Part shown: one piece after another, positions 1-64,000 of the stretch | Layout of the letters: each line of letters begins with the position of its first letter | Numbering within the stretch: the first letter of the stretch is position 1 | Assembly: GCF_001571225.1 (NCBI RefSeq) | Contig: NZ_BCTJ01000002.1 | Coordinates: forward strand, 124,001-188,000 | Length of the DNA: 64,000 bases | From: Hydrogenophaga palleronii NBRC 102513 | GTDB lineage: Bacteria; Pseudomonadota; Gammaproteobacteria; Burkholderiales; Burkholderiaceae_C | Reading direction: 5' to 3' | Position numbers and translations under genes: made by a program | The notes under the pieces: generated by a model | Seen by the model: the letters and a program-made list of their open reading frames with translations, nothing else | Told to the model about the DNA's origin: nothing | Database searches by the model: none

Positions 1-930
1 ATTCTGAGCCGCGCACTCATCAGCGGTGGCACGGACGAACAGAAAGCCACCTGGCTGCCGCGCATCGCGGCGGGCGACCCCTTGTGTGCCATCGCCATCA
101 CCGAACCCGACTACGGCTCGGATGTGGCCAGCCTGGCGCTCAAAGGCACGCGCACCGAAGGCGGCTGGCTGCTCAACGGCGCCAAGACCTGGTGCACCTT
201 CGCCGGCAAGGCCGGGCTTTTGATGGTGGTCACTCGCACCGACCCTGACCGCTCCACCGGGTACCGGGGGCTGAGCGTGCTGCTGGTTGAGAAGCCTTCG
301 TACGATGGCCACGCCTTCGACTTCCAGCAAGCACAAGGCGGCCGCTTGAGTGGCAAGGCGATTCCCACCATCGGGTATCGCGGCATGCACTCGTTCGATC
401 TGGCCTTCGACAACTTCTTCGTGCCCGACGCCAACGTGATCGGTGGCGCCGAGGGGCTCGGCAAGGGCTTCTACTTCACCATGGCCGGCATGGTGGGCGG
501 ACGCATGCAGACCTCGGCCCGCGCCTGCGGTGTGATGCGTGCAGCGCTGCGCGCCTCGATGCGCTACACCGCCGACCGCAAGGTGTTCGGTGCGCCGCTG
601 CAGGATTACGCGCTCACGCTCGCCAGGCTCTCGCGCATGGCCGCACGCCTGGCGGCCTGCCGCACGCTGGCTTATGCGATCGCCGAACAACTCAACGCCG
701 GTGGCGGACGCATGGAGGCCAGTCTGGTCAAGCTGCTGGCTTGCCGCTCCGCCGAGATGGTGACCCGCGACGCCCTGCAGTTGCACGGCGGCATGGGCTA
801 TGCCGAAGAGAGCGCGGTGAGCCGATACTTCGTCGACGCGCGCGTGCTCTCGATCTTCGAGGGCGCGGAAGAAACCCTGGCCCTCAAGGTCATCGGTCGC
901 AGCCTGCTGGAAGACGCACTCTCACCATGA
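1..930 (+). CDS. Acyl-CoA dehydrogenase, 5'-truncated by the window edge
   Basis: The frame is open from base 1, so the gene begins outside the window and about 309 C-terminal residues are visible. It should be a FAD-dependent acyl-CoA dehydrogenase making the alpha,beta double bond of an acyl-CoA. The substrate/flavin-binding signature ITEPDYGSDVA is at fragment residues 33-43, and the C-terminal stretch SIFEGAEETLALKVIG carries the Glu in the usual catalytic-base position. The C-terminal helical domain, including a DALQLHGGMGYAEES segment, is intact. The stop TGA overlaps the next ATG (ATGA), so it is translationally coupled to the CoA-transferase. Family is clear; substrate unknown. Confidence 0.93.
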   Translation: MLSRALISGGTDEQKATWLPRIAAGDPLCAIAITEPDYGSDVASLALKGTRTEGGWLLNGAKTWCTFAGKAGLLMVVTRTDPDRSTGYRGLSVLLVEKPSYDGHAFDFQQAQGGRLSGKAIPTIGYRGMHSFDLAFDNFFVPDANVIGGAEGLGKGFYFTMAGMVGGRMQTSARACGVMRAALRASMRYTADRKVFGAPLQDYALTLARLSRMAARLAACRTLAYAIAEQLNAGGGRMEASLVKLLACRSAEMVTRDALQLHGGMGYAEESAVSRYFVDARVLSIFEGAEETLALKVIGRSLLEDALSP

Positions 931-2144
931 AATCCATTCTCTCCGGCATGCGGGTCATCGAAGCAGCCGCTTTCGTGGCCGCGCCCCTGGGCGGCATGAC
1001 GCTGGCACAGATGGGCGCCGACGTGATCCGCATCGACGCGCTCGGCGGCGGCCTGGACCACAAACGCTGGCCGGTGACCAAGGACGATGTCAGCCTGTTC
1101 TGGTGCGGCCTCAACAAGTCCAAGCGCTCGGTGGCGCTGGACCTGAGCCAACCCGAAGCGCGCGAGATCGCCATGGCGCTCATCACCGCACCAGGGGAAG
1201 ACGCGGGCATGCTGCTGACGAACTTCCCCGCGCGTGGCTGGCTCGACCACGACAAGCTCAAGGCGCGGCGCAACGATTTGATCCAGCTCACCGTGCAGGG
1301 CGACCGGCACGGTGGCTCGGCGGTGGACTACACCATCAACTCGCGTGTCGGCATTCCGTACATCACGGGCGATGAACGGGGTGCAGCCACCCACGAAGCG
1401 GTGAACCATGTGTTGCCGGCATGGGACCTCGTCACCGGCCAGATGGCGGCCGTCGGCCTGCTGGCCGCAGAACGCCATCGCTTGAAAACGGGGCAGGGCC
1501 AGCACGTGAAGCTGCCGCTCGAAGACGTGGCCCTGGCCACGGTCAGTCACCTGGGGTTGATCGCCGAGGCCCAATTGGGGCAGCAGCGCGAGCGCCATGG
1601 CAACGAACTCTTCGGTGCTTTCGGCCGCGACTTCACGACATCCGACGGTGAGCGCCTGATCGTCGTGGGCCTGACGCTCAAGCAATGGCAGTCGATCTGC
1701 GAGGCGATGGACTTGACGGACGCGGTGCAGGCGCTGGGCGAGCGGCTGGGATTGAACCTCGATCTGGAGGGCCATCGTTTCCAGGCGCGCAAGGAACTCG
1801 GCGCCTTGGTGAGGGCATGGATGGACCGGCACACGTTTGAGCAAGCGGCCGCGGCGCTGACGAAGCAGGGCGCCTGCTGGGGGCGCTATCAGACGCTCAC
1901 GCAACTGGTGACGCAGGACGAGGCCTGCTCCACCGCCAACCCGATGTTCCGCACCATCGACCAGCCGGGCGTCGGCCCGTACCTGGCCGCGGCGCTGCCG
2001 CTGAATTTCTCGGCCATGGAACGCATCCCGGCGAGCGTGGCGCCCACGCTGGGCCAGCACACAGGCGAGGTGCTGTTCGAGTTGCTGGGCGTGACACAGG
2101 CGCAGTACGGCGCGATGTGCGATCGGGGTGTGGTCGGGCGATAA
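927..2144 (+). CDS. CaiB/BaiF (class III) CoA-transferase
   Basis: A 405-residue protein of the CaiB/BaiF/formyl-CoA transferase family, which moves CoA between carboxylic acids through an aspartyl-CoA anhydride. The start (MKSILSGMRVIEAA) is the ATG overlapping the preceding ACAD stop; the open frame extends further upstream but only inside the ACAD. The N-terminal pattern with FVAAPLGGMTLAQMGADVIRID is typical. The Asp in LPAWDLVTGQMA is the likely acylated residue by position. Coupling to an ACAD suggests activation or CoA recycling of the same acyl substrate. Length is normal for the family. Confidence 0.9.
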   Translation: MKSILSGMRVIEAAAFVAAPLGGMTLAQMGADVIRIDALGGGLDHKRWPVTKDDVSLFWCGLNKSKRSVALDLSQPEAREIAMALITAPGEDAGMLLTNFPARGWLDHDKLKARRNDLIQLTVQGDRHGGSAVDYTINSRVGIPYITGDERGAATHEAVNHVLPAWDLVTGQMAAVGLLAAERHRLKTGQGQHVKLPLEDVALATVSHLGLIAEAQLGQQRERHGNELFGAFGRDFTTSDGERLIVVGLTLKQWQSICEAMDLTDAVQALGERLGLNLDLEGHRFQARKELGALVRAWMDRHTFEQAAAALTKQGACWGRYQTLTQLVTQDEACSTANPMFRTIDQPGVGPYLAAALPLNFSAMERIPASVAPTLGQHTGEVLFELLGVTQAQYGAMCDRGVVGR

Positions 2145-2155
2145 ATGGAGCGTCC

Positions 2156-2749
2156 TCAACCGCGCCGAAAGCCGTCGAGGAACAGGTCGGAAATGCGCTC
2201 GGCCAGTTCTGCAGGCGAGATCGCACCGGTCTTCTCATACCAGGTGAAGGTCCAGATCACCATGCCGAACAACAGCAAGGCGTAAGCCGAGTTCACTTTC
2301 GCCTGGGCCATGCGCTCGGGGTTGATCTCGCGCAGCAGGGAGACCATCAGGCTCATCAGCTCCTGCTCCAGCTTGCGCACATCCTCGCGCTGACCCGGGG
2401 GCAGGAACTTGATGTCGTTCATCAGCACCAGGTGGTGGTTGCGCGACTTGGCGCCCTCCTGCACGAAGGCCCCCACGAAGCGGTTGAAGCGTTCGCCCGG
2501 GGGCGTGGGCTCGTTCACGATGGCCGTCAATACCGCGACCTGCTCGGTGATGTGCTCTTTGACGATCACGTACAGCAGATCTTCCTTGCTCGCGAAGTAG
2601 TGGTACAGGTGCGATTTGGAGGCGCCGCATGCGGCGGCGACGTCGCTCATGGTGGCGGCGTCGAAACCCTTTTGCGCAATGAGCGCGACCGCGCTGTCCA
2701 GAATGACTTGCTTCTTGAACTCGTAGTCATTGGCTCGCACGCGCGTCAT
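2156..2749 (-). CDS. TetR/AcrR-family transcriptional regulator (copy 1)
   Basis: A 197-residue repressor-type regulator. The N-terminal TetR helix-turn-helix is clear (GFDAATMSDVAAACGASKSH followed by LYHYFASKEDLL, about residues 28-60), with a helical ligand-binding domain after it. It is closely similar to the second TetR at 42125-42715: both begin M-x-RVR-x-DY and share LYHYF-x-(S/T)K-(E/D)DLL. It is convergent with the CoA-transferase and divergent from the flavoprotein gene at 2866. The intergenic region carries a TAGACCG-type dyad (2810-2829), which fits autorepression and control of the flavoprotein. The ligand is probably an acyl-CoA, by analogy with PaaR/FadR-like TetR proteins. Confidence 0.92.
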   Translation of the reverse strand: MTRVRANDYEFKKQVILDSAVALIAQKGFDAATMSDVAAACGASKSHLYHYFASKEDLLYVIVKEHITEQVAVLTAIVNEPTPPGERFNRFVGAFVQEGAKSRNHHLVLMNDIKFLPPGQREDVRKLEQELMSLMVSLLREINPERMAQAKVNSAYALLLFGMVIWTFTWYEKTGAISPAELAERISDLFLDGFRRG

Positions 2750-2781
2750 CGAGAAATTCCCCCGCGTCCGGAGTTGCCCTG

Positions 2782-2810
2782 TTGCATGTCTTGCGTTTCC
2801 CTTCTATATT
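2782..2810 (+). promoter_or_regulatory. Candidate sigma-70 promoter for the flavoprotein gene
   Basis: TTGCAT (2782-2787) and TATATT (2805-2810) are separated by 17 bp, a good sigma-70 match. Transcription would start near 2817, inside the TetR-type dyad at 2810-2829, so a bound repressor would block initiation. Read from sequence only. Confidence 0.5.
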
Positions 2811-2829
2811 AGACCGACGAGACGGACTA
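2810..2829. promoter_or_regulatory. Putative TetR operator (site 1)
   Basis: TAGACCG, a 6-bp spacer, then CGGACTA: an inverted repeat with one mismatched pair. It lies in the divergent region between the TetR gene and the flavoprotein gene, immediately after the candidate -10. It has the same 7-6-7 layout as the sites at 4161-4200 and 42807-42826. Confidence 0.6.
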
Positions 2830-2865
2830 TAGGTCTCGACGCCCCACATCCGACATAGGGAAAGC

Positions 2866-4131
2866 ATGGATACCCCAGAGACATTGCTGGTCATCGGTGC
2901 AGGTCACGCAGGCGTCGAGTTGGCCTTCTCGGCGCGCCAGCAGGGCTGGGCCGGCCCCATCGTGCTGCTCGGTGAAGAGCCCCACCTGCCGTACCACCGA
3001 CCACCACTTTCCAAGGCCTTTCTGTGCGGCACCTCCGACGTGGACTCGCTCGCGCTGCGCCAGGCTACCGCGTTCGATGCGTCGAACATTCACTTGCAGC
3101 TGGGTGTGCGCGTGCGCGCCATCGACCGCGCTGCGCACGAGGTGCTGCTCGACGACGGCGCTTCCCAGTCCTATGCGAAGCTGGCGTTGTGCACCGGCGG
3201 TCGTGCGCGGTTACTCGCGGTACCGGGCATGGAAGGGGCGGCACCGCCGAACCTGTTCAGCCTGCGCACGCAAGCCGATGCGCTCGCCATCGCGGGCAGC
3301 TTGAGCGAGGGTGCGCGCGTGGTCATCATTGGCGCGGGCTATGTGGGCCTGGAGGTGGCGGCGTCAGCGCGCAAGCTGGGCGCGCAGGTGACGGTGCTCG
3401 AAACCCAGCCGCGCGTGCTGGCCCGCGTGACCGGAGCCGCGCTGTCCGCGTTCTACGAATCGGTGCACCGCGAGGCGGGTGTCGATGTGCGCACAAATGC
3501 CTCGGTGGCGGCGATCGAGCGCGATGCCACCGGCGCTGCCAATGCCGTGCTCTGCGGCAACGGTGAGCGCCTGCCCGCCGACGTGGTGATCGTCGGCATC
3601 GGCATGCTGGCCGATACCGAGCTCGCCGTTGCCGCGGGCCTGCGGGTGGAGGGCGGCATCGTGGTGGACGAACACTCGGTCACGTCGGACCCCGACATTG
3701 TTGCCGCCGGCGACTGCACCGTGCACGACAGTGCGTTGTATGGGCGCCGCGTGCGGCTCGAGTCGGTGCCCAATGCGCTGGAGCAGGCGCGCGCTGCGGC
3801 CGGGTGGCTGTGTGGCAAACCACGGCCGAACCACGCTGTGCCTTGGTTCTGGTCCGACCAGTACGACCTCAAGCTGCAGATGGCCGGTCTAGCCGATGGG
3901 CACGACACCTGCGTGGTGCGTGGCGCGATCGCCGACCGCAGCTTCTGTGCGTTCTACCTGCGCGAAGGCCGCCTGATCGCGGTGGATGCCGTGAACCGCC
4001 CGGCCGACTTCATGCTGGCCAAGAGGGCCGTAGCCGCGCGAGTGGAGGTCGATCCTGGCATGTTGTCGGAACTTGCCATTCCTCTTGCAGAAACGCTCAG
4101 CACGAATGCTTTGACCAAGGGTAATTCCTAA
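2866..4131 (+). CDS. FAD-dependent ferredoxin/putidaredoxin reductase-type oxidoreductase
   Basis: A 421-residue flavoprotein of the pyridine-nucleotide-disulfide superfamily, closest in layout to putidaredoxin/rhodocoxin reductases, which pass electrons from NAD(P)H through FAD to a small ferredoxin. The FAD dinucleotide-binding motif VIGAGHAG is at about residues 7-14, followed by HLPYHRPPLSKAFL. A second motif, VVIIGAGYVG, for NAD(P)H is near residue 150, and the second FAD motif ends in AAGDCT. The C-terminal part fits the Reductase_C domain. No ferredoxin, P450 or Rieske oxygenase gene lies in the window, so its partner must be elsewhere. Probably repressed by the divergent TetR. Confidence 0.88.
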   Translation: MDTPETLLVIGAGHAGVELAFSARQQGWAGPIVLLGEEPHLPYHRPPLSKAFLCGTSDVDSLALRQATAFDASNIHLQLGVRVRAIDRAAHEVLLDDGASQSYAKLALCTGGRARLLAVPGMEGAAPPNLFSLRTQADALAIAGSLSEGARVVIIGAGYVGLEVAASARKLGAQVTVLETQPRVLARVTGAALSAFYESVHREAGVDVRTNASVAAIERDATGAANAVLCGNGERLPADVVIVGIGMLADTELAVAAGLRVEGGIVVDEHSVTSDPDIVAAGDCTVHDSALYGRRVRLESVPNALEQARAAAGWLCGKPRPNHAVPWFWSDQYDLKLQMAGLADGHDTCVVRGAIADRSFCAFYLREGRLIAVDAVNRPADFMLAKRAVAARVEVDPGMLSELAIPLAETLSTNALTKGNS

Positions 4132-4160
4132 GTAGACAGGGCTATACGCGTTGGATAATC

Positions 4161-4200
4161 ACTCAATTATTAGACCGACGGGACGGTCTAATAATTGAGT
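4161..4200. promoter_or_regulatory. Perfect 17-bp inverted repeat; putative TetR operator (site 2)
   Basis: Two perfectly complementary 17-bp arms (4161-4177 and 4184-4200) flank the 6-bp spacer ACGGGA. The inner TAGACCG/CGGTCTA matches the dyads at 2810 and 42807 with the same spacer length. The long AT-rich outer arms make it the strongest copy. It lies 57 bp before the chosen ATG of the ABC operon. It could also fold as a leader hairpin in RNA, but no U-run follows, so an operator is preferred over a terminator. Confidence 0.65.
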
Positions 4201-4257
4201 GAAAACGAACGGTACATCCTGGCTGTCGAGATCGATACGGAACCGAATTTCCAGACC

Positions 4258-5079
4258 ATGCATAGACCCGAATCCAGTGCGCCACCCATGCTGGCGCTAC
4301 AAAACATAAAAGTCGTCTACGGCGGCGCTATCGAGGCCGTTCGTGACGTGTCACTCACGGTGCCATCTGGTCAGATCGTCGCATTGCTGGGCTCCAACGG
4401 AGCGGGGAAGTCAACAGTCCTCAAGGCAATTTCGGCGATTCTCGATGCGGAAGACGGTGAGATTGCCAAGGGCGAGATCGTCTTTGGCGGGAGCGCCGTC
4501 ACCAAGTCGTCCGCAGATCAGATGGTGCGGTCCGGCGTTGTGCAGGTGCCAGAGGGCCGCAAGCTCTTTCCTTCACTCACGGTCGACGAGAACCTCACCG
4601 TTGGTGCGCATTTGCAGGAAAAGGCCTCAGCAGAAGAAACGCGGGCTTATGTGTTCAGCCTGTTCCCGTGCTTGGCTGAGCGCCGGACTCAAATTGCTGG
4701 CTATCTGTCGGGTGGCGAGCAGCAAATGGTCGCTATCGGACGCGCGTTGATGAGCAAGCCGAAGCTCCTGGCCCTCGACGAGCCATCTCTGGGTCTCGCT
4801 CCCAAAGTGGTTGCAGAAATCTTCGCTGCCATTCAAAAGTTGCGCGAAGAGCGCGGGTTGACCATCCTGCTTGTGGAGCAAAACGCGAGCTTGGCACTGA
4901 CGGTTTCCCACTATGCCTACATCATGGAAAACGGCCGCGTCGTGTTGGACGGTTCTTCGGCGTCGCTGAAGAAAAACCCGGACGTCCAGCAGTTCTACCT
5001 CGGCATCAATGCGGACCAAGGCCGCATGAGCATGCGTGACATCAAGCACTACAAGCGCCGCAAGAGGTGGCTGTCATGA
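4258..5079 (+). CDS. Branched-chain amino acid-type ABC transporter ATPase (LivF-like)
   Basis: A 273-residue cytoplasmic ATPase of the LivF type, powering uptake together with the LivG, LivH and LivM proteins encoded next. Walker A GSNGAGKS is at about residues 45-52, the ABC signature LSGGEQQ near 151 and Walker B LLALDEPSLG near 170; the VPEGRKLFPSLTV segment is typical of LivF. The frame opens earlier with a TTG at 4195, but that codon lies in the palindrome without a ribosome-binding site. ATG 4258 is preferred; ATG 4288 is also possible. First gene of an operon through at least 9646. The cargo is probably the carboxylic acid activated by the synthetase rather than leucine. Confidence 0.88.
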   Translation: MHRPESSAPPMLALQNIKVVYGGAIEAVRDVSLTVPSGQIVALLGSNGAGKSTVLKAISAILDAEDGEIAKGEIVFGGSAVTKSSADQMVRSGVVQVPEGRKLFPSLTVDENLTVGAHLQEKASAEETRAYVFSLFPCLAERRTQIAGYLSGGEQQMVAIGRALMSKPKLLALDEPSLGLAPKVVAEIFAAIQKLREERGLTILLVEQNASLALTVSHYAYIMENGRVVLDGSSASLKKNPDVQQFYLGINADQGRMSMRDIKHYKRRKRWLS

Positions 5080-5867
5080 CCATCTCCACCCATCCCATCC
5101 TGGACGTCAAGCAGGTCTCAAAATCGTTTCGTGGTCTGAAGGCCGTGAACGGTGTGTCGCTCAAGATGCTGCCTGGCCAGATATGCAGCGTCATCGGACC
5201 AAACGGGGCCGGCAAGACCACCTTGTTCAACCTGATCAGCGGCATTCTTCCGCACGACGAAGGCCACATTGATTTCAACGGTGCCAGCACGTCGGGCTTG
5301 CGCACGTCGCAGTTCGCCAGCCTGGGCATTGGCCGCACCTTTCAGAACCTGGCGCTCTTCAAGCACGGCACCGTGGTGGAAAACCTCTTGATCGGCCGTC
5401 ACATCCATCTTCGAAGCTCGGTGCTGGAGTCGCTGTTCTATCTGGGTCGACCCGCAAAGGAAGAGATCGCCGCGCGCGAGAAGGTCGAGCAGATCATCGA
5501 ATTTCTGGAGATCGAGGAGCTGCGCGACAAGACCGTCTCCACGCTTTCGTATGGTCAACAGAAACGTGTGGAACTTGGCCGAGCGCTCGCCTGTGAGCCC
5601 AAGCTGCTCCTCCTGGATGAAATCGTGGCGGGGATGAACCGCGAGGAAAAAGAAGACATCGCGCGTTTCACGCTGGACATTCGGGACGAGTTTGGCATGG
5701 CGGTCTTGATGATCGAACACGATATGCAGGTGGTCATGGATCTGTCGGACTACATCTATGTGTTGAACTTCGGCACCTTGATTGCAGAAGGAACACCAGC
5801 GCAAGTGGCCGCAAACCCAGCGGTTCTTCAGGCGTATCTGGGCGATCAGGGGGGCGGGCATGTTTGA
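5076..5867 (+). CDS. Branched-chain amino acid-type ABC transporter ATPase (LivG-like)
   Basis: A 263-residue ATPase, partner of the LivF-like protein. Walker A GPNGAGKTT is near residue 42, the LivG-type signature LSYGQQKR near 156 and Walker B LLLLDEIVAGMN near 177, followed by the switch His in LMIEHDMQVV. The start is the ATG overlapping the LivF stop (ATGA), preceded by AAGAGG. The 3' end overlaps the acyl-CoA synthetase start by 8 bp. The order LivF-LivG-synthetase-LivH-LivM puts a CoA ligase inside a transporter operon, suggesting import coupled to activation. Confidence 0.9.
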   Translation: MTISTHPILDVKQVSKSFRGLKAVNGVSLKMLPGQICSVIGPNGAGKTTLFNLISGILPHDEGHIDFNGASTSGLRTSQFASLGIGRTFQNLALFKHGTVVENLLIGRHIHLRSSVLESLFYLGRPAKEEIAAREKVEQIIEFLEIEELRDKTVSTLSYGQQKRVELGRALACEPKLLLLDEIVAGMNREEKEDIARFTLDIRDEFGMAVLMIEHDMQVVMDLSDYIYVLNFGTLIAEGTPAQVAANPAVLQAYLGDQGGGHV

Positions 5868-7728
5868 AGAACACATGACGCCCGAAGCGCTGATCAGAGG
5901 CGACTGCACCATCCCGGCGGTGCTGGCCCACTGGGCCAGTGTGAAGGGAAACGTCACTGCCTTGCGGGAGAAGAAGTTCGGCATCTGGCAATGTGTGACG
6001 TGGGCTGAATACCATGATCGTTCACAGCTGGTTGCCCTGGGATTGCAAAAGCTCGGTCTCAAGCGTGGCGACCGCATCGTCATCGCGAGCGAGGACACGC
6101 AGGAATGGCTGTACGCGGATGTGGGTGCGCAAATGCTGGGCCTTGAAACAGTTGGGATATACCCAACCAACCCGTGGCCCGAGCTGCAATACATCACGCG
6201 GCATTGCGGTGCACGTGTCGCCATCTGCGGTGACCAGGAGCAGGTCGACAAGGTCCTGGAAGCCGTCGCCCAGAACGACGGGCTGCCGGACCTGAAGCAC
6301 GTCTTCTGTGTCGACATGAAAGGCCTGCGGAACTACGAGCCTGGCAAACCAGCCAGCTTTGCAAGCTTGATGCAATTGGGACGAGACGCACTGATTGAAG
6401 ACCCTCAGGCTGGTGTTCGCCTTCAGGCATCGATCAAGGACCTGTCTCCCGACGAGATCGCCATTCTTGTGTACACCTCTGGCACAACGGGGCCACCGAA
6501 GGGCGCACGCCTTTCGCACAGGAACTTCATCTACTCTGCGTACGCCTATGCCGAAGCGGTCGGCATGCTGAACCGGCCGTACGAGTCCGTGTGCTACTTG
6601 CCGCTCTGCCATGCGGCTGAGCGGTGCTACGGGATGATCATGCACTTGGTCCTGGGTGGTCGAATGAACTTCGCCGAATCCATCGACACCGTCTCGTACA
6701 ACATCCGCGAAATAGCGCCCACCTTCTTCCTGGGTGTACCGAGAATCTGGGAGAAGCTGCAGCAAAACTTCACCTTCCGAATCGGCGAAGCGGGCTGGTT
6801 GCAACGAAAGACGTTTGCTTGGGGGATGCGCCGCGGGCGCGTGCTGTCCGATGCGAAGGCCGCGCGAGGCGGCACACGAACACCGCTCGAGACCATGGAA
6901 TGGTGGCTGATCTACGTCGTGCTGTTTCGCAGCATGCAGCGTCACATGGGGCTCAATCGATCGCACAGTCGACTCTGCGGCGGGGCGGCGGTCTCGCCCG
7001 AAACCTTGCGGTTCTTCGAAATCATCGGGCTACCCGTCAGTCAGGGTTACGGCTTGACAGAGTCAGGAGGGCTTGCGTTCGCACAAAGGCAAGACAGACC
7101 TTGGGTCGCGGGCAACTGCGGGCCGGCCCTTCGTGGCAGTGAATGGAAGCTGGGTGACGACGGCGAGATTTTTATCCAGTCACCGGGCGTATTCCACGGC
7201 TATCTCAACGACCAGACTGCCACGGACAACGTGTTGTCGCGAGACAAGTGGCTGGCATCGGGCGACATTGTCGAAACGCGCGGCGACGAGATCGTCGTGG
7301 TGGACCGCAAGAAGGCCATCATCATCACGAGTGGCGGGAAGAACATTGCGCCGTCCGAAATTGAAAACGCGTTGAAGGACAGTCCTTACGTGCGTGAAGT
7401 CATCGTGGTCGGGGAAGGAAAGAATTTCCTGGGCGCGCTGATACAGATCGATTTCGAGACCGTGGGCCGTTGGGCCAGCGAGCGCGACATCGCATACACC
7501 ACCTTCAAATCGCTCACCGCTGAACCGGCTGTGAAAGAGCTGATTGACGGCATCGTGACCGATGTGAATGGGCGGTTTTCCCGGGTCGAAAACATCCGCA
7601 AGTTCGTCCTTCTGGAGAAGGAGTTGGATCAGGATGACGGCGAACTGACCGCCACGCAGAAAGTACGCAGGGGCCTTGTGAACAAGAAGTTCGCCAAGGA
7701 ACTCGTTCAGATCTACGGAGCAGCGTGA
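5860..7728 (+). CDS. AMP-dependent acyl-CoA synthetase (long-chain type, copy 1)
   Basis: A 622-residue ANL-superfamily ligase that activates a carboxylic acid to acyl-AMP and then acyl-CoA. The P-loop YTSGTTGPPKGA is near residue 205, the adenine-binding QGYGLTES near 395 and the C-terminal hinge/lysine region (VVDRKKAIIITSGGKNIAPSE) near 480-495. The overall layout resembles long-chain (COG1022/FAA1-type) synthetases. ATG 5860 (MFEEHMTPEAL) is chosen because it gives a compact 8-bp overlap with LivG; the open frame begins further upstream inside LivG. It is followed directly by LivH (TGATG). A paralogue lies in the second Liv operon at 18858. Chain length cannot be read from sequence. Confidence 0.9.
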   Translation: MFEEHMTPEALIRGDCTIPAVLAHWASVKGNVTALREKKFGIWQCVTWAEYHDRSQLVALGLQKLGLKRGDRIVIASEDTQEWLYADVGAQMLGLETVGIYPTNPWPELQYITRHCGARVAICGDQEQVDKVLEAVAQNDGLPDLKHVFCVDMKGLRNYEPGKPASFASLMQLGRDALIEDPQAGVRLQASIKDLSPDEIAILVYTSGTTGPPKGARLSHRNFIYSAYAYAEAVGMLNRPYESVCYLPLCHAAERCYGMIMHLVLGGRMNFAESIDTVSYNIREIAPTFFLGVPRIWEKLQQNFTFRIGEAGWLQRKTFAWGMRRGRVLSDAKAARGGTRTPLETMEWWLIYVVLFRSMQRHMGLNRSHSRLCGGAAVSPETLRFFEIIGLPVSQGYGLTESGGLAFAQRQDRPWVAGNCGPALRGSEWKLGDDGEIFIQSPGVFHGYLNDQTATDNVLSRDKWLASGDIVETRGDEIVVVDRKKAIIITSGGKNIAPSEIENALKDSPYVREVIVVGEGKNFLGALIQIDFETVGRWASERDIAYTTFKSLTAEPAVKELIDGIVTDVNGRFSRVENIRKFVLLEKELDQDDGELTATQKVRRGLVNKKFAKELVQIYGAA

Positions 7729-8600
7729 TGCAGTACTTTCTGGAACTTGTCATCTCCGGCCTTGCGGTTGGGGCCATCTACGGCCTGATCGCGATGGCCT
7801 TCTCCGTCATCTACAAGGCCACAGGGATCGTCAACTTCGCCCAAGGTGAAATTGGCATGGTGGTCGCCTATTCGGCATGGACGGTGAGTACCACCTTCGG
7901 AACTGGCGCTTTCTCCGTGGCTATCGCTGCGATCCTGATCGGCATTGCTCTGGGGCTTCTGGTGGAGCGCCTGGTCATGAGACCCATGCTCGGAGAGCCT
8001 GTGTTCTCGGCGGTGTTGGTGACGGTGGGCCTGGCGGTTGTTCTCCGGTCCGTGGTCATGATCATCTGGGGCGCATCCCCACACCGACTGGACGTAGGGG
8101 AGGCTGATGCGGTCATTCGCGTGGCCGACATTGGCATCCGGGTGAGCCAGGTAATGGTCATCGTGATGCTGCTCGTGGCCATCGCGGGATCCTGGTTCTT
8201 CTTCAAGCACAGCCGCTTTGGTATCGCGATGCGCGCGGTGGCCGCAGATGAGAAGACCTCCAGGTTGATGGGCGTGTCCACCGCAAAAGTACAGGCCGTT
8301 GCTTGGGCTGCGTCGTCGGCGCTTGCGGGCATCGCTGGCGTGCTGTTCGCGATCATCTACAACCTGTCCCCCACGCTGTATGCGGTCGGTATGAAAGCGT
8401 TTCCCGCGACCGTGCTGGGCGGTTTTGATTCGGTCCTCGGATCTGGCGCCAGCGGTTTGATCATTGGCGTTTTCGAGAACCTTGTTGGAGGGTATGTGTC
8501 TTCGACGCTGAAAGAAGTTGCGGGCTTCCTGCTGATTCTGGTCGTGTTGATGGTTCGACCCTTCGGGCTGTTTGGCGAAAAAGAGATAGAGAGGGTCTGA
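7728..8600 (+). CDS. Branched-chain amino acid-type ABC permease (LivH-like)
   Basis: A 290-residue inner-membrane permease with about eight hydrophobic segments and the family motifs AVGAIYGLIAMAFSVIYKATG and NFAQGEIGM near the N-terminus. FPATVLGGFDSVLGSGASGL in the C-terminal half is the usual EAA-loop-like region. ATG 7728 overlaps the preceding TGA by one base, with GGAG upstream. It would form the membrane channel with the next gene product. Confidence 0.92.
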   Translation: MQYFLELVISGLAVGAIYGLIAMAFSVIYKATGIVNFAQGEIGMVVAYSAWTVSTTFGTGAFSVAIAAILIGIALGLLVERLVMRPMLGEPVFSAVLVTVGLAVVLRSVVMIIWGASPHRLDVGEADAVIRVADIGIRVSQVMVIVMLLVAIAGSWFFFKHSRFGIAMRAVAADEKTSRLMGVSTAKVQAVAWAASSALAGIAGVLFAIIYNLSPTLYAVGMKAFPATVLGGFDSVLGSGASGLIIGVFENLVGGYVSSTLKEVAGFLLILVVLMVRPFGLFGEKEIERV

Positions 8601-9646
8601 TGCGAAGCGGATTCTTCAAGGAACGGTTTGGAGAGCTCACGGCTCTCACAGACTCCAATCTGGTTCGAGGCTGGTCGATGGCTTTGGTTGTGGCGCTGAT
8701 CGTCGCGCCCTATCTGTTGAGCGCATATCAGCTGTCGCACTTGACGGTGATCCTGTTCACGCTCGTTGGGGCGCTCGGACTGACAGTGCTCACAGGCTTC
8801 ACCGGGCAGATCTCTTTGGGTCACGTGGGCTTCCTCGTGTTGGGTGCCTACTCCTATGCGATCGGAGTGACGCGGTTTGGCATGCCGCCGCTGCTGGCGC
8901 TGCTGATGTCGGCCATCGTCCCCGCACTCGCCGGACTGCTGGTCGGAATTCCTTCGTTGCGCCTCAAAGGGCTCTACCTGGCGATCACGACGCTGGCATT
9001 CTCATTCATCGTGAATGCAGCCATCATGGCCGGTGGTGACTTCACAGGCGCTGGTCGCGGCATCATGATTCAGCGCCCCGAGATTCTGGGTGTCAGCTTG
9101 CAGACCGACCAGGCGCTCTATTGGTTCTGCCTGCTGATTGCCGTGCTGGCCTTGTTCGCGACGCTGAATCTTCGCCGAACGCGGGCAGGGCGGGCCATGA
9201 TTGCGATCCGCGACAACGACATCGCGGCGCAAGCCATGGGCATCAACCTCTGGCGCTACAAGCTGACGGCCTTTGTCATTGCTTCCGCCATGACCGGCAT
9301 TGCAGGAGCGCTGATGGCGATGTATGTGAGTTTCGTCACCGTCGAGGGCTTCCCGTTTCTCTTGAGCATTGAAGCGCTGGCCATTCTTGTCGTGGGTGGT
9401 CTGGGCTCCGTGCTTGGGACCGTCTTGGGTACGGTTTTCATTGTGCTGTTGCCGGAAGTCACGACGGCGCTATTCAGCGTTGTCGGTGGGCGTCTCACGG
9501 ATCTCATGACCACCAGCGCGCACGAAATCAAAAGCATGTTGTATGGGGTCGCAATCATCGCCTTCCTGCGACTGGATCCGCGTGGCCTGTACGGCATGTG
9601 GCACGACGTCCGTCATATGTGGACGTTCTGGCCATTGCGATATTGA
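8600..9646 (+). CDS. Branched-chain amino acid-type ABC permease (LivM-like)
   Basis: A 348-residue multi-pass membrane protein. LTGFTGQISLGHVGFLVLGA and the later AIRDNDIAAQAMGINLWRYK are LivM hallmarks. The start codon overlaps the LivH stop by one base. An extended N-terminus of about 25 residues precedes the first membrane segment. It pairs with LivH in the first ABC system. Confidence 0.92.
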   Translation: MRSGFFKERFGELTALTDSNLVRGWSMALVVALIVAPYLLSAYQLSHLTVILFTLVGALGLTVLTGFTGQISLGHVGFLVLGAYSYAIGVTRFGMPPLLALLMSAIVPALAGLLVGIPSLRLKGLYLAITTLAFSFIVNAAIMAGGDFTGAGRGIMIQRPEILGVSLQTDQALYWFCLLIAVLALFATLNLRRTRAGRAMIAIRDNDIAAQAMGINLWRYKLTAFVIASAMTGIAGALMAMYVSFVTVEGFPFLLSIEALAILVVGGLGSVLGTVLGTVFIVLLPEVTTALFSVVGGRLTDLMTTSAHEIKSMLYGVAIIAFLRLDPRGLYGMWHDVRHMWTFWPLRY

Positions 9647-9700
9647 AATGAAATCTTCGTTTGCAAGTTGGTGGCTTTGGCCAAACAAGGAGACAACCTC

Positions 9701-10882
9701 ATGAAAAACACGCACACGCATTGGAAAAAGGCGAAGCTCGCCGCCGCCATTGCATCAATATCTCTTGTAGTTTCATCTGGCGCATGGGCGCAACAACAGG
9801 GAATTTCAAACACTGAAATCCTCATCGGGGACGTCATGCCCTTGACGGGGCCTCCCGCTGTCGCCGGCATGGCGCACAACTTGGGTGTGCGCCTGGCCAT
9901 CGCGGAAGTGAATGCTGCCGGGGGCATCAATGGCCGCAAGGTGAGACTCATCACCGAAGACGACGGCTATGTGGCGTCACGAACAGTGCAGGCCGTGCGC
10001 AAGCTCGCCACCGTCGACAAGGTCTTTGCGATCACCACTGTGTCGGGTGCGAACCAGAGTATTGCTGCGTTGCCCGTCATTGAGCAGACGGGCGTTCTGA
10101 CCTTCAATGTCATGGGGTTTGCAAAGCAATACTACGAGCCGTACAAGAAGAATACGTTTCAGATCGGGCAGGCATACGACGTTCTTATCGCAGACCTGAC
10201 AACGTTCATGTCGAAGAAGTATCCCGGCAAGAAATGGGGCATCGTGTCGCAGGACGATGAGTCGGGCGAGTTGGTGCGTGAGGGTTTCGAGAGGGCGGTG
10301 AAGGCCAATGCACTGACCGTCGTATCCCGGCAAAAGTACGCCCGGGGACAGCAGGATTTTTCTTCGGAGATGACGAAGTTCAAACAGTCGGGTGGGGAGA
10401 TCTTGATTGCCGGTGGCATTGTCAACGAGACCGTGGCGATGGTGAAGGAGCTCGAACGCATGGGCACCAAAGTGCCTACCGGTGGGTTCTATGTGGGGCG
10501 CTATCCCGCAACGCTTGAATTGATTGGCCCAGCAAGCGATGGGATCTACTACGCAGACTATGTGGAAGCGGAAACCGGGCCGAAAGGTGTGGCGTTTGTA
10601 GAGCGCGTCAAGAGTCTGGTGTCAGAAGAAGACTTCAAGAAGTTCAATCGTTTCACGTTGACGGGCTACGCCGGCACCAAGACGATATTTGAATCCATCC
10701 GCCGCTGCGGTGACAGCGTTACATGGGCTTGTGCCATTGACCAGCTGGAGAAGCTGCGCGATTTCGACACGGGCGTCATGGCGCCAATCTCGTTCAGTGC
10801 AACGTCCCACTACTCGGCGCAAAAGCCCATCATCATGCAGGGCGTCTACAGCACCCGTAGCTTCAAGCCAGCACAGCCTTGA
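9701..10882 (+). CDS. Liv-type ABC substrate-binding protein (1 of 6)
   Basis: A 393-residue periplasmic type I binding protein. The Sec signal peptide (basic start, hydrophobic core, AWA-QQQ cleavage region) covers about residues 1-31. The mature start NTEILIGDVMPLTGPPAV and the later INGRKVRLITEDDGY are typical of LivJ/LivK-like receptors. ATG 9701 has AAGGAG 8 bp upstream. It is closest in the window to the binding protein at 13772: both have LTGPPA, EDDGYV-(A/P)SRT and a TGYA-(G/A)T segment. It lies 54 bp after LivM and should feed the first ABC system. Confidence 0.9.
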   Translation: MKNTHTHWKKAKLAAAIASISLVVSSGAWAQQQGISNTEILIGDVMPLTGPPAVAGMAHNLGVRLAIAEVNAAGGINGRKVRLITEDDGYVASRTVQAVRKLATVDKVFAITTVSGANQSIAALPVIEQTGVLTFNVMGFAKQYYEPYKKNTFQIGQAYDVLIADLTTFMSKKYPGKKWGIVSQDDESGELVREGFERAVKANALTVVSRQKYARGQQDFSSEMTKFKQSGGEILIAGGIVNETVAMVKELERMGTKVPTGGFYVGRYPATLELIGPASDGIYYADYVEAETGPKGVAFVERVKSLVSEEDFKKFNRFTLTGYAGTKTIFESIRRCGDSVTWACAIDQLEKLRDFDTGVMAPISFSATSHYSAQKPIIMQGVYSTRSFKPAQP

Positions 10883-10914
10883 TCCATGTCCTATCTTCAT
10901 TGAGGGGAAATTCC

Positions 10915-11367
10915 ATGAGCGCTACCAGTGAAAAATCCAACATCGTGAGCTTCGATGACCCCAACTACATCGCCGCGTATGGTGCGGCCTGGAGTGACAC
11001 CAACACTTTGCTGCAGTATTTCGCACCGGAGGGCCAATATATAGACAAGGCCTCGGGGGTGGTGATCCAGGGTCCCGACCAGATGAAGCGCTTCATGCGC
11101 GTCTACTTCGGGTTCTCGCCGGAATGCACCGTGAGGTTTACCAGCATCATCAAAGGCGCTGATGGATTCGCAGCCGAATGGGTGTGGGAAGGAAAGTACG
11201 ACGGCCCCAAGGCCATGCGCTTTCACGACCGCATTTCACCGCAGGACGGATCGTCTTTCTCCGTGGATGGCGTCACGTATGCCAAGGTGAACAAAGAAGG
11301 AAAGATCCTCCAGCACATTGACTATTGGGATTCGGCGCTCTGGATCGCCAACTGGAAAAAATCCTGA
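10915..11367 (+). CDS. NTF2-like (SnoaL-type) protein A
   Basis: About 150 residues with the pattern of the nuclear transport factor 2/SnoaL fold: an opening helical segment (YIAAYGAAWSDTNTLLQYFA), EGQYIDKASGVVIQGPDQMK, then strands ending HIDYWDSALW. The family includes ketosteroid isomerase, hydratases and cyclases as well as non-enzymatic proteins. ATG 10915 is preferred, with GAGGGG upstream, over a TTG at 10879 in the same frame. It is first of three consecutive NTF2-like genes and more divergent than the other two. Confidence 0.75.
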   Translation: MSATSEKSNIVSFDDPNYIAAYGAAWSDTNTLLQYFAPEGQYIDKASGVVIQGPDQMKRFMRVYFGFSPECTVRFTSIIKGADGFAAEWVWEGKYDGPKAMRFHDRISPQDGSSFSVDGVTYAKVNKEGKILQHIDYWDSALWIANWKKS

Positions 11368-11374
11368 GGGCAGC

Positions 11375-11797
11375 ATGTTGCCGACCAAAGAAATCAGCAA
11401 GCTTTTGACGCAACGTTTCGCGGCGCATGAAACCGGTGATATCGCTCAGGTAATGCCGCTGTATAGCGAGGATGCCGAATACTGGGACACGAAGACAGGC
11501 ACTGGCGTCAAGGGAAGGGCGGCACTGTCCGCGCATTTTTCCGCCTTCTTCGACCGCTTTTGCCTGCGCTTCGCCGTTCTTGAAGAACACCGCCTCGAGG
11601 CCCAGGACGCCGCCATCGTGCTTTGGGAGTGCGCGGTGCGCCGGCGACTGCACGATGGCTCACCCGGTGATCAAATCGTGATGCAGCGTGGCATGAACAT
11701 CTGCGTCTTCAAGGACGGGGAGATTCGCCGCGATGAGTCCTACATGGATCTTGCGTCGCTCGACCAGTTGCTGGTGTCAACGGTCAACACCGCTTGA
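11375..11797 (+). CDS. NTF2-like (SnoaL-type) protein B
   Basis: A 140-residue cone-fold protein starting MLPTKEISKLLTQRFAAHE just after the previous stop, with TGAGGG as ribosome-binding site. It shares an ordered pattern with proteins C (11816) and D (24664): an early aromatic/acidic stretch (YSEDAEYWD), a basic-aromatic helix, a (E/H)RLE-x-QD step, a W-(E/D)C strand, RGM-(N/D)-(I/L)C and a final RDE-x-YM. Possible roles are a small isomerase or hydratase, or a binding protein; catalytic residues cannot be assigned. Confidence 0.75.
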   Translation: MLPTKEISKLLTQRFAAHETGDIAQVMPLYSEDAEYWDTKTGTGVKGRAALSAHFSAFFDRFCLRFAVLEEHRLEAQDAAIVLWECAVRRRLHDGSPGDQIVMQRGMNICVFKDGEIRRDESYMDLASLDQLLVSTVNTA

Positions 11798-11815
11798 GCC
11801 GGAAGGAATTCGAGC

Positions 11816-12214
11816 ATGCTGACAGACCAAGAAATCTTCAGCGCGACGCGCCGCTGTATTGATATGTGGAACACCCTCGACCTGGAGGCCACGCTCGACA
11901 CTTACACCGACGACGTGATCTATTGCGACCCCAAGACGGGGAAGCGAATCATCGGCAAGGCCAACCTTCGCCGCTACTTGCGCAAGTTCTTTGAGCGCTG
12001 GGACATGCAGTTTGTGGTGACGGAGGAGTACCGCCTGGAAGGCCAGGATGGGCAGGCGGTCCTCTGGGATTGCGTCATCCAACGGCGCGAGGGTGGACCC
12101 TCCAGGCGGGTTCGCGGCATGGATATCTGCATGGTGCGCGGCAATCAGCTCTGTCGTGACGAGGCATACATGGAGACCACGGTGCTGGCAGACTTGATGA
12201 AGGTTCAGCTGTAG
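11816..12214 (+). CDS. NTF2-like (SnoaL-type) protein C
   Basis: A 132-residue paralogue of proteins B and D. Visible family features are TLDTYTDDVIYCDPKTGKR, a helix LRRYLRKFFERWD, YRLEGQDGQAVLWDC and RGMDICMVRGNQLCRDEAYM. ATG 11816 has GGAAGGA upstream, separated from the previous stop by a short gap. It is the last gene of the first transporter operon and convergent with the hydrolase at 12227. Probably a soluble enzyme or accessory protein acting on the imported substrate. Confidence 0.78.
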   Translation: MLTDQEIFSATRRCIDMWNTLDLEATLDTYTDDVIYCDPKTGKRIIGKANLRRYLRKFFERWDMQFVVTEEYRLEGQDGQAVLWDCVIQRREGGPSRRVRGMDICMVRGNQLCRDEAYMETTVLADLMKVQL

Positions 12215-12226
12215 GAACAGGGGGGT

Positions 12227-13162
12227 TCAACTGGCGTGGAAAACGTGGTCCGTCTGATGCACCAGCTGGGCTGCCAACATCTCTTCGAGGTGTTGGGAAA
12301 TCACCCGGGATTCCACGCTTGGGACAAACACATCGTTGAAATGGACCGGATAGACAAAACGCGCGGAAACGAGTTCTTGCAGCGTCGACGGGCGCTGGCG
12401 GATGGCGGCCAGAATGGCCTCGTGTCGCCTGTCGATGGCGCCGCGGAATTGGCTCAGCAGTGCCAGGAAACTGGCACGATCTGTCACGACGCCCTTGTGG
12501 TGTGAGGTGATCCACGCCTGCGCCGGCAGGCTTTCGATAGCTGCCAGGCTTCTCCGGAAATCCCCGAGGTTCGAGCAAGCGTCTCCGTAGTACGGGCCGA
12601 AGCTGGATAGATCTATGTCGCCAATGAAGGCGATGTCCAGAGGTTCAATCATCAGCACCGAGTGGCCTGCCGTGTGCCCCGGCATGTGGATTGCACGCAC
12701 CTGAACGCCGCCAAGATCCCATGTTGTCTGGTCCGCGTAGCTCTGCGCATCGGGTCTTGGCATGTAGTGGAAGTCCGTTTGCGCCCTCGCCGCCATGGTG
12801 TGCGCAATGCCATCCGCGTAGCCATAGTGGCGGGCGAGCCCCTCCAGAGATCGAAGCGCGTTGATGTCACCTTCCGGTGCATAGACCGGTGTCTCGGGCA
12901 GGAGGTGAAGACCCGCCGTATGGTCCTCGTGCACGTGGCCCAGGATGACCATGTCTGCAGATGCCAGGACATCGGGGATTCGGTTGGACATCATGGGCGT
13001 GTCGAAAGCGGCTGTTGCGCTCCCTCGCACAAGCACTTGGTTGCCATCCGGAAATTTGCCGCATTTGTCACCCAGATGGATGTCCACGCAGCCAAGCCGG
13101 AGGCCATGCACTGGCATGCCATGTGTGTCAAAGAGCTGGAGCGGTTGCGGATGCAAGGTCAT
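12227..13162 (-). CDS. Metallo-beta-lactamase-fold hydrolase
   Basis: A 311-residue MBL-superfamily hydrolase, from MTLHPQPLQLFDTHG. The zinc-site motif HVHEDH (HxHxDH) is near residue 95; later ligands fit MPGHTAGHS (His), FIGDIDLSSFGP (Asp) and ITSHHKGV (His). The fold includes lactonases, thioesterases and glyoxalase II; a lactone or thioester substrate would fit a CoA pathway but is inference. The frame is open about 260 bp further upstream, but that part is the wrong frame of an IS481-type remnant, so the internal ATG with a GGAAG stretch upstream is chosen. It is encoded opposite to the flanking operons. Confidence 0.85.
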   Translation of the reverse strand: MTLHPQPLQLFDTHGMPVHGLRLGCVDIHLGDKCGKFPDGNQVLVRGSATAAFDTPMMSNRIPDVLASADMVILGHVHEDHTAGLHLLPETPVYAPEGDINALRSLEGLARHYGYADGIAHTMAARAQTDFHYMPRPDAQSYADQTTWDLGGVQVRAIHMPGHTAGHSVLMIEPLDIAFIGDIDLSSFGPYYGDACSNLGDFRRSLAAIESLPAQAWITSHHKGVVTDRASFLALLSQFRGAIDRRHEAILAAIRQRPSTLQELVSARFVYPVHFNDVFVPSVESRVISQHLEEMLAAQLVHQTDHVFHAS

Positions 13163-13256
13163 GACGGGGTTCTTCCACGTGGTTTTTCCGAGGTTGAATT
13201 GGGGTTCATGCGGATATGAGCCCCAAGTCTGCCCAATAAACAGGCTGACAAGTCGG

Positions 13257-13427
13257 AAACTCGACGATGAGCAAGGCCTTGGCTGCGTCGATGCGCATCG
13301 GGGAGCGTGCGGGTTTGGATGATGCCTCGGCAAGAGCCGCCTCGCCACTGCCCAGGTAGCGACCAAGCCACTGCCTGGCCGTTGGCGCAGCCACGCCGTG
13401 TGCGGCAGCAGCTCGTACGGCATCCAT
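13257..13427 (-). pseudogene. IS481-family transposase, N-terminal remnant
   Basis: About 57 codons resemble the DNA-binding N-terminus of IS481-family transposases: AAAAHGVAAPTARQWLGRYL, then GEAALAEASSKPARSP and AKALLIVE. The similarity ends abruptly near 13257, where the reading changes to unrelated residues; no catalytic DDE domain and no clear terminal repeats are nearby. It lies between the hydrolase gene and the second binding-protein gene, marking past transposition at a module boundary. Confidence 0.7.
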
Positions 13428-13618
13428 GATCTTTTCTCAGGGGTTCCTCACGGTGGACGGAGTTGCGGCAGTTCGTACCCGTCGCGGTTCAAAGATCGGG
13501 CCGTCAGTCGAAGAGGCCATCGCGGCCTGTCCGCTGAGCGTTCGCTCATGACTGGCTTGTGGACCCGGGGCCGGAGTCGCCTCCCATGCAGGCCTTGGGT
13601 GCCGGGATTTCGTGGCAT
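13428..13618. other. Intergenic region without a recognised gene
   Basis: The gap between the hydrolase (ending its 5' side at 13162) and the next gene (13772) exceeds 600 bp. It holds the IS481-type remnant (13257-13427), then this stretch, in which short open frames have no recognisable family, no good ribosome-binding site and no terminator. The activator-type dyad and promoter follow at 13619-13663. Confidence 0.5.
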
Positions 13619-13663
13619 CTCATCGGATCGGACGATTTCCCACGGCGTTTGGATTTTTATCAT
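13619..13663 (+). promoter_or_regulatory. Putative LuxR-type activator site A with -10
   Basis: CTCATC-GGATCG-GACGAT (13619-13636) is a degenerate 18-bp dyad; TATCAT at 13658-13663 serves as -10, 21 bp downstream. The same dyad and spacing recur at 15032, 26280 and 36629. The dyad centre would be about -42.5 from the start of transcription, and it lies upstream of the binding-protein gene at 13772. Confidence 0.5.
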
Positions 13664-13771
13664 CGATTCGGCTATTGGCGTTGCAACGCTTCACAAGCAG
13701 TGCTTGTGTCATGACACGTGCCCCCGAGGACGCTGGTGACGGAGCTACCTCTCAACCAAAAAGGAGACAAC

Positions 13772-14929
13772 ATGAAACGGAAATTTGGCCAGTTCGCTGC
13801 GCTTGCGTTGCTGTGCGCGGGCGCGTGTACCGGGGTGAGCGCGCAGCAGGGCGTGAGCGACGCGGAAATTGTTCTCGGCGACATCCTGCCGCTGACCGGC
13901 CCGCCGGCGCTGTTGGGCGTGGCCCACAACCTGGGCGTGAAGGCAGCGGTTGCCGAAGCGAATGCCGCTGGTGGCATCAACGGGCGCAAGCTGCGGCTGA
14001 TCTCCGAAGACGACGGCTATGTGCCTTCGCGCACGATCCAAGGTGTGCGCAAGCTGATCAACAGCGACAAGGTTTTTGCCCTGACATCGGTCTCCGGCAC
14101 CGCGCAGGCGCAGGCTGCCATGCCGCTGATCCAGCAGACTGGCCTGCCGGCCATGGCACCCATCACCACCTACGAGGGCCTCTACAAGCCGGCCATCAAG
14201 AACGTGTTCGCCGTCGGCTACGACATGTCCAATGCCGTGGAGGAGCTGGTGGCCCGCATGGCCGACCGCTACCCCGGCAAGACGTGGGCGCTGATCTCGC
14301 AGGACGACGACTATGGCGAGAACGTACGCGAAGGCTTTGATCGCGCGGTCAAGGCGAAGAAGCTGCAGGTGGTCTCGACGCAGATCTACAAGAAGGGCCA
14401 GACCGATTTCTCGTCGGAGATCTTGAAGGTGAAGCAGGCGGGTGCAGAGGTGCTGATAGCCGGCGGCGTGCTCGGCGAGAACGTCACCATGGTGAAGGAG
14501 CTGGAACGCATCAACCACAAGATTCCCGTCGGCGTCACCTACGTGTCGCGCGTGCCCGCCAGCGCCAAGATGATGGGCGCGGCGGCCGAGAACGTCTACA
14601 CGGTCGACTACGTGTACCTGGAAAGCTCGCCGCAAGGCAAAGCCTTCACCGAAAAGATCGGCAAATACCTGAGCCCCGAAGAGATGGCCAAGGTGAACCG
14701 CTACACCTACACCGGCTACGCCGCCACGCGCGCGCTGTTCGACGCCATCGGGCGTTGCGGCAAGGCGCTGACCTGGGATTGCACCAACGCCGAACTGGCC
14801 AAGGTGAGCAACCTGGAGACCGGCGCGATGACCCCGATCGGCTTTACCGCCACCAACCACCTGGCCGCGCCCAAGCTGTTCCTGCTCAAGGCAGACCCCG
14901 CCGCCGCGACCTACAAGTCGGTGGAGTAG
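13772..14929 (+). CDS. Liv-type ABC substrate-binding protein (2 of 6)
   Basis: A 385-residue periplasmic receptor with a signal peptide ending near GVSA-QQG. The N-terminal lobe has DAEIVLGDILPLTGPPALLG and INGRKLRLISEDDGYVPSRT; the second lobe contains KKGQTDFSSEILKVKQAGAE. ATG 13772 has AAGGAG upstream. It is most like the receptor at 9701 and stands just before the second Liv permease operon, separated from it by a terminator and a second activator-type site, so it can be expressed alone and in excess, as usual for receptors. Confidence 0.9.
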   Translation: MKRKFGQFAALALLCAGACTGVSAQQGVSDAEIVLGDILPLTGPPALLGVAHNLGVKAAVAEANAAGGINGRKLRLISEDDGYVPSRTIQGVRKLINSDKVFALTSVSGTAQAQAAMPLIQQTGLPAMAPITTYEGLYKPAIKNVFAVGYDMSNAVEELVARMADRYPGKTWALISQDDDYGENVREGFDRAVKAKKLQVVSTQIYKKGQTDFSSEILKVKQAGAEVLIAGGVLGENVTMVKELERINHKIPVGVTYVSRVPASAKMMGAAAENVYTVDYVYLESSPQGKAFTEKIGKYLSPEEMAKVNRYTYTGYAATRALFDAIGRCGKALTWDCTNAELAKVSNLETGAMTPIGFTATNHLAAPKLFLLKADPAAATYKSVE

Positions 14930-14974
14930 TTCTCTCCCATGCGGCGGGGCAGTGCCCCGCTGCGTGGGTTTCAC

Positions 14975-15007
14975 AGAGCCGCACGCTTTCGCGTCGGCTC
15001 TTTTTTT
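14975..15007 (+). terminator. Rho-independent terminator after the binding-protein gene
   Basis: AGAGCCG (14975-14981) pairs perfectly with CGGCTCT (14995-15001), with inner ACGC/GCGT pairing and a TTTC loop, followed directly by a run of seven T. A second GC-rich hairpin (GCGGGGC/GCCCCGC) lies just upstream. It separates the binding-protein gene from the permease operon. Confidence 0.85.
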
Positions 15008-15031
15008 GGCCGCGGCATGCGGTGGCATGGA

Positions 15032-15076
15032 TTCGTCGGATAGGACGATATTCCAGAGCAACCCGCTTCCTACCAT
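15032..15076 (+). promoter_or_regulatory. Putative LuxR-type activator site B with -10
   Basis: TTCGTC-GGATAG-GACGAT (15032-15049) with -10-like TACCAT at 15071-15076, 21 bp downstream. The dyad and its downstream flank (GACGATATTCCAGAGCA) match site D at 36641 in 16 of 17 positions. It lies 103 bp before the second LivH-like permease gene. Confidence 0.55.
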
Positions 15077-15151
15077 CAGTGCAACTTCCCGCGCACAGCC
15101 TGCGTGGGCCCATAAAAGATGCCCGGCGTGCACTGCACCGCAGGGCCGCGG

Positions 15152-16039
15152 ATGGAGACCGGGTTGCTGATCCTTCAAATCATCGTGGCGGGCATCGCGC
15201 AAGGCTGTGTATACGGCCTCATTGCGCTGGGGTTCGTCCTCATCTACAAGGCGACGGAGACCGTCAACTTCGCCCAGGGCGACCTGATGATGCTGGGCGC
15301 CTTCGCGGGCCTGGCAGGCATGGGTTTTTTCGGTTGGCCGTTCTGGCTGGCAGCGCTCGCGGCCATCGTGGCGATGGCGCTGCTGGGTCTGTTGCTGGAG
15401 CGCGCCATCATCCGCCCGGTTCTGGGCCAGCCGCAGTTCTCCATCGTGATGCTGACCTTTGGTGTGGGCTACGTCATTCGCGGGGCCGTCACCATGGTGC
15501 CCGGCATTGGCACCGACACCCATTCGCTGCCCGTACCGTACAAGGGCGCGACGCTGTCGTTGGGCCCAGTCACGCTGGGTGCCGAGCAGCTGGTGGTCAT
15601 CAGTGCCACGGCGTTGCTGTGCGGCGTGTTGTGGTTGTTGTTCCGCTTCACGCGGGTGGGCATCGCCATGCAGGCGTCCTCCCAGAACCAGCTGGCGGCC
15701 TACTACATGGGAATTCCGGTGCAACGACTCAACGGACTGGTGTGGGCCCTGGCCGCAGCCGTTGCCACCGTGGCGGGCCTGCTGCTGGCGCCCGTGACCT
15801 TCGTGCACGCGAACATGGGTTTCATCGGCCTGAAAGCGTTTCCCGCTGCCATCGTCGGCGGCTTCGGCAGCCTGCCGGGCGCCATCGTCGGCGGTCTGAT
15901 CATCGGCGTGGTGGAGTCCTTGTCAGGCTTCTACCTGCCCGAGGGATTCAAGGACGTCATCCCCTACGCCGTGGTGTTGCTGATGCTCGCCATCAAGCCC
16001 ACCGGGCTCTTCGGCGATCGCGCCCGCAAGAAAGTCTGA
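15152..16039 (+). CDS. Branched-chain amino acid-type ABC permease (LivH-like, system 2)
   Basis: A 295-residue membrane permease. AGIAQGCVYGLIALGFVLIY and NFAQGDLMMLGAF are the LivH N-terminal motifs, and AFPAAIVGGFGSLPGAIVGG is the conserved C-terminal loop. ATG 15152 (METGLLILQ) is chosen because the membrane segment begins at once; a GTG/ATG further up would add a non-conserved leader. First gene of the second transport operon, under activator site B. Confidence 0.92.
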   Translation: METGLLILQIIVAGIAQGCVYGLIALGFVLIYKATETVNFAQGDLMMLGAFAGLAGMGFFGWPFWLAALAAIVAMALLGLLLERAIIRPVLGQPQFSIVMLTFGVGYVIRGAVTMVPGIGTDTHSLPVPYKGATLSLGPVTLGAEQLVVISATALLCGVLWLLFRFTRVGIAMQASSQNQLAAYYMGIPVQRLNGLVWALAAAVATVAGLLLAPVTFVHANMGFIGLKAFPAAIVGGFGSLPGAIVGGLIIGVVESLSGFYLPEGFKDVIPYAVVLLMLAIKPTGLFGDRARKKV

Positions 16040-16043
16040 CCCG

Positions 16044-17120
16044 ATGCGCTTCATCTTCAAAACCCGTTACGACCAGGACATGAATCTGGCCCGGCATGGC
16101 GGGCATCTCTTCTGGTATTCGCTGCTGATGCTCGTCTTGCTGGCAGCGCCCTGGGCGCTGCCGGAATACTGGCTGGCGCAACTGACCTTCGTGTTCATCT
16201 ATGCCATCGTGGCCGTCGGCCTGATGCTGCTGGCCGGCTTCACCGGGCAGTTCTCCATCGGCCACGCAGCCTTCATGGGTGTGGGCGCCTACACGGAGGC
16301 CTACCTCGCCGCGCGCGGCTGGCCGTTGCCGCTCAGCCTGGTCTGCTCGATGTTTCTCTCGGCGGCGGTGGGTGTGGTGGTGGGGTTGCCTGCATTGCGC
16401 GTCAAGGGCATGTACCTCGGCATCGCAACGCTGTCATTCGGCTTCATCGTCGAGGAGGTTCTGGCGCGTTGGGAAAGCGTGACTGGTGGCAATGCGGGCA
16501 AGTCGGTGGTCTCGGCGCAAGTCTTCGGCAAGCCGCTGGCGTCGACGGAGAGCCTCTACTTCCTGTGTCTGTTGTGCGTGGTGCTCAGCACCCTGCTGGT
16601 GTTGAACCTGTTGCGTGCGCCGGCCGGACGTGCCTTCGTCGCGATCCGCGATTCTGAGATCTCCGCGCAAAGCATGGGTATCCAGCTGGCCCGCTACAAG
16701 TTCCTGGCGTTCGCCATCTCGGCGGCGCTGGCCGGTCTGGGCGGCGCGCTCTACGCGCACAAGATGCAGTACATCTCGCCCGATCAGTTCAGTCTGGTGC
16801 AGTCCATTGACCTGGTGTTGATGGTGGTCATCGGCGGTCTGGGTTCGATCCATGGCGCGTTCTTCGGCGCCATCTTTCTGATCGGCATGCCGCAACTGAT
16901 CTCCTTGGCCAAGGACTATTTGCCGACGGCCGTCGCGCAGGCCGCAGGGCTGCAGAACGTGGTCTACGGTGCGGTGCTGATCGCCTTCGTGATGCTGGAG
17001 CCCATGGGACTCTACGGCCGTTGGCTCAAGCTGCGCACCTGGCTGGAGCTCTATCCCTTCTACCGGCGCGGCATGTTCCGGCGCCAGAAGTCCTATGCCA
17101 AGTCGGAGCGCTTGAAATGA
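16044..17120 (+). CDS. Branched-chain amino acid-type ABC permease (LivM-like, system 2)
   Basis: A 358-residue multi-pass permease with the LivM hallmarks LLAGFTGQFSIGHAAFMGVG and FVAIRDSEISAQSMGIQLAR. It starts 4 bp after the LivH stop. The C-terminus ends in a basic tail (RRGMFRRQKSYAKSERLK) longer than in LivM of system 1. A 118-bp gap with a GC-rich inverted repeat separates it from the fused ATPase gene. Confidence 0.92.
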   Translation: MRFIFKTRYDQDMNLARHGGHLFWYSLLMLVLLAAPWALPEYWLAQLTFVFIYAIVAVGLMLLAGFTGQFSIGHAAFMGVGAYTEAYLAARGWPLPLSLVCSMFLSAAVGVVVGLPALRVKGMYLGIATLSFGFIVEEVLARWESVTGGNAGKSVVSAQVFGKPLASTESLYFLCLLCVVLSTLLVLNLLRAPAGRAFVAIRDSEISAQSMGIQLARYKFLAFAISAALAGLGGALYAHKMQYISPDQFSLVQSIDLVLMVVIGGLGSIHGAFFGAIFLIGMPQLISLAKDYLPTAVAQAAGLQNVVYGAVLIAFVMLEPMGLYGRWLKLRTWLELYPFYRRGMFRRQKSYAKSERLK

Positions 17121-17124
17121 TGGA

Positions 17125-17164
17125 ACACTCCCGCGTCGCTTCGCGCCGCCCCTTCAGGGGGGCA
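17125..17164. repeat. GC-rich inverted-repeat intergenic element
   Basis: The segment after the LivM stop contains GCGTCGCTTCGCGC and CGCCCCTTCAGGGGGG, each with a short self-complementary stem. It resembles the small GC-rich intergenic elements common in Comamonadaceae, but copy number cannot be judged from this window. Confidence 0.35.
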
Positions 17165-17238
17165 ATGCCTGTGGCCTGTCAAAGCCAGTTCCGCAGCGTT
17201 CGTGAATGGACATCCGTTCACGCCAAGGTTGCCATCGT

Positions 17239-18849
17239 ATGAGCCAGCCTTTGCTTTCTGCACGCAACCTCAGTGTCCGCTTTGGCGGGGTGCTGGCCGT
17301 CAACGACGTGAGCTTCGACGTCAAACAAGGCGAAGTGTTCACCCTCATCGGCCCCAACGGAGCGGGCAAGACGACGGTGTTCAACCTGATCAGCCGCATC
17401 TACACGCCCACGAGCGGAACGATCGAATTCGATGGACAGCCCCTGGACGTCGTGGCGCCCTACGGCGTGGCCAACCTTGGCATTGCGCGCACGTTCCAGA
17501 ACATCGAGCTGTTCGAGCACGCGACGGTGCTGCAGAACCTGCTGATCGGTCGCCACATCCGGCGCAACACCAGCGTGTGGAGCGAGATGCTGTTCTTGCC
17601 AAAGGTGCGCGAAGCCGAACGCCAGACACGCCGCAAGGTGGAAGAAATCATCGACCTGCTTGAGCTGCACCACTACCGTGATGCGCACGTAGCGGGGTTG
17701 CCCTATGGCGTGCGCAAGGTGGTGGAGCTGGGCCGCGCGCTGTGCACCGAGCCGCGACTGCTGCTGCTTGACGAGCCATCGTCCGGTCTGAATGTGGAAG
17801 AGACCGGCGACATGGCTTTCTGGATCGAAGACATCCGGCGCGACCTGGGCATCACCATACTGATGGTCGAGCACGATATGGGGCTGGTCTCCAAGGTGTC
17901 CGATCGCGTGTTGGCCATGAATCAGGGCGCGGTGCTGGCGCTTGGTGATCCGGCAGCGGTCCAGGCCGACCCGGGCGTGATCGAGGCCTATCTCGGCACC
18001 ATGGACAACGTGGCGTCGCTGCGCCGCACGGCGGAGGTGAAGGCATGCGCGACCGCCCAGCCTGTGGCGCCAGCCCGCCTGCACTCCAGTCTGCAGCTCA
18101 ACAACGTGGAGAGCGCGTATGGCCCGATCAAGGCCATCCGAGGCATCAGCCTGCAGGTGCAGCCGGGGCAGATCGCCACCGTGCTTGGCTCGAATGGCGC
18201 GGGCAAGTCGACCATTCTCAAGACCATCTCGGGCATCATCGACCCGGCCAAAGGCAGCATCGTTTTCCAGGGTGAAGACATCACCGCGCGCGACCCGGCA
18301 CTCATCGTGCAGCGTGGCCTGGTGCATGTGCCCGAGGGGCGTGAGGTGTTCTCGCTGCTCTCGGTGCACGACAACCTGATGATGGGGGCCTACACGCGGA
18401 CCGACCGGGACGCGGTGGCGCGCGACCTGGAGGTGGTCTACAACTACTTCCCCATTCTGAGAGAGCGTGCGCGCCAGGACGCCGGCCTGCTGTCGGGCGG
18501 GCAGCAGCAGATGCTGGCCATCTCGCGCGCCATCCTCGCAGGGCCCGCGATGATCCTGCTGGACGAACCCAGCCTTGGCCTGTCGCCGCGCCTGACCAAG
18601 GAAATTTTCGAGATCGTGGTGCGCATCAACCGCGAACTCGGCACCACCATTCTGCTGGTGGAGCAGAACGCCAACATGGCGCTCAACGTGGCCGACCACG
18701 GTTACGTGCTGGAAAACGGTCGCATCGTCATGGACGACAGCTGCGATCGGTTGCGTGAGAAGGACGACATCAAGGAGTTCTATCTCGGCATGAAGGAAGC
18801 CGGCGCGCGGGGCGACCACCGCTGGAAGAAAAAGAAAACCTGGAGATGA
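17239..18849 (+). CDS. Fused LivG-LivF ABC ATPase (system 2)
   Basis: A 536-residue protein with two complete ABC ATPase domains. The N-terminal half is LivG-like: Walker A GPNGAGKTT near residue 40, a modified signature LPYGVRKVVELGRAL near 155 and LLLLDEPSSGLN. The C-terminal half, after a short linker around residues 270-290, is LivF-like: GSNGAGKS near 318, VPEGREVFSLLSV, LSGGQQQ near 417 and ILLDEPSLGLSP. In system 1 the same units are separate genes. ATG 17239 (MSQPLLSARNL) has AAGG upstream; an in-frame ATG at 17206 is the alternative. Confidence 0.9.
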   Translation: MSQPLLSARNLSVRFGGVLAVNDVSFDVKQGEVFTLIGPNGAGKTTVFNLISRIYTPTSGTIEFDGQPLDVVAPYGVANLGIARTFQNIELFEHATVLQNLLIGRHIRRNTSVWSEMLFLPKVREAERQTRRKVEEIIDLLELHHYRDAHVAGLPYGVRKVVELGRALCTEPRLLLLDEPSSGLNVEETGDMAFWIEDIRRDLGITILMVEHDMGLVSKVSDRVLAMNQGAVLALGDPAAVQADPGVIEAYLGTMDNVASLRRTAEVKACATAQPVAPARLHSSLQLNNVESAYGPIKAIRGISLQVQPGQIATVLGSNGAGKSTILKTISGIIDPAKGSIVFQGEDITARDPALIVQRGLVHVPEGREVFSLLSVHDNLMMGAYTRTDRDAVARDLEVVYNYFPILRERARQDAGLLSGGQQQMLAISRAILAGPAMILLDEPSLGLSPRLTKEIFEIVVRINRELGTTILLVEQNANMALNVADHGYVLENGRIVMDDSCDRLREKDDIKEFYLGMKEAGARGDHRWKKKKTWR

Positions 18850-18857
18850 GGCGGCAC

Positions 18858-20711
18858 ATGGCACTCTGGAACCTCGATCATCTCAAGCCTCGCGAAGATA
18901 TCGTGACGCCGGGCGACACCATCTCGCGCATCTTCTGGGCCGGCGTTGCTGCGCGCGGCGAGGCCGTCATGATGCGGCAGAAGGAGTTCGGCATCTGGCG
19001 CAGCTGGAGCTGGAGCGAGGTGGGTGGCATCGTCCGCGACCTGTCCATGGGGCTGGCGTCGCTGGGCCTGAAACCCGGCGACTGTGTGTCCATCCTGTCG
19101 AACACCCGTGTGGAGTGGGTCTGGCTGGATCTCGCGGTGCTGAGCGCCGCCGGTGTGTCCAGCGGCATCTACCCAACCGACGCCTCGCCGCAACTGGAGT
19201 TTCTCTGCGAGAACTCCGACACCGTTGTGCTGGTGGTCGAAGATGAAGAACAACTGGACAAGGCGCTCGAAGTGCGTGCGCAGTTGCCGAAGCTGCGCAA
19301 AATTGTGCTGATCGATCCCAAGGGCCTGGCCGAGTTCAGCGACCCGATGGTGATCACGCTCGACACGCTGCGCGAGCAGGGCGCTGCGCACGACCGCGCC
19401 CACCAGGGCGAATTCGAGCGCTTGCGTGAGGTGCGCGGCCCGGACGACCTGGCGATCCTGATCTACACCTCGGGCACCACCGGAAAGCCCAAGGGTGCGA
19501 TGCATTCCAACCGTGGCCTGGTGGTGGTGGTGCATGGCCAGAACACCACGCTGCCGCAGGACGATCGCGACGAACGCATGTGCTTCCTGCCGCTGTGCCA
19601 CGTGGCCGAACGCGTGGTGGGACTCTATGCGTCCATCTACACCGGTACGCGGATGAACTTCGTCGAGAACCCCGACACCGTGCCCGAGAACGTGCGCGAG
19701 ATCGCGCCCACGGTGTTCGGCGGTGTGCCGCGCATGTGGGAGAAGTTCTATTCCGCCGTCACCATTTCGGTGAAGGAGGCGGGTACCGTGCAGCAGGCGC
19801 TCTACCGCTGGGCCATTGCGCAGGGCCATGCCGTGGCCGACCGCGTTCTGGCTGGTGAGACCGTGAACCCGTGGATGAAGTTCAAGTACTACCTGGCCGG
19901 TGTGGCATCACTCAACAACGTGCGCCGGTTCATTGGCATTCATCGTTGCCGCTGCATGGCCACGGGCGCGGCGCCGATCTCACCGGACCTGATCCGCTGG
20001 TACCTGGCCTTGGGCATTCCGATGCTCGAAGCGTGGGGCCAGACCGAGTCGTGCGGCATCTCCACCGCCATGCCACCGGGCCGCATCCGGCTGGGCACCA
20101 TCGGGCCGAAGAGCCCATACAACGAGGTGCGCATCGATCCTGAGACGGGCGAGCTGCTGGTGCGCGGGCCCAACGTGTTCATGGGCTACCTGAAGCAGCC
20201 CGAAAAGACAGCAGAGACCATCGACGCCGACGGCTGGTTGCACACCGGCGATGTGGGCACCGAGGACGCCGAGGGCTACTTCCGCATCACCGACCGCATG
20301 AAGGACATCATCATCACCGCGGGGGGCAAGAACGTCACGCCCAGCGAATGGGAGAACGAACTCAAGTTCAGTCCGTACGTGACGGATGCGGTGGTGATCG
20401 GCGACCGCCGCGCCTACCTGACGGCCATCGTGATGATCGAGCAGGAGAACGTCGAGAAGTACGCGCAAGACCAGAACATCCTTTTCTCCAACTACGCCAG
20501 CCTGACCCGTGCGCCTGAGATCCGCGCGCTGATCCAGGAGGAGATCGACAAGATCAACCGCAAGTTCGCCCGCGTCGAGCAGATCAAGAAGTTTTTCCTG
20601 CTGGAGACGCAGCTCTCGGCCGAAGACGACGAACTCACTCCGACCATGAAGCTCAAGCGCAGCTTCGTCCAGAAGAAGTACGCACCGGAAATCGAAGAAA
20701 TGTACCGCTGA
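18858..20711 (+). CDS. AMP-dependent acyl-CoA synthetase (long-chain type, copy 2)
   Basis: About 617 residues of the same ANL-ligase group as the protein at 5860, with which it shares overall layout and many motifs: the KEFGIW segment, YTSGTTGKPKGA P-loop near residue 205, EAWGQTES near 395, and DIIITAGGKNVTPSEWEN near 480. It should activate a carboxylic acid imported by system 2. ATG 18858 is 6 bp after GAGG; the ATG at 18846, overlapping the ATPase stop, would add MRRH. Both ligases sit within a Liv operon, so pairing of importer and ligase is conserved between the two systems. Confidence 0.9.
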   Translation: MALWNLDHLKPREDIVTPGDTISRIFWAGVAARGEAVMMRQKEFGIWRSWSWSEVGGIVRDLSMGLASLGLKPGDCVSILSNTRVEWVWLDLAVLSAAGVSSGIYPTDASPQLEFLCENSDTVVLVVEDEEQLDKALEVRAQLPKLRKIVLIDPKGLAEFSDPMVITLDTLREQGAAHDRAHQGEFERLREVRGPDDLAILIYTSGTTGKPKGAMHSNRGLVVVVHGQNTTLPQDDRDERMCFLPLCHVAERVVGLYASIYTGTRMNFVENPDTVPENVREIAPTVFGGVPRMWEKFYSAVTISVKEAGTVQQALYRWAIAQGHAVADRVLAGETVNPWMKFKYYLAGVASLNNVRRFIGIHRCRCMATGAAPISPDLIRWYLALGIPMLEAWGQTESCGISTAMPPGRIRLGTIGPKSPYNEVRIDPETGELLVRGPNVFMGYLKQPEKTAETIDADGWLHTGDVGTEDAEGYFRITDRMKDIIITAGGKNVTPSEWENELKFSPYVTDAVVIGDRRAYLTAIVMIEQENVEKYAQDQNILFSNYASLTRAPEIRALIQEEIDKINRKFARVEQIKKFFLLETQLSAEDDELTPTMKLKRSFVQKKYAPEIEEMYR

Positions 20712-20772
20712 GACGCAGGGCGGGCAGAGAGGCCGCCAGGTTTTTTTAACCGACACACACACGGACATCGCC

Positions 20773-21822
20773 ATGACCGAGGTGCTGGAACCCGCCGCGC
20801 TGGACGCGCCGTCCGATCTGGGCGACGTGGCCATCGTCGCGCGGCTGGGCGCGTATTTGACGCAGGAGCTGCGCACGTCGGTGCGCGTGGAGGGTTTTCG
20901 GCGTTTCACCGGTGGCCTGTCGTGGATCACGGCGGCGTTCGCCCTGCACACCGGCCGCGGCGATGCACTCGACGCACGGGACTTCATTGTCAAGATCGGA
21001 TCGCCCGCGGGTCTGATGGCGCCGTATTCGTCGCGCCCGCAGTCGGTGGTTTTGCGCGCGCTGGCCGGCACGGCGGTGCCGGTGCCGGTGATGCGCTGGG
21101 ACAGCGACGACGCCCGCATCCTGGGCGCGCCGTTCCTCATCACCGACCGGGTCGAGGGCATCGAACTCAACCCGTTCACGCGCGACTACGGCATTGCCGA
21201 TGCGGGCGTGCTGGCGCCGGTGGGAGAGCACCTCGCGCAGGTGCTGGGCGATCTGCAGCGCGTCGACTGGCGAGCGCGGGGATTGTCCACGCTGCAGGGT
21301 GAAGACCCCCGCGCGCCGGCCGGGCGCGAGCAGGTCCGGTTCTGGCGCGAGCGTGTGCGCCAGTGGAGCCCAAAACCCTATCCGCTGATGGACTACGCGG
21401 CGGCATGGCTGGTGCGCCGCACGCCGATGCAGGCACGCACCGTCATCGTTCATGGCGACTACCGCGTGGGCAATTTTCTGGCCGACGGAGGGCGCATCAG
21501 AGCCATGCTCGACTGGGAGATGACACACCTGGGCGATCCGCACGAGGACCTCGCCTGGGCCATGCTGCCCGACATGCGCTTGCGCGGCTTGCTGGAGCAC
21601 AGCGCGTTCATCGCGCGCTACGAAGCCGCCAGCGGATTGACGGTGGACCCCGACGCGCTCGCCTACTACCGCGTGTTCTCGCTCTACAAGATGGTGGCCA
21701 TCAACCTCGGCGGGCAGTCCAGTTTTCTGGCGGGTGGGCAGGACCTGCGGCTGGTCTGTCTGTCCAACAACATCCCGATGTTCATGTCGCGCCTGGCCCA
21801 GGCGCTGGAGGGCGGCGTATGA
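20773..21822 (+). CDS. Aminoglycoside-phosphotransferase-fold kinase (LvaA/ACAD10-like)
   Basis: A 349-residue protein kinase-like phosphotransferase. The catalytic loop VIVHGDYRVGNFL (about residues 223-235) and the metal-binding MLDWEMTHLGDPHEDLAW (about 245-262) are intact. The related LvaA of levulinate catabolism and the kinase domains of ACAD10/ACAD11 phosphorylate 4-hydroxyacyl-CoA so that an ACAD-like partner can remove phosphate. Several ACADs in the region make that role reasonable, but it is inference. Its stop overlaps the next start (ATGA). No strong ribosome-binding site precedes the ATG. Confidence 0.83.
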   Translation: MTEVLEPAALDAPSDLGDVAIVARLGAYLTQELRTSVRVEGFRRFTGGLSWITAAFALHTGRGDALDARDFIVKIGSPAGLMAPYSSRPQSVVLRALAGTAVPVPVMRWDSDDARILGAPFLITDRVEGIELNPFTRDYGIADAGVLAPVGEHLAQVLGDLQRVDWRARGLSTLQGEDPRAPAGREQVRFWRERVRQWSPKPYPLMDYAAAWLVRRTPMQARTVIVHGDYRVGNFLADGGRIRAMLDWEMTHLGDPHEDLAWAMLPDMRLRGLLEHSAFIARYEAASGLTVDPDALAYYRVFSLYKMVAINLGGQSSFLAGGQDLRLVCLSNNIPMFMSRLAQALEGGV

Positions 21823-22319
21823 ACCACAGCAGCCGCCTGGGCACGGAGACACCGGCGTTGATCATGGCCGCCATGGTCACCACGCTGGAAGAACAGTTGT
21901 TGCCGCACCTGATCGACCCCACCGCGCGCGCTGCAGCCGAGAGCATGTTGCAGGTGCTGACACAACTGTCCACCACCGTCGCCTGGTCCCCGGCACCGCT
22001 GGCCCGTCGGCTTGAGGTGCGTCGCGCGGCATTGGCGGCCATGCCGCGCACGGCGGCGCCGAACCGGCCGGCACCATGGTGTGGCGCGGTGGATCCGACC
22101 GATGCCGTGGCACTGGAGCGGGCGATTCACCAGTGCGACGCCTATGTCTCGGAGCTTGTGGCATTCGGACAGGGCGAAGCGGTGCCGCCGCTCGAACGCT
22201 GGCTGCTCGGCTATTGCCGCGCCGCCGCTGATGTGGACTTGAGCTTCATGGCGCCCAGCCATCTCGGAAAACTCACCCGCGAAACCGGCCCCAACGTCCG
22301 CCCCGAGGAGTCCGCATGA
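21819..22319 (+). CDS. Small helical protein of unknown function beside the kinase
   Basis: A 166-residue, mostly helical, soluble protein with no signal peptide or membrane segment. I do not recognise it with certainty. The pattern EEQLLPHLIDPTARAAAES loosely recalls the small kinase partner LvaB (DUF6285-like), which also follows a phosphotransferase gene. It overlaps the kinase stop and the next start by 4 bp each, so the three products are very likely made together. The middle (residues about 65-90) is rich in Pro, Ala and Arg, like a linker. Confidence 0.6.
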   Translation: MNHSSRLGTETPALIMAAMVTTLEEQLLPHLIDPTARAAAESMLQVLTQLSTTVAWSPAPLARRLEVRRAALAAMPRTAAPNRPAPWCGAVDPTDAVALERAIHQCDAYVSELVAFGQGEAVPPLERWLLGYCRAAADVDLSFMAPSHLGKLTRETGPNVRPEESA

Positions 22320-23437
22320 TCACGCCGCAAGACGATCTCTTTGGTCACCAGACACCGGCGCCGCTGCACGAGCCGGCTTCGGACGACGCCGGCGTTACCT
22401 TGTTCACGGAGCGCTTCTGGTACACCGGTCACGTGGTTCCGGCCGGTGACTTCGTGTTCAACGTGGGCATGGGTCGGTATCCGGGGCGTGGCGTGACCGA
22501 CGGCTACGTCGGGGTGTCGTTCGAGGGGCGGCAATTCGATTTCCAGGTGTCCCGGCACGCCGGGGAGCGGCCGCTCGACACCGAGGCAGGCGCGCTGCGA
22601 ATCGAGGTGCTGGAGGGCTTCGGGCGGCATCGCATCACGCTGTGGCCCAATGCCTCGGGCCTGTCCATGGACCTCATATTCCATGGCCGAACCGACCCCA
22701 ACGACGAAGGCCGCGAGATCATCCGCAAGGGCGACACGCTCTACTCGGACGTCAGCCGCTTCGTGCAGATGGGGCGCTACGACGGCTGGATCTCGGTGGA
22801 CGGCCGCCGCTTCGAACTGTATGCCAGCACCTGCTGGGGCGGGCGTGACCGCTCGTGGGGCCGCCGGCTCGAGCTGCGGACCACCGATGGCGATGCTCAC
22901 GCTTCGCGTTTCCCGCCGATGTTCTACGCCTTCGCCTGCCTGCAGTTCGAGGACGAGGCGGTTCATTTCTTCCTCAAGGAAAAGGCACCGGGTCAGCTGC
23001 GCTTCCTCGGTGGCTCGCGCAGCTGGCTGCGCGGGCAGGGCCGCGCGCCGGTGGCCATCACAGAGGTGGCGCACGACCTTCAATGGGATCTGCAGGCGCC
23101 CAGCCAATCCGTCACAGGTGGGCGGATGTTGCTGAGGTTCGCGGACGGGTCGCATCTGTCTCTTCGGCTGCGTTCGCTGTCCGGTCGCTACTTCCTGAAG
23201 GGCGGCCTCTACGGCGGCCTGAATGGCTGGAACCACGGCGATGACCGGGGTGCGCTGCACGAGGGCTCCAGCCGCTGGAACCTGGGCGATACGCAAGACC
23301 GTGCACAACTGCGTTCGCTGGCCGACCAGGTCCTGGAGATCGGCGACGGCCAGCGCACGGGACATGGCGCACTGCAATGCGGTGTATCAGCAGGGTATGG
23401 AAGGTACGGCGAAGTGGCGCACTTGCCGACGATGTGA
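22316..23437 (+). CDS. Uncharacterised protein, probable beta-barrel/lipocalin-like (DUF7064/DUF7065-type)
   Basis: A 373-residue protein with many alternating strands and aromatic residues, without a signal peptide. Segments such as ERFWYTGHVVPAGDFVFNVG, GRYDGWISVDGRRFEL and CWGGRDRSWGRR resemble proteins annotated as hydroxyneurosporene-dehydrogenase-like or DUF7064/DUF7065, found near acyl-CoA and kinase genes. A lipid- or terpenoid-like ligand is therefore possible but unproven. Its ATG overlaps the preceding stop. It is the last gene of the second transport operon before a new ribosome-binding site at the next binding-protein gene. Confidence 0.65.
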   Translation: MITPQDDLFGHQTPAPLHEPASDDAGVTLFTERFWYTGHVVPAGDFVFNVGMGRYPGRGVTDGYVGVSFEGRQFDFQVSRHAGERPLDTEAGALRIEVLEGFGRHRITLWPNASGLSMDLIFHGRTDPNDEGREIIRKGDTLYSDVSRFVQMGRYDGWISVDGRRFELYASTCWGGRDRSWGRRLELRTTDGDAHASRFPPMFYAFACLQFEDEAVHFFLKEKAPGQLRFLGGSRSWLRGQGRAPVAITEVAHDLQWDLQAPSQSVTGGRMLLRFADGSHLSLRLRSLSGRYFLKGGLYGGLNGWNHGDDRGALHEGSSRWNLGDTQDRAQLRSLADQVLEIGDGQRTGHGALQCGVSAGYGRYGEVAHLPTM

Positions 23438-23470
23438 GAGCGGTTGACAAGACCAACCAGGAGGCACGAC

Positions 23471-24631
23471 ATGACATGGACGAATCGAACCAAGGCCATC
23501 CTCGCCGTCACGGCGCTGGTGGTGGTGCAGGCGCCGCTGTCGGCGCAGACGCGTGGTGTGAGCGACAAGGAGATCCGCATCGGCACGCTGCTCGACCTGT
23601 CGGGCCCCCTGGCAAGCTCTGGAAAGGACACGCGCGAAGGCATGCAGATGCGCGTGGGTGAGATCAATGCGCAGGGCGGCATTGGTGGCCGCATGCTCAA
23701 GCTGCATTTCGAGGATCACGGGTACGACCCCAAAAAGGCCGTTCTAGCCACGCAGAAGCTGTTGGAGCTGGACGGAATATTCGCGATGGTTGGTCAGATG
23801 GGGACCGCCATGATGCTGGCATCGGCGCCGCTGCTGGCGCAGAAGGATGCGGTCAACTTCATGCCGCTTTCTGCCACCGCACTTGCATACCAGCCGCCGC
23901 AACCGTTGGTTTTCGCTTACATGCCCTCTTACATCGACCAGCTTGCGACGGTCATGCCGCCGTTCCTCAAGCAGGTGAGCGCAAAGAAGGTCTGCGTGAT
24001 CTACCAGGACGACGAATTTGGTCAGGAGATCCTGCGCGGCACTGAAGCTGGTCTGAAAGCGGCCAGCCAGACGCTGGTGGAACACGTGAGCTACAAGCGC
24101 GGCGCAACCGACTTTTCCTCTCAGGTGGCACGCACAGCAGCCGCTGGCTGCGATGCGGTGGTGCTGGGAACCGTCATTCGCGAGACTGTGGGCGTGATGA
24201 CCGAGGCCCGCAAGATCGGCTACAGGCCGGCTTTCGTCTCAACGGTCACGGCTTATTCGGCGACGGTGCCGAAACTCGGCGGTGACAGTGTCGAAGGGCT
24301 GTACGCCACGGTGATCGTCGATCAGCCGTACGTCGACAGCGGGGGGGCCGAATTGCGTGCCTGGGCGCAGCGCTACAAGCTTGCCTACAAGGACGACCCT
24401 AGCGTGTTCGCGGCACACGGCTACTTCGTGATCGACAGCTTCATCAAAGCCGCCCGTGCTGCCGGTCCGCAGCTCACCACGGCCAGCTTCGTCAAAGCGC
24501 TGGAGACCACGCGCCTGCCCCCCACGCTGTTTGGCACGCCAGAGATGAGCTTCAGCCCCACCAAGCGCATCGGCATCGACGCCATTCGAATGGCACGCAT
24601 CAAGGACGGACGCTGGATCAGCGCCGAGTAG
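23471..24631 (+). CDS. Liv-type ABC substrate-binding protein (3 of 6)
   Basis: A 386-residue periplasmic receptor. The signal peptide covers roughly residues 1-25 (hydrophobic core ending LSA-QTR). The mature part has KEIRIGTLLDLSGPLASSGK, HFEDHGYDPKKAV, YQDDEFGQE and YKRGATDFSSQVAR. It belongs to the second subgroup, with the proteins at 25077, 26359 and 40914. ATG 23471 has AGGAGG upstream. No permease of its own follows; an NTF2-like gene does. Confidence 0.9.
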   Translation: MTWTNRTKAILAVTALVVVQAPLSAQTRGVSDKEIRIGTLLDLSGPLASSGKDTREGMQMRVGEINAQGGIGGRMLKLHFEDHGYDPKKAVLATQKLLELDGIFAMVGQMGTAMMLASAPLLAQKDAVNFMPLSATALAYQPPQPLVFAYMPSYIDQLATVMPPFLKQVSAKKVCVIYQDDEFGQEILRGTEAGLKAASQTLVEHVSYKRGATDFSSQVARTAAAGCDAVVLGTVIRETVGVMTEARKIGYRPAFVSTVTAYSATVPKLGGDSVEGLYATVIVDQPYVDSGGAELRAWAQRYKLAYKDDPSVFAAHGYFVIDSFIKAARAAGPQLTTASFVKALETTRLPPTLFGTPEMSFSPTKRIGIDAIRMARIKDGRWISAE

Positions 24632-24663
24632 ATCAACTTTCCCCAACCGCCAAGGAGACTCCC

Positions 24664-25080
24664 ATGAGCACGACCGAATTGCAGAGCACTGAACATCTTC
24701 TGGATGTGACCGAACGGCTGACCCGTTGTTGGGACCAGCGCGACATCGAAGGCACCTTGCGGTACTACACCGAAGACGTGCAGTACAGCGAACCCGGCGC
24801 GGGTGTGAAAATCGGCAGCCGCGAGAAGCTGCGCAACTACCTGAAGAAGTACTTTCAGGAATGGGATTCGCGTTGGACCATCCACGAGCACTTCCGCCTC
24901 GAAGGACAAAACGGCCTCGTGGTGTTCTGGGATATGGAGGTCTGGCGCCATGGATCGACCGAGCGCCTGATGACCAAGGGCATGGATCTGTTGATGGTGC
25001 GTGGCGAGCAGATCTCGCGCGACACCGTGTACTACGACCGCATGCAGCTCAAGTCGCTGCTGGTGAGGGCCGACAAATGA
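24664..25080 (+). CDS. NTF2-like (SnoaL-type) protein D
   Basis: A 138-residue paralogue of proteins B and C (11375, 11816). It shares TLRYYTEDVQYSEPGAG, LRNYLKKYFQEWDSRW, FRLEGQNGLVVFWDMEVW, KGMDLLMVRGEQISRD and a final aromatic helix. It sits between two binding-protein genes, with AAGGAG before the ATG and a 4-bp ATGA overlap with the next gene. Neighbouring an imported-ligand receptor is the same arrangement as in the first operon. Confidence 0.78.
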   Translation: MSTTELQSTEHLLDVTERLTRCWDQRDIEGTLRYYTEDVQYSEPGAGVKIGSREKLRNYLKKYFQEWDSRWTIHEHFRLEGQNGLVVFWDMEVWRHGSTERLMTKGMDLLMVRGEQISRDTVYYDRMQLKSLLVRADK

Positions 25081-26234
25081 GCACGCCGTCTCTACCCAGG
25101 CTCGTGCTGGCGCTCGTCGTCGCTGTGTCGGCTGCACCGGCCTTTGCGCAGGTGGCGGGCATCTCGCCGACCGAAATACGTGTAGCCACCTTGCAAGATC
25201 TGTCCGGTCCGCTGTCTGGCCCCGGAAAGCAGGTCATGAACGGCATGCGCATGCGGGTCGAAGAAATCAACGCGCAAGGCGGTATCCATGGCCGCAAGAT
25301 CACGCTGCTGGTGGAAGACCATGGCTACGACCCGAAGAAGGCCGTGCTTGCAACCGAGAAGCTGTTCGGCCGCGACGGCGCCATGTTGATGGCCGGTCAG
25401 ATCGGCACGGCGACAACGTTGGCCACCGTGCCTTTGCTCACGCAGAAGAACGTCATCAACTTCTTCCCGCTCACGTCCGCGCGCGAGGTCTACGAGCCGC
25501 CGACGCCGCTGAAGTTCGCCTTTCTCGCGCCGTATTTCCTGCAACTGGGCACGCACACGCCGCGCCTGGCCAAACAGATCAACGCGAAGAAGGTCTGTGC
25601 GCTGTACCAGGACGACGAGTTCGGGCTGGAAATCCTGCGCGGTGCCGAGGCCGGCCTCAAAGAGGCGGGGCGCGAGATGGTCGAGAAGACCAGCTACAAG
25701 CGCGGCGCGACCGACTTCTCTTCGCAGGTTGCGAAGCTGGCAGCGGCCAATTGCGACCTGGTGGTGCTGGGCACGGTGGTGCGCGAAACCGTTGGCGTGA
25801 TGACTGAAGCGCGCAAGCTCGGGTTCAAACCGGTGTTCCTGGGTTCCCCGGGCGCGTACTCGAGCGCGGTGGTCGACTTGGGCGGCAAGGACGTTGAAGG
25901 CCTGTACGTGACCATGACCGTCGAGCAGCCCTATGTTGATAGCGGACCACCCGAGCTGCGCCGGTTTGCGAGCGGCTACAAGACCAAGTTCGCGGAGGAT
26001 GCGACGGTGTTCTCGAGCTACGGCTACTTGGTGATCGACCTGTTCGCGCAGGCCGCGCAGAAGGCCGGCGCCAACCTCACGAACGAAACCTTCACCAAAG
26101 CGCTGGAAACCGGTTCGTTGCCCGCCACACCGTATGGCACCGGGGAACTCACCTTCACACCCACCAAGCGCCTGGGCAGCGAGGTCGCTCGGCTGTCACA
26201 AATTCGCAACGGCCGCTGGGTGGTGGTCGATTGA
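25077..26234 (+). CDS. Liv-type ABC substrate-binding protein (4 of 6)
   Basis: A 385-residue receptor starting MSTPSLPRLVLALVVAVSAA, a signal peptide cleaved near AFA-QVA. It shares LQDLSGPLSGPGKQV, VEDHGYDPKKAVLATEKL and YKRGATDFSSQVAKLAAANC with its subgroup. The start overlaps the NTF2 stop (ATGA). The frame is open much further upstream, but that region is the NTF2 gene in another frame. Confidence 0.9.
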   Translation: MSTPSLPRLVLALVVAVSAAPAFAQVAGISPTEIRVATLQDLSGPLSGPGKQVMNGMRMRVEEINAQGGIHGRKITLLVEDHGYDPKKAVLATEKLFGRDGAMLMAGQIGTATTLATVPLLTQKNVINFFPLTSAREVYEPPTPLKFAFLAPYFLQLGTHTPRLAKQINAKKVCALYQDDEFGLEILRGAEAGLKEAGREMVEKTSYKRGATDFSSQVAKLAAANCDLVVLGTVVRETVGVMTEARKLGFKPVFLGSPGAYSSAVVDLGGKDVEGLYVTMTVEQPYVDSGPPELRRFASGYKTKFAEDATVFSSYGYLVIDLFAQAAQKAGANLTNETFTKALETGSLPATPYGTGELTFTPTKRLGSEVARLSQIRNGRWVVVD

Positions 26235-26279
26235 GTACCTGCCTTCGCTGCGGGTAGGGCGGGGCCGCGGGCCGATCAA

Positions 26280-26324
26280 ATCGTCTGGTACGACGATACC
26301 GGCACGCGGCCTCTTGCGTAGTGT
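26280..26324 (+). promoter_or_regulatory. Putative LuxR-type activator site C with -10
   Basis: A perfect dyad ATCGTC-TGGTAC-GACGAT (26280-26297) with TAGTGT at 26319-26324, again 21 bp downstream. It lies 62 bp before the binding-protein gene at 26359. Confidence 0.55.
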
Positions 26325-26358
26325 CGTGGCTGTGATGGTTCAACACGAGGAAGCCAGC

Positions 26359-27546
26359 ATGAGCAAACGTTTTTCGAATTGCACAGCGGCGGCGGTGCTG
26401 ACGGCCGTACTCGGCCTGGCCAGCGCCGGGTCGATTGCGCAGACGCAAGGCGTCAGCGCCAACGAGGTGGTCATCGGCACCATCAGCGATCTGTCCGGCC
26501 CCATCGCCGGTTACGGAAAAGACCTGCGCAACGGCATGCTGCTGCGGGTCGACGAGATCAACGCCCAGGGTGGCGTCCACGGACGCAAACTCAAGCTGCT
26601 GGTGGAAGACAACGGGTACGACCCCAAGCGCAGCGTGCTGGCCGCGCAGAAACTCGTGAACCAGGACAAGGTGTTTGCCGTCATCGGCACCTTCGGCACG
26701 GTGCACACGCTCGCGGCCATGCAGGTGCAGGCGCCCAAGGGGGTCTACAACCTGTTTCCCATGTCGCTCTCGCGCGAAATGTACGAGCCAGTCGATCACC
26801 TCAAGTTCGCGTTGTTGTCGCCGTACTTCGATCAACTTGAGGCGGTCATTCCGCCGCTCTACAAAAGCACGCAGGCGCGCAAGGCCTGCGCGATCTACCA
26901 GGACGATGATTTTGGCTATGAGGTGGTGCAGGGCGCCGAGGCGGGCCTGCGCAAGGCGGGCGCTCAACTGGCGGAGAAAACCAGCTTCAAGCGGGGCGCG
27001 ACCGATTTCTCTTCACAGGTGGCGCGACTCAAGGCAGCCGACTGTGACTTCGTGGTGACGGCCACGCTGATCCGCGAGACCGTCAGCGTCATCACCGAGG
27101 CGCGAAAGATCGGCTTCTCGCCCACCTTCGTGTCGCCCTCGTCGGCCTACACCGACCTCATTCCCAAGTTGGGAGGCAAGGCCATGGACGGCTTCTATGC
27201 GGCCATGACGGCGGTGCATCCGTATCCGGACGACGCGTCGGAGGCCGTGCGCAACTGGACCGCGCGGTACCAGGCCAAGTTCACGGACCTGCCCACGGTG
27301 TTCTCGACCTACGGCTACACGATGATCGACCTGTTCGCCAAGGGTCTGCAGAAGAACGGGCCGCAGCTCACGGGCGACAGCTATGGCCGCGCGCTGGAGT
27401 CCATAGGTGAGCTGCCCAGCGACATCTTCGGCAATCCGCCGCTGCTGTTCACACCCACCCAGCACCTGGGTTCCAACAAGGCACGGCTGTCACAGTTGCA
27501 GAACGGCCGCTGGAAGATCGTGCTCGATTACGACCAGTTCAAGTAG
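26359..27546 (+). CDS. Liv-type ABC substrate-binding protein (5 of 6)
   Basis: A 395-residue periplasmic receptor with a signal peptide ending SIA-QTQ. It carries VIGTISDLSGPIAGYGKDLR, VEDNGYDPKRSVLAAQKLVN and YQDDDFGYE. It is very similar to the receptor at 40914, sharing GYGKDLRNGM, VEDNGYDPKR, AQKLVNQDKVF and the end (R-W-K-(I/V)-VLDYDQ). ATG 26359 has GAGGAA upstream. It starts a unit with the SCP2-type thiolase and is preceded by activator site C. Confidence 0.9.
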   Translation: MSKRFSNCTAAAVLTAVLGLASAGSIAQTQGVSANEVVIGTISDLSGPIAGYGKDLRNGMLLRVDEINAQGGVHGRKLKLLVEDNGYDPKRSVLAAQKLVNQDKVFAVIGTFGTVHTLAAMQVQAPKGVYNLFPMSLSREMYEPVDHLKFALLSPYFDQLEAVIPPLYKSTQARKACAIYQDDDFGYEVVQGAEAGLRKAGAQLAEKTSFKRGATDFSSQVARLKAADCDFVVTATLIRETVSVITEARKIGFSPTFVSPSSAYTDLIPKLGGKAMDGFYAAMTAVHPYPDDASEAVRNWTARYQAKFTDLPTVFSTYGYTMIDLFAKGLQKNGPQLTGDSYGRALESIGELPSDIFGNPPLLFTPTQHLGSNKARLSQLQNGRWKIVLDYDQFK

Positions 27547-27588
27547 ATGTCCCATGACCTCCCGTTGCTGTGTGCGGAGACACCTCCG

Positions 27589-28773
27589 ATGAGCCGAAAA
27601 GTGTATGTCGCCGGTGTGGGTATGGTGCCCTTCACCAAACCCGGCGCGAGCGAAACCTATCCCCTGCTCGGTGCGGCGGTCATCAAGGCCGCGTTGGCCG
27701 ACGCGGGGGTGGACTACCAGGTGGTCGATCAGGTGTATGCGGGCTTCGTCTACGGCGACTCCTGCTGCGGCCAGGCGGCGGCGTACCACGTGGGCTTGAC
27801 GGGCATTCCTATCGTCAACGTCAACAACAACTGCGCCACCGGGTCCACCGCGCTATGGCTCGGCCGTCAGGCCGTGGCCAGTGGCGAGGCCGAGTGCGTG
27901 CTGGTGGTGGGCTTCGAGCAGATGCAGCGCGGCGCCATCACCGCCCACTTCACCGACCGACCCGACCCTTCGCAGCGCCTGCTCGACGTGATGGAGGACA
28001 CGCAGGGCCGCGACGAACGCGCACCTATCGCGGCGCAGCTCTTCGGTGGTGCGGGCCGCATGCACATGCAGCTCTATGGCACGCGTGCCGACACCTTCGC
28101 GCGCATCGCGGTGAAGGCGCGGCGCCACGCGGCGAACAACCCCAACGCCATCTTTCGAGATCCACTCACGCTGGACGAGGTGCTGGCTTCGCCGAGCGTG
28201 TTCGATCCGTTGACCCGCCTGCAGTGCTGCCCGCCCAGCTGTGGCGGCGCGGCGGCGATCCTGTGTTCTGAGGCCTTCGCGAAGAAGCACTGGATCAGCC
28301 GGCTGGTGTACATCGCCGGCCAGGCGCTGGTGACCGATGGAAACAGCAGCTTCGATGAAAACGACATGCGAAAGCTGGTGGGTTTCGACATGACGCGACG
28401 TGCCGCGCAGCGCGTGTACGAACAGTCCGGCATCGGTCCGGCCGACGTGCCCGTGGTCGAACTGCACGACTGCTTCACCAGCAACGAGCTCATCACCTAC
28501 GAAGCCCTCGGCCTGGTGGGGGATGGCGGAGCCGAGCAATTCATTCTGGACGGCGACAACACCTACGGTGGTCGCGTGGTCACCAACCCCTCCGGTGGTC
28601 TGCTCTCCAAGGGGCATCCGCTGGGCGCGACCGGCCTGGCGCAGTGCGCCGAGCTGGTCTGGCAGCTGCGCGGACAGGCCGGCGCCAGGCAGGTGGATGG
28701 CGCGAAGGTCGCCCTGCAGCACAACCTGGGCCTGGGCGGGGCGTGTGTCGTTACGATGTATGTCAAGGTGTAG
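27589..28773 (+). CDS. SCP2/lipid-transfer-type thiolase
   Basis: A 394-residue thiolase-superfamily enzyme of the SCPx/lipid-transfer group, expected to cleave 3-ketoacyl-CoA with branched or bulky chains or to catalyse a related aldol-type step. The nucleophilic Cys is in NNNCATGSTAL near residue 82, the His in LLSKGHPLGATG near 342 and the second Cys in LGLGGACVVTMY near 385. ATG 27589 (MSRKVYVAGVGM) with GCGGAGA upstream is preferred over the in-frame ATG at 27547. Members of this group occur in steroid side-chain and branched-acid degradation. Confidence 0.87.
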   Translation: MSRKVYVAGVGMVPFTKPGASETYPLLGAAVIKAALADAGVDYQVVDQVYAGFVYGDSCCGQAAAYHVGLTGIPIVNVNNNCATGSTALWLGRQAVASGEAECVLVVGFEQMQRGAITAHFTDRPDPSQRLLDVMEDTQGRDERAPIAAQLFGGAGRMHMQLYGTRADTFARIAVKARRHAANNPNAIFRDPLTLDEVLASPSVFDPLTRLQCCPPSCGGAAAILCSEAFAKKHWISRLVYIAGQALVTDGNSSFDENDMRKLVGFDMTRRAAQRVYEQSGIGPADVPVVELHDCFTSNELITYEALGLVGDGGAEQFILDGDNTYGGRVVTNPSGGLLSKGHPLGATGLAQCAELVWQLRGQAGARQVDGAKVALQHNLGLGGACVVTMYVKV

Positions 28774-28887
28774 ACCACCCGTCGCCTTGGGTGTCACACG
28801 CGTGAAATGGAGGGCGAAACTTGAGGGCCGACAAGGCCCGCTCCTCGGTGTCTTGGCACAAGGCATCGCAGCCATGAAGCAAGAGAC

Positions 28888-31647
28888 ATGACGACCGAAG
28901 GCCCGCGACTGAAACTGGTGAGCACGGCCACGCAGGCGGTGCACGAGGGTGCGCGCGCCTCACCGCTGGCGGCCAAGCTCAACCCGCCAATGCCCACGGC
29001 TTTCGAGATTGTGCGCGCCGAGGTGGGGGAGAAGATCTTCAACGCCGGCTCGGCCCGGCTGGTGTTGTTGCGCGCACCCGCCGGCTTCGGCAAGACCACG
29101 GTCATGCTGCAGGTGCGCCACCGTTTCGAAGAAGCCGGCCTGCCGACCGCCTGGCTCACGCTTGACCGCGCGGACAACGACGTGGGTCGCTTCCTCACCG
29201 TGCTGGCCGCTGCGCTTGAACCGCTGGTGCCCGGCCTGGCGCGCGCCCGCGCTGCGCCCGCGGGCAATCTGGAGGAGTTGGCCTTCTCGGTGATCGACCA
29301 CGTGGCGGCGCACCCGGCACCGTTCGCGCTCTTCCTCGACGACTTCGAGGCGCTGCAGAACCCGGTGGCGCTGGGCATGGTGAATGAACTCATTGACCAG
29401 TTGCCGCGCGGTGCCCAGCTCATCGTGGGGTCTCGCGGCGCACCCGAACTGAGCCTGGGCCGTCTGCGCGCGCGCGGCCGCTTGCTGGAGGTCGAGCCCG
29501 CGCAGCTGCGCTTCTCGGTCGGTGAGGCCGAGGGCTTCCTGCGCGAGCGCCGCAGACTGGTGCTGGAGACGGAGGACATCGTGCGCCTGCACCGCAGCAC
29601 CGAGGGCTGGGCGGCGGCGTTGTGGCTGGCCTCGGTGTCGCTGGAACACCGCGACGACCCCGGCCAGTTCATCGCAGGCTTCACCGGCTCCAACGCCGCC
29701 GTGGTTGACTACCTGGTGGAAGACGTGCTGGCCCGCCAGACCGAGGACGTGCGTGGTTTTCTGTTGCGCTCCAGCGTGCTCACCGTGCTCAACGCCTCGC
29801 TGTGCAACCTGGTCTGCCGCCGCGAGGACAGCGCGGCCATGCTGCGTTCGCTGGAGCAGGCGCACCTGTTTCTGATTCCGCTGCAGCCCGAGGGCAGCGG
29901 CTACCGCTATCACGGCATGTTCGCCGAGTTCCTGCGAGCCCTGCTTCTGCGGCAATACCCGGACGAAGTGCCCGGCCTGCACCGCTCGGCGGCGCGCTGG
30001 TTCCTCGGCGAGGGCCGGCCGGTGCCGGCCATCGAACACGCCCTGGCCGCGGGGGAGGTCAGCACCGCACTGCCGTTGCTGAACGAGCACGCGCAAGCCC
30101 TGCTCGACCAGGGCCGCATGCGACTGCTCTCGCGCTGGCTAGATCCGCTGCTGGAATGCGGCTTGCTCGACGAACACCCCATGCTGCAGGTGGTGCACGC
30201 CTGGGCCGTGTGTTTCGCGCGCGGTCCATTGGCGGCCGCGCCACTGCTGGAACGGCTGGAGCAGCGCGCCGACCCGAGCGAGGAGGTAAAGGCACACCGC
30301 CTTGCGATGAAGCCGCTCTTGATGGTGCTCACCGACCGCACCGACGAAGCCACCGAGCTGGCCTCGGCGCTGCTCGGCGCGCTGCCCACCCACGTGAGCT
30401 TTGTTCGTGGTTTCCTGGAAATCATTCTGGCCAACCTTGCGATGATCGCGGGTCACTACCACGAGGCCTTGCGCTATGCCGACGCGGCGCGCAGCCACCA
30501 ACCCGAGCACCGCAGCAGCTTCAACTTCACGCTCTCCGAGGCCGCCGAAGCGGCGGTGGATCTCACGCAGGGCCGGCTGCGCAAGGCGCTGGCGCGCCTG
30601 CGCCTGGCGGTCAACGCCGGCACGCACGACGGCGGACGCACCACGAACGGCAACGCCATGGCCGGCGTGCTGTTTGCCGAGGCGCTGTTCGAGGCCGACC
30701 AGCTCGAACAGGCCGAGCGCCTGCTCGCGGTCTACATCCCGCTGATTCGCCACGTGGGCATTCCGGATCAGTTGATCCTGGCGCATGTGGTGATGGCGCG
30801 CATCGTGCAGGACCAGGGCGACGCCGATCACGCGCTGCAGCTGCTGGCCGAGCTGGAGCACCTGGGCCACCGCGATGGACTGCCGCGCGTGGTGGCCGGC
30901 GCGCGGCTGGAGCGCGTGCGCATGTTGGTGACCGAAGGCCGACTGGGCCGCGCACGCGCCGAGATCGACCACTGCGGCGACAAGGCGCTGTGGGCACGCG
31001 TGAGCCGCTCCTCGCTGCGCGCCAACGAGGTCGAGACGCTTGCGCTGACGCACGCGCGCTGGGCCGTGCAGGCGGGGCACGCGGCCGAGGTGGTGGCCGA
31101 GCTGCGCGCCGAGTTGGACGTGGCCGAGCGCGCCCAACGCGAGCGCCGCGCCTTGACGTTGCGCCTGGTGCTGGCACAGGCCCAGTACAAGCTGGGCGAG
31201 CGCAATCGCGCCATGCGTTTGCTGGCCAAGGCCGTGTGCTTCGGCGCGGCTGAAGGCTATGTGCGCGCCTTTCTGGTGGAGGGGCCGCTGCTGCTGGTGA
31301 TGTTGCAGGACCTGCGCAGTGGGCCAACCGACCTGCTCGATGCCGACGGCGGCGCGCCCATCGCCTTCCTCGACCGCCTGCTGCGCGCCCCGGTGGCTCC
31401 GCTGCCTCAGCCCACTGTGGCCGGGGCGGTGCTACCCCCGGCCAGCGCCATCGATGCGCTGACGAAAAAGGAACTGCAGGTGCTGCGCCTGGTGGCGGAA
31501 GGCTTTTCCAACGACCAGATCGGTGAGCGCATGTTCGTGGCCGAAACCACCATCCGAACCCACCTGCGAAACATCAACGTGAAACTCGACACCCGCAACC
31601 GCATGGAGGCCGTGCAGGTCGCCCGGCGCGCGGGCTGGCTCGCCTGA
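28888..31647 (+). CDS. MalT-like LuxR-family (LAL) transcriptional activator
   Basis: A 919-residue STAND-type regulator. The N-terminal NTPase has Walker A RAPAGFGKTT near residues 60-69 and a Walker B-like LFLDDFEAL near 150, followed by a winged-helix/TPR-like all-helical sensor region (about 350-800). The C-terminal LuxR helix-turn-helix (LTKKELQVLRLVAEGFSNDQ, then IGERMFVAETTIRTHLRNIN; about residues 858-917) is intact. LAL proteins bind an inducer and ATP, oligomerise and activate promoters. It lies mid-cluster and is the best local candidate for the four ATCGTC-N6-GACGAT sites. The HTH and size make the family secure; the targets are inference. Confidence 0.92.
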   Translation: MTTEGPRLKLVSTATQAVHEGARASPLAAKLNPPMPTAFEIVRAEVGEKIFNAGSARLVLLRAPAGFGKTTVMLQVRHRFEEAGLPTAWLTLDRADNDVGRFLTVLAAALEPLVPGLARARAAPAGNLEELAFSVIDHVAAHPAPFALFLDDFEALQNPVALGMVNELIDQLPRGAQLIVGSRGAPELSLGRLRARGRLLEVEPAQLRFSVGEAEGFLRERRRLVLETEDIVRLHRSTEGWAAALWLASVSLEHRDDPGQFIAGFTGSNAAVVDYLVEDVLARQTEDVRGFLLRSSVLTVLNASLCNLVCRREDSAAMLRSLEQAHLFLIPLQPEGSGYRYHGMFAEFLRALLLRQYPDEVPGLHRSAARWFLGEGRPVPAIEHALAAGEVSTALPLLNEHAQALLDQGRMRLLSRWLDPLLECGLLDEHPMLQVVHAWAVCFARGPLAAAPLLERLEQRADPSEEVKAHRLAMKPLLMVLTDRTDEATELASALLGALPTHVSFVRGFLEIILANLAMIAGHYHEALRYADAARSHQPEHRSSFNFTLSEAAEAAVDLTQGRLRKALARLRLAVNAGTHDGGRTTNGNAMAGVLFAEALFEADQLEQAERLLAVYIPLIRHVGIPDQLILAHVVMARIVQDQGDADHALQLLAELEHLGHRDGLPRVVAGARLERVRMLVTEGRLGRARAEIDHCGDKALWARVSRSSLRANEVETLALTHARWAVQAGHAAEVVAELRAELDVAERAQRERRALTLRLVLAQAQYKLGERNRAMRLLAKAVCFGAAEGYVRAFLVEGPLLLVMLQDLRSGPTDLLDADGGAPIAFLDRLLRAPVAPLPQPTVAGAVLPPASAIDALTKKELQVLRLVAEGFSNDQIGERMFVAETTIRTHLRNINVKLDTRNRMEAVQVARRAGWLA

Positions 31648-31677
31648 ACGGCGCACCCCACCCCAGAGGTAGATCCC

Positions 31678-32814
31678 ATGATGCAACGCGAGATTTTCCA
31701 GCCCGAGCACGAACTCTTTCGCGAGACGGTGCGCCGTTTCCTGCAGGCCGAGGTGGCGCCAAACATTGAACGCTGGGAGGCGCGTGGCGGCTTCGAGCAC
31801 GGCTTCTTTGAGGCCGCCGGCGTGGCGGGGCTGCTGTGCCCCACCGTGCCAGAGAGCCTGGGAGGGGCGGGCGCCGACCTGCTGTACTCCACGGTGTTGC
31901 TGGAGGAGGCTGCGCCCTACAGCAACTTCGGCCTCTCGCTCACCATGCATTCTGAGATCGTCACCAACTACCTGCTGCACTTTGCGGGAGAGCACCTGCA
32001 GCAGCGCTGGCTGCCGCGCATGGTGACAGGCGAGGCCATTGGCGCGCTGGCCATGACCGAGCCCGGTGCGGGCTCCGACGTGAAGGCAGTGCGCACGACG
32101 GCGGTGCGCGACGGTGACGTCTATGTGCTCAACGGCTCCAAGACCTTTATCTCCAATGCCACCGTGTGCGATTTGGTGATCGTGGTCGCCAAGACCAACC
32201 CCGCTGCCGGCGCCAAAGGCGTGAGCCTGCTGGTGGTGGACACCACGCTGCCCGGAGTGCGAAAGGGCCAGCCATTGAAGAAGATGGGGCTGAAGTCGCA
32301 GGACACGGGTGAGCTGTTCTTCGAGAACGTGCGTGTTCCGGCCGACAGCCTGCTGGGCGAGGAAAACCAGGGCTTCTTCTACCTCATGCGCGAGCTGCCC
32401 TGGGAGCGGCTGCAGATTGGCATCTCGGCCATCGCTGCCGCGGAAGCGGCCTACCGTTGGACGCTGGACTACGTGCGCGAGCGCAAAGCGTTTGGCCAGG
32501 CCGTGGCCGACTTCCAGCACACCCGCTTCGTGCTGGCCGAACTCAAGACCGAGATTCAGATCGGCCGCACTTTCGTGGACCACTGTCTGTCGCTGCTGTT
32601 GCGAGGCACCCTGGATGCGCAGGCCGCCTCCATGGCCAAGTACTGGACGAGTGACCTGCAGGGCAAGGTGGTGGACGCCTGCGTGCAGCTGCACGGCGGC
32701 TACGGCTTCATGGCCGAGTACCCGATCGCGCGCGCCTATGTGGACGCGCGGGCACAGCGCATCTACGGCGGCACCAACGAGATCATGAAAGAACTGATCG
32801 CCCGGGATCTCTAG
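31678..32814 (+). CDS. Acyl-CoA dehydrogenase (second)
   Basis: A 378-residue FAD-dependent acyl-CoA dehydrogenase of normal length. ALAMTEPGAGSDVKAVRT (about residues 124-141) is the flavin/substrate signature, followed by NGSKTFISNA. The C-terminal RIYGGTNEIMKELIARDL holds the likely catalytic Glu. ATG 31678 has AGAGG upstream, 30 bp after the LAL gene. Its 3' end overlaps the convergent LysR gene by 32 bp. Confidence 0.93.
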   Translation: MMQREIFQPEHELFRETVRRFLQAEVAPNIERWEARGGFEHGFFEAAGVAGLLCPTVPESLGGAGADLLYSTVLLEEAAPYSNFGLSLTMHSEIVTNYLLHFAGEHLQQRWLPRMVTGEAIGALAMTEPGAGSDVKAVRTTAVRDGDVYVLNGSKTFISNATVCDLVIVVAKTNPAAGAKGVSLLVVDTTLPGVRKGQPLKKMGLKSQDTGELFFENVRVPADSLLGEENQGFFYLMRELPWERLQIGISAIAAAEAAYRWTLDYVRERKAFGQAVADFQHTRFVLAELKTEIQIGRTFVDHCLSLLLRGTLDAQAASMAKYWTSDLQGKVVDACVQLHGGYGFMAEYPIARAYVDARAQRIYGGTNEIMKELIARDL

Positions 32815-33727
32815 CCTGGTGGGTCAGCGGTGGGGGGGGGATGCTGCGGATGAGCTCCCGCAGCCACACGAACAGCGGCAGGCGGTGGGTGCGCTCGTGC
32901 CAGACCATCACAGTCTCGATGTCGGCCAGGGCGAAAGGCACGGGCCAGATGTCGAGTGGCAGGTGCGCGGAAAACCGCTCGCAGATCCAGGTCGGCAATG
33001 TGGCGACGTGGTGTGAGCTCGCGACGATGTAGGGAATCAACAGCAACGACGACACGCGAACGGAGCGGATGCGGTCGTGCCCGATGGCCTTGAGTTCATG
33101 GATCAAGGTTTGCTCCAGCGTCGAGCGCGGCGAGAAGGGCGAGCCGAACACAACGTGGGGGCGCTCGATGTAGGTGTCCAGCGTCAGGTCTGGGCAGCTC
33201 CCGCGCGCCGTGATGCACGACATCGGCTGGGAGTACAGAGAGATGCGACGCAGATCGGGGTGGACTTCTGGAAAGTAGCCGATCGCTATGTCGCACTCGC
33301 CCTCGCTGAGCCATTCCTTCACATGGTCTGGGTCGGGCGCGCGCACATTGAGCACCAAGCCCGGTGCCATGTCGGACAGCAGGTGCGACAGGGTTGGCAG
33401 GTAGTTGAGTCCGATGTTGTCGGCGGCCGCCAGCGTGACAGTGGCCTTCGTTTCCAAGAGGTCCAGCGGGCCTTCGTTGGCAAAGATCTCATCCATCAGC
33501 TCTATGCCGTAGCGGACTTTCAGTGCGATGGACTGGGCGCGTTCCGTCAGGTTGAATTCGTTGCCGGAACGCACCAGCAGCGGATCGCCGGTGAGCTCGC
33601 GCAGGCGTGACAGGGCGTTGCTCATGCCGGACTGGCTCATCTCCAGCCGTTCCGCAGCCCGCGTGACAGAACGGGTGGCCAACAAGGCGTTCAGACAGAC
33701 CAGCAGGTTGATGTTGCTGCGTTTCAC
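32783..33727 (-). CDS. LysR-family transcriptional regulator
   Basis: A 314-residue LysR regulator. The winged helix-turn-helix (LLATRSVTRAAERLEMSQSG followed by MSNALSRLREL) occupies residues about 15-50; the rest is the periplasmic-binding-like effector domain. The layout resembles the NahR/LinR/DntR group, which often senses aromatic or cyclic compounds. It is divergent from the cupin gene at 33839 with 111 bp between, the classic LysR arrangement, so it probably controls the cupin-Bug-hydrolase genes rather than the acyl-CoA genes. Confidence 0.92.
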   Translation of the reverse strand: MKRSNINLLVCLNALLATRSVTRAAERLEMSQSGMSNALSRLRELTGDPLLVRSGNEFNLTERAQSIALKVRYGIELMDEIFANEGPLDLLETKATVTLAAADNIGLNYLPTLSHLLSDMAPGLVLNVRAPDPDHVKEWLSEGECDIAIGYFPEVHPDLRRISLYSQPMSCITARGSCPDLTLDTYIERPHVVFGSPFSPRSTLEQTLIHELKAIGHDRIRSVRVSSLLLIPYIVASSHHVATLPTWICERFSAHLPLDIWPVPFALADIETVMVWHERTHRLPLFVWLRELIRSIPPPPLTHQARDPGRSVLS

Positions 33728-33753
33728 CTAGGGTTTGTTCCTATCCAGGCGAG

Positions 33754-33805
33754 TCAATGAGCACATTGCATCCCCTTGATTGTTCGGGACCGCTGATCTT
33801 GATTG
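33754..33805. promoter_or_regulatory. Candidate LysR binding region
   Basis: In the divergent LysR-cupin gap, CAATG-AGCA-CATTG (33755-33768) forms a short inverted repeat, and CTTGATTG occurs twice (33775-33782 and 33798-33805), 23 bp apart. Either could be recognised by the LysR protein; nothing distinguishes them from sequence alone. Confidence 0.35.
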
Positions 33806-33838
33806 AATCGGAAGTCTAACGAACTTGCCGAGATCCAC

Positions 33839-34396
33839 ATGACTATTCCCTCCGTCAAACCGACCCGAGAAGCGATGCTGGCTTGCGTTGCCCGCTTCCA
33901 GGATCTTCGGCGCTGCGAAACCGGCCTTCCCGACATGCAGCTGCCCGATTGCAAGCGCGCGTTCTACAACGTGCTGGGCTTTGACCAGCCCAAGGGAGAA
34001 GGCAAGTTTTCGCCGTTCGGCGACCGCGCCGAGGCACACGTGTCCCATCTGACGGCCGGTTTCGGTGTGTCCTTCATCGCGGCCGAACCCGGCAAGGGCG
34101 TTCTCATGCACACGCACGACACAGTGGAGACTTTCATGGTGATGAAGGGCGTCTGGAAGCTGGAATGGGAAGGCGACCAGGGCGATGAGCACGTCATCCT
34201 TCAGCCCTTGGACTTTGTCGCGTTCCCTATGGGCGTGCAGCGGCGCTTCGAGTGTGTAGAGGCCCCAGCGGGCGAAACCGAAGGTCTGTTGCTGGGCGTG
34301 ATCGGCGGCACCGCCCCGGCGGCCGAGATTTCCATTGGCGGTATCGAACGGCTGATCGAAGCGGGCATCTTCCAGCGAGAGACGTCCACGGCGTGA
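33839..34396 (+). CDS. Cupin-domain protein
   Basis: A 185-residue single-cupin protein. The first cupin motif, GVLMHTHDTVETFMVMKG, supplies two His and the Glu of a metal site; the second motif is around PLDFVAFPMGVQRRF, which lacks the usual metal-binding His. Such proteins can be small dioxygenases, isomerases or binding proteins. ATG 33839 is preferred over an upstream TTG. It is the first gene divergent from LysR and is followed within about 40 bp by a Bug-family receptor. Confidence 0.8.
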   Translation: MTIPSVKPTREAMLACVARFQDLRRCETGLPDMQLPDCKRAFYNVLGFDQPKGEGKFSPFGDRAEAHVSHLTAGFGVSFIAAEPGKGVLMHTHDTVETFMVMKGVWKLEWEGDQGDEHVILQPLDFVAFPMGVQRRFECVEAPAGETEGLLLGVIGGTAPAAEISIGGIERLIEAGIFQRETSTA

Positions 34397-34434
34397 CCGC
34401 CTGCACCCTCGAAGCCATGACAACAGGAAAAAAC

Positions 34435-35400
34435 ATGATCAAACTTTTTTTTACCGCCGTGGTGGCCAGTTTGGCGGCCCTCGCGCTGGGCTCGGTGTCC
34501 GCCCAGACGAATTACCCGAGCCGGACCGTGCGCATCATCGTGCCCGCAGCGGCCGGCACAAGCCCCGATGTGCTGGCGCGGCTCTACGCGCAGCACCTCA
34601 GCCAGTCCTTGGGCCAGTCCTTCGTGGTGGACAACCGCCCGGGCGCTTCCGGAAACCTGGGCGCGGAGGCGGTCGCTAAGGCGCCGCCGGACGGTTACAC
34701 CCTGCTGTATGGGTACAACCAGATATTCACGATGAACCCGCACCTGTTCACCAAGCTGGCGTACGACTCGACGAAGGACCTGGCCCCCGTCACGCAGACC
34801 GTGGGCACCGCCTACGTTCTGGCGGGCAACAACAACCTGCCAGCCCAGGACCTGGCGGGCATGATCGACTATGCGCGCAAGAACCCCGGAAAGCTGGCCT
34901 ACGCGAGCTATGGGCCGGGCACGGCCTCGCACCTGATCATGGAGCTGATCCAGGACAGCGAGAAGATCCAGCTCCTCCACGTGCCCTACAAACAAGGGCA
35001 GATGACCGACGTGATCAGCGGCCAGGTGGCCATGGTGATTGAGCCCTTTCCGTCCGGCATTCCAATGGTGAAATCCGGCCGGGTGAAGGCCCTCGCCGTG
35101 ACGGGGGAGAAACGTATTGCCGAGTTGCCGAACGTTCCGGCGATGAACGAGGCCGTACGTGGCCTGAACCTGCTCGGCTGGCAAGGCATCTGGACGACGG
35201 CGGGCACACCGCCCGAGGTCATCACGCGCCTGAACGCCGAGTTCGTGCGCATCACGATGCTGCCGGACATGCAGAAGCGCATCCAGGATTTCGCCTCGCT
35301 GCCCATCGGCTCGTCGCCCCAAGAGATGGCCGCCGTGATCCAGCGCGAGTCCCGCCAATGGGGTGTGGTGATTCGCGACAAGCACATCATCCTGGACTGA
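34435..35400 (+). CDS. Bug-family (TctC-like) tripartite tricarboxylate transporter receptor
   Basis: A 321-residue periplasmic binding protein of the Bordetella uptake gene family. The signal peptide ends near SVSA-QTN, and the mature start NYPSRTVRIIVPAAAGTSPD and VVDNRPGASGNLGAEAVAKA are family signatures. ATG 34435 has AGGA at proper spacing; an in-frame ATG at 34417 is possible. No TctA/TctB membrane partner is in the window, as is common for Bug proteins in this order. It probably delivers the substrate handled by the cupin and hydrolase. Confidence 0.92.
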   Translation: MIKLFFTAVVASLAALALGSVSAQTNYPSRTVRIIVPAAAGTSPDVLARLYAQHLSQSLGQSFVVDNRPGASGNLGAEAVAKAPPDGYTLLYGYNQIFTMNPHLFTKLAYDSTKDLAPVTQTVGTAYVLAGNNNLPAQDLAGMIDYARKNPGKLAYASYGPGTASHLIMELIQDSEKIQLLHVPYKQGQMTDVISGQVAMVIEPFPSGIPMVKSGRVKALAVTGEKRIAELPNVPAMNEAVRGLNLLGWQGIWTTAGTPPEVITRLNAEFVRITMLPDMQKRIQDFASLPIGSSPQEMAAVIQRESRQWGVVIRDKHIILD

Positions 35401-35509
35401 GGCGGGCCAACCGACATGAACGCCCCTGAAGACATGACCCGGTGGTTGCCCCACGGTGACGCTGCAGCCAGGGGTTCCCCACAAACAGTTGGAGCGCCTC
35501 AAAAAAACT

Positions 35510-35735
35510 TGATCCGCACCGGCACGCGAGAGCAAGTCAGCACAGGCTGCGACCATAAGCGGCTTTTCGTGGGCGGCGAGGAGCCCTGGGTGTGACGACC
35601 GAGATCACGCTGCGCGCTTTTTCCGTTGCCTGAGGCTGCTTGCTCGTTCGCGAGCCTGGAGGCGTCTGTGCGCACCTCCATCGAGGTGATCCAGATGGGG
35701 ATGTCGATTGCGCGCGTGGAACGGATCGGCGCATA
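35510..35735 (+). pseudogene. Decayed FAD-linked oxidase (D-lactate dehydrogenase/GlcD-like) fragment
   Basis: Pieces of a GlcD/DLD-type oxidase can be read in order across frames: ARESKSAQAA, then KRLFVGGEEPW, then TTEITLRAF, then LPEAACSFASLEASVRTSIE and VIQMGMSIARVE. In intact homologues these correspond to RARKSAAGYD, RLFVGSEGTLG, ITEVTLRL, LPEA and VIQMG-x-P-x-ARIEL. At least two frame changes and a stop interrupt it, and both ends are lost. This explains most of the 394-bp gap between the Bug gene and the hydrolase. Confidence 0.6.
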
Positions 35736-35794
35736 TGGTCAACCCTCACGTTCAACTAGCGGACCAACTTTCGCCTGGATTGAGAGGAGACGGC

Positions 35795-36526
35795 ATGTTG
35801 AATTGGCAAGGTGACACCCAGGTGGTCGGGCAAGTGCGTTGCCGCCGTTTCGTGCCCAGGTCACAGGCGGATGGCGCCGCCACCGGGGCAGTGTTCGAGC
35901 CGCTGGTGGCTGCCGCTCCATCCCGCATCGCGCTCATTCAGCACGGCGGTAGTTCCAACAAGGAAGGCGCTGACGTGTGGGACGTGGCGCACGCGCTCAC
36001 CAGGCGAGAGGGCATCCGGCTGGTTGCCCTGGACGGGCCTGTGCACGGTGCGCGCCTGGCCCGCGGCGAGAAACTTGAACCGCTGGACGTGCGTGCGCGG
36101 TTCTTCGAGAAGTGGGAACACGAGCCGAACCACGTCGAAGTGCATGTCGATGCCTGGAGAGGCCTGATCGACGAGCTGGTCGACGCGTGGCACCCTGAAC
36201 AGGTGTCCTGGGTCGGGTTGTCCATGGGGACGGCCTATGGCCTGCCGCTGCTGGCGCGGGAGACGGCACGCATCCACAGCGCGGTGATCGGCATGTGGGG
36301 CACGAGCTTCGTCAACTCGGCCCGCTTGCGGGTCGATGCGAAGGCGGTGCGCGCGCGGGTCCTGTTCCAGCAAAAGTGGCACGACGAGCTGTTCAGTCGC
36401 GACGGGCAGTTGGAGCTGTTCGACGCGCTGGGCACCGATGATCGGCGCCTTCATGTGTATCCGGGGGGGCACACCCGCATGGGCGAGGAACAGCTAGCGG
36501 ACCTGGTGCGCTTTGTCGTGAACTAG
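35795..36526 (+). CDS. Alpha/beta-hydrolase-fold protein
   Basis: A 243-residue hydrolase. The nucleophile elbow GLSMGTAYG carries the Ser, IALIQHGGSSN is the oxyanion-loop region near residue 45, and a C-terminal PGGHTRMG gives the His. ATG 35795 is well placed after GAGGAGA; the frame continues upstream into the oxidase remnant. An ester, lactone or C-C hydrolase role in the LysR-linked module is likely, with unknown substrate. Confidence 0.82.
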   Translation: MLNWQGDTQVVGQVRCRRFVPRSQADGAATGAVFEPLVAAAPSRIALIQHGGSSNKEGADVWDVAHALTRREGIRLVALDGPVHGARLARGEKLEPLDVRARFFEKWEHEPNHVEVHVDAWRGLIDELVDAWHPEQVSWVGLSMGTAYGLPLLARETARIHSAVIGMWGTSFVNSARLRVDAKAVRARVLFQQKWHDELFSRDGQLELFDALGTDDRRLHVYPGGHTRMGEEQLADLVRFVVN

Positions 36527-36567
36527 GGCCTGTTCACGCAATCTTTGAAACCCATTCCCTTCCGTCT

Positions 36568-36599
36568 GCGTTGCGGGCCATGCGCATGGCCCGCAACGC
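36568..36599. repeat. Perfect 32-bp palindrome
   Basis: GCGTTGCGGGCCATGC is followed directly by its exact reverse complement, with no spacer. It lies 42 bp after the hydrolase stop and 30 bp before activator site D. As RNA it would be a long GC-rich hairpin; no T-run follows, so Rho-independent termination is doubtful. Confidence 0.7.
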
Positions 36600-36628
36600 G
36601 GCACGAAAAACAGGTGTGACAGGCTCCA

Positions 36629-36673
36629 ATCGTCCAAGGCGACGATATTCCGGAGCACCCCCGCTGGCAGAGT
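36629..36673 (+). promoter_or_regulatory. Putative LuxR-type activator site D
   Basis: A perfect dyad ATCGTC-CAAGGC-GACGAT (36629-36646) with a weak -10-like CAGAGT at 36668-36673, 21 bp downstream. The downstream flank ATATTCCGGAGCA matches site B. The hydratase ATG at 36681 is so close that the transcript would be nearly leaderless. Confidence 0.5.
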
Positions 36674-36680
36674 GGCGAGC

Positions 36681-37472
36681 ATGCCTACTGCCACCGAAAT
36701 TCGCCCCGCCACGGGCATCACCCTGCACACCGAAGGCGCTGTCGCCACCCTGGTGCTGGACCTCGCGCAACCCAAGAACTCCTTTCGCGCGAGCGACGTG
36801 CAGCGGCTGGGCGCGCTCCTGGAAGAAGCGCTGGCAGCGAGCGCGCGCTGCGTGGTGATCCAGGGCGCTGGCGCGGTGTTCTCCGCCGGCTGGGACATCG
36901 GCTCCATCAACCCTGCGGCTGACGACCCGATGGCGATGATCGCCGACGTGGTCGGCCCCTTCTGTCGCCGGCTTCGCGAGCTGCCCGTACCCACCATTTC
37001 CGCCGTGACCGGCCCAGCGCTCGGTTTTGGCTTCGGGCTGGCGCTGTGCTGCGACCTCTGCTTCGCTGAAGAGGGTGCGCTGTTCGGCAGCCCGTTCCGC
37101 CACATCGGCATGGTGCCCGACAGCGGCACCCACCACGTCCTGTTGAGCCGTTTGGGTTTTCCGCTGGCGGCCGAACTCATCTACACCGGGCGTTTGCTCA
37201 GCGGCACCGACGCGGCCCGCCTGGGTCTGATCAACCGCGCGGTGCCGCGCGACGCGCTGGCGTCGGAGGTAGCGAAAGCCGCCCAGGCCATCGGCACCGG
37301 CCCGACGCAGGCGCTGCGCCTGTCGAAGGAAATCCTGTTGCAGGGCGGTGACTTCGACGCCATGTTTGCGCACGAAGGCCGCCAACTTTCCCAGGTGTTT
37401 TCCACCGCCGACCTGAAGGAGGGCATCAGCGCCTTCCAGCAACGGCGCCAAGCCGTTTTCCAGGGGTGCTGA
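36681..37472 (+). CDS. Enoyl-CoA hydratase/isomerase (crotonase family, first)
   Basis: A 263-residue crotonase-fold enzyme. GAVFSAGWDIGSI forms the first oxyanion-hole region near residues 65-77, and the second is in ISAVTGPALGFGFGLALCCD near 107-126. The next block, GMVPDSGTHHVL, lacks the typical catalytic Glu of classical hydratases, so an isomerase or other crotonase reaction is possible. An in-frame GTG at 36672 is the alternative start. It begins the beta-oxidation set and is preceded by activator site D. Confidence 0.88.
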   Translation: MPTATEIRPATGITLHTEGAVATLVLDLAQPKNSFRASDVQRLGALLEEALAASARCVVIQGAGAVFSAGWDIGSINPAADDPMAMIADVVGPFCRRLRELPVPTISAVTGPALGFGFGLALCCDLCFAEEGALFGSPFRHIGMVPDSGTHHVLLSRLGFPLAAELIYTGRLLSGTDAARLGLINRAVPRDALASEVAKAAQAIGTGPTQALRLSKEILLQGGDFDAMFAHEGRQLSQVFSTADLKEGISAFQQRRQAVFQGC

Positions 37473-37503
37473 GCGGCTCCATTCAACAACCATTCATTGC
37501 AAT

Positions 37504-38712
<1,209 letters not shown>

Positions 38713-38746
38713 GCGCCACAACAACAAGCAACTGCGGAGCACAAGC

Positions 38747-40873
38747 ATGGTGGATTACAAGGTGGACGCGGACGGTATCGCGACCCTGACGTGGAACGTG
38801 GCGGACCGGCCGATGAACGTGCTGAACACGGCATCGATCACAGCCTTCGACGAGGCCGTGAACCGCGCAGTGTCAGACGCATCGGTGCGCGGCGTGATCG
38901 TCACCTCCGCACGCCCCGAGCTCCTGGCGGGGGGTGATCTGGAGTTCATCCGCACCATCTCGAGCGCGCAGCAGTCGATGGACATCACCGGCCCGCTGAG
39001 CTCCACGCTGCGCCGCATGGAGACTTCCGGAAAACCCTTTGTGGCCGCCATCAACGGCACGGCGCTGGGCGGCGGCCTGGAGGTCTGTCTGGCCTGCCAC
39101 CGCCGCATTGTGGTGGACGATGCCAAGCTGCTGCTCGGCGTGCCCGAGGTGACGCTGGGCCTGCTGCCTGCCGCCGGCGGCACGCAGCGCCTGCCGCGCA
39201 TGATCGGCATCAAGGCCGCGCTGCCCTACCTGCTGGAAGGCCGCAAGGTCGGGCCGCAGAAGGCGCTGGAAGCGGGCATCGTCGACGAGGTCGTGCCGGC
39301 GGGCGAACTGCTGGCGCGCGCAAAGCAATGGCTGCTCACCGACGGTGCGCAGGCGACCGTGAAACCGTGGGACGCCAAGGGCTACAAGTTCCCCGGTGGT
39401 ACGCCGCAGTCGCCGGGACCGACGCAGGTGTTCTTTGGCGTCTCGGGCCACCTGCTGGGCAAGACGCAGGCGCTGTACCCGGCGCCCGAGGCCATCCTGG
39501 CCAGCGTGTACGACGGTTGCCAGGTCGACATCGACACCGGCCTGCGCATCGAGCAGCGCCAGTTCGCGCGCCTGGCCACATCGCCCGAAACCAAGAACAT
39601 GATCCGCACGCTGTTCTACGCGATGGGCGATGCGAACCGGCTTGCAGGCCGCCCGAAAGACGTGCCGACGCGCAAGTTTGGCAAGGTGGCGGTGCTCGGT
39701 GCCGGCATGATGGGCGCGGGCCTGGCGCACGTGTGTTCGGTGGCGGGTCTGGAGACGGTGCTGCTGGATGTGAGCGTGGAGGCCGCCGAGAAGGGCAAGG
39801 CTTACGGCGCCAAAATTCTTGACGGCCAGGTGGCCAAAGGCCGCCTGGACGCCGCGCAGCGCGACCAGACCCTGGCGCGCGTGAAGGCCACGGCCGACAT
39901 GGCCGAGCTCGCGGGCTGCGGCATCGTGATCGAGGCGGTGTTCGAGGACCGCGCGGTGAAAGCCGACGTGACCCGCCGAGCCGAGGCCGCCATGGACGCC
40001 GACGCGATCTTCGCCTCCAACACGTCCACGCTGCCCATCACGGGGCTGGCCGAGGTGTCGTCGCGCCCCACACAGTTCGTGGGCCTGCACTTCTTCTCGC
40101 CGGTGGAAAAGATGCCGCTGGTGGAGGTCATCCGTGGCAAGCAGACGGGAGAGGCTGCGATTGCGCACGCGATGGACTTCGTCAAGCGCATCCGCAAGAC
40201 GCCCATCGTGGTCAACGACTGCCCAGCCTTCTACGCCAACCGCGCCTTCGGCATGTACCCCTTCGAGGCCATGACCATGCTGGCCGAGGGCGTCAATCCG
40301 AACCTGATCGAAAACGCCGGGCGCCTCGCCGGCATGCCCATGCCACCGCTGGCGCTGATCGACGAGTTCTCGATCGAGCTGCTGCACAAGGCGATGAAGC
40401 AAGCTCGCATCGACCAGGGCGACGCCTACCGCGAACAACCGCAGGACGCGGTGTTGATTGCCATGGTGGACGAGTTGGGCCGCCCGGGCCGTAAGACCGG
40501 CAAGGGTTTCTATGACTACCCGGCCGACGCCAGCAAGAAGCTCTGGCCCGGCCTGGCGCAGCGGTTCCCCCTGGCGGACGAACAGCCCGATGTGGACGAG
40601 GTGCGAAAGCGCCTGATGTTCTCGCAGTCCCTGGAGGCCGCGCGCTGTGTGGCCGAAGGCATCGTGAGCACGCGCGACGCTGACGTCGGCTCCTTGCTGG
40701 GTTGGGGGTTCCCCCCTGTGCTGGGTGGTGCCATCAGCCACATCGACATGGTGGGCGCCGCCAGTTTCGTGGCGGAGTGTGACCGGTTGGCCAAACGCCA
40801 TGGCCAGCGATTTGAAGCGCCCCAGGCGCTGCGTGACATGGCCGCAACGAACGGCCGCTACCACCCGGTCTAG
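38747..40873 (+). CDS. Bifunctional enoyl-CoA hydratase/3-hydroxyacyl-CoA dehydrogenase (FadB/FadJ-like)
   Basis: A 708-residue multifunctional beta-oxidation protein. The N-terminal crotonase domain (about 1-190) has INGTALGGGLEVCLACHR and PEVTLGLLPAAGGTQRLPR. The NAD-binding motif VAVLGAGMMGAGLA starts near residue 315, the dehydrogenase His is in LHFFSPVEKMPLVEVI near 447, and a C-terminal 3HCDH domain follows. ATG 38747 (MVDYKVDADG) with GCGGAGC upstream is chosen over an earlier in-frame start. It hydrates enoyl-CoA and oxidises 3-hydroxyacyl-CoA for the thiolase upstream. Confidence 0.93.
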   Translation: MVDYKVDADGIATLTWNVADRPMNVLNTASITAFDEAVNRAVSDASVRGVIVTSARPELLAGGDLEFIRTISSAQQSMDITGPLSSTLRRMETSGKPFVAAINGTALGGGLEVCLACHRRIVVDDAKLLLGVPEVTLGLLPAAGGTQRLPRMIGIKAALPYLLEGRKVGPQKALEAGIVDEVVPAGELLARAKQWLLTDGAQATVKPWDAKGYKFPGGTPQSPGPTQVFFGVSGHLLGKTQALYPAPEAILASVYDGCQVDIDTGLRIEQRQFARLATSPETKNMIRTLFYAMGDANRLAGRPKDVPTRKFGKVAVLGAGMMGAGLAHVCSVAGLETVLLDVSVEAAEKGKAYGAKILDGQVAKGRLDAAQRDQTLARVKATADMAELAGCGIVIEAVFEDRAVKADVTRRAEAAMDADAIFASNTSTLPITGLAEVSSRPTQFVGLHFFSPVEKMPLVEVIRGKQTGEAAIAHAMDFVKRIRKTPIVVNDCPAFYANRAFGMYPFEAMTMLAEGVNPNLIENAGRLAGMPMPPLALIDEFSIELLHKAMKQARIDQGDAYREQPQDAVLIAMVDELGRPGRKTGKGFYDYPADASKKLWPGLAQRFPLADEQPDVDEVRKRLMFSQSLEAARCVAEGIVSTRDADVGSLLGWGFPPVLGGAISHIDMVGAASFVAECDRLAKRHGQRFEAPQALRDMAATNGRYHPV

Positions 40874-40913
40874 GGCCTCGCCCTTGAACCACCACCACCC
40901 ACAGGAGACAGAC

Positions 40914-42095
40914 ATGAAGCACCTCACCTTGAACCGACTTGCCGCCGCCACTGCCCTGCTGACCGCCATGATCGTGCCTGCCCACGCGCAACAGCAAGGC
41001 GTGAGCAAGGACCAGTTGCTGATCGGCACCATCCTCGACCTTTCCGGCCCGCTTGCGGGTTACGGCAAGGACCTGCGCAACGGCATGAACCTGCGCATCG
41101 CCGAGGTGAATGAGCAGGGCGGCGTGCACGGCCGCAAGCTGGCGCTGAGGGTGGAGGACAACGGCTATGACCCCAAGCGCGCCGTATTGGCGGCGCAGAA
41201 GCTGGTCAACCAGGACAAGGTGTTCATCATGGTCGGCATGCTGGGCGCGGCGAGTGCCAACGCTGCCATGCCGACGCTGGCGCAGAAGAACGTGATGAAC
41301 TTCCTCCCGATGGCGCTCGCCAAGGACATGTACGAGCCGGTCGACAAGCTCAAGTTCGCCTTCGTGTCCTCCTACATCGAACAGATGACACGGGCCACGC
41401 CGCGCCTCTACAAAGAAAAGAATGGCACCAAGGCCTGCACGCTGTACCAGGACGACGACTACGGCCAGGAGGTGATGAAGGGTGCAGAGATCGGCCTCAA
41501 GAGCATCAACGTGGAGTTCACCGAGCACACAACCTACAAGCGCGGTGCGACCGACTTTTCTTCGCAGGTGGCGCGCTTGCGCGCGGCCAACTGCGACTTC
41601 GTGGTGCTCGGCACGGTGATCCGCGAGACCGTGGGCGCTATCGCCGAGTCGCGCAAGCTCGGCTACAACCCGACTTTCCTCACCTCAGTGGGGGCCTACA
41701 GCGACCTGATTCCGCGCCTGGGCGGCAAAGGCATGGATGGCCTGTACTCGACCATGGTGGCGCAGGTGCCCTACGAGGATGACGCCTCACAACCGCTGCG
41801 ATTCTGGGCCAACAAGTACAAGACCGCCTACAACGAGAGCCCCACGGTGTTCTCGACCTACGGCTACGTGATCATCGACCGGCTGGCGACGGGACTGCAG
41901 AAGAACGGCCCGAACGTGAGCACGGATGCGCTGGCGAAAACGCTGGAGTCGCTCAAGGTCCCGAGCGACATGTTCGGCATGCCGGCGATGAACTGGTCGC
42001 CCACGAGCCACTTGGCCAGCAGCGAGGTGCGGCTGTCGCAGCTTCAGAACGGGCGCTGGAAGGTCGTGCTCGACTACGACCAGATGAAGAAGTAA
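40914..42095 (+). CDS. Liv-type ABC substrate-binding protein (6 of 6)
   Basis: A 393-residue receptor with signal peptide ending AHA-QQQ. It has LIGTILDLSGPLAGYGKDLR, VEDNGYDPKRAVLAAQKLVN, YKRGATDFSSQVARLRAANC and ends KVVLDYDQMKK. It is the closest relative in the window of the receptor at 26359, 14 kb away. It follows the FadB-like gene with AGGAG at good spacing, and there is no permease gene next to it. Confidence 0.9.
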   Translation: MKHLTLNRLAAATALLTAMIVPAHAQQQGVSKDQLLIGTILDLSGPLAGYGKDLRNGMNLRIAEVNEQGGVHGRKLALRVEDNGYDPKRAVLAAQKLVNQDKVFIMVGMLGAASANAAMPTLAQKNVMNFLPMALAKDMYEPVDKLKFAFVSSYIEQMTRATPRLYKEKNGTKACTLYQDDDYGQEVMKGAEIGLKSINVEFTEHTTYKRGATDFSSQVARLRAANCDFVVLGTVIRETVGAIAESRKLGYNPTFLTSVGAYSDLIPRLGGKGMDGLYSTMVAQVPYEDDASQPLRFWANKYKTAYNESPTVFSTYGYVIIDRLATGLQKNGPNVSTDALAKTLESLKVPSDMFGMPAMNWSPTSHLASSEVRLSQLQNGRWKVVLDYDQMKK

Positions 42096-42124
42096 GACCT
42101 GTGTGAGGCGCGCGCCGAGGCGAC

Positions 42125-42715
42125 TTACTTCTCGGCCATGAAGCCGAGCAGGAACAGGCGCGTGATGCGCTCACACAGCTCGTCCGACTTCATCGGGCCG
42201 CCCGGCCGGTACCAGTAGTCGGTCCAGTTCAGCATGCCCAGCAGCATCATCGCGTAGGGTTTGTACACGTTGTCCTGAAGGCCGGGGTTCACTTCGCGCA
42301 ACAGGTCGGCCACCTGGTCGGAGACCTTCTTTTCCAGTTGCCGCAGCGGTGTCTGCAGGCCCTTGGGCAGGAACTTCACGTCGTTCATGGCAATGACGTG
42401 GCGCCGGCGCGACTGCGCCGACTTCTGGGCATAGGCTTGCACGAAGGCCGCGAACCTTTCCTTGACCGGGTTGCGACTGGACACCGCCTCGTCCACGCTG
42501 GCGATCACCCGCTCAAGGTGTTCCGTCAGCATGGCGTTGAGCAGATCGTCCTTGGTCGGGAAGTAGTGGTACAGCATCGACTTGGTCGCGCCGCAGGCTT
42601 GTGCGATGTCCTGCATCTTGGCGTTCGGATAACCCACCTTCGCGAAAAGCGCCGCAGCGCTGTCCATGATGGCCTGGCTCTTGGTGTCGTAGTCGTCTGA
42701 TCGCACGCGTGGCAT
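42125..42715 (-). CDS. TetR/AcrR-family transcriptional regulator (copy 2)
   Basis: A 196-residue paralogue of the TetR at 2156. The helix-turn-helix is GYPNAKMQDIAQACGATKSM followed by LYHYFPTKDDLL. Start MPRVRSDDY is chosen at 42715, with AGAGGGA upstream on the minus strand, and matches the other TetR in length; an earlier in-frame ATG at 42781 would add 22 unlikely residues. It is divergent from the ACAD at 42860, with a TetR-type dyad in between. Confidence 0.92.
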   Translation of the reverse strand: MPRVRSDDYDTKSQAIMDSAAALFAKVGYPNAKMQDIAQACGATKSMLYHYFPTKDDLLNAMLTEHLERVIASVDEAVSSRNPVKERFAAFVQAYAQKSAQSRRRHVIAMNDVKFLPKGLQTPLRQLEKKVSDQVADLLREVNPGLQDNVYKPYAMMLLGMLNWTDYWYRPGGPMKSDELCERITRLFLLGFMAEK

Positions 42716-42806
42716 GTCTGTTCCCTCTGCGGCCGTTGGGACGGCCTTGGCGAGGCGAGTGTACCCGTTGAGCGCAACCATCCGGCTTGTTCACAAATAC
42801 TTTAAA

Positions 42807-42830
42807 TAACCCGACGTGTCGGACTATAAT
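42807..42830. promoter_or_regulatory. Putative TetR operator (site 3) overlapping a consensus -10
   Basis: TAACCCG-ACGTGT-CGGACTA (42807-42826) has the same 7-6-7 layout as the dyads at 2810 and 4171, and its core CCGACGTGTCGG is itself palindromic. A perfect TATAAT (42825-42830) overlaps its right arm and points at the ACAD at 42860. A bound repressor would cover the -10. Confidence 0.6.
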
Positions 42831-42859
42831 TGGCAAAAAATACACAGGAGACCCACCCC

Positions 42860-44020
42860 ATGTCCTTGCCCTACTTCAGTGAGCCCGACATCGTTGACGA
42901 GGACCTGCGCATGGTGCGCGAACAGCTGCGGCGCTACGTGGACGAGGTCATCGTTCCGAATGGAGATGCCTGGGAGGCCAGCGGCGAGATTCCGCGCCAC
43001 GTCTTCACCGATCTGGGCGCCATGGGCTTCCTGGGCATGCGCCACCCGGTCGAGTACGGGGGCGGTGGCCTGGGCGCCTTGTCGTCCCTGGTGCTGGGCG
43101 AGGAGTTGTCGCGTTCCACCTTCGGGGGTGTGGCATCGGCGTTGACGGTGCACAGCGACATGTCGGTCGGACACATTGCCCATCGCGGTACGCACGAGCA
43201 AAAGCAGCGCTACCTGCCCGCGGCCTGCGCCGGCGAGAAGGTCGGCGTGATCTGCGTGACCGAAGCGCATGCCGGCTCCGATGTGGCGGGTCTGAAGACC
43301 CGTGCGGAACGCACCGACGATGGCTGGGTGATCAATGGCTCCAAGATGTTCATCACCAATGCGGTGTTCGGCGACATCTACATCGTGGCCGCGCGCACCG
43401 ATCCGCACGCCAAAGGCAGCAAGGGGCTGTCCCTGTTCATCGTCGAGAAGGGCAACCCGGGTTTGAAGATCGCACGCAAGCTGGACAAGCATGGCTGGCG
43501 TTCGTCCGACACGGCCGAGCTCTACCTCGAAGACCTGCATGTGCCGCACGACGCGCTGCTGGGCGAGGAGGGCAAGGGCTTCTACTACATCATGAGCACG
43601 TTCCAGAACGAGCGCCTGGTAATCGGCGCCCTGAGTTCCGGCACGGCCTCTCGCGCCATCGAGCTCACGGTGGAATACGTGAAGCAGCGCCAGGCCTTCG
43701 GCAAGTCGCTGTGGGACCAGCAGGTGGTGCGCAACAAGCTGGCGTGGATGGCGTCGAAGACGGCGGCAGTGCGCTCGCTCACCTACCAGTGCGCCCAGAT
43801 GATCGACGAGGGAAAAGACATCGTGCGCGAGGTCTCGATGCTCAAATGTTTTGCCGCCGAGACCTTGCAGGAGGTGGTGCACACCTGCCTGCAGTTGCAC
43901 GGTGGCACGGGTTACATGATCGGCACGCCAGTGGAGCGCATGGCGCGCGACGCACGCATCCTGACCATCGGCGGCGGTGCCACCGAGGTGATGCTGGAAG
44001 AAGTCGCCAAGCGCATGTGA
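42860..44020 (+). CDS. Acyl-CoA dehydrogenase (third)
   Basis: A 386-residue acyl-CoA dehydrogenase. VICVTEAHAGSDVAGLKTRA near residues 132-151 is the flavin/substrate signature, with NGSKMFITNA next. The C-terminal block ILTIGGGATEVMLEEVAKRM supplies the candidate catalytic Glu in the GGGATEV form seen in some ACAD subgroups. ATG 42860 has CAGGAG 9 bp upstream. It is divergent from the second TetR and is followed after 12 bp by a CoA-transferase gene, the same ACAD-CoA-transferase pairing as at 1-2144. Confidence 0.93.
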   Translation: MSLPYFSEPDIVDEDLRMVREQLRRYVDEVIVPNGDAWEASGEIPRHVFTDLGAMGFLGMRHPVEYGGGGLGALSSLVLGEELSRSTFGGVASALTVHSDMSVGHIAHRGTHEQKQRYLPAACAGEKVGVICVTEAHAGSDVAGLKTRAERTDDGWVINGSKMFITNAVFGDIYIVAARTDPHAKGSKGLSLFIVEKGNPGLKIARKLDKHGWRSSDTAELYLEDLHVPHDALLGEEGKGFYYIMSTFQNERLVIGALSSGTASRAIELTVEYVKQRQAFGKSLWDQQVVRNKLAWMASKTAAVRSLTYQCAQMIDEGKDIVREVSMLKCFAAETLQEVVHTCLQLHGGTGYMIGTPVERMARDARILTIGGGATEVMLEEVAKRM

Positions 44021-44032
44021 GGTGAGCACACC

Positions 44033-45213
44033 ATGAGCGGACCACTGCAAGGCGTCACCGTCATCGAACTCGCGGGCATCGGCCCTGGCCCCTTCGCCGG
44101 CATGATGCTGGCCGACATGGGCGCCGATGTGATCCGCGTGGACCGGATACCGACGCCAGGTGGAGGCAGCCCGCTGGAGGCAGCCCGCTGGAGGCGTTGA
44201 TGCGCAACGACAGCGTGGTCGACCGTGGACGCCGGTCGATTGCGTTGAACATGAAGGACCCGCGCGCGGTGGACACCGTGCTCCAACTTGTCGCGAAGGC
44301 CGACATCCTGATCGAAGGCTTTCGCCCTGGAGTGACCGAGAGGCTGGGCGTTGGGCCGCAGGAATGTATGGCCCGCAATCCCAGGCTGGTCTATGGCCGC
44401 ATGACAGGCTGGGGACAGAGCGGTCCGCTGGCGCAAGCCGCGGGCCACGACTTGAACTACATCGCGCTCTCGGGTGCGGTGCACGCGATGGGCCCGGCCG
44501 ACCGGGCACCCGCCGTGCCGCTGAACCTGGTGGGTGACTACGGCGGCGGTGGCATGTTGCTGGCACTGGGTGTGGTGGCGGCCCTCTACGAGGCTCAGCG
44601 CTCTGGCGAGGGGCAGGTGGTGGATGCGGCCATCGCGGACGGCGCTGCCGTGCTGATGGCCGCGCAGTACGGCCTCCAGGCCAAAGGCTTCTGGAGTGAC
44701 CAGCGGGAAAGCAACTTCCTTGACGGTTCGGCGCACTTCTACGGCAACTATGCCTGCGCCGATGGCCGCTACATCTCCATCGGCCCGATCGAACCTCAGT
44801 TCTACCGGCTGCTGCTGGAGAAATGCGGCATCACCGATCCGCATTTCCTGCAGCAGTGGGAGCGCGCCGAATGGCCGGCTTTGAAACAGAAGCTCGCCGC
44901 GCTGTTCCTGCGCCGCAGCCGCGACGAGTGGTGCGAGGTGCTGGAAGGCACCGATGCCTGCGTCGCACCGGTGCTGAGCATGGCCGAGGCGCCGGTCCAC
45001 CCGCACAACCGCGCGCGCGGCACCTTCGTGGAGCAGGGTGGCCTGGTGCAGCCGGCGCCTGCCCCGCGCTTCGACCGCACGCTCACCGAGCTGCCACCCT
45101 CCGCGCCGCCGATAGGTGCCGACAGCGTGGGCATCCTGCGTGCACTCGGTCGCAACGATGCCCAGATCGCCGCACTGGTGGCGGCCGGCGTGGTTCATCT
45201 GGCACACGATTGA
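44033..45213 (+). pseudogene. CaiB/BaiF CoA-transferase, frameshifted by a 14-bp tandem duplication
   Basis: The gene starts [19 protein letters not shown] and continues to [16 protein letters not shown], where it runs into a stop. The rest ([20 protein letters not shown] onward, to 45213) is in another frame. The break is at two exact copies of GGAGGCAGCCCGCT; removing one copy joins both parts as [13 protein letters not shown] and gives a normal 388-residue class III CoA-transferase, including the putative catalytic Asp in [11 protein letters not shown]. So this is a recent or reversible mutation, or a sequencing/assembly error, rather than an old pseudogene. An internal start could still give a C-terminal fragment, probably inactive. 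Confidence 0.88.
44162..44195 (+). repeat. 14-bp tandem duplication inside the CoA-transferase gene
   Basis: GGAGGCAGCCCGCT occurs twice in tandem (44162-44175, 44176-44189), followed by a partial third copy GGAGGC. Since 14 is not a multiple of three, one copy restores the frame and two break it, which fits slipped-strand mispairing. Confidence 0.95.
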
Positions 45214-45214
45214 C

Positions 45215-45784
45215 ATGGCCGGAACGCGGTCGCCCAACGTGAAGCGCCGCCAGGTGCATCTGCGCCGCATCAGCTGCGAGGGCTTCGAGCGCGACGACGG
45301 TCTGTACGACATTGTGGGCACCTTGATCGACACCAAGCCGTTCCCGATCGAGCTGGAGGAGAAGACGGTGGCTGGTCACGAAGCCATCCATCACATGACC
45401 GTGTGCCTGACCATCGACCGCGAGCGCCTGATCCGCGACGTTGTTGCCACCACGGTGGATGGGCCGCACGCGGTCTGCGGCGCCATCACGGAGAGATACC
45501 GCCGCCTGATCGGACAGCGCATCCAGCCGGGATTCACCATGGTGGTCAAGCGCCTGTTCCGTGCCGAGCAGGGCTGCACCCACCTGACCGAGCTGTTGCC
45601 GCCCATGGCGACCACCGCCTTCCAGATGTTGTGGAGCGGCGCGGACGACGTGACCGACCCGGATCAGCCCGAGCACCGCAACTCACCACTCGGTGGCTGC
45701 CATGCCTTGAAGACAGATGGGGAGCTCGTGCGCCTGCATTTTCCTGAACGCTACACCGGCAAGTCCGGAGGACACCCGACATGA
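45215..45784 (+). CDS. DUF2889-type protein
   Basis: A 189-residue soluble protein of the DUF2889 type, with segments VHLRRISCEGFERDDGLYDI, EEKTVAGHEAIHHMTVCLTI and a Cys-containing CGAITERYRRLIGQRI followed by GCTHLTELLPPMATTAFQ. The function is not known; the family often lies beside CoA-transferase and enoyl-CoA hydratase genes. Conserved His and Cys residues suggest a ligand- or metal-binding role, but that is inference. ATG 45215 overlaps the end of the CoA-transferase region closely, and its stop overlaps the next ATG. Confidence 0.75.
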   Translation: MAGTRSPNVKRRQVHLRRISCEGFERDDGLYDIVGTLIDTKPFPIELEEKTVAGHEAIHHMTVCLTIDRERLIRDVVATTVDGPHAVCGAITERYRRLIGQRIQPGFTMVVKRLFRAEQGCTHLTELLPPMATTAFQMLWSGADDVTDPDQPEHRNSPLGGCHALKTDGELVRLHFPERYTGKSGGHPT

Positions 45785-46602
45785 GTGCACCCGCCGTTTT
45801 GTTCGACGTGGTTGATGGCATCGCCACCTTGACCCTGAATGAGGCGTCACAGATGAACCCGATCAGCGTGGCCATGCGGCAGACTTGCCTGCAGCTGGTA
45901 GAGCGGGTGCGCGATGACGGCTCGGTGCGTGCGCTGATCCTGACCGGCAGCGGCGGGGCGTTCTGTTCGGGCGCCAGGCTGTCGGACTTCCATCCCGACC
46001 GCCCTGCAGACCCGGAACGCAGCACGGGTCGCGTCATCGGCGACATGATGGCTGATGCAGGCAATCCGTTGGTGAGCGGATTGCGGAGCCTGCGCGTTCC
46101 CGTGGTGTGTGCCGTCAACGGCGCTGCGGCCGGTGGTGGCGTGGGATTGGCACTTGCCGCGGACGTGGTGATCGCAGCGCGCTCCGCATTCTTCTACCTG
46201 CCATTTGCACCGGCGCTGGGCCTGGTGCCGGACATGGGCGCCAGCTGGGTGCTGCCGCGCGCCGTGAGCCGCGCCCGTGCCATGGGTTTGACGCTCTTGG
46301 GCAACAGGCTGTCTGCGCAGGATGCGGCCGACTGGGGGCTGGTCTGGGCCTGCGTGGACGACGCAGAGCTGTCCAGCACCGCGTTGGGCATCGCGCAGCG
46401 TCTGGCGCGTTTGCCCGGCCATGCCATTGAAGAGGTTCGTGCACTCTACGAACAATCCGAAGACAACACATTCGAAGAGCAACTGGCGCTGGAGCGCGAC
46501 CGTCAGATGACGCTGGCGGATCGGCCTGCGTTTGCGGAAGGCGTCAGGGCATTCCTCGAAAAACGCCAGCCCAGATTCCGAGATGGTTCCAGCCAACTTT
46601 GA
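45781..46602 (+). CDS. Enoyl-CoA hydratase/isomerase (crotonase family, second)
   Basis: A 273-residue crotonase-fold enzyme. [17 protein letters not shown] near residue 60 is the first oxyanion-hole region and [20 protein letters not shown] near 112 the second, followed by [16 protein letters not shown]. An Asp replaces the usual catalytic Glu position there, as in isomerase-like members. Its start overlaps the DUF2889-type stop. The last residues (RDGSSQL) run up to an IS3-family remnant that lies on the other strand. Confidence 0.9.
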
Positions 46603-46650
46603 AATGCACCGCAGTGAGATCAGCGTGACGGCACGGTGAGTTGCCGGCAG

Positions 46651-46967
46651 TAATATCTCGTTGGCCCGGCGCCGCTCTTTGTTCTCGCGTTCCAGCTCCT
46701 TGACCTGCTGGGCCTCGCTGGTCGTGACGCCTCCGCGCACGCCCGTGTCGACCTCGACGCGCTTGACCCATTCGTGCAGCGTCTGCGGCACGCATCCAAT
46801 TTTCGGCGCGATGGACTCGATGGCCGCCCACAGCGACGGGAACTCCCCACGGTGCTCCTGCACCATCCTCACCGCTCTCTCACGGACCTCGGGGGAGAAC
46901 TTGTTCGACTTCTTCATGGCTCAATCCTCTCGGAGTGTTGAGCCTCCTCAAAACCCGGGGCGATTCA
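46651..46967 (-). mobile_element. IS3-family insertion sequence remnant (OrfA N-terminus and one end)
   Basis: From 46917 leftward, about 89 codons match the OrfA protein of IS3-family elements: [53 protein letters not shown] and a degenerate leucine-zipper region ending RRANEIL. The similarity stops near 46651; OrfB with its DDE residues is missing. The sequence TGAATCGCCCCGGGTTTT at 46967-46950 (minus strand) is the probable left terminal repeat. The other end is lost, so the element cannot move. Confidence 0.82.
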
Positions 46968-47036
46968 CGGGACCTTGCCTTCGAGAACATGGCCGCGGAC
47001 ATAGATGCCGAGGGAGTCGCGTTCTTCGTAGTTCAT
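46965..47036 (-). pseudogene. Small gene truncated by the IS3-family element
   Basis: MNYEERDSLGIYVRGHVLEG followed by KVP begins at 47036 with a good AAAGGAG ribosome-binding site. After 23 codons it runs into the IS end, whose first bases TGA give the stop codon. The reading frame therefore stops exactly at the insertion point, and the original 3' part is not in the window next to it. I do not recognise the family. Confidence 0.55.
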
Positions 47037-47295
47037 TGGGGGGTTCTCCTTTGATCTGGAGTGGAAAGACAGCAGGTTTGAATCTGCAGCGAACGCGTGG
47101 CCTGAGGTCACGCGTTGCTTGCAGTCTGGGTGCCACCGCCCCGAAAGTCTGTTCGGCATCGCACGCGCCTCTTGCCGCTGGCCCTGAACATTGCGCGGCC
47201 GGCATCGGCTGAAGGCCCGTTGATCTTCCCCCGTCAGCGTGTCATGGAATGGTCACGCAGCTTGCCTAACATCCGGTTTCACTAAGCCCGATGCC
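47037..47295. other. Intergenic region between the truncated gene and the STN-TonB gene
   Basis: It should contain divergent promoters: one for the truncated small gene on the minus strand and one for the surface-signalling operon. ACATCCGG (47269-47276) resembles TCATCCGG at 49803-49810 before the giant exoprotein gene, a possible shared ECF-sigma element, but the match is short. No other gene was recognised. Confidence 0.35.
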
Positions 47296-48057
47296 ATGCC
47301 GGTGATGGGGCATCGCGGACCTTCTTTCATGGCTCACCCACTGCAGTCGATGGGCGTGCTGCTCGCGCTGACGGCTGGTGTGGCATGTCTGCCAGCGCAG
47401 GCGGCAGACAACGCTGCTTCGCAGCTCATTCAAATGCCGTCACCCGTCATTGCGAACCATTCACTGGCCTTCGACTTGCCTGCACAACCCCTGGCCGATG
47501 CGCTGGAGCAGTTCGGCGCGCAGGCTGGCCTGCCGGTGATCTTCGACGCTGCCCTGGTGCAAGGCCGCCGCTCGGCGCCGGTGCACGGCCCGCACGCGGC
47601 CATGCACGCGCTTCGCTTGCTGCTGGAAGGCTCCGGCCTGGTGGCGCAGTACGCGCGCCCGGGCCGCAGCGATGCCGTGGTGGTGCTTCCGCAACCGCCG
47701 CAGCCCGCCGAGCTGCCCGAGGCAACGGAGCCAGCGTTGCCGGCTGCTGCGCCGGGCAACGTGATGCACCGGCGCTACGACGGTTTGATGCAGACCCGCG
47801 TGCGCGAGGCTTTCTGCAACCACCCCTTGTTGTCGCGCGGCTCCTACCGCACGGCGGTGCAGTTCCATGTGGATGTGATGGGCCGCGTGCAGGGTGTGCG
47901 CCTGCTCGACAGCAGTGGCGACCGGGTGCGCGATGCCGCCATCACCGCCGGGCTGGAGGGCATGCAGCTGGACTGGGCGCCTCCGCCGACCATGGCACAA
48001 CCGGTGACGCTGCTGATCCAGCCGCGTGCCGGCGGTCTTTGCGCCACCGGGCCGTAG
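47296..48057 (+). CDS. Periplasmic STN-domain/TonB-C-like fusion protein
   Basis: About 253 residues: a signal peptide (ending near PAQAA-DNA), an STN (secretin/TonB short N-terminal) domain from FDLPAQPLADALEQFGAQAG near residue 59 to AVVVL near 130, a Pro/Glu-rich linker, and a TonB C-terminal-like domain (YRTAVQFHVDVMGRVQGVRL near 188, then a strand ending VTLLIQP). STN domains of TonB-dependent transducers normally touch FecR-type proteins to start signalling. Here the domain stands on a TonB-like protein with no receptor barrel and no N-terminal anchor other than the signal peptide. ATG 47296 is chosen to include a charged N-region; 47305 and 47329 are alternatives. An ECF sigma gene follows in 18 bp. 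Confidence 0.78.
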   Translation: MPVMGHRGPSFMAHPLQSMGVLLALTAGVACLPAQAADNAASQLIQMPSPVIANHSLAFDLPAQPLADALEQFGAQAGLPVIFDAALVQGRRSAPVHGPHAAMHALRLLLEGSGLVAQYARPGRSDAVVVLPQPPQPAELPEATEPALPAAAPGNVMHRRYDGLMQTRVREAFCNHPLLSRGSYRTAVQFHVDVMGRVQGVRLLDSSGDRVRDAAITAGLEGMQLDWAPPPTMAQPVTLLIQPRAGGLCATGP

Positions 48058-48075
48058 CCGGCCCAGGACAACCGC

Positions 48076-48615
48076 GTGCACGACACCGACACCGCCATTC
48101 CCGCCCTGCGCGACTACCTCGTCACGCGGTATGCCGACCTGAAGCGCACCCTGGCGCGGCGGCTGGGCAGCGCCGACCTGGCAGGTGAGGCGCTGCAGGA
48201 CACCTGGCTGCGGCTGGAGAGCCGGGACGACATCGAGGGTGTGCGCGATCCCTTCTCGTACCTGCTGCGCACCGCGGTGAACGTGGCCTATGACCAGCAG
48301 CGCAGCCAGAGCCGGCTGGTGAGCGCGGACGAGATCGAGGAGCTGTTGAACGAGCAGTCGGACCCGACGCCCGGGCCGGCGCAGACCGCAGAAGACCGCT
48401 CGGAGCTGGTGGCCCTGCAGGCGGCCATGGAGCAGTTGCCCGAACGGCGGCGCCGCATCCTGATGATGGTTCGCTGGGAGCAGTTGCCGCAGCGTGAGGT
48501 GGCCATCCGGCTCGGCGTGTCCCTGCGCACGGTGGAGCAGGACCTGAAGAAGGCGCACGACTTCTGCATGGCCCGGCTGCAGCGCCAGGACGGCACCGAA
48601 AACGGCCGGCCATGA
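48076..48615 (+). CDS. ECF-type RNA polymerase sigma factor (FecI-like)
   Basis: A 179-residue ECF sigma factor starting at GTG. Region 2 covers about residues 8-75 (GEALQDTWLRLESRDDIEGV, DPFSYLLRTAVNVAYDQ), and region 4 about 112-165 (LPERRRRILMMVRWEQLPQ, REVAIRLGVSLRTVEQDLKK). It should direct RNA polymerase to the promoter of the exoprotein gene, and perhaps its own operon, when released by the FecR-like protein encoded next. Positioned between the STN-TonB and FecR genes. Confidence 0.92.
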   Translation: MHDTDTAIPALRDYLVTRYADLKRTLARRLGSADLAGEALQDTWLRLESRDDIEGVRDPFSYLLRTAVNVAYDQQRSQSRLVSADEIEELLNEQSDPTPGPAQTAEDRSELVALQAAMEQLPERRRRILMMVRWEQLPQREVAIRLGVSLRTVEQDLKKAHDFCMARLQRQDGTENGRP

Positions 48616-48712
48616 GCGTTGTGATGTGGTTTTGTGGCGCGAGATCCGTCATCTCTTCACAGAGCAATGGCCGCCGCATGGCCCGCACCAGAATGACCCA
48701 GGGTTTTCTTTC

Positions 48713-49711
48713 ATGAGCAGTGCCGGTTCGGCAAGCTCCCGGGACGACGCCGCACGCATCCAGCGTGAGGCGGGGGCCTGGTTGCGCCGTCTGAATTCCG
48801 GCTCGGCCACACAACGCGACGTGCAGGGTTTCCGCCGCTGGCGCGACGCCCATCCGGCGCATGGCCAGGCTTTGCAGGAAGCGCGCCGCGTGTGGGCGCT
48901 GATGCCGCAGGCGATGGCGCCGATGGCGGGCCGGGACACGGCCTCTGCCGCCGCCAGGCGCCCGCGTGCGCGCGGCCTGCCGCGCCGCATGGTGCTGCTG
49001 GGCGGTGCCGTGGGCGTGGCCGGTGCCGCGGCGGCCGCGGTGGCGGTGCATCCGCCGCTGGCGCTGTGGCCTTCCATCGGCGAGTTGCAGGCGGACTACC
49101 GCACCGCCACCGGCGAGCAGCGCGAACTCGATCTGGCCGGCGGCGTTTCGCTGCAGCTCAACACACAAACCGCGTTGAGCCGCCTGCGTGGCGAAGGGCA
49201 GGGCCCGGGCGTGCGGCTGGTGAATGGCGAGATCGCCGTTGACCTGGGGCACGCCGGCAGCACCGCATTCGAGGTGGCGGCCGGGGCCGGCCGTGTGCTG
49301 GCCCAGGGCGCGCAACTGGAGGTGAGGCACCTGGCCGACGTCACCTGGGTCACCTGCATCGACGGTGCGGTGCGCGTCTGGCATCCCGACGGTGCGCGCG
49401 AGCTGCAGGCCGGGCAGCAGCTGCGTTACGACGCACACGGCCTGCAGCCCACGCAACGTGTGGAGGTGGCGGAATGGTCGGCCTGGCGCCGGGGCGTGCT
49501 GGTGTTCCGTGCCGCGCCGCTGGAGCAGGTGATCGAAGAGATCAACCGCTACCGTCCCGGCAAGGTGTTGTTGTGGGCCTCACACCTGCGTGAGCGCGAG
49601 GTCAGTGGCCGTTTCTCGGTCTCCACACTGGACACCGTGCTGCTGCAGATCGAGCGTTCCTACGAGCTGCAGGCGCGCAGCCTGCCCGGTGGCGTGGTCG
49701 TGCTGCGCTGA
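48713..49711 (+). CDS. FecR-like anti-sigma factor/regulator
   Basis: A 332-residue inner-membrane regulator. The N-terminal cytoplasmic DUF4880-type segment (AGAWLRRLNSGSATQRDVQG and FRRWRDAHPAHGQALQEA, residues about 17-55) would bind the sigma factor. A single membrane segment (VLLGGAVGVAGAAAAAVAV) lies near 92-110, followed by the FecR domain (about 130-230). The C-terminal region (VFRAAPLEQVIEEINRYRPG to GGVVVLR) itself has the STN-like DUF4974 pattern, aligning with the STN domain of the protein at 47296. ATG 48713 (MSSAGSASSRDD) is chosen over an earlier in-frame start. Confidence 0.9.
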   Translation: MSSAGSASSRDDAARIQREAGAWLRRLNSGSATQRDVQGFRRWRDAHPAHGQALQEARRVWALMPQAMAPMAGRDTASAAARRPRARGLPRRMVLLGGAVGVAGAAAAAVAVHPPLALWPSIGELQADYRTATGEQRELDLAGGVSLQLNTQTALSRLRGEGQGPGVRLVNGEIAVDLGHAGSTAFEVAAGAGRVLAQGAQLEVRHLADVTWVTCIDGAVRVWHPDGARELQAGQQLRYDAHGLQPTQRVEVAEWSAWRRGVLVFRAAPLEQVIEEINRYRPGKVLLWASHLREREVSGRFSVSTLDTVLLQIERSYELQARSLPGGVVVLR

Positions 49712-49903
49712 TGTGTTGAAGCGTGCGCACGGCGTGCCGGGTGGTGCATCGGGCAGTGCATCGGGCGGTGCTTTTGTGACAGAAGAAAGTCTAGTGGTTT
49801 TTGTCATCCGGATCAGTCTTCTCAGCATGAGGCAGAGGCGCTGACACCCGTGTGGTGGCGCGCCGATGCTTGTGGAACCAAACGAACCCTTGCTGGACAC
49901 CAG
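49712..49903 (+). promoter_or_regulatory. Upstream region of the giant exoprotein gene with a short tandem repeat
   Basis: GGTGCATCGGGC and AGTGCATCGGGC lie in tandem (49743-49766), followed by a partial GGTGC. Downstream, an AT-richer stretch (about 49780-49810) ending TTTTTGTCATCCGG is the best place for an ECF-sigma promoter, but no consensus is known to test it. The start codon used here is ATG 49904. Confidence 0.35.
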
Positions 49904-52900
49904 ATGACCCAATCGCCGCGCGACCACCACCGTTTCCTGCGCTCCTTCGCTCCGCGTTTTTCGCCACTCGCGCATGCCGTGGCCTTGCTGCTGGCCTCCT
50001 CGGCAGGTGCCGTGCAGGCGCAGCAGGCGTTCAGCCCGGCGTGGTTTGCGGCCAAGGGTGCGGTGCAGAACAGCGCGCTGCAGACCGGCAAGCTGCCCAA
50101 CGGCATGCCGGCCAGCGCCAGCCTCACACCCGCCGGACAGAGCGAGGCAGCGCGCGCGGAGCTGGCGCGTTCGCTCGCCAGCCTGGGGCGCACGGCGCAA
50201 AGCATCGCGGCCTTGCAGGGCGCACAGGCCGCAGCGCGAGCGGCCGCGCAGAAGGCCGCTTCGGCGGTGCCCGATGGCCTCGGCACCGACGGCCTGAACG
50301 TGGACACCAGCAGCCTCACGGCGGGCTGGGTCAACGCCAACCAGCCGACACAAAGCGTGGCCGATGGCCGCACCACGGTGCGTATCGAGCAGACCGCGGA
50401 CAAGGCGATCCTGAACTGGGAAACCTTCAACGTCGGCAAGAACACCACGGTCGATTTCCAGCAGCAGGCCAACTGGTCGGCGCTCAACCGCGTCAACGAT
50501 CCGCAGGCGCGGCCCAGCCAGATCCAGGGCCAGATCCAGGCCAACGGCACGGTGCTGGTGGTCAACCGCAACGGCATCGTCTTCAGCGGCTCCAGCCAGG
50601 TCAATACGCGCAACCTGGTGGCCACCGCCGTCGGCATGAGCGACGCGCAGTTCAAGAAGGGCCTGTTCAGCGAAGCGCAGGGCGCGGCGCACATCCCGAC
50701 CCTGGCGAACGACCTCAGCTCCACCGCCACCAGCTTCACCCACGCCGCGGCCACGGGCGACGTGGTGGTGCAGGCCGGCGCACGCATCCAGACCCACAAG
50801 CCGACCAGCGTCACCGAAGGCGGTGGTTATGTGTTGCTGGCCGGGCGCGAGGCCCACAACGCCGGCGAGATCGTCACGCCATCGGGGCAGGCCGTGCTGG
50901 CCGCGGGCGATGCCTTCGTGATCCGCCGCGGCATGGCCAGCGACGCGAACCAGACCTCGACCACGCGTGGCAACGTGGTCAGCACGCTGCAGCAGGCCGG
51001 TTCGTCGGCGGGCCTGGTGAGCAACACCGGCCTGATCCAGGCCGTCACCGGAGACATCACGCTCACCGGCCAGGACGTGCGCCAGCAGGGCGTGGCGGTG
51101 GCCACCACCAGCGTGCACACGCGCGGCACGGTGCACCTGAACAACGCCGCGGGCGACGCCGCCGGCCGTGTCACGCTGGGCGCGGGCAGCGTCACCGCGG
51201 TGGTGCTGGACGAGACGGTCGCGACCGCGCTGGACACCCAGCGCGATGCGCTCATCAAGGATTCGGACAAGGTCGGTGACGGTGTGGCACACCGGCGCGA
51301 CCAGTCGCTGGTGCTGATCGACAGCGCCGGTGCGGTGGACTTCCTCGGTGAATCGCTCACCCTGGCCACGGGTGGCCAGGTGATGGTGAAGGCCGCGCGC
51401 GCCGCCGTGGCCAGTGGCGCGGTCATCGACGTCTCGGGCGCGGTGGGTGTGCGCGTGGCGATGGAAGCCAACAACGTGCTCGTCAACGTGCAGGGCAACG
51501 AGCAGCGCGACGCGCCCATCAACCGCGACGACAAGAGCCTGAACAACAAGAACATCTGGGTCGACCGGCGCCAGCTGGTGTTCGTGCCCGCCGGCACCAA
51601 CGGATATGCCACCGACCGCTGGTACACCGCCGGCGGCCTGCTGGAAGTGGGGGGCTACCTGGGCGTTACCGGCCATGGTGTCGGCGAGTGGATGGCGCAG
51701 GGTGGCACGGTGCAGTTCTCCGGCGGCGAGGTGGCCACGCGCGCCGGCAGCCTGATCAACCTGGCCGGCGGTGCGCTGGACGTGCAGACCGGTTACGTGA
51801 GCCAGACCTACCTGAAGGGCTCGGACGGGCGCATCTACGCCGCCTCCAGCGCGCCGGGTGACCTGCTCTACACCGGCCTCTACCGCGGCTACGAGCTCAA
51901 CCACAAACGCTGGGGCGTGACCGAGAGTTTCGCCAACCCGCTGATCGCCCCCGGCCAGCGGCTGGAGAACGGCTACACCGTGGGCCGCGACGCGGGCCGG
52001 CTCATCGTGTCCACGCAGGGCGCGACGCTGGAAGGCGCCATCGACACGGCGGTTTACCAGGGCATGCAGCAGACCCGCAAGCGCGACCTCTCGCTGGACG
52101 GCTACCAGCAGGCGCAGACGGCGCTGGCGCAGCGCGGGCAACTGATCATCGGCACCTACCAGCCGGTGTACGACAAGAACACCGGCCTGCTGCGCCATGG
52201 CGCCGGGGCGGTGGTCAAGGAAGTGGCCATCGGCGACGTGGCCGCGGGCGGCACGCCGCAGGCCGGCCACATGGCGCTCGACGCCGGCTGGCTCGACGCC
52301 CAGCAACTCGGTTCGCTGGAGGTGTACGCACAAGGCCGTGTCACGGTGAACGAAGCGATTTCCGTCGCGCACGGCGGCCACATCGCGCTGCATGCGAGCG
52401 ACGTGAACGTCAACGCCGACCTCACCGCGCGGGGCGGCAGCATCCGCCTGGGCGACATGGTGGTGTTGAACGTTCCCAGCAGCGACCCCTGGCAGGACAC
52501 GCCGATCGGCCACCTGACCTCGACCGGCTACGAGCGCCAGGTGGTCGTCGGCAACGGTGTGACGCTGGACGCGCGCGGCGTCTGGAACAACCAGGCGCTG
52601 GACGGTGACATCCGTGGCCTGCCCTTCATCGACGGCGGCAGCGTCATGCTGCGCAGCTCCGGCAGCGTCACGCTCTCCGCGGGCAGCCTGATCGATGTCT
52701 CCTCCGGCGCTACCTGGGGCGTGGACAACCGCATCGCCGGCGGCAAGGGCGGCAGCGTCACGCTCGCCTCGGCCCAGTACGGCGGCAGTGGCGTGGTGGC
52801 GCTGGACGGCAAGATCCGCGGCCATGGCGTGAAAGGGGGTGGTGCGCTCAACATCGAGAACGGCACGCTCGTGAGCATCGGCGGCGAGCTGCCGCAGGCC

Positions 52901-55900
52901 GTCAGTGAACTGGCGGTGGGCGAGGTGAGTGATCTGCCGCTGCGCCTGGCGGCCGATGTCGTGCTGGCGGCGGGCGACATGATCCCGGTGAGCTTCGTGG
53001 TCGTGTTGACGCGTGTGCAGGGCGGGGAGCCCATGCCCTCGCGCATGCGGCCGATGGTGACTTCGGCCAACCCCGTGACCCTGCAGGGCCCCTGGACGCT
53101 GCCCGTCACGGTGCAGATCGCCAACGGGCCGGTGCGCTACGCCGGCACCACCCTGCCGGCCGGCACGGTGCTGTCCACCATCACCGAACTGGATGCCGGC
53201 TTCGTGGTGCCGGCGGATGTGTTCCCCAACGGCCTGCCCATTCAGGAGCAGACCCTGAGGTACACCGCGGGCACCACCACGCCGGTGGCGCTGGTGGTGC
53301 CGCGCGGCACGCGCATGCCGGCCGGCACGGCGTGGCAGCAGCCGGTGGCCGTGCAGTCTTTCCTGGCGCTGGATGGCGGGGTGTTCCAGTCCGGCTTCAA
53401 GAGCTACAGCGTCACCGGGCGCGACGGCCTGATCGTGGTGCCCGGCGCCCAGCTCGACGTGGCCATGCCGGTGCTGCAGGCCGATGCGGCGGCGGCGCGA
53501 CTGCTCGCCAGCGGCGAGGACCCGTCGTCGGTGCTGACCGAGTGGCTGCCTTCGCTGCAGCAGGACCAGCCCGCGCGTGGGCAGCTCACGCTGCGCCAGG
53601 GCGCGAGCCTGGCCCTCACCGCGGGTGATGTGCAGGGCAATGGCAACCTGAACCTGGAGGCGGGCAGCCGCATCACGGTGGATCCGGGCCAGTCCATCAC
53701 GCTCATGGGCAACGGCCAGATCACGCTCGACGGCACGCTGCAGGCCCATGGCGGCCGCATCTCGGTGCTCTCCGGTGACGCGCCCAGCGTGGGCAGCAGC
53801 AACCTGCCCGTGGGCACGCCGAACGCGCGCTCGCTGTGGGTCGGCGAGTCCGCGGTGCTCGACGTCTCGGGCCAGGCCTTCACCGGGGTGGATGGCAACG
53901 GCCGCCGTTATGGCCGGGTGCTGGACGGCGGCACCATCGAGATCGGCGGCCGGCACGACCTGCAGGCGGTCGGCAAGGGCGCCATCGCCGCTTTCGTCGT
54001 GGTGCGCGAAGGCGCCGTGCTCGACGCCTCGGGCGCACAGGCGGTGCTGGATCTGCCGGACCTCGGCGAAACCGCGCTGGCCAGCCACGGTGGCGCGATC
54101 TCGCTGAGCTCGGGCAACGGCCTGTTCATCGACGGCGACCTGAAGGCCGCGGCCGGTGGTGCCGGCGCCATGGGCGGCACGCTGGTGCTCAACCTCGACA
54201 CGCCGGTCTACGGCCCGGTGGACCGGTTCGGCTACAAAGGCCTGGCCGTGGACGACGCGGTGCGCGTGCCGCGCGAGCTGGTGATCGAACAGGTGTATGG
54301 CGGCAGCGGACTCGGCCAGGACGTGCAGGTTGGCCAGATGCATGCGAGCCTGGCTTACGGGCACGCCCGCTACGGCGTGGACGCCATCCACGCGGGTGGC
54401 TTCGACACGGCGGCCCTCTCGGTCAACGGCCTGCTGAGCTTCGACGGCGACATCAACCTGCGCATGGCACAGGGGCTCTACCTCACGGCCAGCGCCATGG
54501 GCTTGTCCACCGCCGCGCCGCGCGACAGCCAGGTGCACCTGGCCGCGCCTTACCTGCGGCTGGCAGGCTCGACGGGCCGCCAGCGCGACAACACCATCAT
54601 GCCCAACCCGGTGTTCGGTTCGCAGAACGCCGGTGCCGGCGGCGGCACGCTGGGTGTGCCGCTGGTGGCCGATGCCGCCAGCCTCAACATCTCGGGCAGC
54701 CTGGTCGACATCGTGGGTGAATTGGGCGTGGGCGCGCGCGGCACCATCATCCTCAACGCCGTCACGCCGCTCTCGGTGGAGCGCGATGCCTTCGGCCGTG
54801 TCCGCATCGAAAGCACGGGCGACCTGCGCCTGCGCGACGGCCGCTTCTTCTCGCCCGGCGACACCACGCTGGCCGCCGCGCAGATCTACGGCAGCGGCGC
54901 CATCGTGGTGGGCGCGGTCGGTGAGCGCACCGCGTGGGGCTCGGTCACCCGCAGCTTCGATCCGGACCGCGTGCTCACCATCGAGCGCATGGGCTCGGCC
55001 CTGCCGCCGTTGCCCTACGACGTGTTCGGCGCCATGACCTTCGCCGCCGCCACGGTCAACCACGGCGGCGTGCTGCGCGCGCCCTTGGGCAGCATCACCT
55101 TCGGGCTGGCCGATGGCTCGGGCTACACCGGCGCCGTCAACCTGCTGCCGGGCAGCATCACCTCGGTCAGCGCCAAAGGCCTGGTCATGCCTTACGGCGG
55201 CACCGTCGATGGCCTGACCTACACCTACAACGGCGTTGACGTGGTGCACCAGGGCGTGGGCTGGGAGCCCAAGGTGGACTTCAGGTCGCATGCGGTGAAC
55301 GTGCACAGCGGTGCCGTGGTGGACCTCTCCGGTGGTGGTGAACTCACCGGTGCGGCTTTCCTCGAAGGCCGCGGCGGCTCCACCGATGCGCGCCTGCACC
55401 CGCTGGTGCAACTGCGGGCCGATGGCAGCGGCTTCACGCTGCCGGGCCTGTCCACCAACCCGGTCTATGCCATCGTGCCGGGCGTGCAGCCCGGCGCCGC
55501 GCCGCTGGGTGCCGAGAAAGGCGCCGGCGACCCGCTGCTCAATCGCCAGATCACCATCGGCGCCGGTGTGCCGGGCCTGCCCGCCGGCACCTACACGCTG
55601 CTGCCGTCCACCTACGCGCTGCTGCCCGGGGCTTTCCGGGTGGAGCTCAACGGCCTGGCGGGCAGCGGCACGCAGTTCGGCGCCACCAGCGCCATGCGCA
55701 ACGGCTCCTACAACACCGCTGCGCGCCTGGGCATCGCCAACACCGACATGCTCGACGTGCTCTCGACCCAGGCCATCTTCACGCCGGCCGACACGCTGCG
55801 CGCTTACTCGCGCTACAACGAAACCAGCTACGCCGGGTTCGCCCTGCAGCAGGCCGCCCGCGAAGGCGTGCCGCGTCCGCTGCTCGAACGCGACGGCAAG

Positions 55901-58900
55901 GCGCTGAACCTGATGCTCAGCGAGCCGTCCACCCCCGGCTCCTTCGGCCTGCCGCAGTTCGTCGTCGATGGCGCCATCCTGAGCGCGCCGGCCCAGGGCG
56001 GCAATGGCACGGTCACCAGGCTCATGAACGCCGGCGAGTACGAGCTGCTGGCCGATGGCCGCGAACGCACGGCCGGTTTCGGCGGTGTGTCGGTGCACGC
56101 CAGTGACCTCAACGCCACCGGTGCGTCGCGGCTGGAGATCGGCAGCATGCTGCGCAGCACCTACACGGACCACAACGGCTCGCTGAAGAACGCGAACGTC
56201 ATCACGGTGAGCAGCAACACCAGCCGCCACATCGTGCTGCGCGAAGGTGCGGTGCTGCAGGCGGCCGACGTGTTCCTGATGTCCGGCCGCACCGACGGCA
56301 GCATCACCGTGGAGAACGGCGCGAGCATCAACACGCTGGGCCGGGGCGCCTCGGCCTACGAAGCGTCGCAGGGCTACATCTACCAGCCCGGCCTGAACGC
56401 CATGCTGGCGCTCTCCAACGGCCAGATCGACCTGCTGGCGCCGTCCGCACCCAACCCGCAGACGCCGACCGCCGGTGCCAGCGCCATCGAGATCGGCCTC
56501 TGCGCCGTGGGCAGCGCCTGCACGGGCGACACCCGGCTTTATGCCGAGGGCACCATTGCCACCGCCACCGACAACCGCTTCGTGCTGGGCGACACCGTGC
56601 GCTACGGCACGCGCAACCTGTCGCTGGCGCTGGGTGGCGTCAACGTGGGCAACGGCGCGGCGCTGGCCGAGGTCGATGCGCGGGGCGCACTGCCTGCCGG
56701 CATGACGCTCAACCAGGACCTGATCGACCGCCTGCTGCTGGGCGACACCAGCACCGGCGCGCCCGCGCTGGAAGCCTTGTCGTTCACCGTGCGCGACGCC
56801 ATCAATTTCTTCGGCGACGTCACGCTCTCCACCTACGGTGCCGATGGCAAGTCGGCGCTGAAGCAGCTGGTGCTCGGCACGCCCGCCATCTACGGCCATG
56901 GTGATGCCGGCTCGGTGGCCCGCATCCACACCGACACGCTGATCTGGACCGGCGCGCTCACGCCACCGGCCGGTGTGATCGCCGGCGGCCCGGGCACCGG
57001 GCAGGGCGAGCTGGTGGTCGATGCGCGCGAGATCGTGTTCGGCTACGGCCCGCGCAGCCGGCCCGACACCGTGCGCGAGCAGGACCGGCTGGCGCTGGGC
57101 TTCTCCAACGTGCGCCTCAACGCCAGCGAACGCGTGACGGCAACCCACCAGGGCACGCTCGCGGTCTACCAGAGCCAGGGTGCCTGGAACGCCACGGACA
57201 AGGCTTACGACCGCAGCGGCGGCAACCTCTTCATCAGCACACCGCTCATGACCGGCAACGCCGGCTCGGTGAACCGCATCACCGCCGGCGGCGACATCCG
57301 CGTGAGCGGCGCGGCCAGCGCAGCGGCGGCCGACAACGCGGCGCTCGTGGGCGCGCTCGGTGCCGAGATCGCGCTCGACAGCCGCGGCGGCCAGCTGGTG
57401 CTCGACACCGCCGTGCTGCTGCCCAGCGGCAAGCTGAGCCTGGCGGCACTGGGCCCGGTGACGCTGGCCGACGGCGCACGGCTGGACCTCGCCGGGCGCA
57501 AGATCGACTTCTTCGACACCCGCAAGTACAGCTGGGGTGGCGACGTGCTGATCCACAGCCGCAGCGGTGGTGTGCAGCAGGCCGCAGGCTCGCGGATCGA
57601 CCTCTCGGCCGAACACAACCGCGCTGGCAAGCTCGGCGTGGCCGCGGCGCAGGGCGCGGTGGCCCTGGCCGGCGCGATCGACGGCAGCAGCAGCGGCCAC
57701 TACGACGCCGGTGGTACCCAGGTGCCTTACCTCGCCGGCCGCATCGACGTGCACGGCCGCACCATCGCCGACTTCGCGGGCCTCAATGCGCGCCTGAACG
57801 AAGCCGGCGTTACCGGTGGCCGCAGCTTCCGCCTGGGCGAGGGCGACCTCGCCATCGGCAACGAGGTGAAGGCGCGTGAAGTGAACGTGTCGCTCGACGC
57901 CGGCCACCTCACGGTGAACGGCACCATCGACGCCAGCGGCGAACAGGCCGGCAGCATCCGCCTGGCTGCCAGGGACGGCGTGACCCTGGCCGGCACCGCG
58001 GTGCTCGATGCCAGTGCCAGCGTGCTGCGCGTGGACAGCCGCGGCAAGACCATCGACGCGCCCAACCGCGCCGTGATCGAGATCGATGCCGGCAGCGGCA
58101 CACTGGCCATCGCCAGCGGTGCGCGCATGGACCTGCGCGTGGCCGGCGCCACCGGCGTGCACGGCACCGTGGCGCTCAACGCGCCGCGCGTGGGCGGCAA
58201 CGATGTCGCCATCGACGCCGCCGGCACGGTGACCATCGACGGCGCCAAGGCCATCCACGTCAATGCCTTCATCACCGACCACGGCGCCGATGCGGGCACC
58301 GAGGCCACCACCAGCGGCCAGACCTACCAGGTCATCGACCAGGCCTACCTGGACCGCCTGCACGGCGAGAGCAATACCTTCATCAACGCGGCGCTCACCA
58401 ACGCCGACCTGATGGAGCGCAAGCTCGCCGGCCTGCGCGGCTACCGCGACCAGTTCCACCTGCGCCCCGGCGTGGAGGTGGTGGCGGACCTGTCCGTCAA
58501 CACCGATGGCAACCTGCATGTGGACGGCGACATCGACCTCTCCGGCCATCGCTACGCCAGCGTCAACCCGCGCACGCCACGCAACGCACTGGCCTACGGC
58601 TCGGGCGAGGCCGGCGCACTGGTGCTGCGCGCGCAGGGCGACCTGGAGGTGTTCGGCAGCATCAGCGACGGCTTCGACGGCAGCCGCCTGCAAAGCAACT
58701 TCGACAGCGGTGGCTGGGTGCTGACCCACGGCCGCCAGCTCTGGGGCTCCGACGTGGTGGTGCCGCATGGCGGCACGGTCACGCTGGCCGCGGGCACCGG
58801 CTTCCAGTCCGGCCGCGTGCTGAACTACGACCTGCCCATTGGCCCCATGCTCATCGCCACCGGCACCCTGCTGCCCGCCGAGGCCTCGCTGGCGCAGCCG

Positions 58901-61900
58901 CTGGCGCTGGCGCGCGGCAGCGTGCTGAGCGCAAACGTGCGCGACGCGGCGGGCAACGTGTTGTACGCGGCCGGCACCGTGCTGGCAGACGCCATCAGCC
59001 TGCCCGCCGGGACCCGCTTCGACGCCGGTTTCCGCCTGTCCTCGAACGCCCGGATGGCGGCGATGACCTGGCCCGCCGGTGTGCCGCTGCCCTCGCAGCC
59101 TTCCAACACCGCGGTGGTGTTGTCCACCGCGCTGGTGCTGGGCAAGGGTGCGTTCATTCCGAGCGAAACCACGGTGATGCTGGCGGGTGGCGCCACCACC
59201 GTGGACCTGCGGCCACGCGACAGCGACGGCCACCAGGGCCGCGTCTGGGCGGTGGCCCCCATGCTGCCGGGTGGCTCGCAGTCGTGGGACCTCACGCTGG
59301 TGGCCGGTGCCGACACCGCGGCGGCCGACCGCCTCACCACGCTGCACGAGAGCGGCGCGCGCCTGCGTTTCTCCGACATGCACTACGGCAAGGCCGGGGG
59401 TGTGCGCGACGTGCCCGGCACCGGCTCGCCCGAGACCTTCAGGTGGGTTGACCCCACGCTGCTCGAGCAGGTGATGCTCGAGTGGTACGGCGAATACGCG
59501 CTGAGCTTCGTGCCGGTGGTCGGCGAGATCATCACGCAGGACCAGATAGACGAACTCGCCGCCTGGCTGGGTACGCCCGAAGACCTGAACACCTTCGGCT
59601 TCGGCGACATCACGGCGCTGCATGCCCCGGCGGTGCCGGCGGACAAGGAGTTCGTCAGTCTGCCGGGCGTGCGCGAGCAGCTCTCCAGCGTGGTGCGCAC
59701 CGGCACCGGCGACCTGCGCCTGGTTTCGGGCGGCGACATCGCCACCACCTCGCTCTACGGCATCTACACGGCCGGCACGCCGTCGGCTGCGCTGGAGCCC
59801 GGCAACAACGACCGCCACAACCTGCCGCGCAGCCGGCCGAACGGCTCGGTGCTGGGCGGGCATGGCCTGCCTTTCGAGCCACTGGTCAACGGTGGTGCCG
59901 ACAGCCTCTACCAGGCCTGGTACCCCGAAGCCGGTGGCAACCTGCTGCTGCGTGCCGGTGGTGATGTGATCGGCGACAGCCTGAGCGGCGGCGGCGGCAC
60001 CTTGCGCTTTGAAAGCATGGGCCTGCCCACGGGCATGATCGCGCCCACCTCATCGGTCGGCAACTGGCTGTGGCGCCAGGGCACGGGCAGCGTGCAGACC
60101 GGCGCCGACGGCGTGCCCACCGCCTGGTGGATCAACTTCGGCACCTACGTGCTGCCGCCCGAGACCGACAACTTCTACGACAACTTCGTCGAGATGCCGC
60201 GCCAGGTGGGCTTCACCGGTTTCGGCACGCTGGGCGGCGGCAACCTGGTGTTCGAGGCCGGCGGCGACGCGGGCATGCTGCAAGGCCGCGGCGATCACGG
60301 CGGTTTTTACCTGTTCCGCAGCTCGGGGGTGAACCTCGCAGTGGCCAGCACCGGCCGCGTGGCGGCCGACGGCAGCCTGGTGCTCACCGGCGGCGGCGAC
60401 CTGGACATCCGCCTGGGCGGTGGCCTCAACGCAGACCCGGCGCGCAACGCGTTCACGGGCTCCAACATCGAGCCCGTGGCCAACGTCATTCCGCCACGCG
60501 ACCGCCACCGCCTCGACCTCAACGGCAGCATCACCAACCTGCGCGGCGCGCTCAGGCTGGAGGCCGGCAACGTGGGCACCGTCGAACTGAAGTTCGGCCG
60601 GCAGGACCCGAAGGACTCGCGCCCGAACGACGTGTTCAACGCCACCTCGGCGGCGTCGGCTGGCGGGCCGGTGCTGGTGCTGGGCGATGCCGCGGCGCGC
60701 CTGGATGCACGTGGCGACCTGGTGCTGGGCAGCGTGGCCGACCCCGGCCGTGCCGCGCAGCTGCACGGCGGCACGCCGTTCCAGTTCGGCGGGCAACGCC
60801 ACGCCAGCGGCGGCTACAGCTGGTTCTCGTTGTGGACCCCGTCCACCGCCGTGGACCTGCTGGCCGCCGGCGGCCACCTCACGCCCACGCTCAACCCCGT
60901 GGACTCGAGCAACCTCTCCGACGCGCGAGCGACCGACAACAACGCGATGTACCCCTCGGTGCTGCGCGCGGCGGCGGCCAGCGGCAGCATCTTCTACGGC
61001 AACCCGGGCGGCGCGCTGACCGGCGTCACCCTGGCGCCATCGCCCGTGAGCGACCAGTTCGTGGCCAGCGGCACCGGCCAGCTCGAACTGCTGGCGGCCG
61101 GCTCGCTGTACGCAGCGGGCGCCAACTTCTCCACCTCCGGCGCCGATCCGACGGCACTGCCCGACCCCTTGCGCCCGGCCTTCGTCGGTTACGGCAACCG
61201 GGTCTGGTATGGCCGCGAGCTGCTCCACAACGTGAGCCAGAACGCGGTGGCGCCCGGCATCTTTGGCAGCCTGACCAGTGGAGACAGCTCGTACAACGAC
61301 GGCGGCTACACGCTGTTCCCGTTTGCGCCACCCACGGCGTCGGGCCATGTGAACGTGGGCAAGGCGCCGTCGCGCTACTACGCGGTGCAGGGCGACATCG
61401 TCGGCGCGCGCACGGGCACCATCATCTACCGCGGCAGCATCACCGGCGTGACGACGCTGTACGAGAACTGGTACGACGGCGGCGGCGCCGTGGCCATCCG
61501 CGCCGGCCGGGACATCGTCAACTCGGGCACCACGCTGGGCAGCTACGACGGCCTGAGCACGTTCACCGGGCTGCGCCCCGGCACGAACGGCTGGACCACG
61601 GTGGAAAACCGCATCGACCTCACCGCACCGCACCGGCCCGACGCCATCGGGGCCAGCACCGGCCGCGGCAACCTGATCGTGCACACCAGCGCCGACGACG
61701 TGTCGGTGGTGCAGGCCGGCCGCGATCTGCGCCACAGCTCGTTCTACATTGCAGGCCCCGGGTTGCTGGACATCAGCGCGGGCCGCGATGTCTACATGGC
61801 CGACAAGGGTGAACTGCGCAGCATCGGCGCGGTGGCCAACGTGACGCCGGGCGACCGCAGCAGCGGCGCCGGCATCGCGGTGGCCGCGGGCATGGGCCGC

Positions 61901-63487
61901 CTGGGTGCCGACTGGTCGGCCTTTGCCGCCCGTTACCTCGACGCGGCGAACCTCGCCACCGAAGGCCTGCCGCTGGCCGATCAGCCGGGCAAGGTGGTGC
62001 GCACCTACGGCGGCGGCATCACGCTGGCGCAATGGCTGGCGGCCGAGTTCGGCTACGCCGGTGACGAGGCCGGGGCCGACGCCTTCCTGGCGGCACAGCA
62101 ACTGCAGCTGGACCAGACCCGCCAGCAGGCCCTGGCCCAGGGCGGCACCGCGAGCAACCGCCACCTGGCGCGCGAGTACAAGCTGGAGAGCCAGCTGCAC
62201 CTCGTCAACTGGCTCGGCAACCGCTTTGGCGGCGCCAACGGCAGCGGCCTGCACTTTGATGCTGCCACGATGGACGCGCGCGCCTTCTTCGATGCGCTGC
62301 CACCGGCCCAGCAAAGCGCCTTCCTGCGCAACGTCTACTACGCCGAACTCAAGGCCGCCGGCCGCGAGTACAACGCGGTGGACGGACCACGCGAAGGCAG
62401 CTACCTGCGTGGCCGCGAAGCCATCGCCACCCTGCTGCCATCGCGCGACGCGCAGGGCGAGGCAATCACCTACCAGGGCGACCTCACCATGTTCAGCAGC
62501 GCGCTCTACTACGACCAGTTCGTGACCGAGAACCCGCCGCTGCGCCGCCCCGCGCCCGGGCTGAACTATGTGAGCGAAACCGAATGGCAGGCCATGGGCC
62601 GGCCGAGCTACAGCGTGCCGTACTACAAGGTCAACGACGCCGGCATCCACACCGATTTCGGTGGCGACGTCAGCCTGCTGGTGCCGGGTGGCCGCACCCT
62701 GGTGGGTGTGGACGGTGGCTTCTCGCCCGGTGCGGGCTCGGGCATCCTGACGCAAGGCGAGGGCGACATCAACATCTTCTCGCAGGGCGACATCCTGATG
62801 GGCCAGAGCCGCATCTTCACCACCTTCGGCGGCAACATCCTGGCCTGGTCGGCCGCGGGCGACATCAACGCCGGCCGCGGCTCCAAGACCACGGTGGTGG
62901 CCACGCCGCAGCGCCGGCTCTACGACTCCATGGGCAACGTGGCGCTGTCGCCTTCGACGCCGAACACCGGGGCCGGCATCGCCACGCTCAACCCGATCCC
63001 CGAGGTGCCCCCGGGCGACATCGACCTGATCGCGCCGCTGGGCACGATCGACGCGGGTGAAGCCGGCATCCGCGTCTCGGGCAACGTCAACCTGGCGGCC
63101 CTGCAGGTGCTCAACGCCGAGAACATCCAGGTGCAGGGCGAGGCAGTGGGCATCCCGATGGTGGCCTCGGTGAACATCGGCGCGCTGACCAACGCCAGCG
63201 CGGCCGCCGCGCAGGCCACGACAGCGGCGCAGGACGTGGTGCAGCGCGAACGCGCGGCGGCGCGCCAGGCACTGCCTTCGGTGTTCACGGTGCGCGTGCT
63301 CGGCTTCGGCGACCAGCCGGCGGAAGGCGCGGCACCCGAACCGGCAGGCCGTGCGCCGGTGCCTGCCGAGCGCACCAGCTACGACAGCAACAGTCCGTTC
63401 CAGTTCGTGGGACACGGCGCGCTCACCGCCGAGCAGCTGCAACAGCTCACCGAACGCGAACGCCGCGCCATGACGTCCGGCGGCTGA
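49904..63487 (+). CDS. Giant filamentous-haemagglutinin-family exoprotein (TpsA-like)
   Basis: A 4,527-residue protein, 21% of the window. A long N-terminal signal region (MTQSPRDHHRFLRSFAPRFS, hydrophobic core, AVQA-QQA) is followed by the two-partner-secretion/haemagglutination domain at about residues 140-300, with ILNWETFNVGKNTTVDFQQQ and VVNRNGIVFSGSSQVNTRNL. The rest is low-complexity, Gly/Ala/Asp/Val-rich beta-helix-type sequence. Near residues 4365-4412, PPGDIDLIAPLGTIDAGEAG followed by IRVSGNVNLAALQVLNAENI fits the C-terminal DUF3739-type region of this family. It should be secreted by a TpsB transporter and act in adhesion or contact. No tpsB gene is in the window. ATG 49904 is preferred over an in-frame GTG at 49850. 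Confidence 0.92.
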   Translation: MTQSPRDHHRFLRSFAPRFSPLAHAVALLLASSAGAVQAQQAFSPAWFAAKGAVQNSALQTGKLPNGMPASASLTPAGQSEAARAELARSLASLGRTAQSIAALQGAQAAARAAAQKAASAVPDGLGTDGLNVDTSSLTAGWVNANQPTQSVADGRTTVRIEQTADKAILNWETFNVGKNTTVDFQQQANWSALNRVNDPQARPSQIQGQIQANGTVLVVNRNGIVFSGSSQVNTRNLVATAVGMSDAQFKKGLFSEAQGAAHIPTLANDLSSTATSFTHAAATGDVVVQAGARIQTHKPTSVTEGGGYVLLAGREAHNAGEIVTPSGQAVLAAGDAFVIRRGMASDANQTSTTRGNVVSTLQQAGSSAGLVSNTGLIQAVTGDITLTGQDVRQQGVAVATTSVHTRGTVHLNNAAGDAAGRVTLGAGSVTAVVLDETVATALDTQRDALIKDSDKVGDGVAHRRDQSLVLIDSAGAVDFLGESLTLATGGQVMVKAARAAVASGAVIDVSGAVGVRVAMEANNVLVNVQGNEQRDAPINRDDKSLNNKNIWVDRRQLVFVPAGTNGYATDRWYTAGGLLEVGGYLGVTGHGVGEWMAQGGTVQFSGGEVATRAGSLINLAGGALDVQTGYVSQTYLKGSDGRIYAASSAPGDLLYTGLYRGYELNHKRWGVTESFANPLIAPGQRLENGYTVGRDAGRLIVSTQGATLEGAIDTAVYQGMQQTRKRDLSLDGYQQAQTALAQRGQLIIGTYQPVYDKNTGLLRHGAGAVVKEVAIGDVAAGGTPQAGHMALDAGWLDAQQLGSLEVYAQGRVTVNEAISVAHGGHIALHASDVNVNADLTARGGSIRLGDMVVLNVPSSDPWQDTPIGHLTSTGYERQVVVGNGVTLDARGVWNNQALDGDIRGLPFIDGGSVMLRSSGSVTLSAGSLIDVSSGATWGVDNRIAGGKGGSVTLASAQYGGSGVVALDGKIRGHGVKGGGALNIENGTLVSIGGELPQAVSELAVGEVSDLPLRLAADVVLAAGDMIPVSFVVVLTRVQGGEPMPSRMRPMVTSANPVTLQGPWTLPVTVQIANGPVRYAGTTLPAGTVLSTITELDAGFVVPADVFPNGLPIQEQTLRYTAGTTTPVALVVPRGTRMPAGTAWQQPVAVQSFLALDGGVFQSGFKSYSVTGRDGLIVVPGAQLDVAMPVLQADAAAARLLASGEDPSSVLTEWLPSLQQDQPARGQLTLRQGASLALTAGDVQGNGNLNLEAGSRITVDPGQSITLMGNGQITLDGTLQAHGGRISVLSGDAPSVGSSNLPVGTPNARSLWVGESAVLDVSGQAFTGVDGNGRRYGRVLDGGTIEIGGRHDLQAVGKGAIAAFVVVREGAVLDASGAQAVLDLPDLGETALASHGGAISLSSGNGLFIDGDLKAAAGGAGAMGGTLVLNLDTPVYGPVDRFGYKGLAVDDAVRVPRELVIEQVYGGSGLGQDVQVGQMHASLAYGHARYGVDAIHAGGFDTAALSVNGLLSFDGDINLRMAQGLYLTASAMGLSTAAPRDSQVHLAAPYLRLAGSTGRQRDNTIMPNPVFGSQNAGAGGGTLGVPLVADAASLNISGSLVDIVGELGVGARGTIILNAVTPLSVERDAFGRVRIESTGDLRLRDGRFFSPGDTTLAAAQIYGSGAIVVGAVGERTAWGSVTRSFDPDRVLTIERMGSALPPLPYDVFGAMTFAAATVNHGGVLRAPLGSITFGLADGSGYTGAVNLLPGSITSVSAKGLVMPYGGTVDGLTYTYNGVDVVHQGVGWEPKVDFRSHAVNVHSGAVVDLSGGGELTGAAFLEGRGGSTDARLHPLVQLRADGSGFTLPGLSTNPVYAIVPGVQPGAAPLGAEKGAGDPLLNRQITIGAGVPGLPAGTYTLLPSTYALLPGAFRVELNGLAGSGTQFGATSAMRNGSYNTAARLGIANTDMLDVLSTQAIFTPADTLRAYSRYNETSYAGFALQQAAREGVPRPLLERDGKALNLMLSEPSTPGSFGLPQFVVDGAILSAPAQGGNGTVTRLMNAGEYELLADGRERTAGFGGVSVHASDLNATGASRLEIGSMLRSTYTDHNGSLKNANVITVSSNTSRHIVLREGAVLQAADVFLMSGRTDGSITVENGASINTLGRGASAYEASQGYIYQPGLNAMLALSNGQIDLLAPSAPNPQTPTAGASAIEIGLCAVGSACTGDTRLYAEGTIATATDNRFVLGDTVRYGTRNLSLALGGVNVGNGAALAEVDARGALPAGMTLNQDLIDRLLLGDTSTGAPALEALSFTVRDAINFFGDVTLSTYGADGKSALKQLVLGTPAIYGHGDAGSVARIHTDTLIWTGALTPPAGVIAGGPGTGQGELVVDAREIVFGYGPRSRPDTVREQDRLALGFSNVRLNASERVTATHQGTLAVYQSQGAWNATDKAYDRSGGNLFISTPLMTGNAGSVNRITAGGDIRVSGAASAAAADNAALVGALGAEIALDSRGGQLVLDTAVLLPSGKLSLAALGPVTLADGARLDLAGRKIDFFDTRKYSWGGDVLIHSRSGGVQQAAGSRIDLSAEHNRAGKLGVAAAQGAVALAGAIDGSSSGHYDAGGTQVPYLAGRIDVHGRTIADFAGLNARLNEAGVTGGRSFRLGEGDLAIGNEVKAREVNVSLDAGHLTVNGTIDASGEQAGSIRLAARDGVTLAGTAVLDASASVLRVDSRGKTIDAPNRAVIEIDAGSGTLAIASGARMDLRVAGATGVHGTVALNAPRVGGNDVAIDAAGTVTIDGAKAIHVNAFITDHGADAGTEATTSGQTYQVIDQAYLDRLHGESNTFINAALTNADLMERKLAGLRGYRDQFHLRPGVEVVADLSVNTDGNLHVDGDIDLSGHRYASVNPRTPRNALAYGSGEAGALVLRAQGDLEVFGSISDGFDGSRLQSNFDSGGWVLTHGRQLWGSDVVVPHGGTVTLAAGTGFQSGRVLNYDLPIGPMLIATGTLLPAEASLAQPLALARGSVLSANVRDAAGNVLYAAGTVLADAISLPAGTRFDAGFRLSSNARMAAMTWPAGVPLPSQPSNTAVVLSTALVLGKGAFIPSETTVMLAGGATTVDLRPRDSDGHQGRVWAVAPMLPGGSQSWDLTLVAGADTAAADRLTTLHESGARLRFSDMHYGKAGGVRDVPGTGSPETFRWVDPTLLEQVMLEWYGEYALSFVPVVGEIITQDQIDELAAWLGTPEDLNTFGFGDITALHAPAVPADKEFVSLPGVREQLSSVVRTGTGDLRLVSGGDIATTSLYGIYTAGTPSAALEPGNNDRHNLPRSRPNGSVLGGHGLPFEPLVNGGADSLYQAWYPEAGGNLLLRAGGDVIGDSLSGGGGTLRFESMGLPTGMIAPTSSVGNWLWRQGTGSVQTGADGVPTAWWINFGTYVLPPETDNFYDNFVEMPRQVGFTGFGTLGGGNLVFEAGGDAGMLQGRGDHGGFYLFRSSGVNLAVASTGRVAADGSLVLTGGGDLDIRLGGGLNADPARNAFTGSNIEPVANVIPPRDRHRLDLNGSITNLRGALRLEAGNVGTVELKFGRQDPKDSRPNDVFNATSAASAGGPVLVLGDAAARLDARGDLVLGSVADPGRAAQLHGGTPFQFGGQRHASGGYSWFSLWTPSTAVDLLAAGGHLTPTLNPVDSSNLSDARATDNNAMYPSVLRAAAASGSIFYGNPGGALTGVTLAPSPVSDQFVASGTGQLELLAAGSLYAAGANFSTSGADPTALPDPLRPAFVGYGNRVWYGRELLHNVSQNAVAPGIFGSLTSGDSSYNDGGYTLFPFAPPTASGHVNVGKAPSRYYAVQGDIVGARTGTIIYRGSITGVTTLYENWYDGGGAVAIRAGRDIVNSGTTLGSYDGLSTFTGLRPGTNGWTTVENRIDLTAPHRPDAIGASTGRGNLIVHTSADDVSVVQAGRDLRHSSFYIAGPGLLDISAGRDVYMADKGELRSIGAVANVTPGDRSSGAGIAVAAGMGRLGADWSAFAARYLDAANLATEGLPLADQPGKVVRTYGGGITLAQWLAAEFGYAGDEAGADAFLAAQQLQLDQTRQQALAQGGTASNRHLAREYKLESQLHLVNWLGNRFGGANGSGLHFDAATMDARAFFDALPPAQQSAFLRNVYYAELKAAGREYNAVDGPREGSYLRGREAIATLLPSRDAQGEAITYQGDLTMFSSALYYDQFVTENPPLRRPAPGLNYVSETEWQAMGRPSYSVPYYKVNDAGIHTDFGGDVSLLVPGGRTLVGVDGGFSPGAGSGILTQGEGDINIFSQGDILMGQSRIFTTFGGNILAWSAAGDINAGRGSKTTVVATPQRRLYDSMGNVALSPSTPNTGAGIATLNPIPEVPPGDIDLIAPLGTIDAGEAGIRVSGNVNLAALQVLNAENIQVQGEAVGIPMVASVNIGALTNASAAAAQATTAAQDVVQRERAAARQALPSVFTVRVLGFGDQPAEGAAPEPAGRAPVPAERTSYDSNSPFQFVGHGALTAEQLQQLTERERRAMTSGG

Positions 63488-63500
63488 GCTTCACCGGCCG

Positions 63501-63527
63501 GGCAGGCCCCGGCCGGCGGGGCTTGCC
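63501..63527. terminator. GC-rich hairpin between convergent genes
   Basis: GGCAGGCCCCG and CGGGGCTTGCC pair with one G-T mismatch around a 5-base loop, 14 bp after the exoprotein stop and just before the end of the convergent gene at 63530. No T-run follows on either strand, so a role in termination or RNA stability is only possible. Confidence 0.4.
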
Positions 63528-63529
63528 CT

Positions 63530-63967
63530 TCAGGGCCGCGGCACGGCCGGGATGGGCGTGCGTTCGGGCGCGTCGCCCGGCCGCTGTGGGAAGGCCGAAA
63601 TACCGAACTGGTTGCCCATGCGGTGGCCGGTGGCGGCGCGGTTGAACAGGCCCAGCTGGTTCGACGGTCGCAGCACGATGGCCTCCGACGCCAGCCGTGG
63701 CGCGGCCTGCGAAGACCGGGCACCTTGGCCTGCTGGTGCGAGCCTCTGCGTGAGGCATTCGAAAGAGGGCGGTGAACGCTGCCCGTCCACCTCCACCTCG
63801 ATGCAGGCGGCCGCGCCATCGCCGGGCGCCTGTTCCTGTGCCTGCGCATGGCACAGCCACGGCGCCAGCAACAGCAATGCCAGCGTGGCGACGCCGGCCC
63901 GGCGTGGCTTCGCGGCGTCCATGAGCGCGTCTGCGGGCTGTGGTCGGGCGGTCGTGCTGGCGCGCAT
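63530..63967 (-). CDS. Small secreted protein of unknown function
   Basis: A 145-residue protein with an N-terminal signal sequence (hydrophobic ATLALLLLAPWLC, cleavage near CHAQA). The mature part has two Cys (ACIEVEVDG and FECLTQRL) and a C-terminal segment LRPSNQLGLFNRAATGHRMG before a Pro-rich end. AGGAG stands 8 bp before the ATG on the minus strand; an in-frame ATG 45 bp inside would also leave the signal peptide. I do not recognise the family. It is convergent with the exoprotein gene, and any functional link is unknown. Confidence 0.65.
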   Translation of the reverse strand: MRASTTARPQPADALMDAAKPRRAGVATLALLLLAPWLCHAQAQEQAPGDGAAACIEVEVDGQRSPPSFECLTQRLAPAGQGARSSQAAPRLASEAIVLRPSNQLGLFNRAATGHRMGNQFGISAFPQRPGDAPERTPIPAVPRP

Positions 63968-64000
63968 CGGCGGTGCTCCTGTTGAAGGCCCGCGATTCTA

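Follow-up and report, generated by a model that had tools for sequence, protein, structure and literature searches.

A MalT-like LAL regulator and its candidate operators beside acyl-CoA catabolism genes in Hydrogenophaga palleronii

Introduction

MalT of Escherichia coli combines a NOD ATPase, a MalT-type TPR region and a C-terminal LuxR-type helix-turn-helix (HTH) domain, and its binding sites, the MalT boxes, are short, asymmetric and commonly arranged as direct repeats. LuxR-type activators use an HTH of the same family, and lux boxes at class II promoters are centred at -42.5. Here we describe a regulator of the LAL type, built from the same three parts as MalT, in a 64,000-nucleotide stretch of the Hydrogenophaga palleronii NBRC 102513 genome (the window; contig NZ_BCTJ01000002.1, positions 124,001 to 188,000), together with four inverted repeats that are candidates for its operators.

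The half-site of these repeats, (S)GACGA, resembles the MalT box, given as GGA[TG]GA in the accessible part of PMC9628970. Unlike in the MalT system, the candidate operator here consists of a single 18-bp inverted repeat in a fixed position, and the neighbours of the regulator are genes of acyl-CoA metabolism rather than of maltodextrin use. The repeat is similar in length to the LuxR dyad (20 bp, from the same part of PMC9628970), but its half-site differs from that of the lux box, its transcription start position is predicted, and the regulator has no acyl-homoserine-lactone domain among its Pfam matches. The Streptomyces regulators SCO6993, SCO0877 and SCO7173 are also LAL proteins. Footprints of SCO6993 include palindromes, from which its authors could derive no consensus (PMC9628970, accessible part), and a comparably fixed geometry was not seen for the Streptomyces proteins in the portion of the source available. 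No description of the present regulon was found in full-text searches of an open-access library, which leaves subscription journals largely outside, and a term search of the main text of PMC6449761, on the regulation of aromatic metabolism in Betaproteobacteria, returned no occurrence of LuxR or MalT.

Results

The regulator and its neighbours

28888..31647, + strand, LAL / MalT-like STAND regulator, 919 aa (domain matches, alignment)

The protein has the parts expected of a LAL or MalT-like STAND regulator: an N-terminal ATP-binding domain with the Walker A motif APAGFGKT, invariant in all 12 aligned LALs; a TPR_MalT region (residues 472-810; 97.5 bits against a cut-off of 45); and a C-terminal LuxR-type HTH (residues 857-912; GerE, 64.6 bits against a cut-off of 23.5). 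The recognition helix, residues 884-897, reads VAETTIRTHLRNIN. Among solved structures the best sequence match is MalT (8bob), over residues 28-431. Identity as MalT itself was rejected, as the score of 372.1 bits lies below the MalT equivalog cut-off of 537.

Family scans identified the following genes around it.

13772..14929, + strand, Liv-type receptor (Peripla_BP_6)
15119..20711, + strand, LivH, LivM, fused LivG-LivF and AMP-forming acyl-CoA ligase genes
26359..27546, + strand, Liv-type receptor, first gene downstream of site 3
27547..28773, + strand, thiolase with a Thiolase_C_1 domain
31678..32814, + strand, acyl-CoA dehydrogenase, after the LAL gene
36681..40873, + strand, beta-oxidation operon, beginning with an enoyl-CoA hydratase (ATG 36681, predicted leaderless)
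37504..38712, + strand, thiolase of the beta-oxidation operon
38771..40873, + strand, FadJ-like two-domain protein

The scans of the cluster returned transporter, ligase, hydratase, thiolase, dehydrogenase, CoA-transferase and SnoaL-like proteins. They gave no diagnostic substrate enzyme, and naming the substrate failed; it is probably a carboxylic acid that is activated to its CoA thioester.

Four dyads at one distance from a -10-like hexamer

The initial annotation had reported four ATCGTC-N6-GACGAT dyads, two perfect and two degenerate. On re-reading the sequence, we found all four where it had placed them, and the 21 bp between dyad and hexamer was correct in each case.

13619..13636, + strand, site 1 dyad, CTCATCGGATCGGACGAT, 2 mismatches, upstream of a Liv-type receptor gene
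13658..13663, + strand, -10-like hexamer TATCAT, starting after 21 bp from site 1
15032..15049, + strand, site 2 dyad, TTCGTCGGATAGGACGAT, 1 mismatch, upstream of LivH
15071..15076, + strand, -10-like hexamer TACCAT, starting after 21 bp from site 2
26280..26297, + strand, site 3 dyad, ATCGTCTGGTACGACGAT, 0 mismatches
26319..26324, + strand, -10-like hexamer TAGTGT, starting after 21 bp from site 3
36629..36646, + strand, site 4 dyad, ATCGTCCAAGGCGACGAT, 0 mismatches
36668..36673, + strand, -10-like hexamer CAGAGT, starting after 21 bp from site 4

The genes downstream also agree with that annotation: a receptor (site 1), the LivH transport/ligase genes (site 2), a receptor (site 3) and the beta-oxidation operon (site 4). 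Site 3 fell within an over-extended predicted ORF (26134-27546), the likely ATG of the receptor being at 26359. Among the seven matches with at most 2 mismatches in the window, only sites 1-4 lie outside genes. An extra 1-mismatch dyad at 10241 is coding, within a receptor gene; it has GAGGGT at 21 bp and is not among the 15 best matrix matches.

On the assumption that +1 lies 12 bp downstream from where the hexamer begins, the dyad would be centred at -42.5. The sign of regulation is not given by sequence alone, and a LAL that binds the dyads might repress the promoters or only modulate them, as SCO6993 of Streptomyces is a repressor (PMC9628970, accessible part). We consider this very unlikely. 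The dyads stop shortly before the position where a -35 element usually lies, not over the -10, and at one spacing; the -10 hexamers are weak, with no -35 evident by eye; and MalT itself recruits polymerase, according to the accessible part of PMC4381067.

The hydratase ATG at 36681 lies 7 nt past the CAGAGT hexamer. The same 7 nt separate hexamer and hydratase ATG in four other loci (L131, L152, G122 and G105), with 6 nt in two Bradyrhizobium, giving this arrangement in 7 of 8 loci. Judged from this placement, the beta-oxidation mRNA is probably leaderless, starting at or beside its ATG.

The sites are rare in the genome and found by a matrix built from relatives

Loose matches to the dyad (at most 3 mismatches) number 65 in the window against 23.3 expected from shuffles, a count that is uninformative because most such matches are coding and reflect coding bias. 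The perfect dyad has two copies genome-wide, both in the window. Joined to the hexamer as TCGTCN6GACGATN22ANNNT, the pattern occurs exactly three times in the 4.84-Mb genome, at sites 2, 3 and 4. Allowing 1 mismatch raises the number to 22, of which 6 fall in the window. Of the 16 elsewhere in the genome, 14 sit inside predicted ORFs, and for the other 2 no ORF begins within 300 bp. The scan thus did not turn up the equally good sites at random genome places that the initial annotation had named as evidence against itself.

We then ranked the window with a matrix of 47 positions built from 17 sites of relatives, the window and its nearest relative (L131) being excluded; one of the 17 (L129, 8455) lacks a hexamer with a final T. 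The top four places were site 2 (39.0), site 3 (33.7), site 4 (26.6) and site 1 (23.6 on the - strand, 23.2 on the + strand), and the best non-site place scored 10.3. Elsewhere on the contig, beyond the window, the matrix peaked at 3.6 in two 20-kb stretches, and 20 column-shuffled matrices, run over 12000-42000 on the + strand, peaked at 1.5-11.3. Chance or coding bias could be invoked to explain the dyads, given the many loose matches and the mostly coding 1-mismatch matches elsewhere in the genome, but this reading is contradicted by the matrix ranking and by the spacing peak and permuted-dyad controls given below, and we regard it as extremely improbable.

Dyad and spacing recur beside LAL genes of other genomes

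The same dyad at the same hexamer distance recurs in the neighbourhoods of other LAL genes. Across 18 non-window LAL neighbourhoods, both flanks were examined for 82 dyads that deviate at no more than 1 position. A TAnnnT hexamer starts 21 bp after the dyad in 20 cases, 22 bp in 19 and 23 bp in 7, and every other spacing from 8 to 44 has 0-2 cases; the candidate operator keeps one narrow -10 distance, peaking at 21-23 bp, as expected of a class II promoter.

Counts by LAL identity and by recognition helix span all 80 named loci and use a looser hexamer, NANNNT, fixed at just two positions (A at 2, T at 6). The proportion of dyads with NANNNT at 21-23 bp was 5/5 at an identity of at least 70% (2 loci), 3/4 at 50-69% (2 loci), 74/81 at 42-49% (37 loci), 7/15 at 37-41% (18 loci) and 4/8 at 34% or less (21 loci). 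In the 42-49% class, 20 permuted dyads gave a mean of 1.05 dyads (maximum 7), and 0.05 with hexamer (maximum 1). By recognition helix, dyad and hexamer occur in 38 of 44 loci with the window-type helix versus 3 of 36 with other helices (Fisher p 7e-13, for a helix pattern picked after the list was seen).

Across 299 family genomes, the strict form TCGTCN6GACGAN22TANNNT was present in 17 of the 29 whose LAL match reached 38% identity or more (E <= 1.9e-162) versus 18 of the 270 others (p 5e-11, from related and hence not independent genomes), so operator and regulator co-occur. In the LAL genomes, 30 of 35 strict-form matches are found no farther than about 60 kb from the LAL. Motif loss in genomes retaining the LAL, which the initial annotation had also named as contrary evidence, affects a minority: 6 of the 44 loci with the window-type helix lack a promoter-like dyad in the stretch scanned, and the strict form was not found in 12 of the 29 LAL genomes.

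Of 53 perfect dyads in 16 LAL genomes, 14 lie no more than 20 kb from a LAL, 19 no more than 40 kb and 23 no more than 60 kb. Reversed-pattern dyads gave 0 matches; as the reversed pattern differs in composition, the 20 permuted half-sites and a composition-matched control, TCATCGN6CGATGA, were used, the latter with 0 of 38 matches within 20, 40 or 60 kb. Because the genomes are related, neither the locus counts nor the genome counts are independent; three records are present in both the locus and genome sets (L140 = G122, L143 = G253, L156 = G011), and four neighbourhood labels (LivG1, SnoaL_d, LivK4 and orf33839) were left out, their reference proteins being out of frame.

Individual sites differ in conservation. 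The dyad upstream of LivH is also present in L131, L152, G196, G122 and G105. Site 4 has conserved arms and 2 of 6 spacer bases altered in L131, and sites 1 and 3 were not found there. Site 1 is the weakest of the four and is unconserved.

Two LAL subfamilies differ in dyad spacer and recognition helix

The LALs fall into two subfamilies with different dyad spacers, GGATRC followed by A in that of the window (subfamily A) and GSTTCC followed by G in the other (subfamily B, its set drawn from the 42-49% class, where 31 of 37 loci were used); the recognition helix changes from VAETT to mostly VSDST. The window coding site at 10241 was included in the spacer set and one coding site of G122 omitted, and L152 15139 and G196 40124 were entered in reverse orientation, although their forward side also has a hexamer at 21 bp. 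Sites 3 and 4 of the window deviate from the GGAT of their own subfamily. All 23 subfamily A dyads have the hexamer at 21 bp, a figure conditional on selection, since a dyad was entered only when NANNNT stood 21-23 bp away. Genome G122 encodes both types, at 72% and 46% identity. Near the 72% LAL, 3 of 3 promoter-like dyads have the spacer GGATAC or GGATGC; near the 46% LAL, TTC fills spacer positions 3-5 in 4 of 5, the remaining spacer being CGATCC. In some gene orders a dyad lies upstream of the LAL gene.

Dyads are also the form of TetR operators, and the window encodes two TetR proteins (42125-42781 and 2156-2749) and a LysR protein (32783-33727) that might own the sites, with the LAL merely nearby. 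A homologue of the TetR at 42125 was called in every subfamily A neighbourhood or locus examined (7 of 7: G196, G122, G105, L129, L130, L131, L152). In five subfamily B neighbourhoods (G253, G264, G177, G114, G219), however, no homologue of either TetR was called and the LysR has a weak match in G177 alone (29%), yet all five have dyads; the gene caller is crude, so a TetR or LysR gene was possibly missed in these. The palindromes beside the TetR at 2156 are of a different kind. Dyad presence tracks the LAL recognition helix, and within G122 the spacer tracks the LAL subfamily. Ownership by a TetR or LysR protein seems very unlikely.

Discussion

The assignment of the sites to the LAL at 28888-31647, proposed in the initial annotation, gains support from their recurrence beside LALs with the same helix, from the spacing and from co-occurrence across genomes. 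On this comparative evidence, the four dyads are very probably operators through which the LAL would activate uptake and beta-oxidation genes, as well as its own gene, from class II positions. The same sites at the same promoter distance recur beside the same MalT-like regulator in many bacteria, which argues for a real, little-known regulatory circuit.

We propose that an inducer at the TPR sensor and ATP at the NOD would cause the LAL to multimerise like MalT, and that two of its LuxR-type HTH domains would bind the palindrome centred near -42.5. As a class II activator, the LAL would then make contact with RNA polymerase, allowing transcription from promoters with weak -10 elements. Its targets would be the Liv transporter and ligase, the receptors and the beta-oxidation operon, whose mRNA would begin at or next to the ATG; the LAL gene would itself be a target through the receptor-thiolase-LAL genes, creating positive feedback.

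With confidence a little better than even, we extend this to a joint picture: a widespread proteobacterial clade of MalT-like STAND regulators in which a single, rigidly placed palindrome may replace MalT-type boxes. Two sister subfamilies would be kept apart, even in one cell, by the central dyad bases and the next base, matching the change in the recognition helix, and the clade would drive acyl-CoA catabolism, partly via conserved leaderless mRNAs.

For little-studied MalT-like regulators of environmental proteobacteria, the locus offers a defined candidate operator together with predicted target genes and the geometry of their promoters. How central bases are read by HTH domains of the LuxR type could be studied naturally in the two subfamilies, and the operator marks which transport and beta-oxidation genes group together, which may provide a route to the substrate.

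Four dyads and their probable targets

Four ATCGTC-N6-GACGAT dyads, each 21 bp before a -10-like hexamer, had been described in the initial annotation, and their coordinates, mismatches and spacing were all correct. They lie upstream of the following genes, among them their proposed regulator:

13619-13636: site 1, upstream of a Liv-type receptor gene starting at 13772
15032-15049: site 2, upstream of LivH-LivM-LivGF-ligase, 15119-20711
26280-26297: site 3, upstream of receptor-thiolase-LAL-acyl-CoA dehydrogenase, 26359-32814
36629-36646: site 4, upstream of enoyl-CoA hydratase-thiolase-FadJ, 36681-40873
28888-31647, plus strand: LAL, a MalT-like STAND/LuxR-type regulator of 919 aa

The strict form of the dyad is rare in this genome: the 4.84-Mb sequence holds two perfect copies and three matches to TCGTCN6GACGATN22ANNNT, all inside the window. 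Loosely matched dyads numbered 65 in the window against 23.3 expected, a count that is worthless here because such pairs abound in coding sequence. With a matrix of 17 sites from LAL relatives, which excluded the window and its nearest relative, locus L131 (LAL identity 92%), the four sites were the four highest-scoring places of the window, and the best other place scored 10.3. For site 1 the minus strand gave a slightly higher score than the plus strand (23.6 against 23.2). Donors were genomes G196, G122 and G105 (71-76%), Variovorax ginsengisoli L152 (74%) and two Bradyrhizobium loci, L129 and L130 (59%).

The dyads track the LAL regulator

The dyads probably form the regulon of the LAL encoded among them, as first proposed; tallies of recognition helices and genome co-occurrence back this assignment. 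Across 80 named loci, dyads with hexamers were common at LAL identities of at least 42% and dropped below that. Recognition helices separated loci well, with dyad and hexamer at 38 of 44 window-type loci versus 3 of 36 others, by a helix pattern picked post hoc, once the list was known. An RTHLRS helix and sites occur together at Zhongshania L170 (LAL identity 38%) and Pseudomonas L199 (32%); sites are absent at five loci with 38-39% LALs and RSHLRK or KSHLRR helices (L158, L163, L169, L175 and L179).

Among 299 family genomes, TCGTCN6GACGAN22TANNNT, which covers spacing 21 only and recovers window sites 2 and 3, occurred in 17 of the 29 whose LAL is at least 38% identical versus 18 of the 270 without such a LAL; in the former group, 30 of 35 matches were no more than about 60 kb away from the LAL gene. 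In 16 LAL genomes, 23 of 53 perfect dyads were at most 60 kb from the LAL, against 0 of 38 for a composition-matched control dyad.

Spacing and spacer signatures

We examined spacings of 8 to 44 for 82 dyads in 18 other LAL neighbourhoods. TAnnnT began 21 bp after the dyad in 20, 22 bp in 19 and 23 bp in 7, with 0-2 at each other spacing. Counting only dyads with a hexamer at 21-23, the spacing was 21 bp in 23/23 for subfamily A, that of the window, and 21 in 34/71, 22 in 34/71 and 23 in 3 for its sister, subfamily B. Read toward the promoter, the consensus is nTCGTC-GGATRC-GACGAT-A in subfamily A and nTCGTC-GSTTCC-GACGAT-G in subfamily B. Window sites 3 and 4 have perfect arms and spacers that deviate from the former.

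Both LAL types occur in genome G122. Omitting one hexamer-less dyad beside each LAL, the spacer is GGATAC or GGATGC in all three promoter-like dyads near the A-type gene, and carries TTC at positions 3-5 in four of five near the B-type gene, the fifth being CGATCC. The recognition helix starts with VAETT in subfamily A and mostly VSDST in subfamily B, a difference to which we infer the spacer signature is linked.

Genome G134 has a subfamily B-like match (TCGTCGCTACCGACGATG...TAGACT) at C6:1207-1250, and no LAL match was found there at E 1e-60; an overlooked LAL, a gap in the contigs or an orphan site could each account for this.

Conservation of the probable targets

A dyad precedes LivH in the window, L131, L152, G196, G122 and G105, and hydratase-thiolase-FadJ in the same six plus L129 and L130; several conserved dyads sit within over-extended ORF calls. 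At L131, site 4 keeps both arms and has two of six spacer bases changed. Sites 1 and 3 are local. The site-1 receptor in L131 comes directly after LivM, and there the site-3 receptor stands close behind the ligase with no dyad before it.

The hydratase ATG lies 7 nt past the hexamer in the window, L131, L152, G122 and G105 and 6 nt past it in the two Bradyrhizobium, that is, at 6-7 nt in 7/8 loci, G196 being the exception. The N-termini are alike by eye (PKN[ST]FR). At this distance the transcript would start at or beside the ATG, and the hydratase mRNA is probably leaderless.

All eight gene orders place a same-strand dyad upstream of the LAL gene, which suggests feedback of the LAL on its own gene; in L129 this dyad lacks a hexamer ending in T. 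The Bradyrhizobium loci (LAL 59-60%) carry thiolase-LAL and hydratase-thiolase-FadJ genes with two dyads each, suggesting that the cluster was transferred between classes together with its operators.

Neighbouring features and substrate

By eye, two palindromes around TTAGACCGACGGGACGGTCTAA at about 2805-2832 and 4162-4199 flank a ferredoxin reductase gene, beside a divergent TetR-like ORF (2156-2749, minus strand). They are likely operators of the first Liv transporter operon, in which case the two parallel transporter operons would differ in regulator. Small ORFs adjoin receptor genes in each of the two transporter regions (10915-12214 and 24664-25080); the only one scanned, 24664-25077, is SnoaL-like. 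Further downstream lie:

48626-49711: FecR-domain gene, upstream of the next frame
49850-63487: open frame of 4545 aa carrying a TPS secretion domain and, at its C-terminus, DUF3739 (filamentous haemagglutinin family), predicted to encode a large two-partner-secreted protein

In the subfamily B cluster of Cupriavidus necator A5-1 (L135, 5450-7957), the sole NCBIfam matches of the acyl-CoA dehydrogenases at E 1e-60 were PimC and PimD (pimeloyl-CoA dehydrogenase), under cut-offs, a hint of a dicarboxylate or ring-derived substrate.

A MalT-like regulator with a single palindrome as its proposed operator

MalT multimerises in response to inducer, and this lets it bind MalT boxes cooperatively and recruit polymerase (PMC4381067). 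The dyad half-site resembles its box, GGA[TG]GA, as quoted in PMC9628970. The operator here would be a single palindrome centred near -42.5, a position from which two LuxR-type HTH domains could make contact with polymerase; the LAL's multimer state, inducer and activation we infer. Full-text searches of an open-access library, which holds few subscription journals, returned no description of this LAL-dyad regulon. The regulator is LAL/MalT-like but not MalT.
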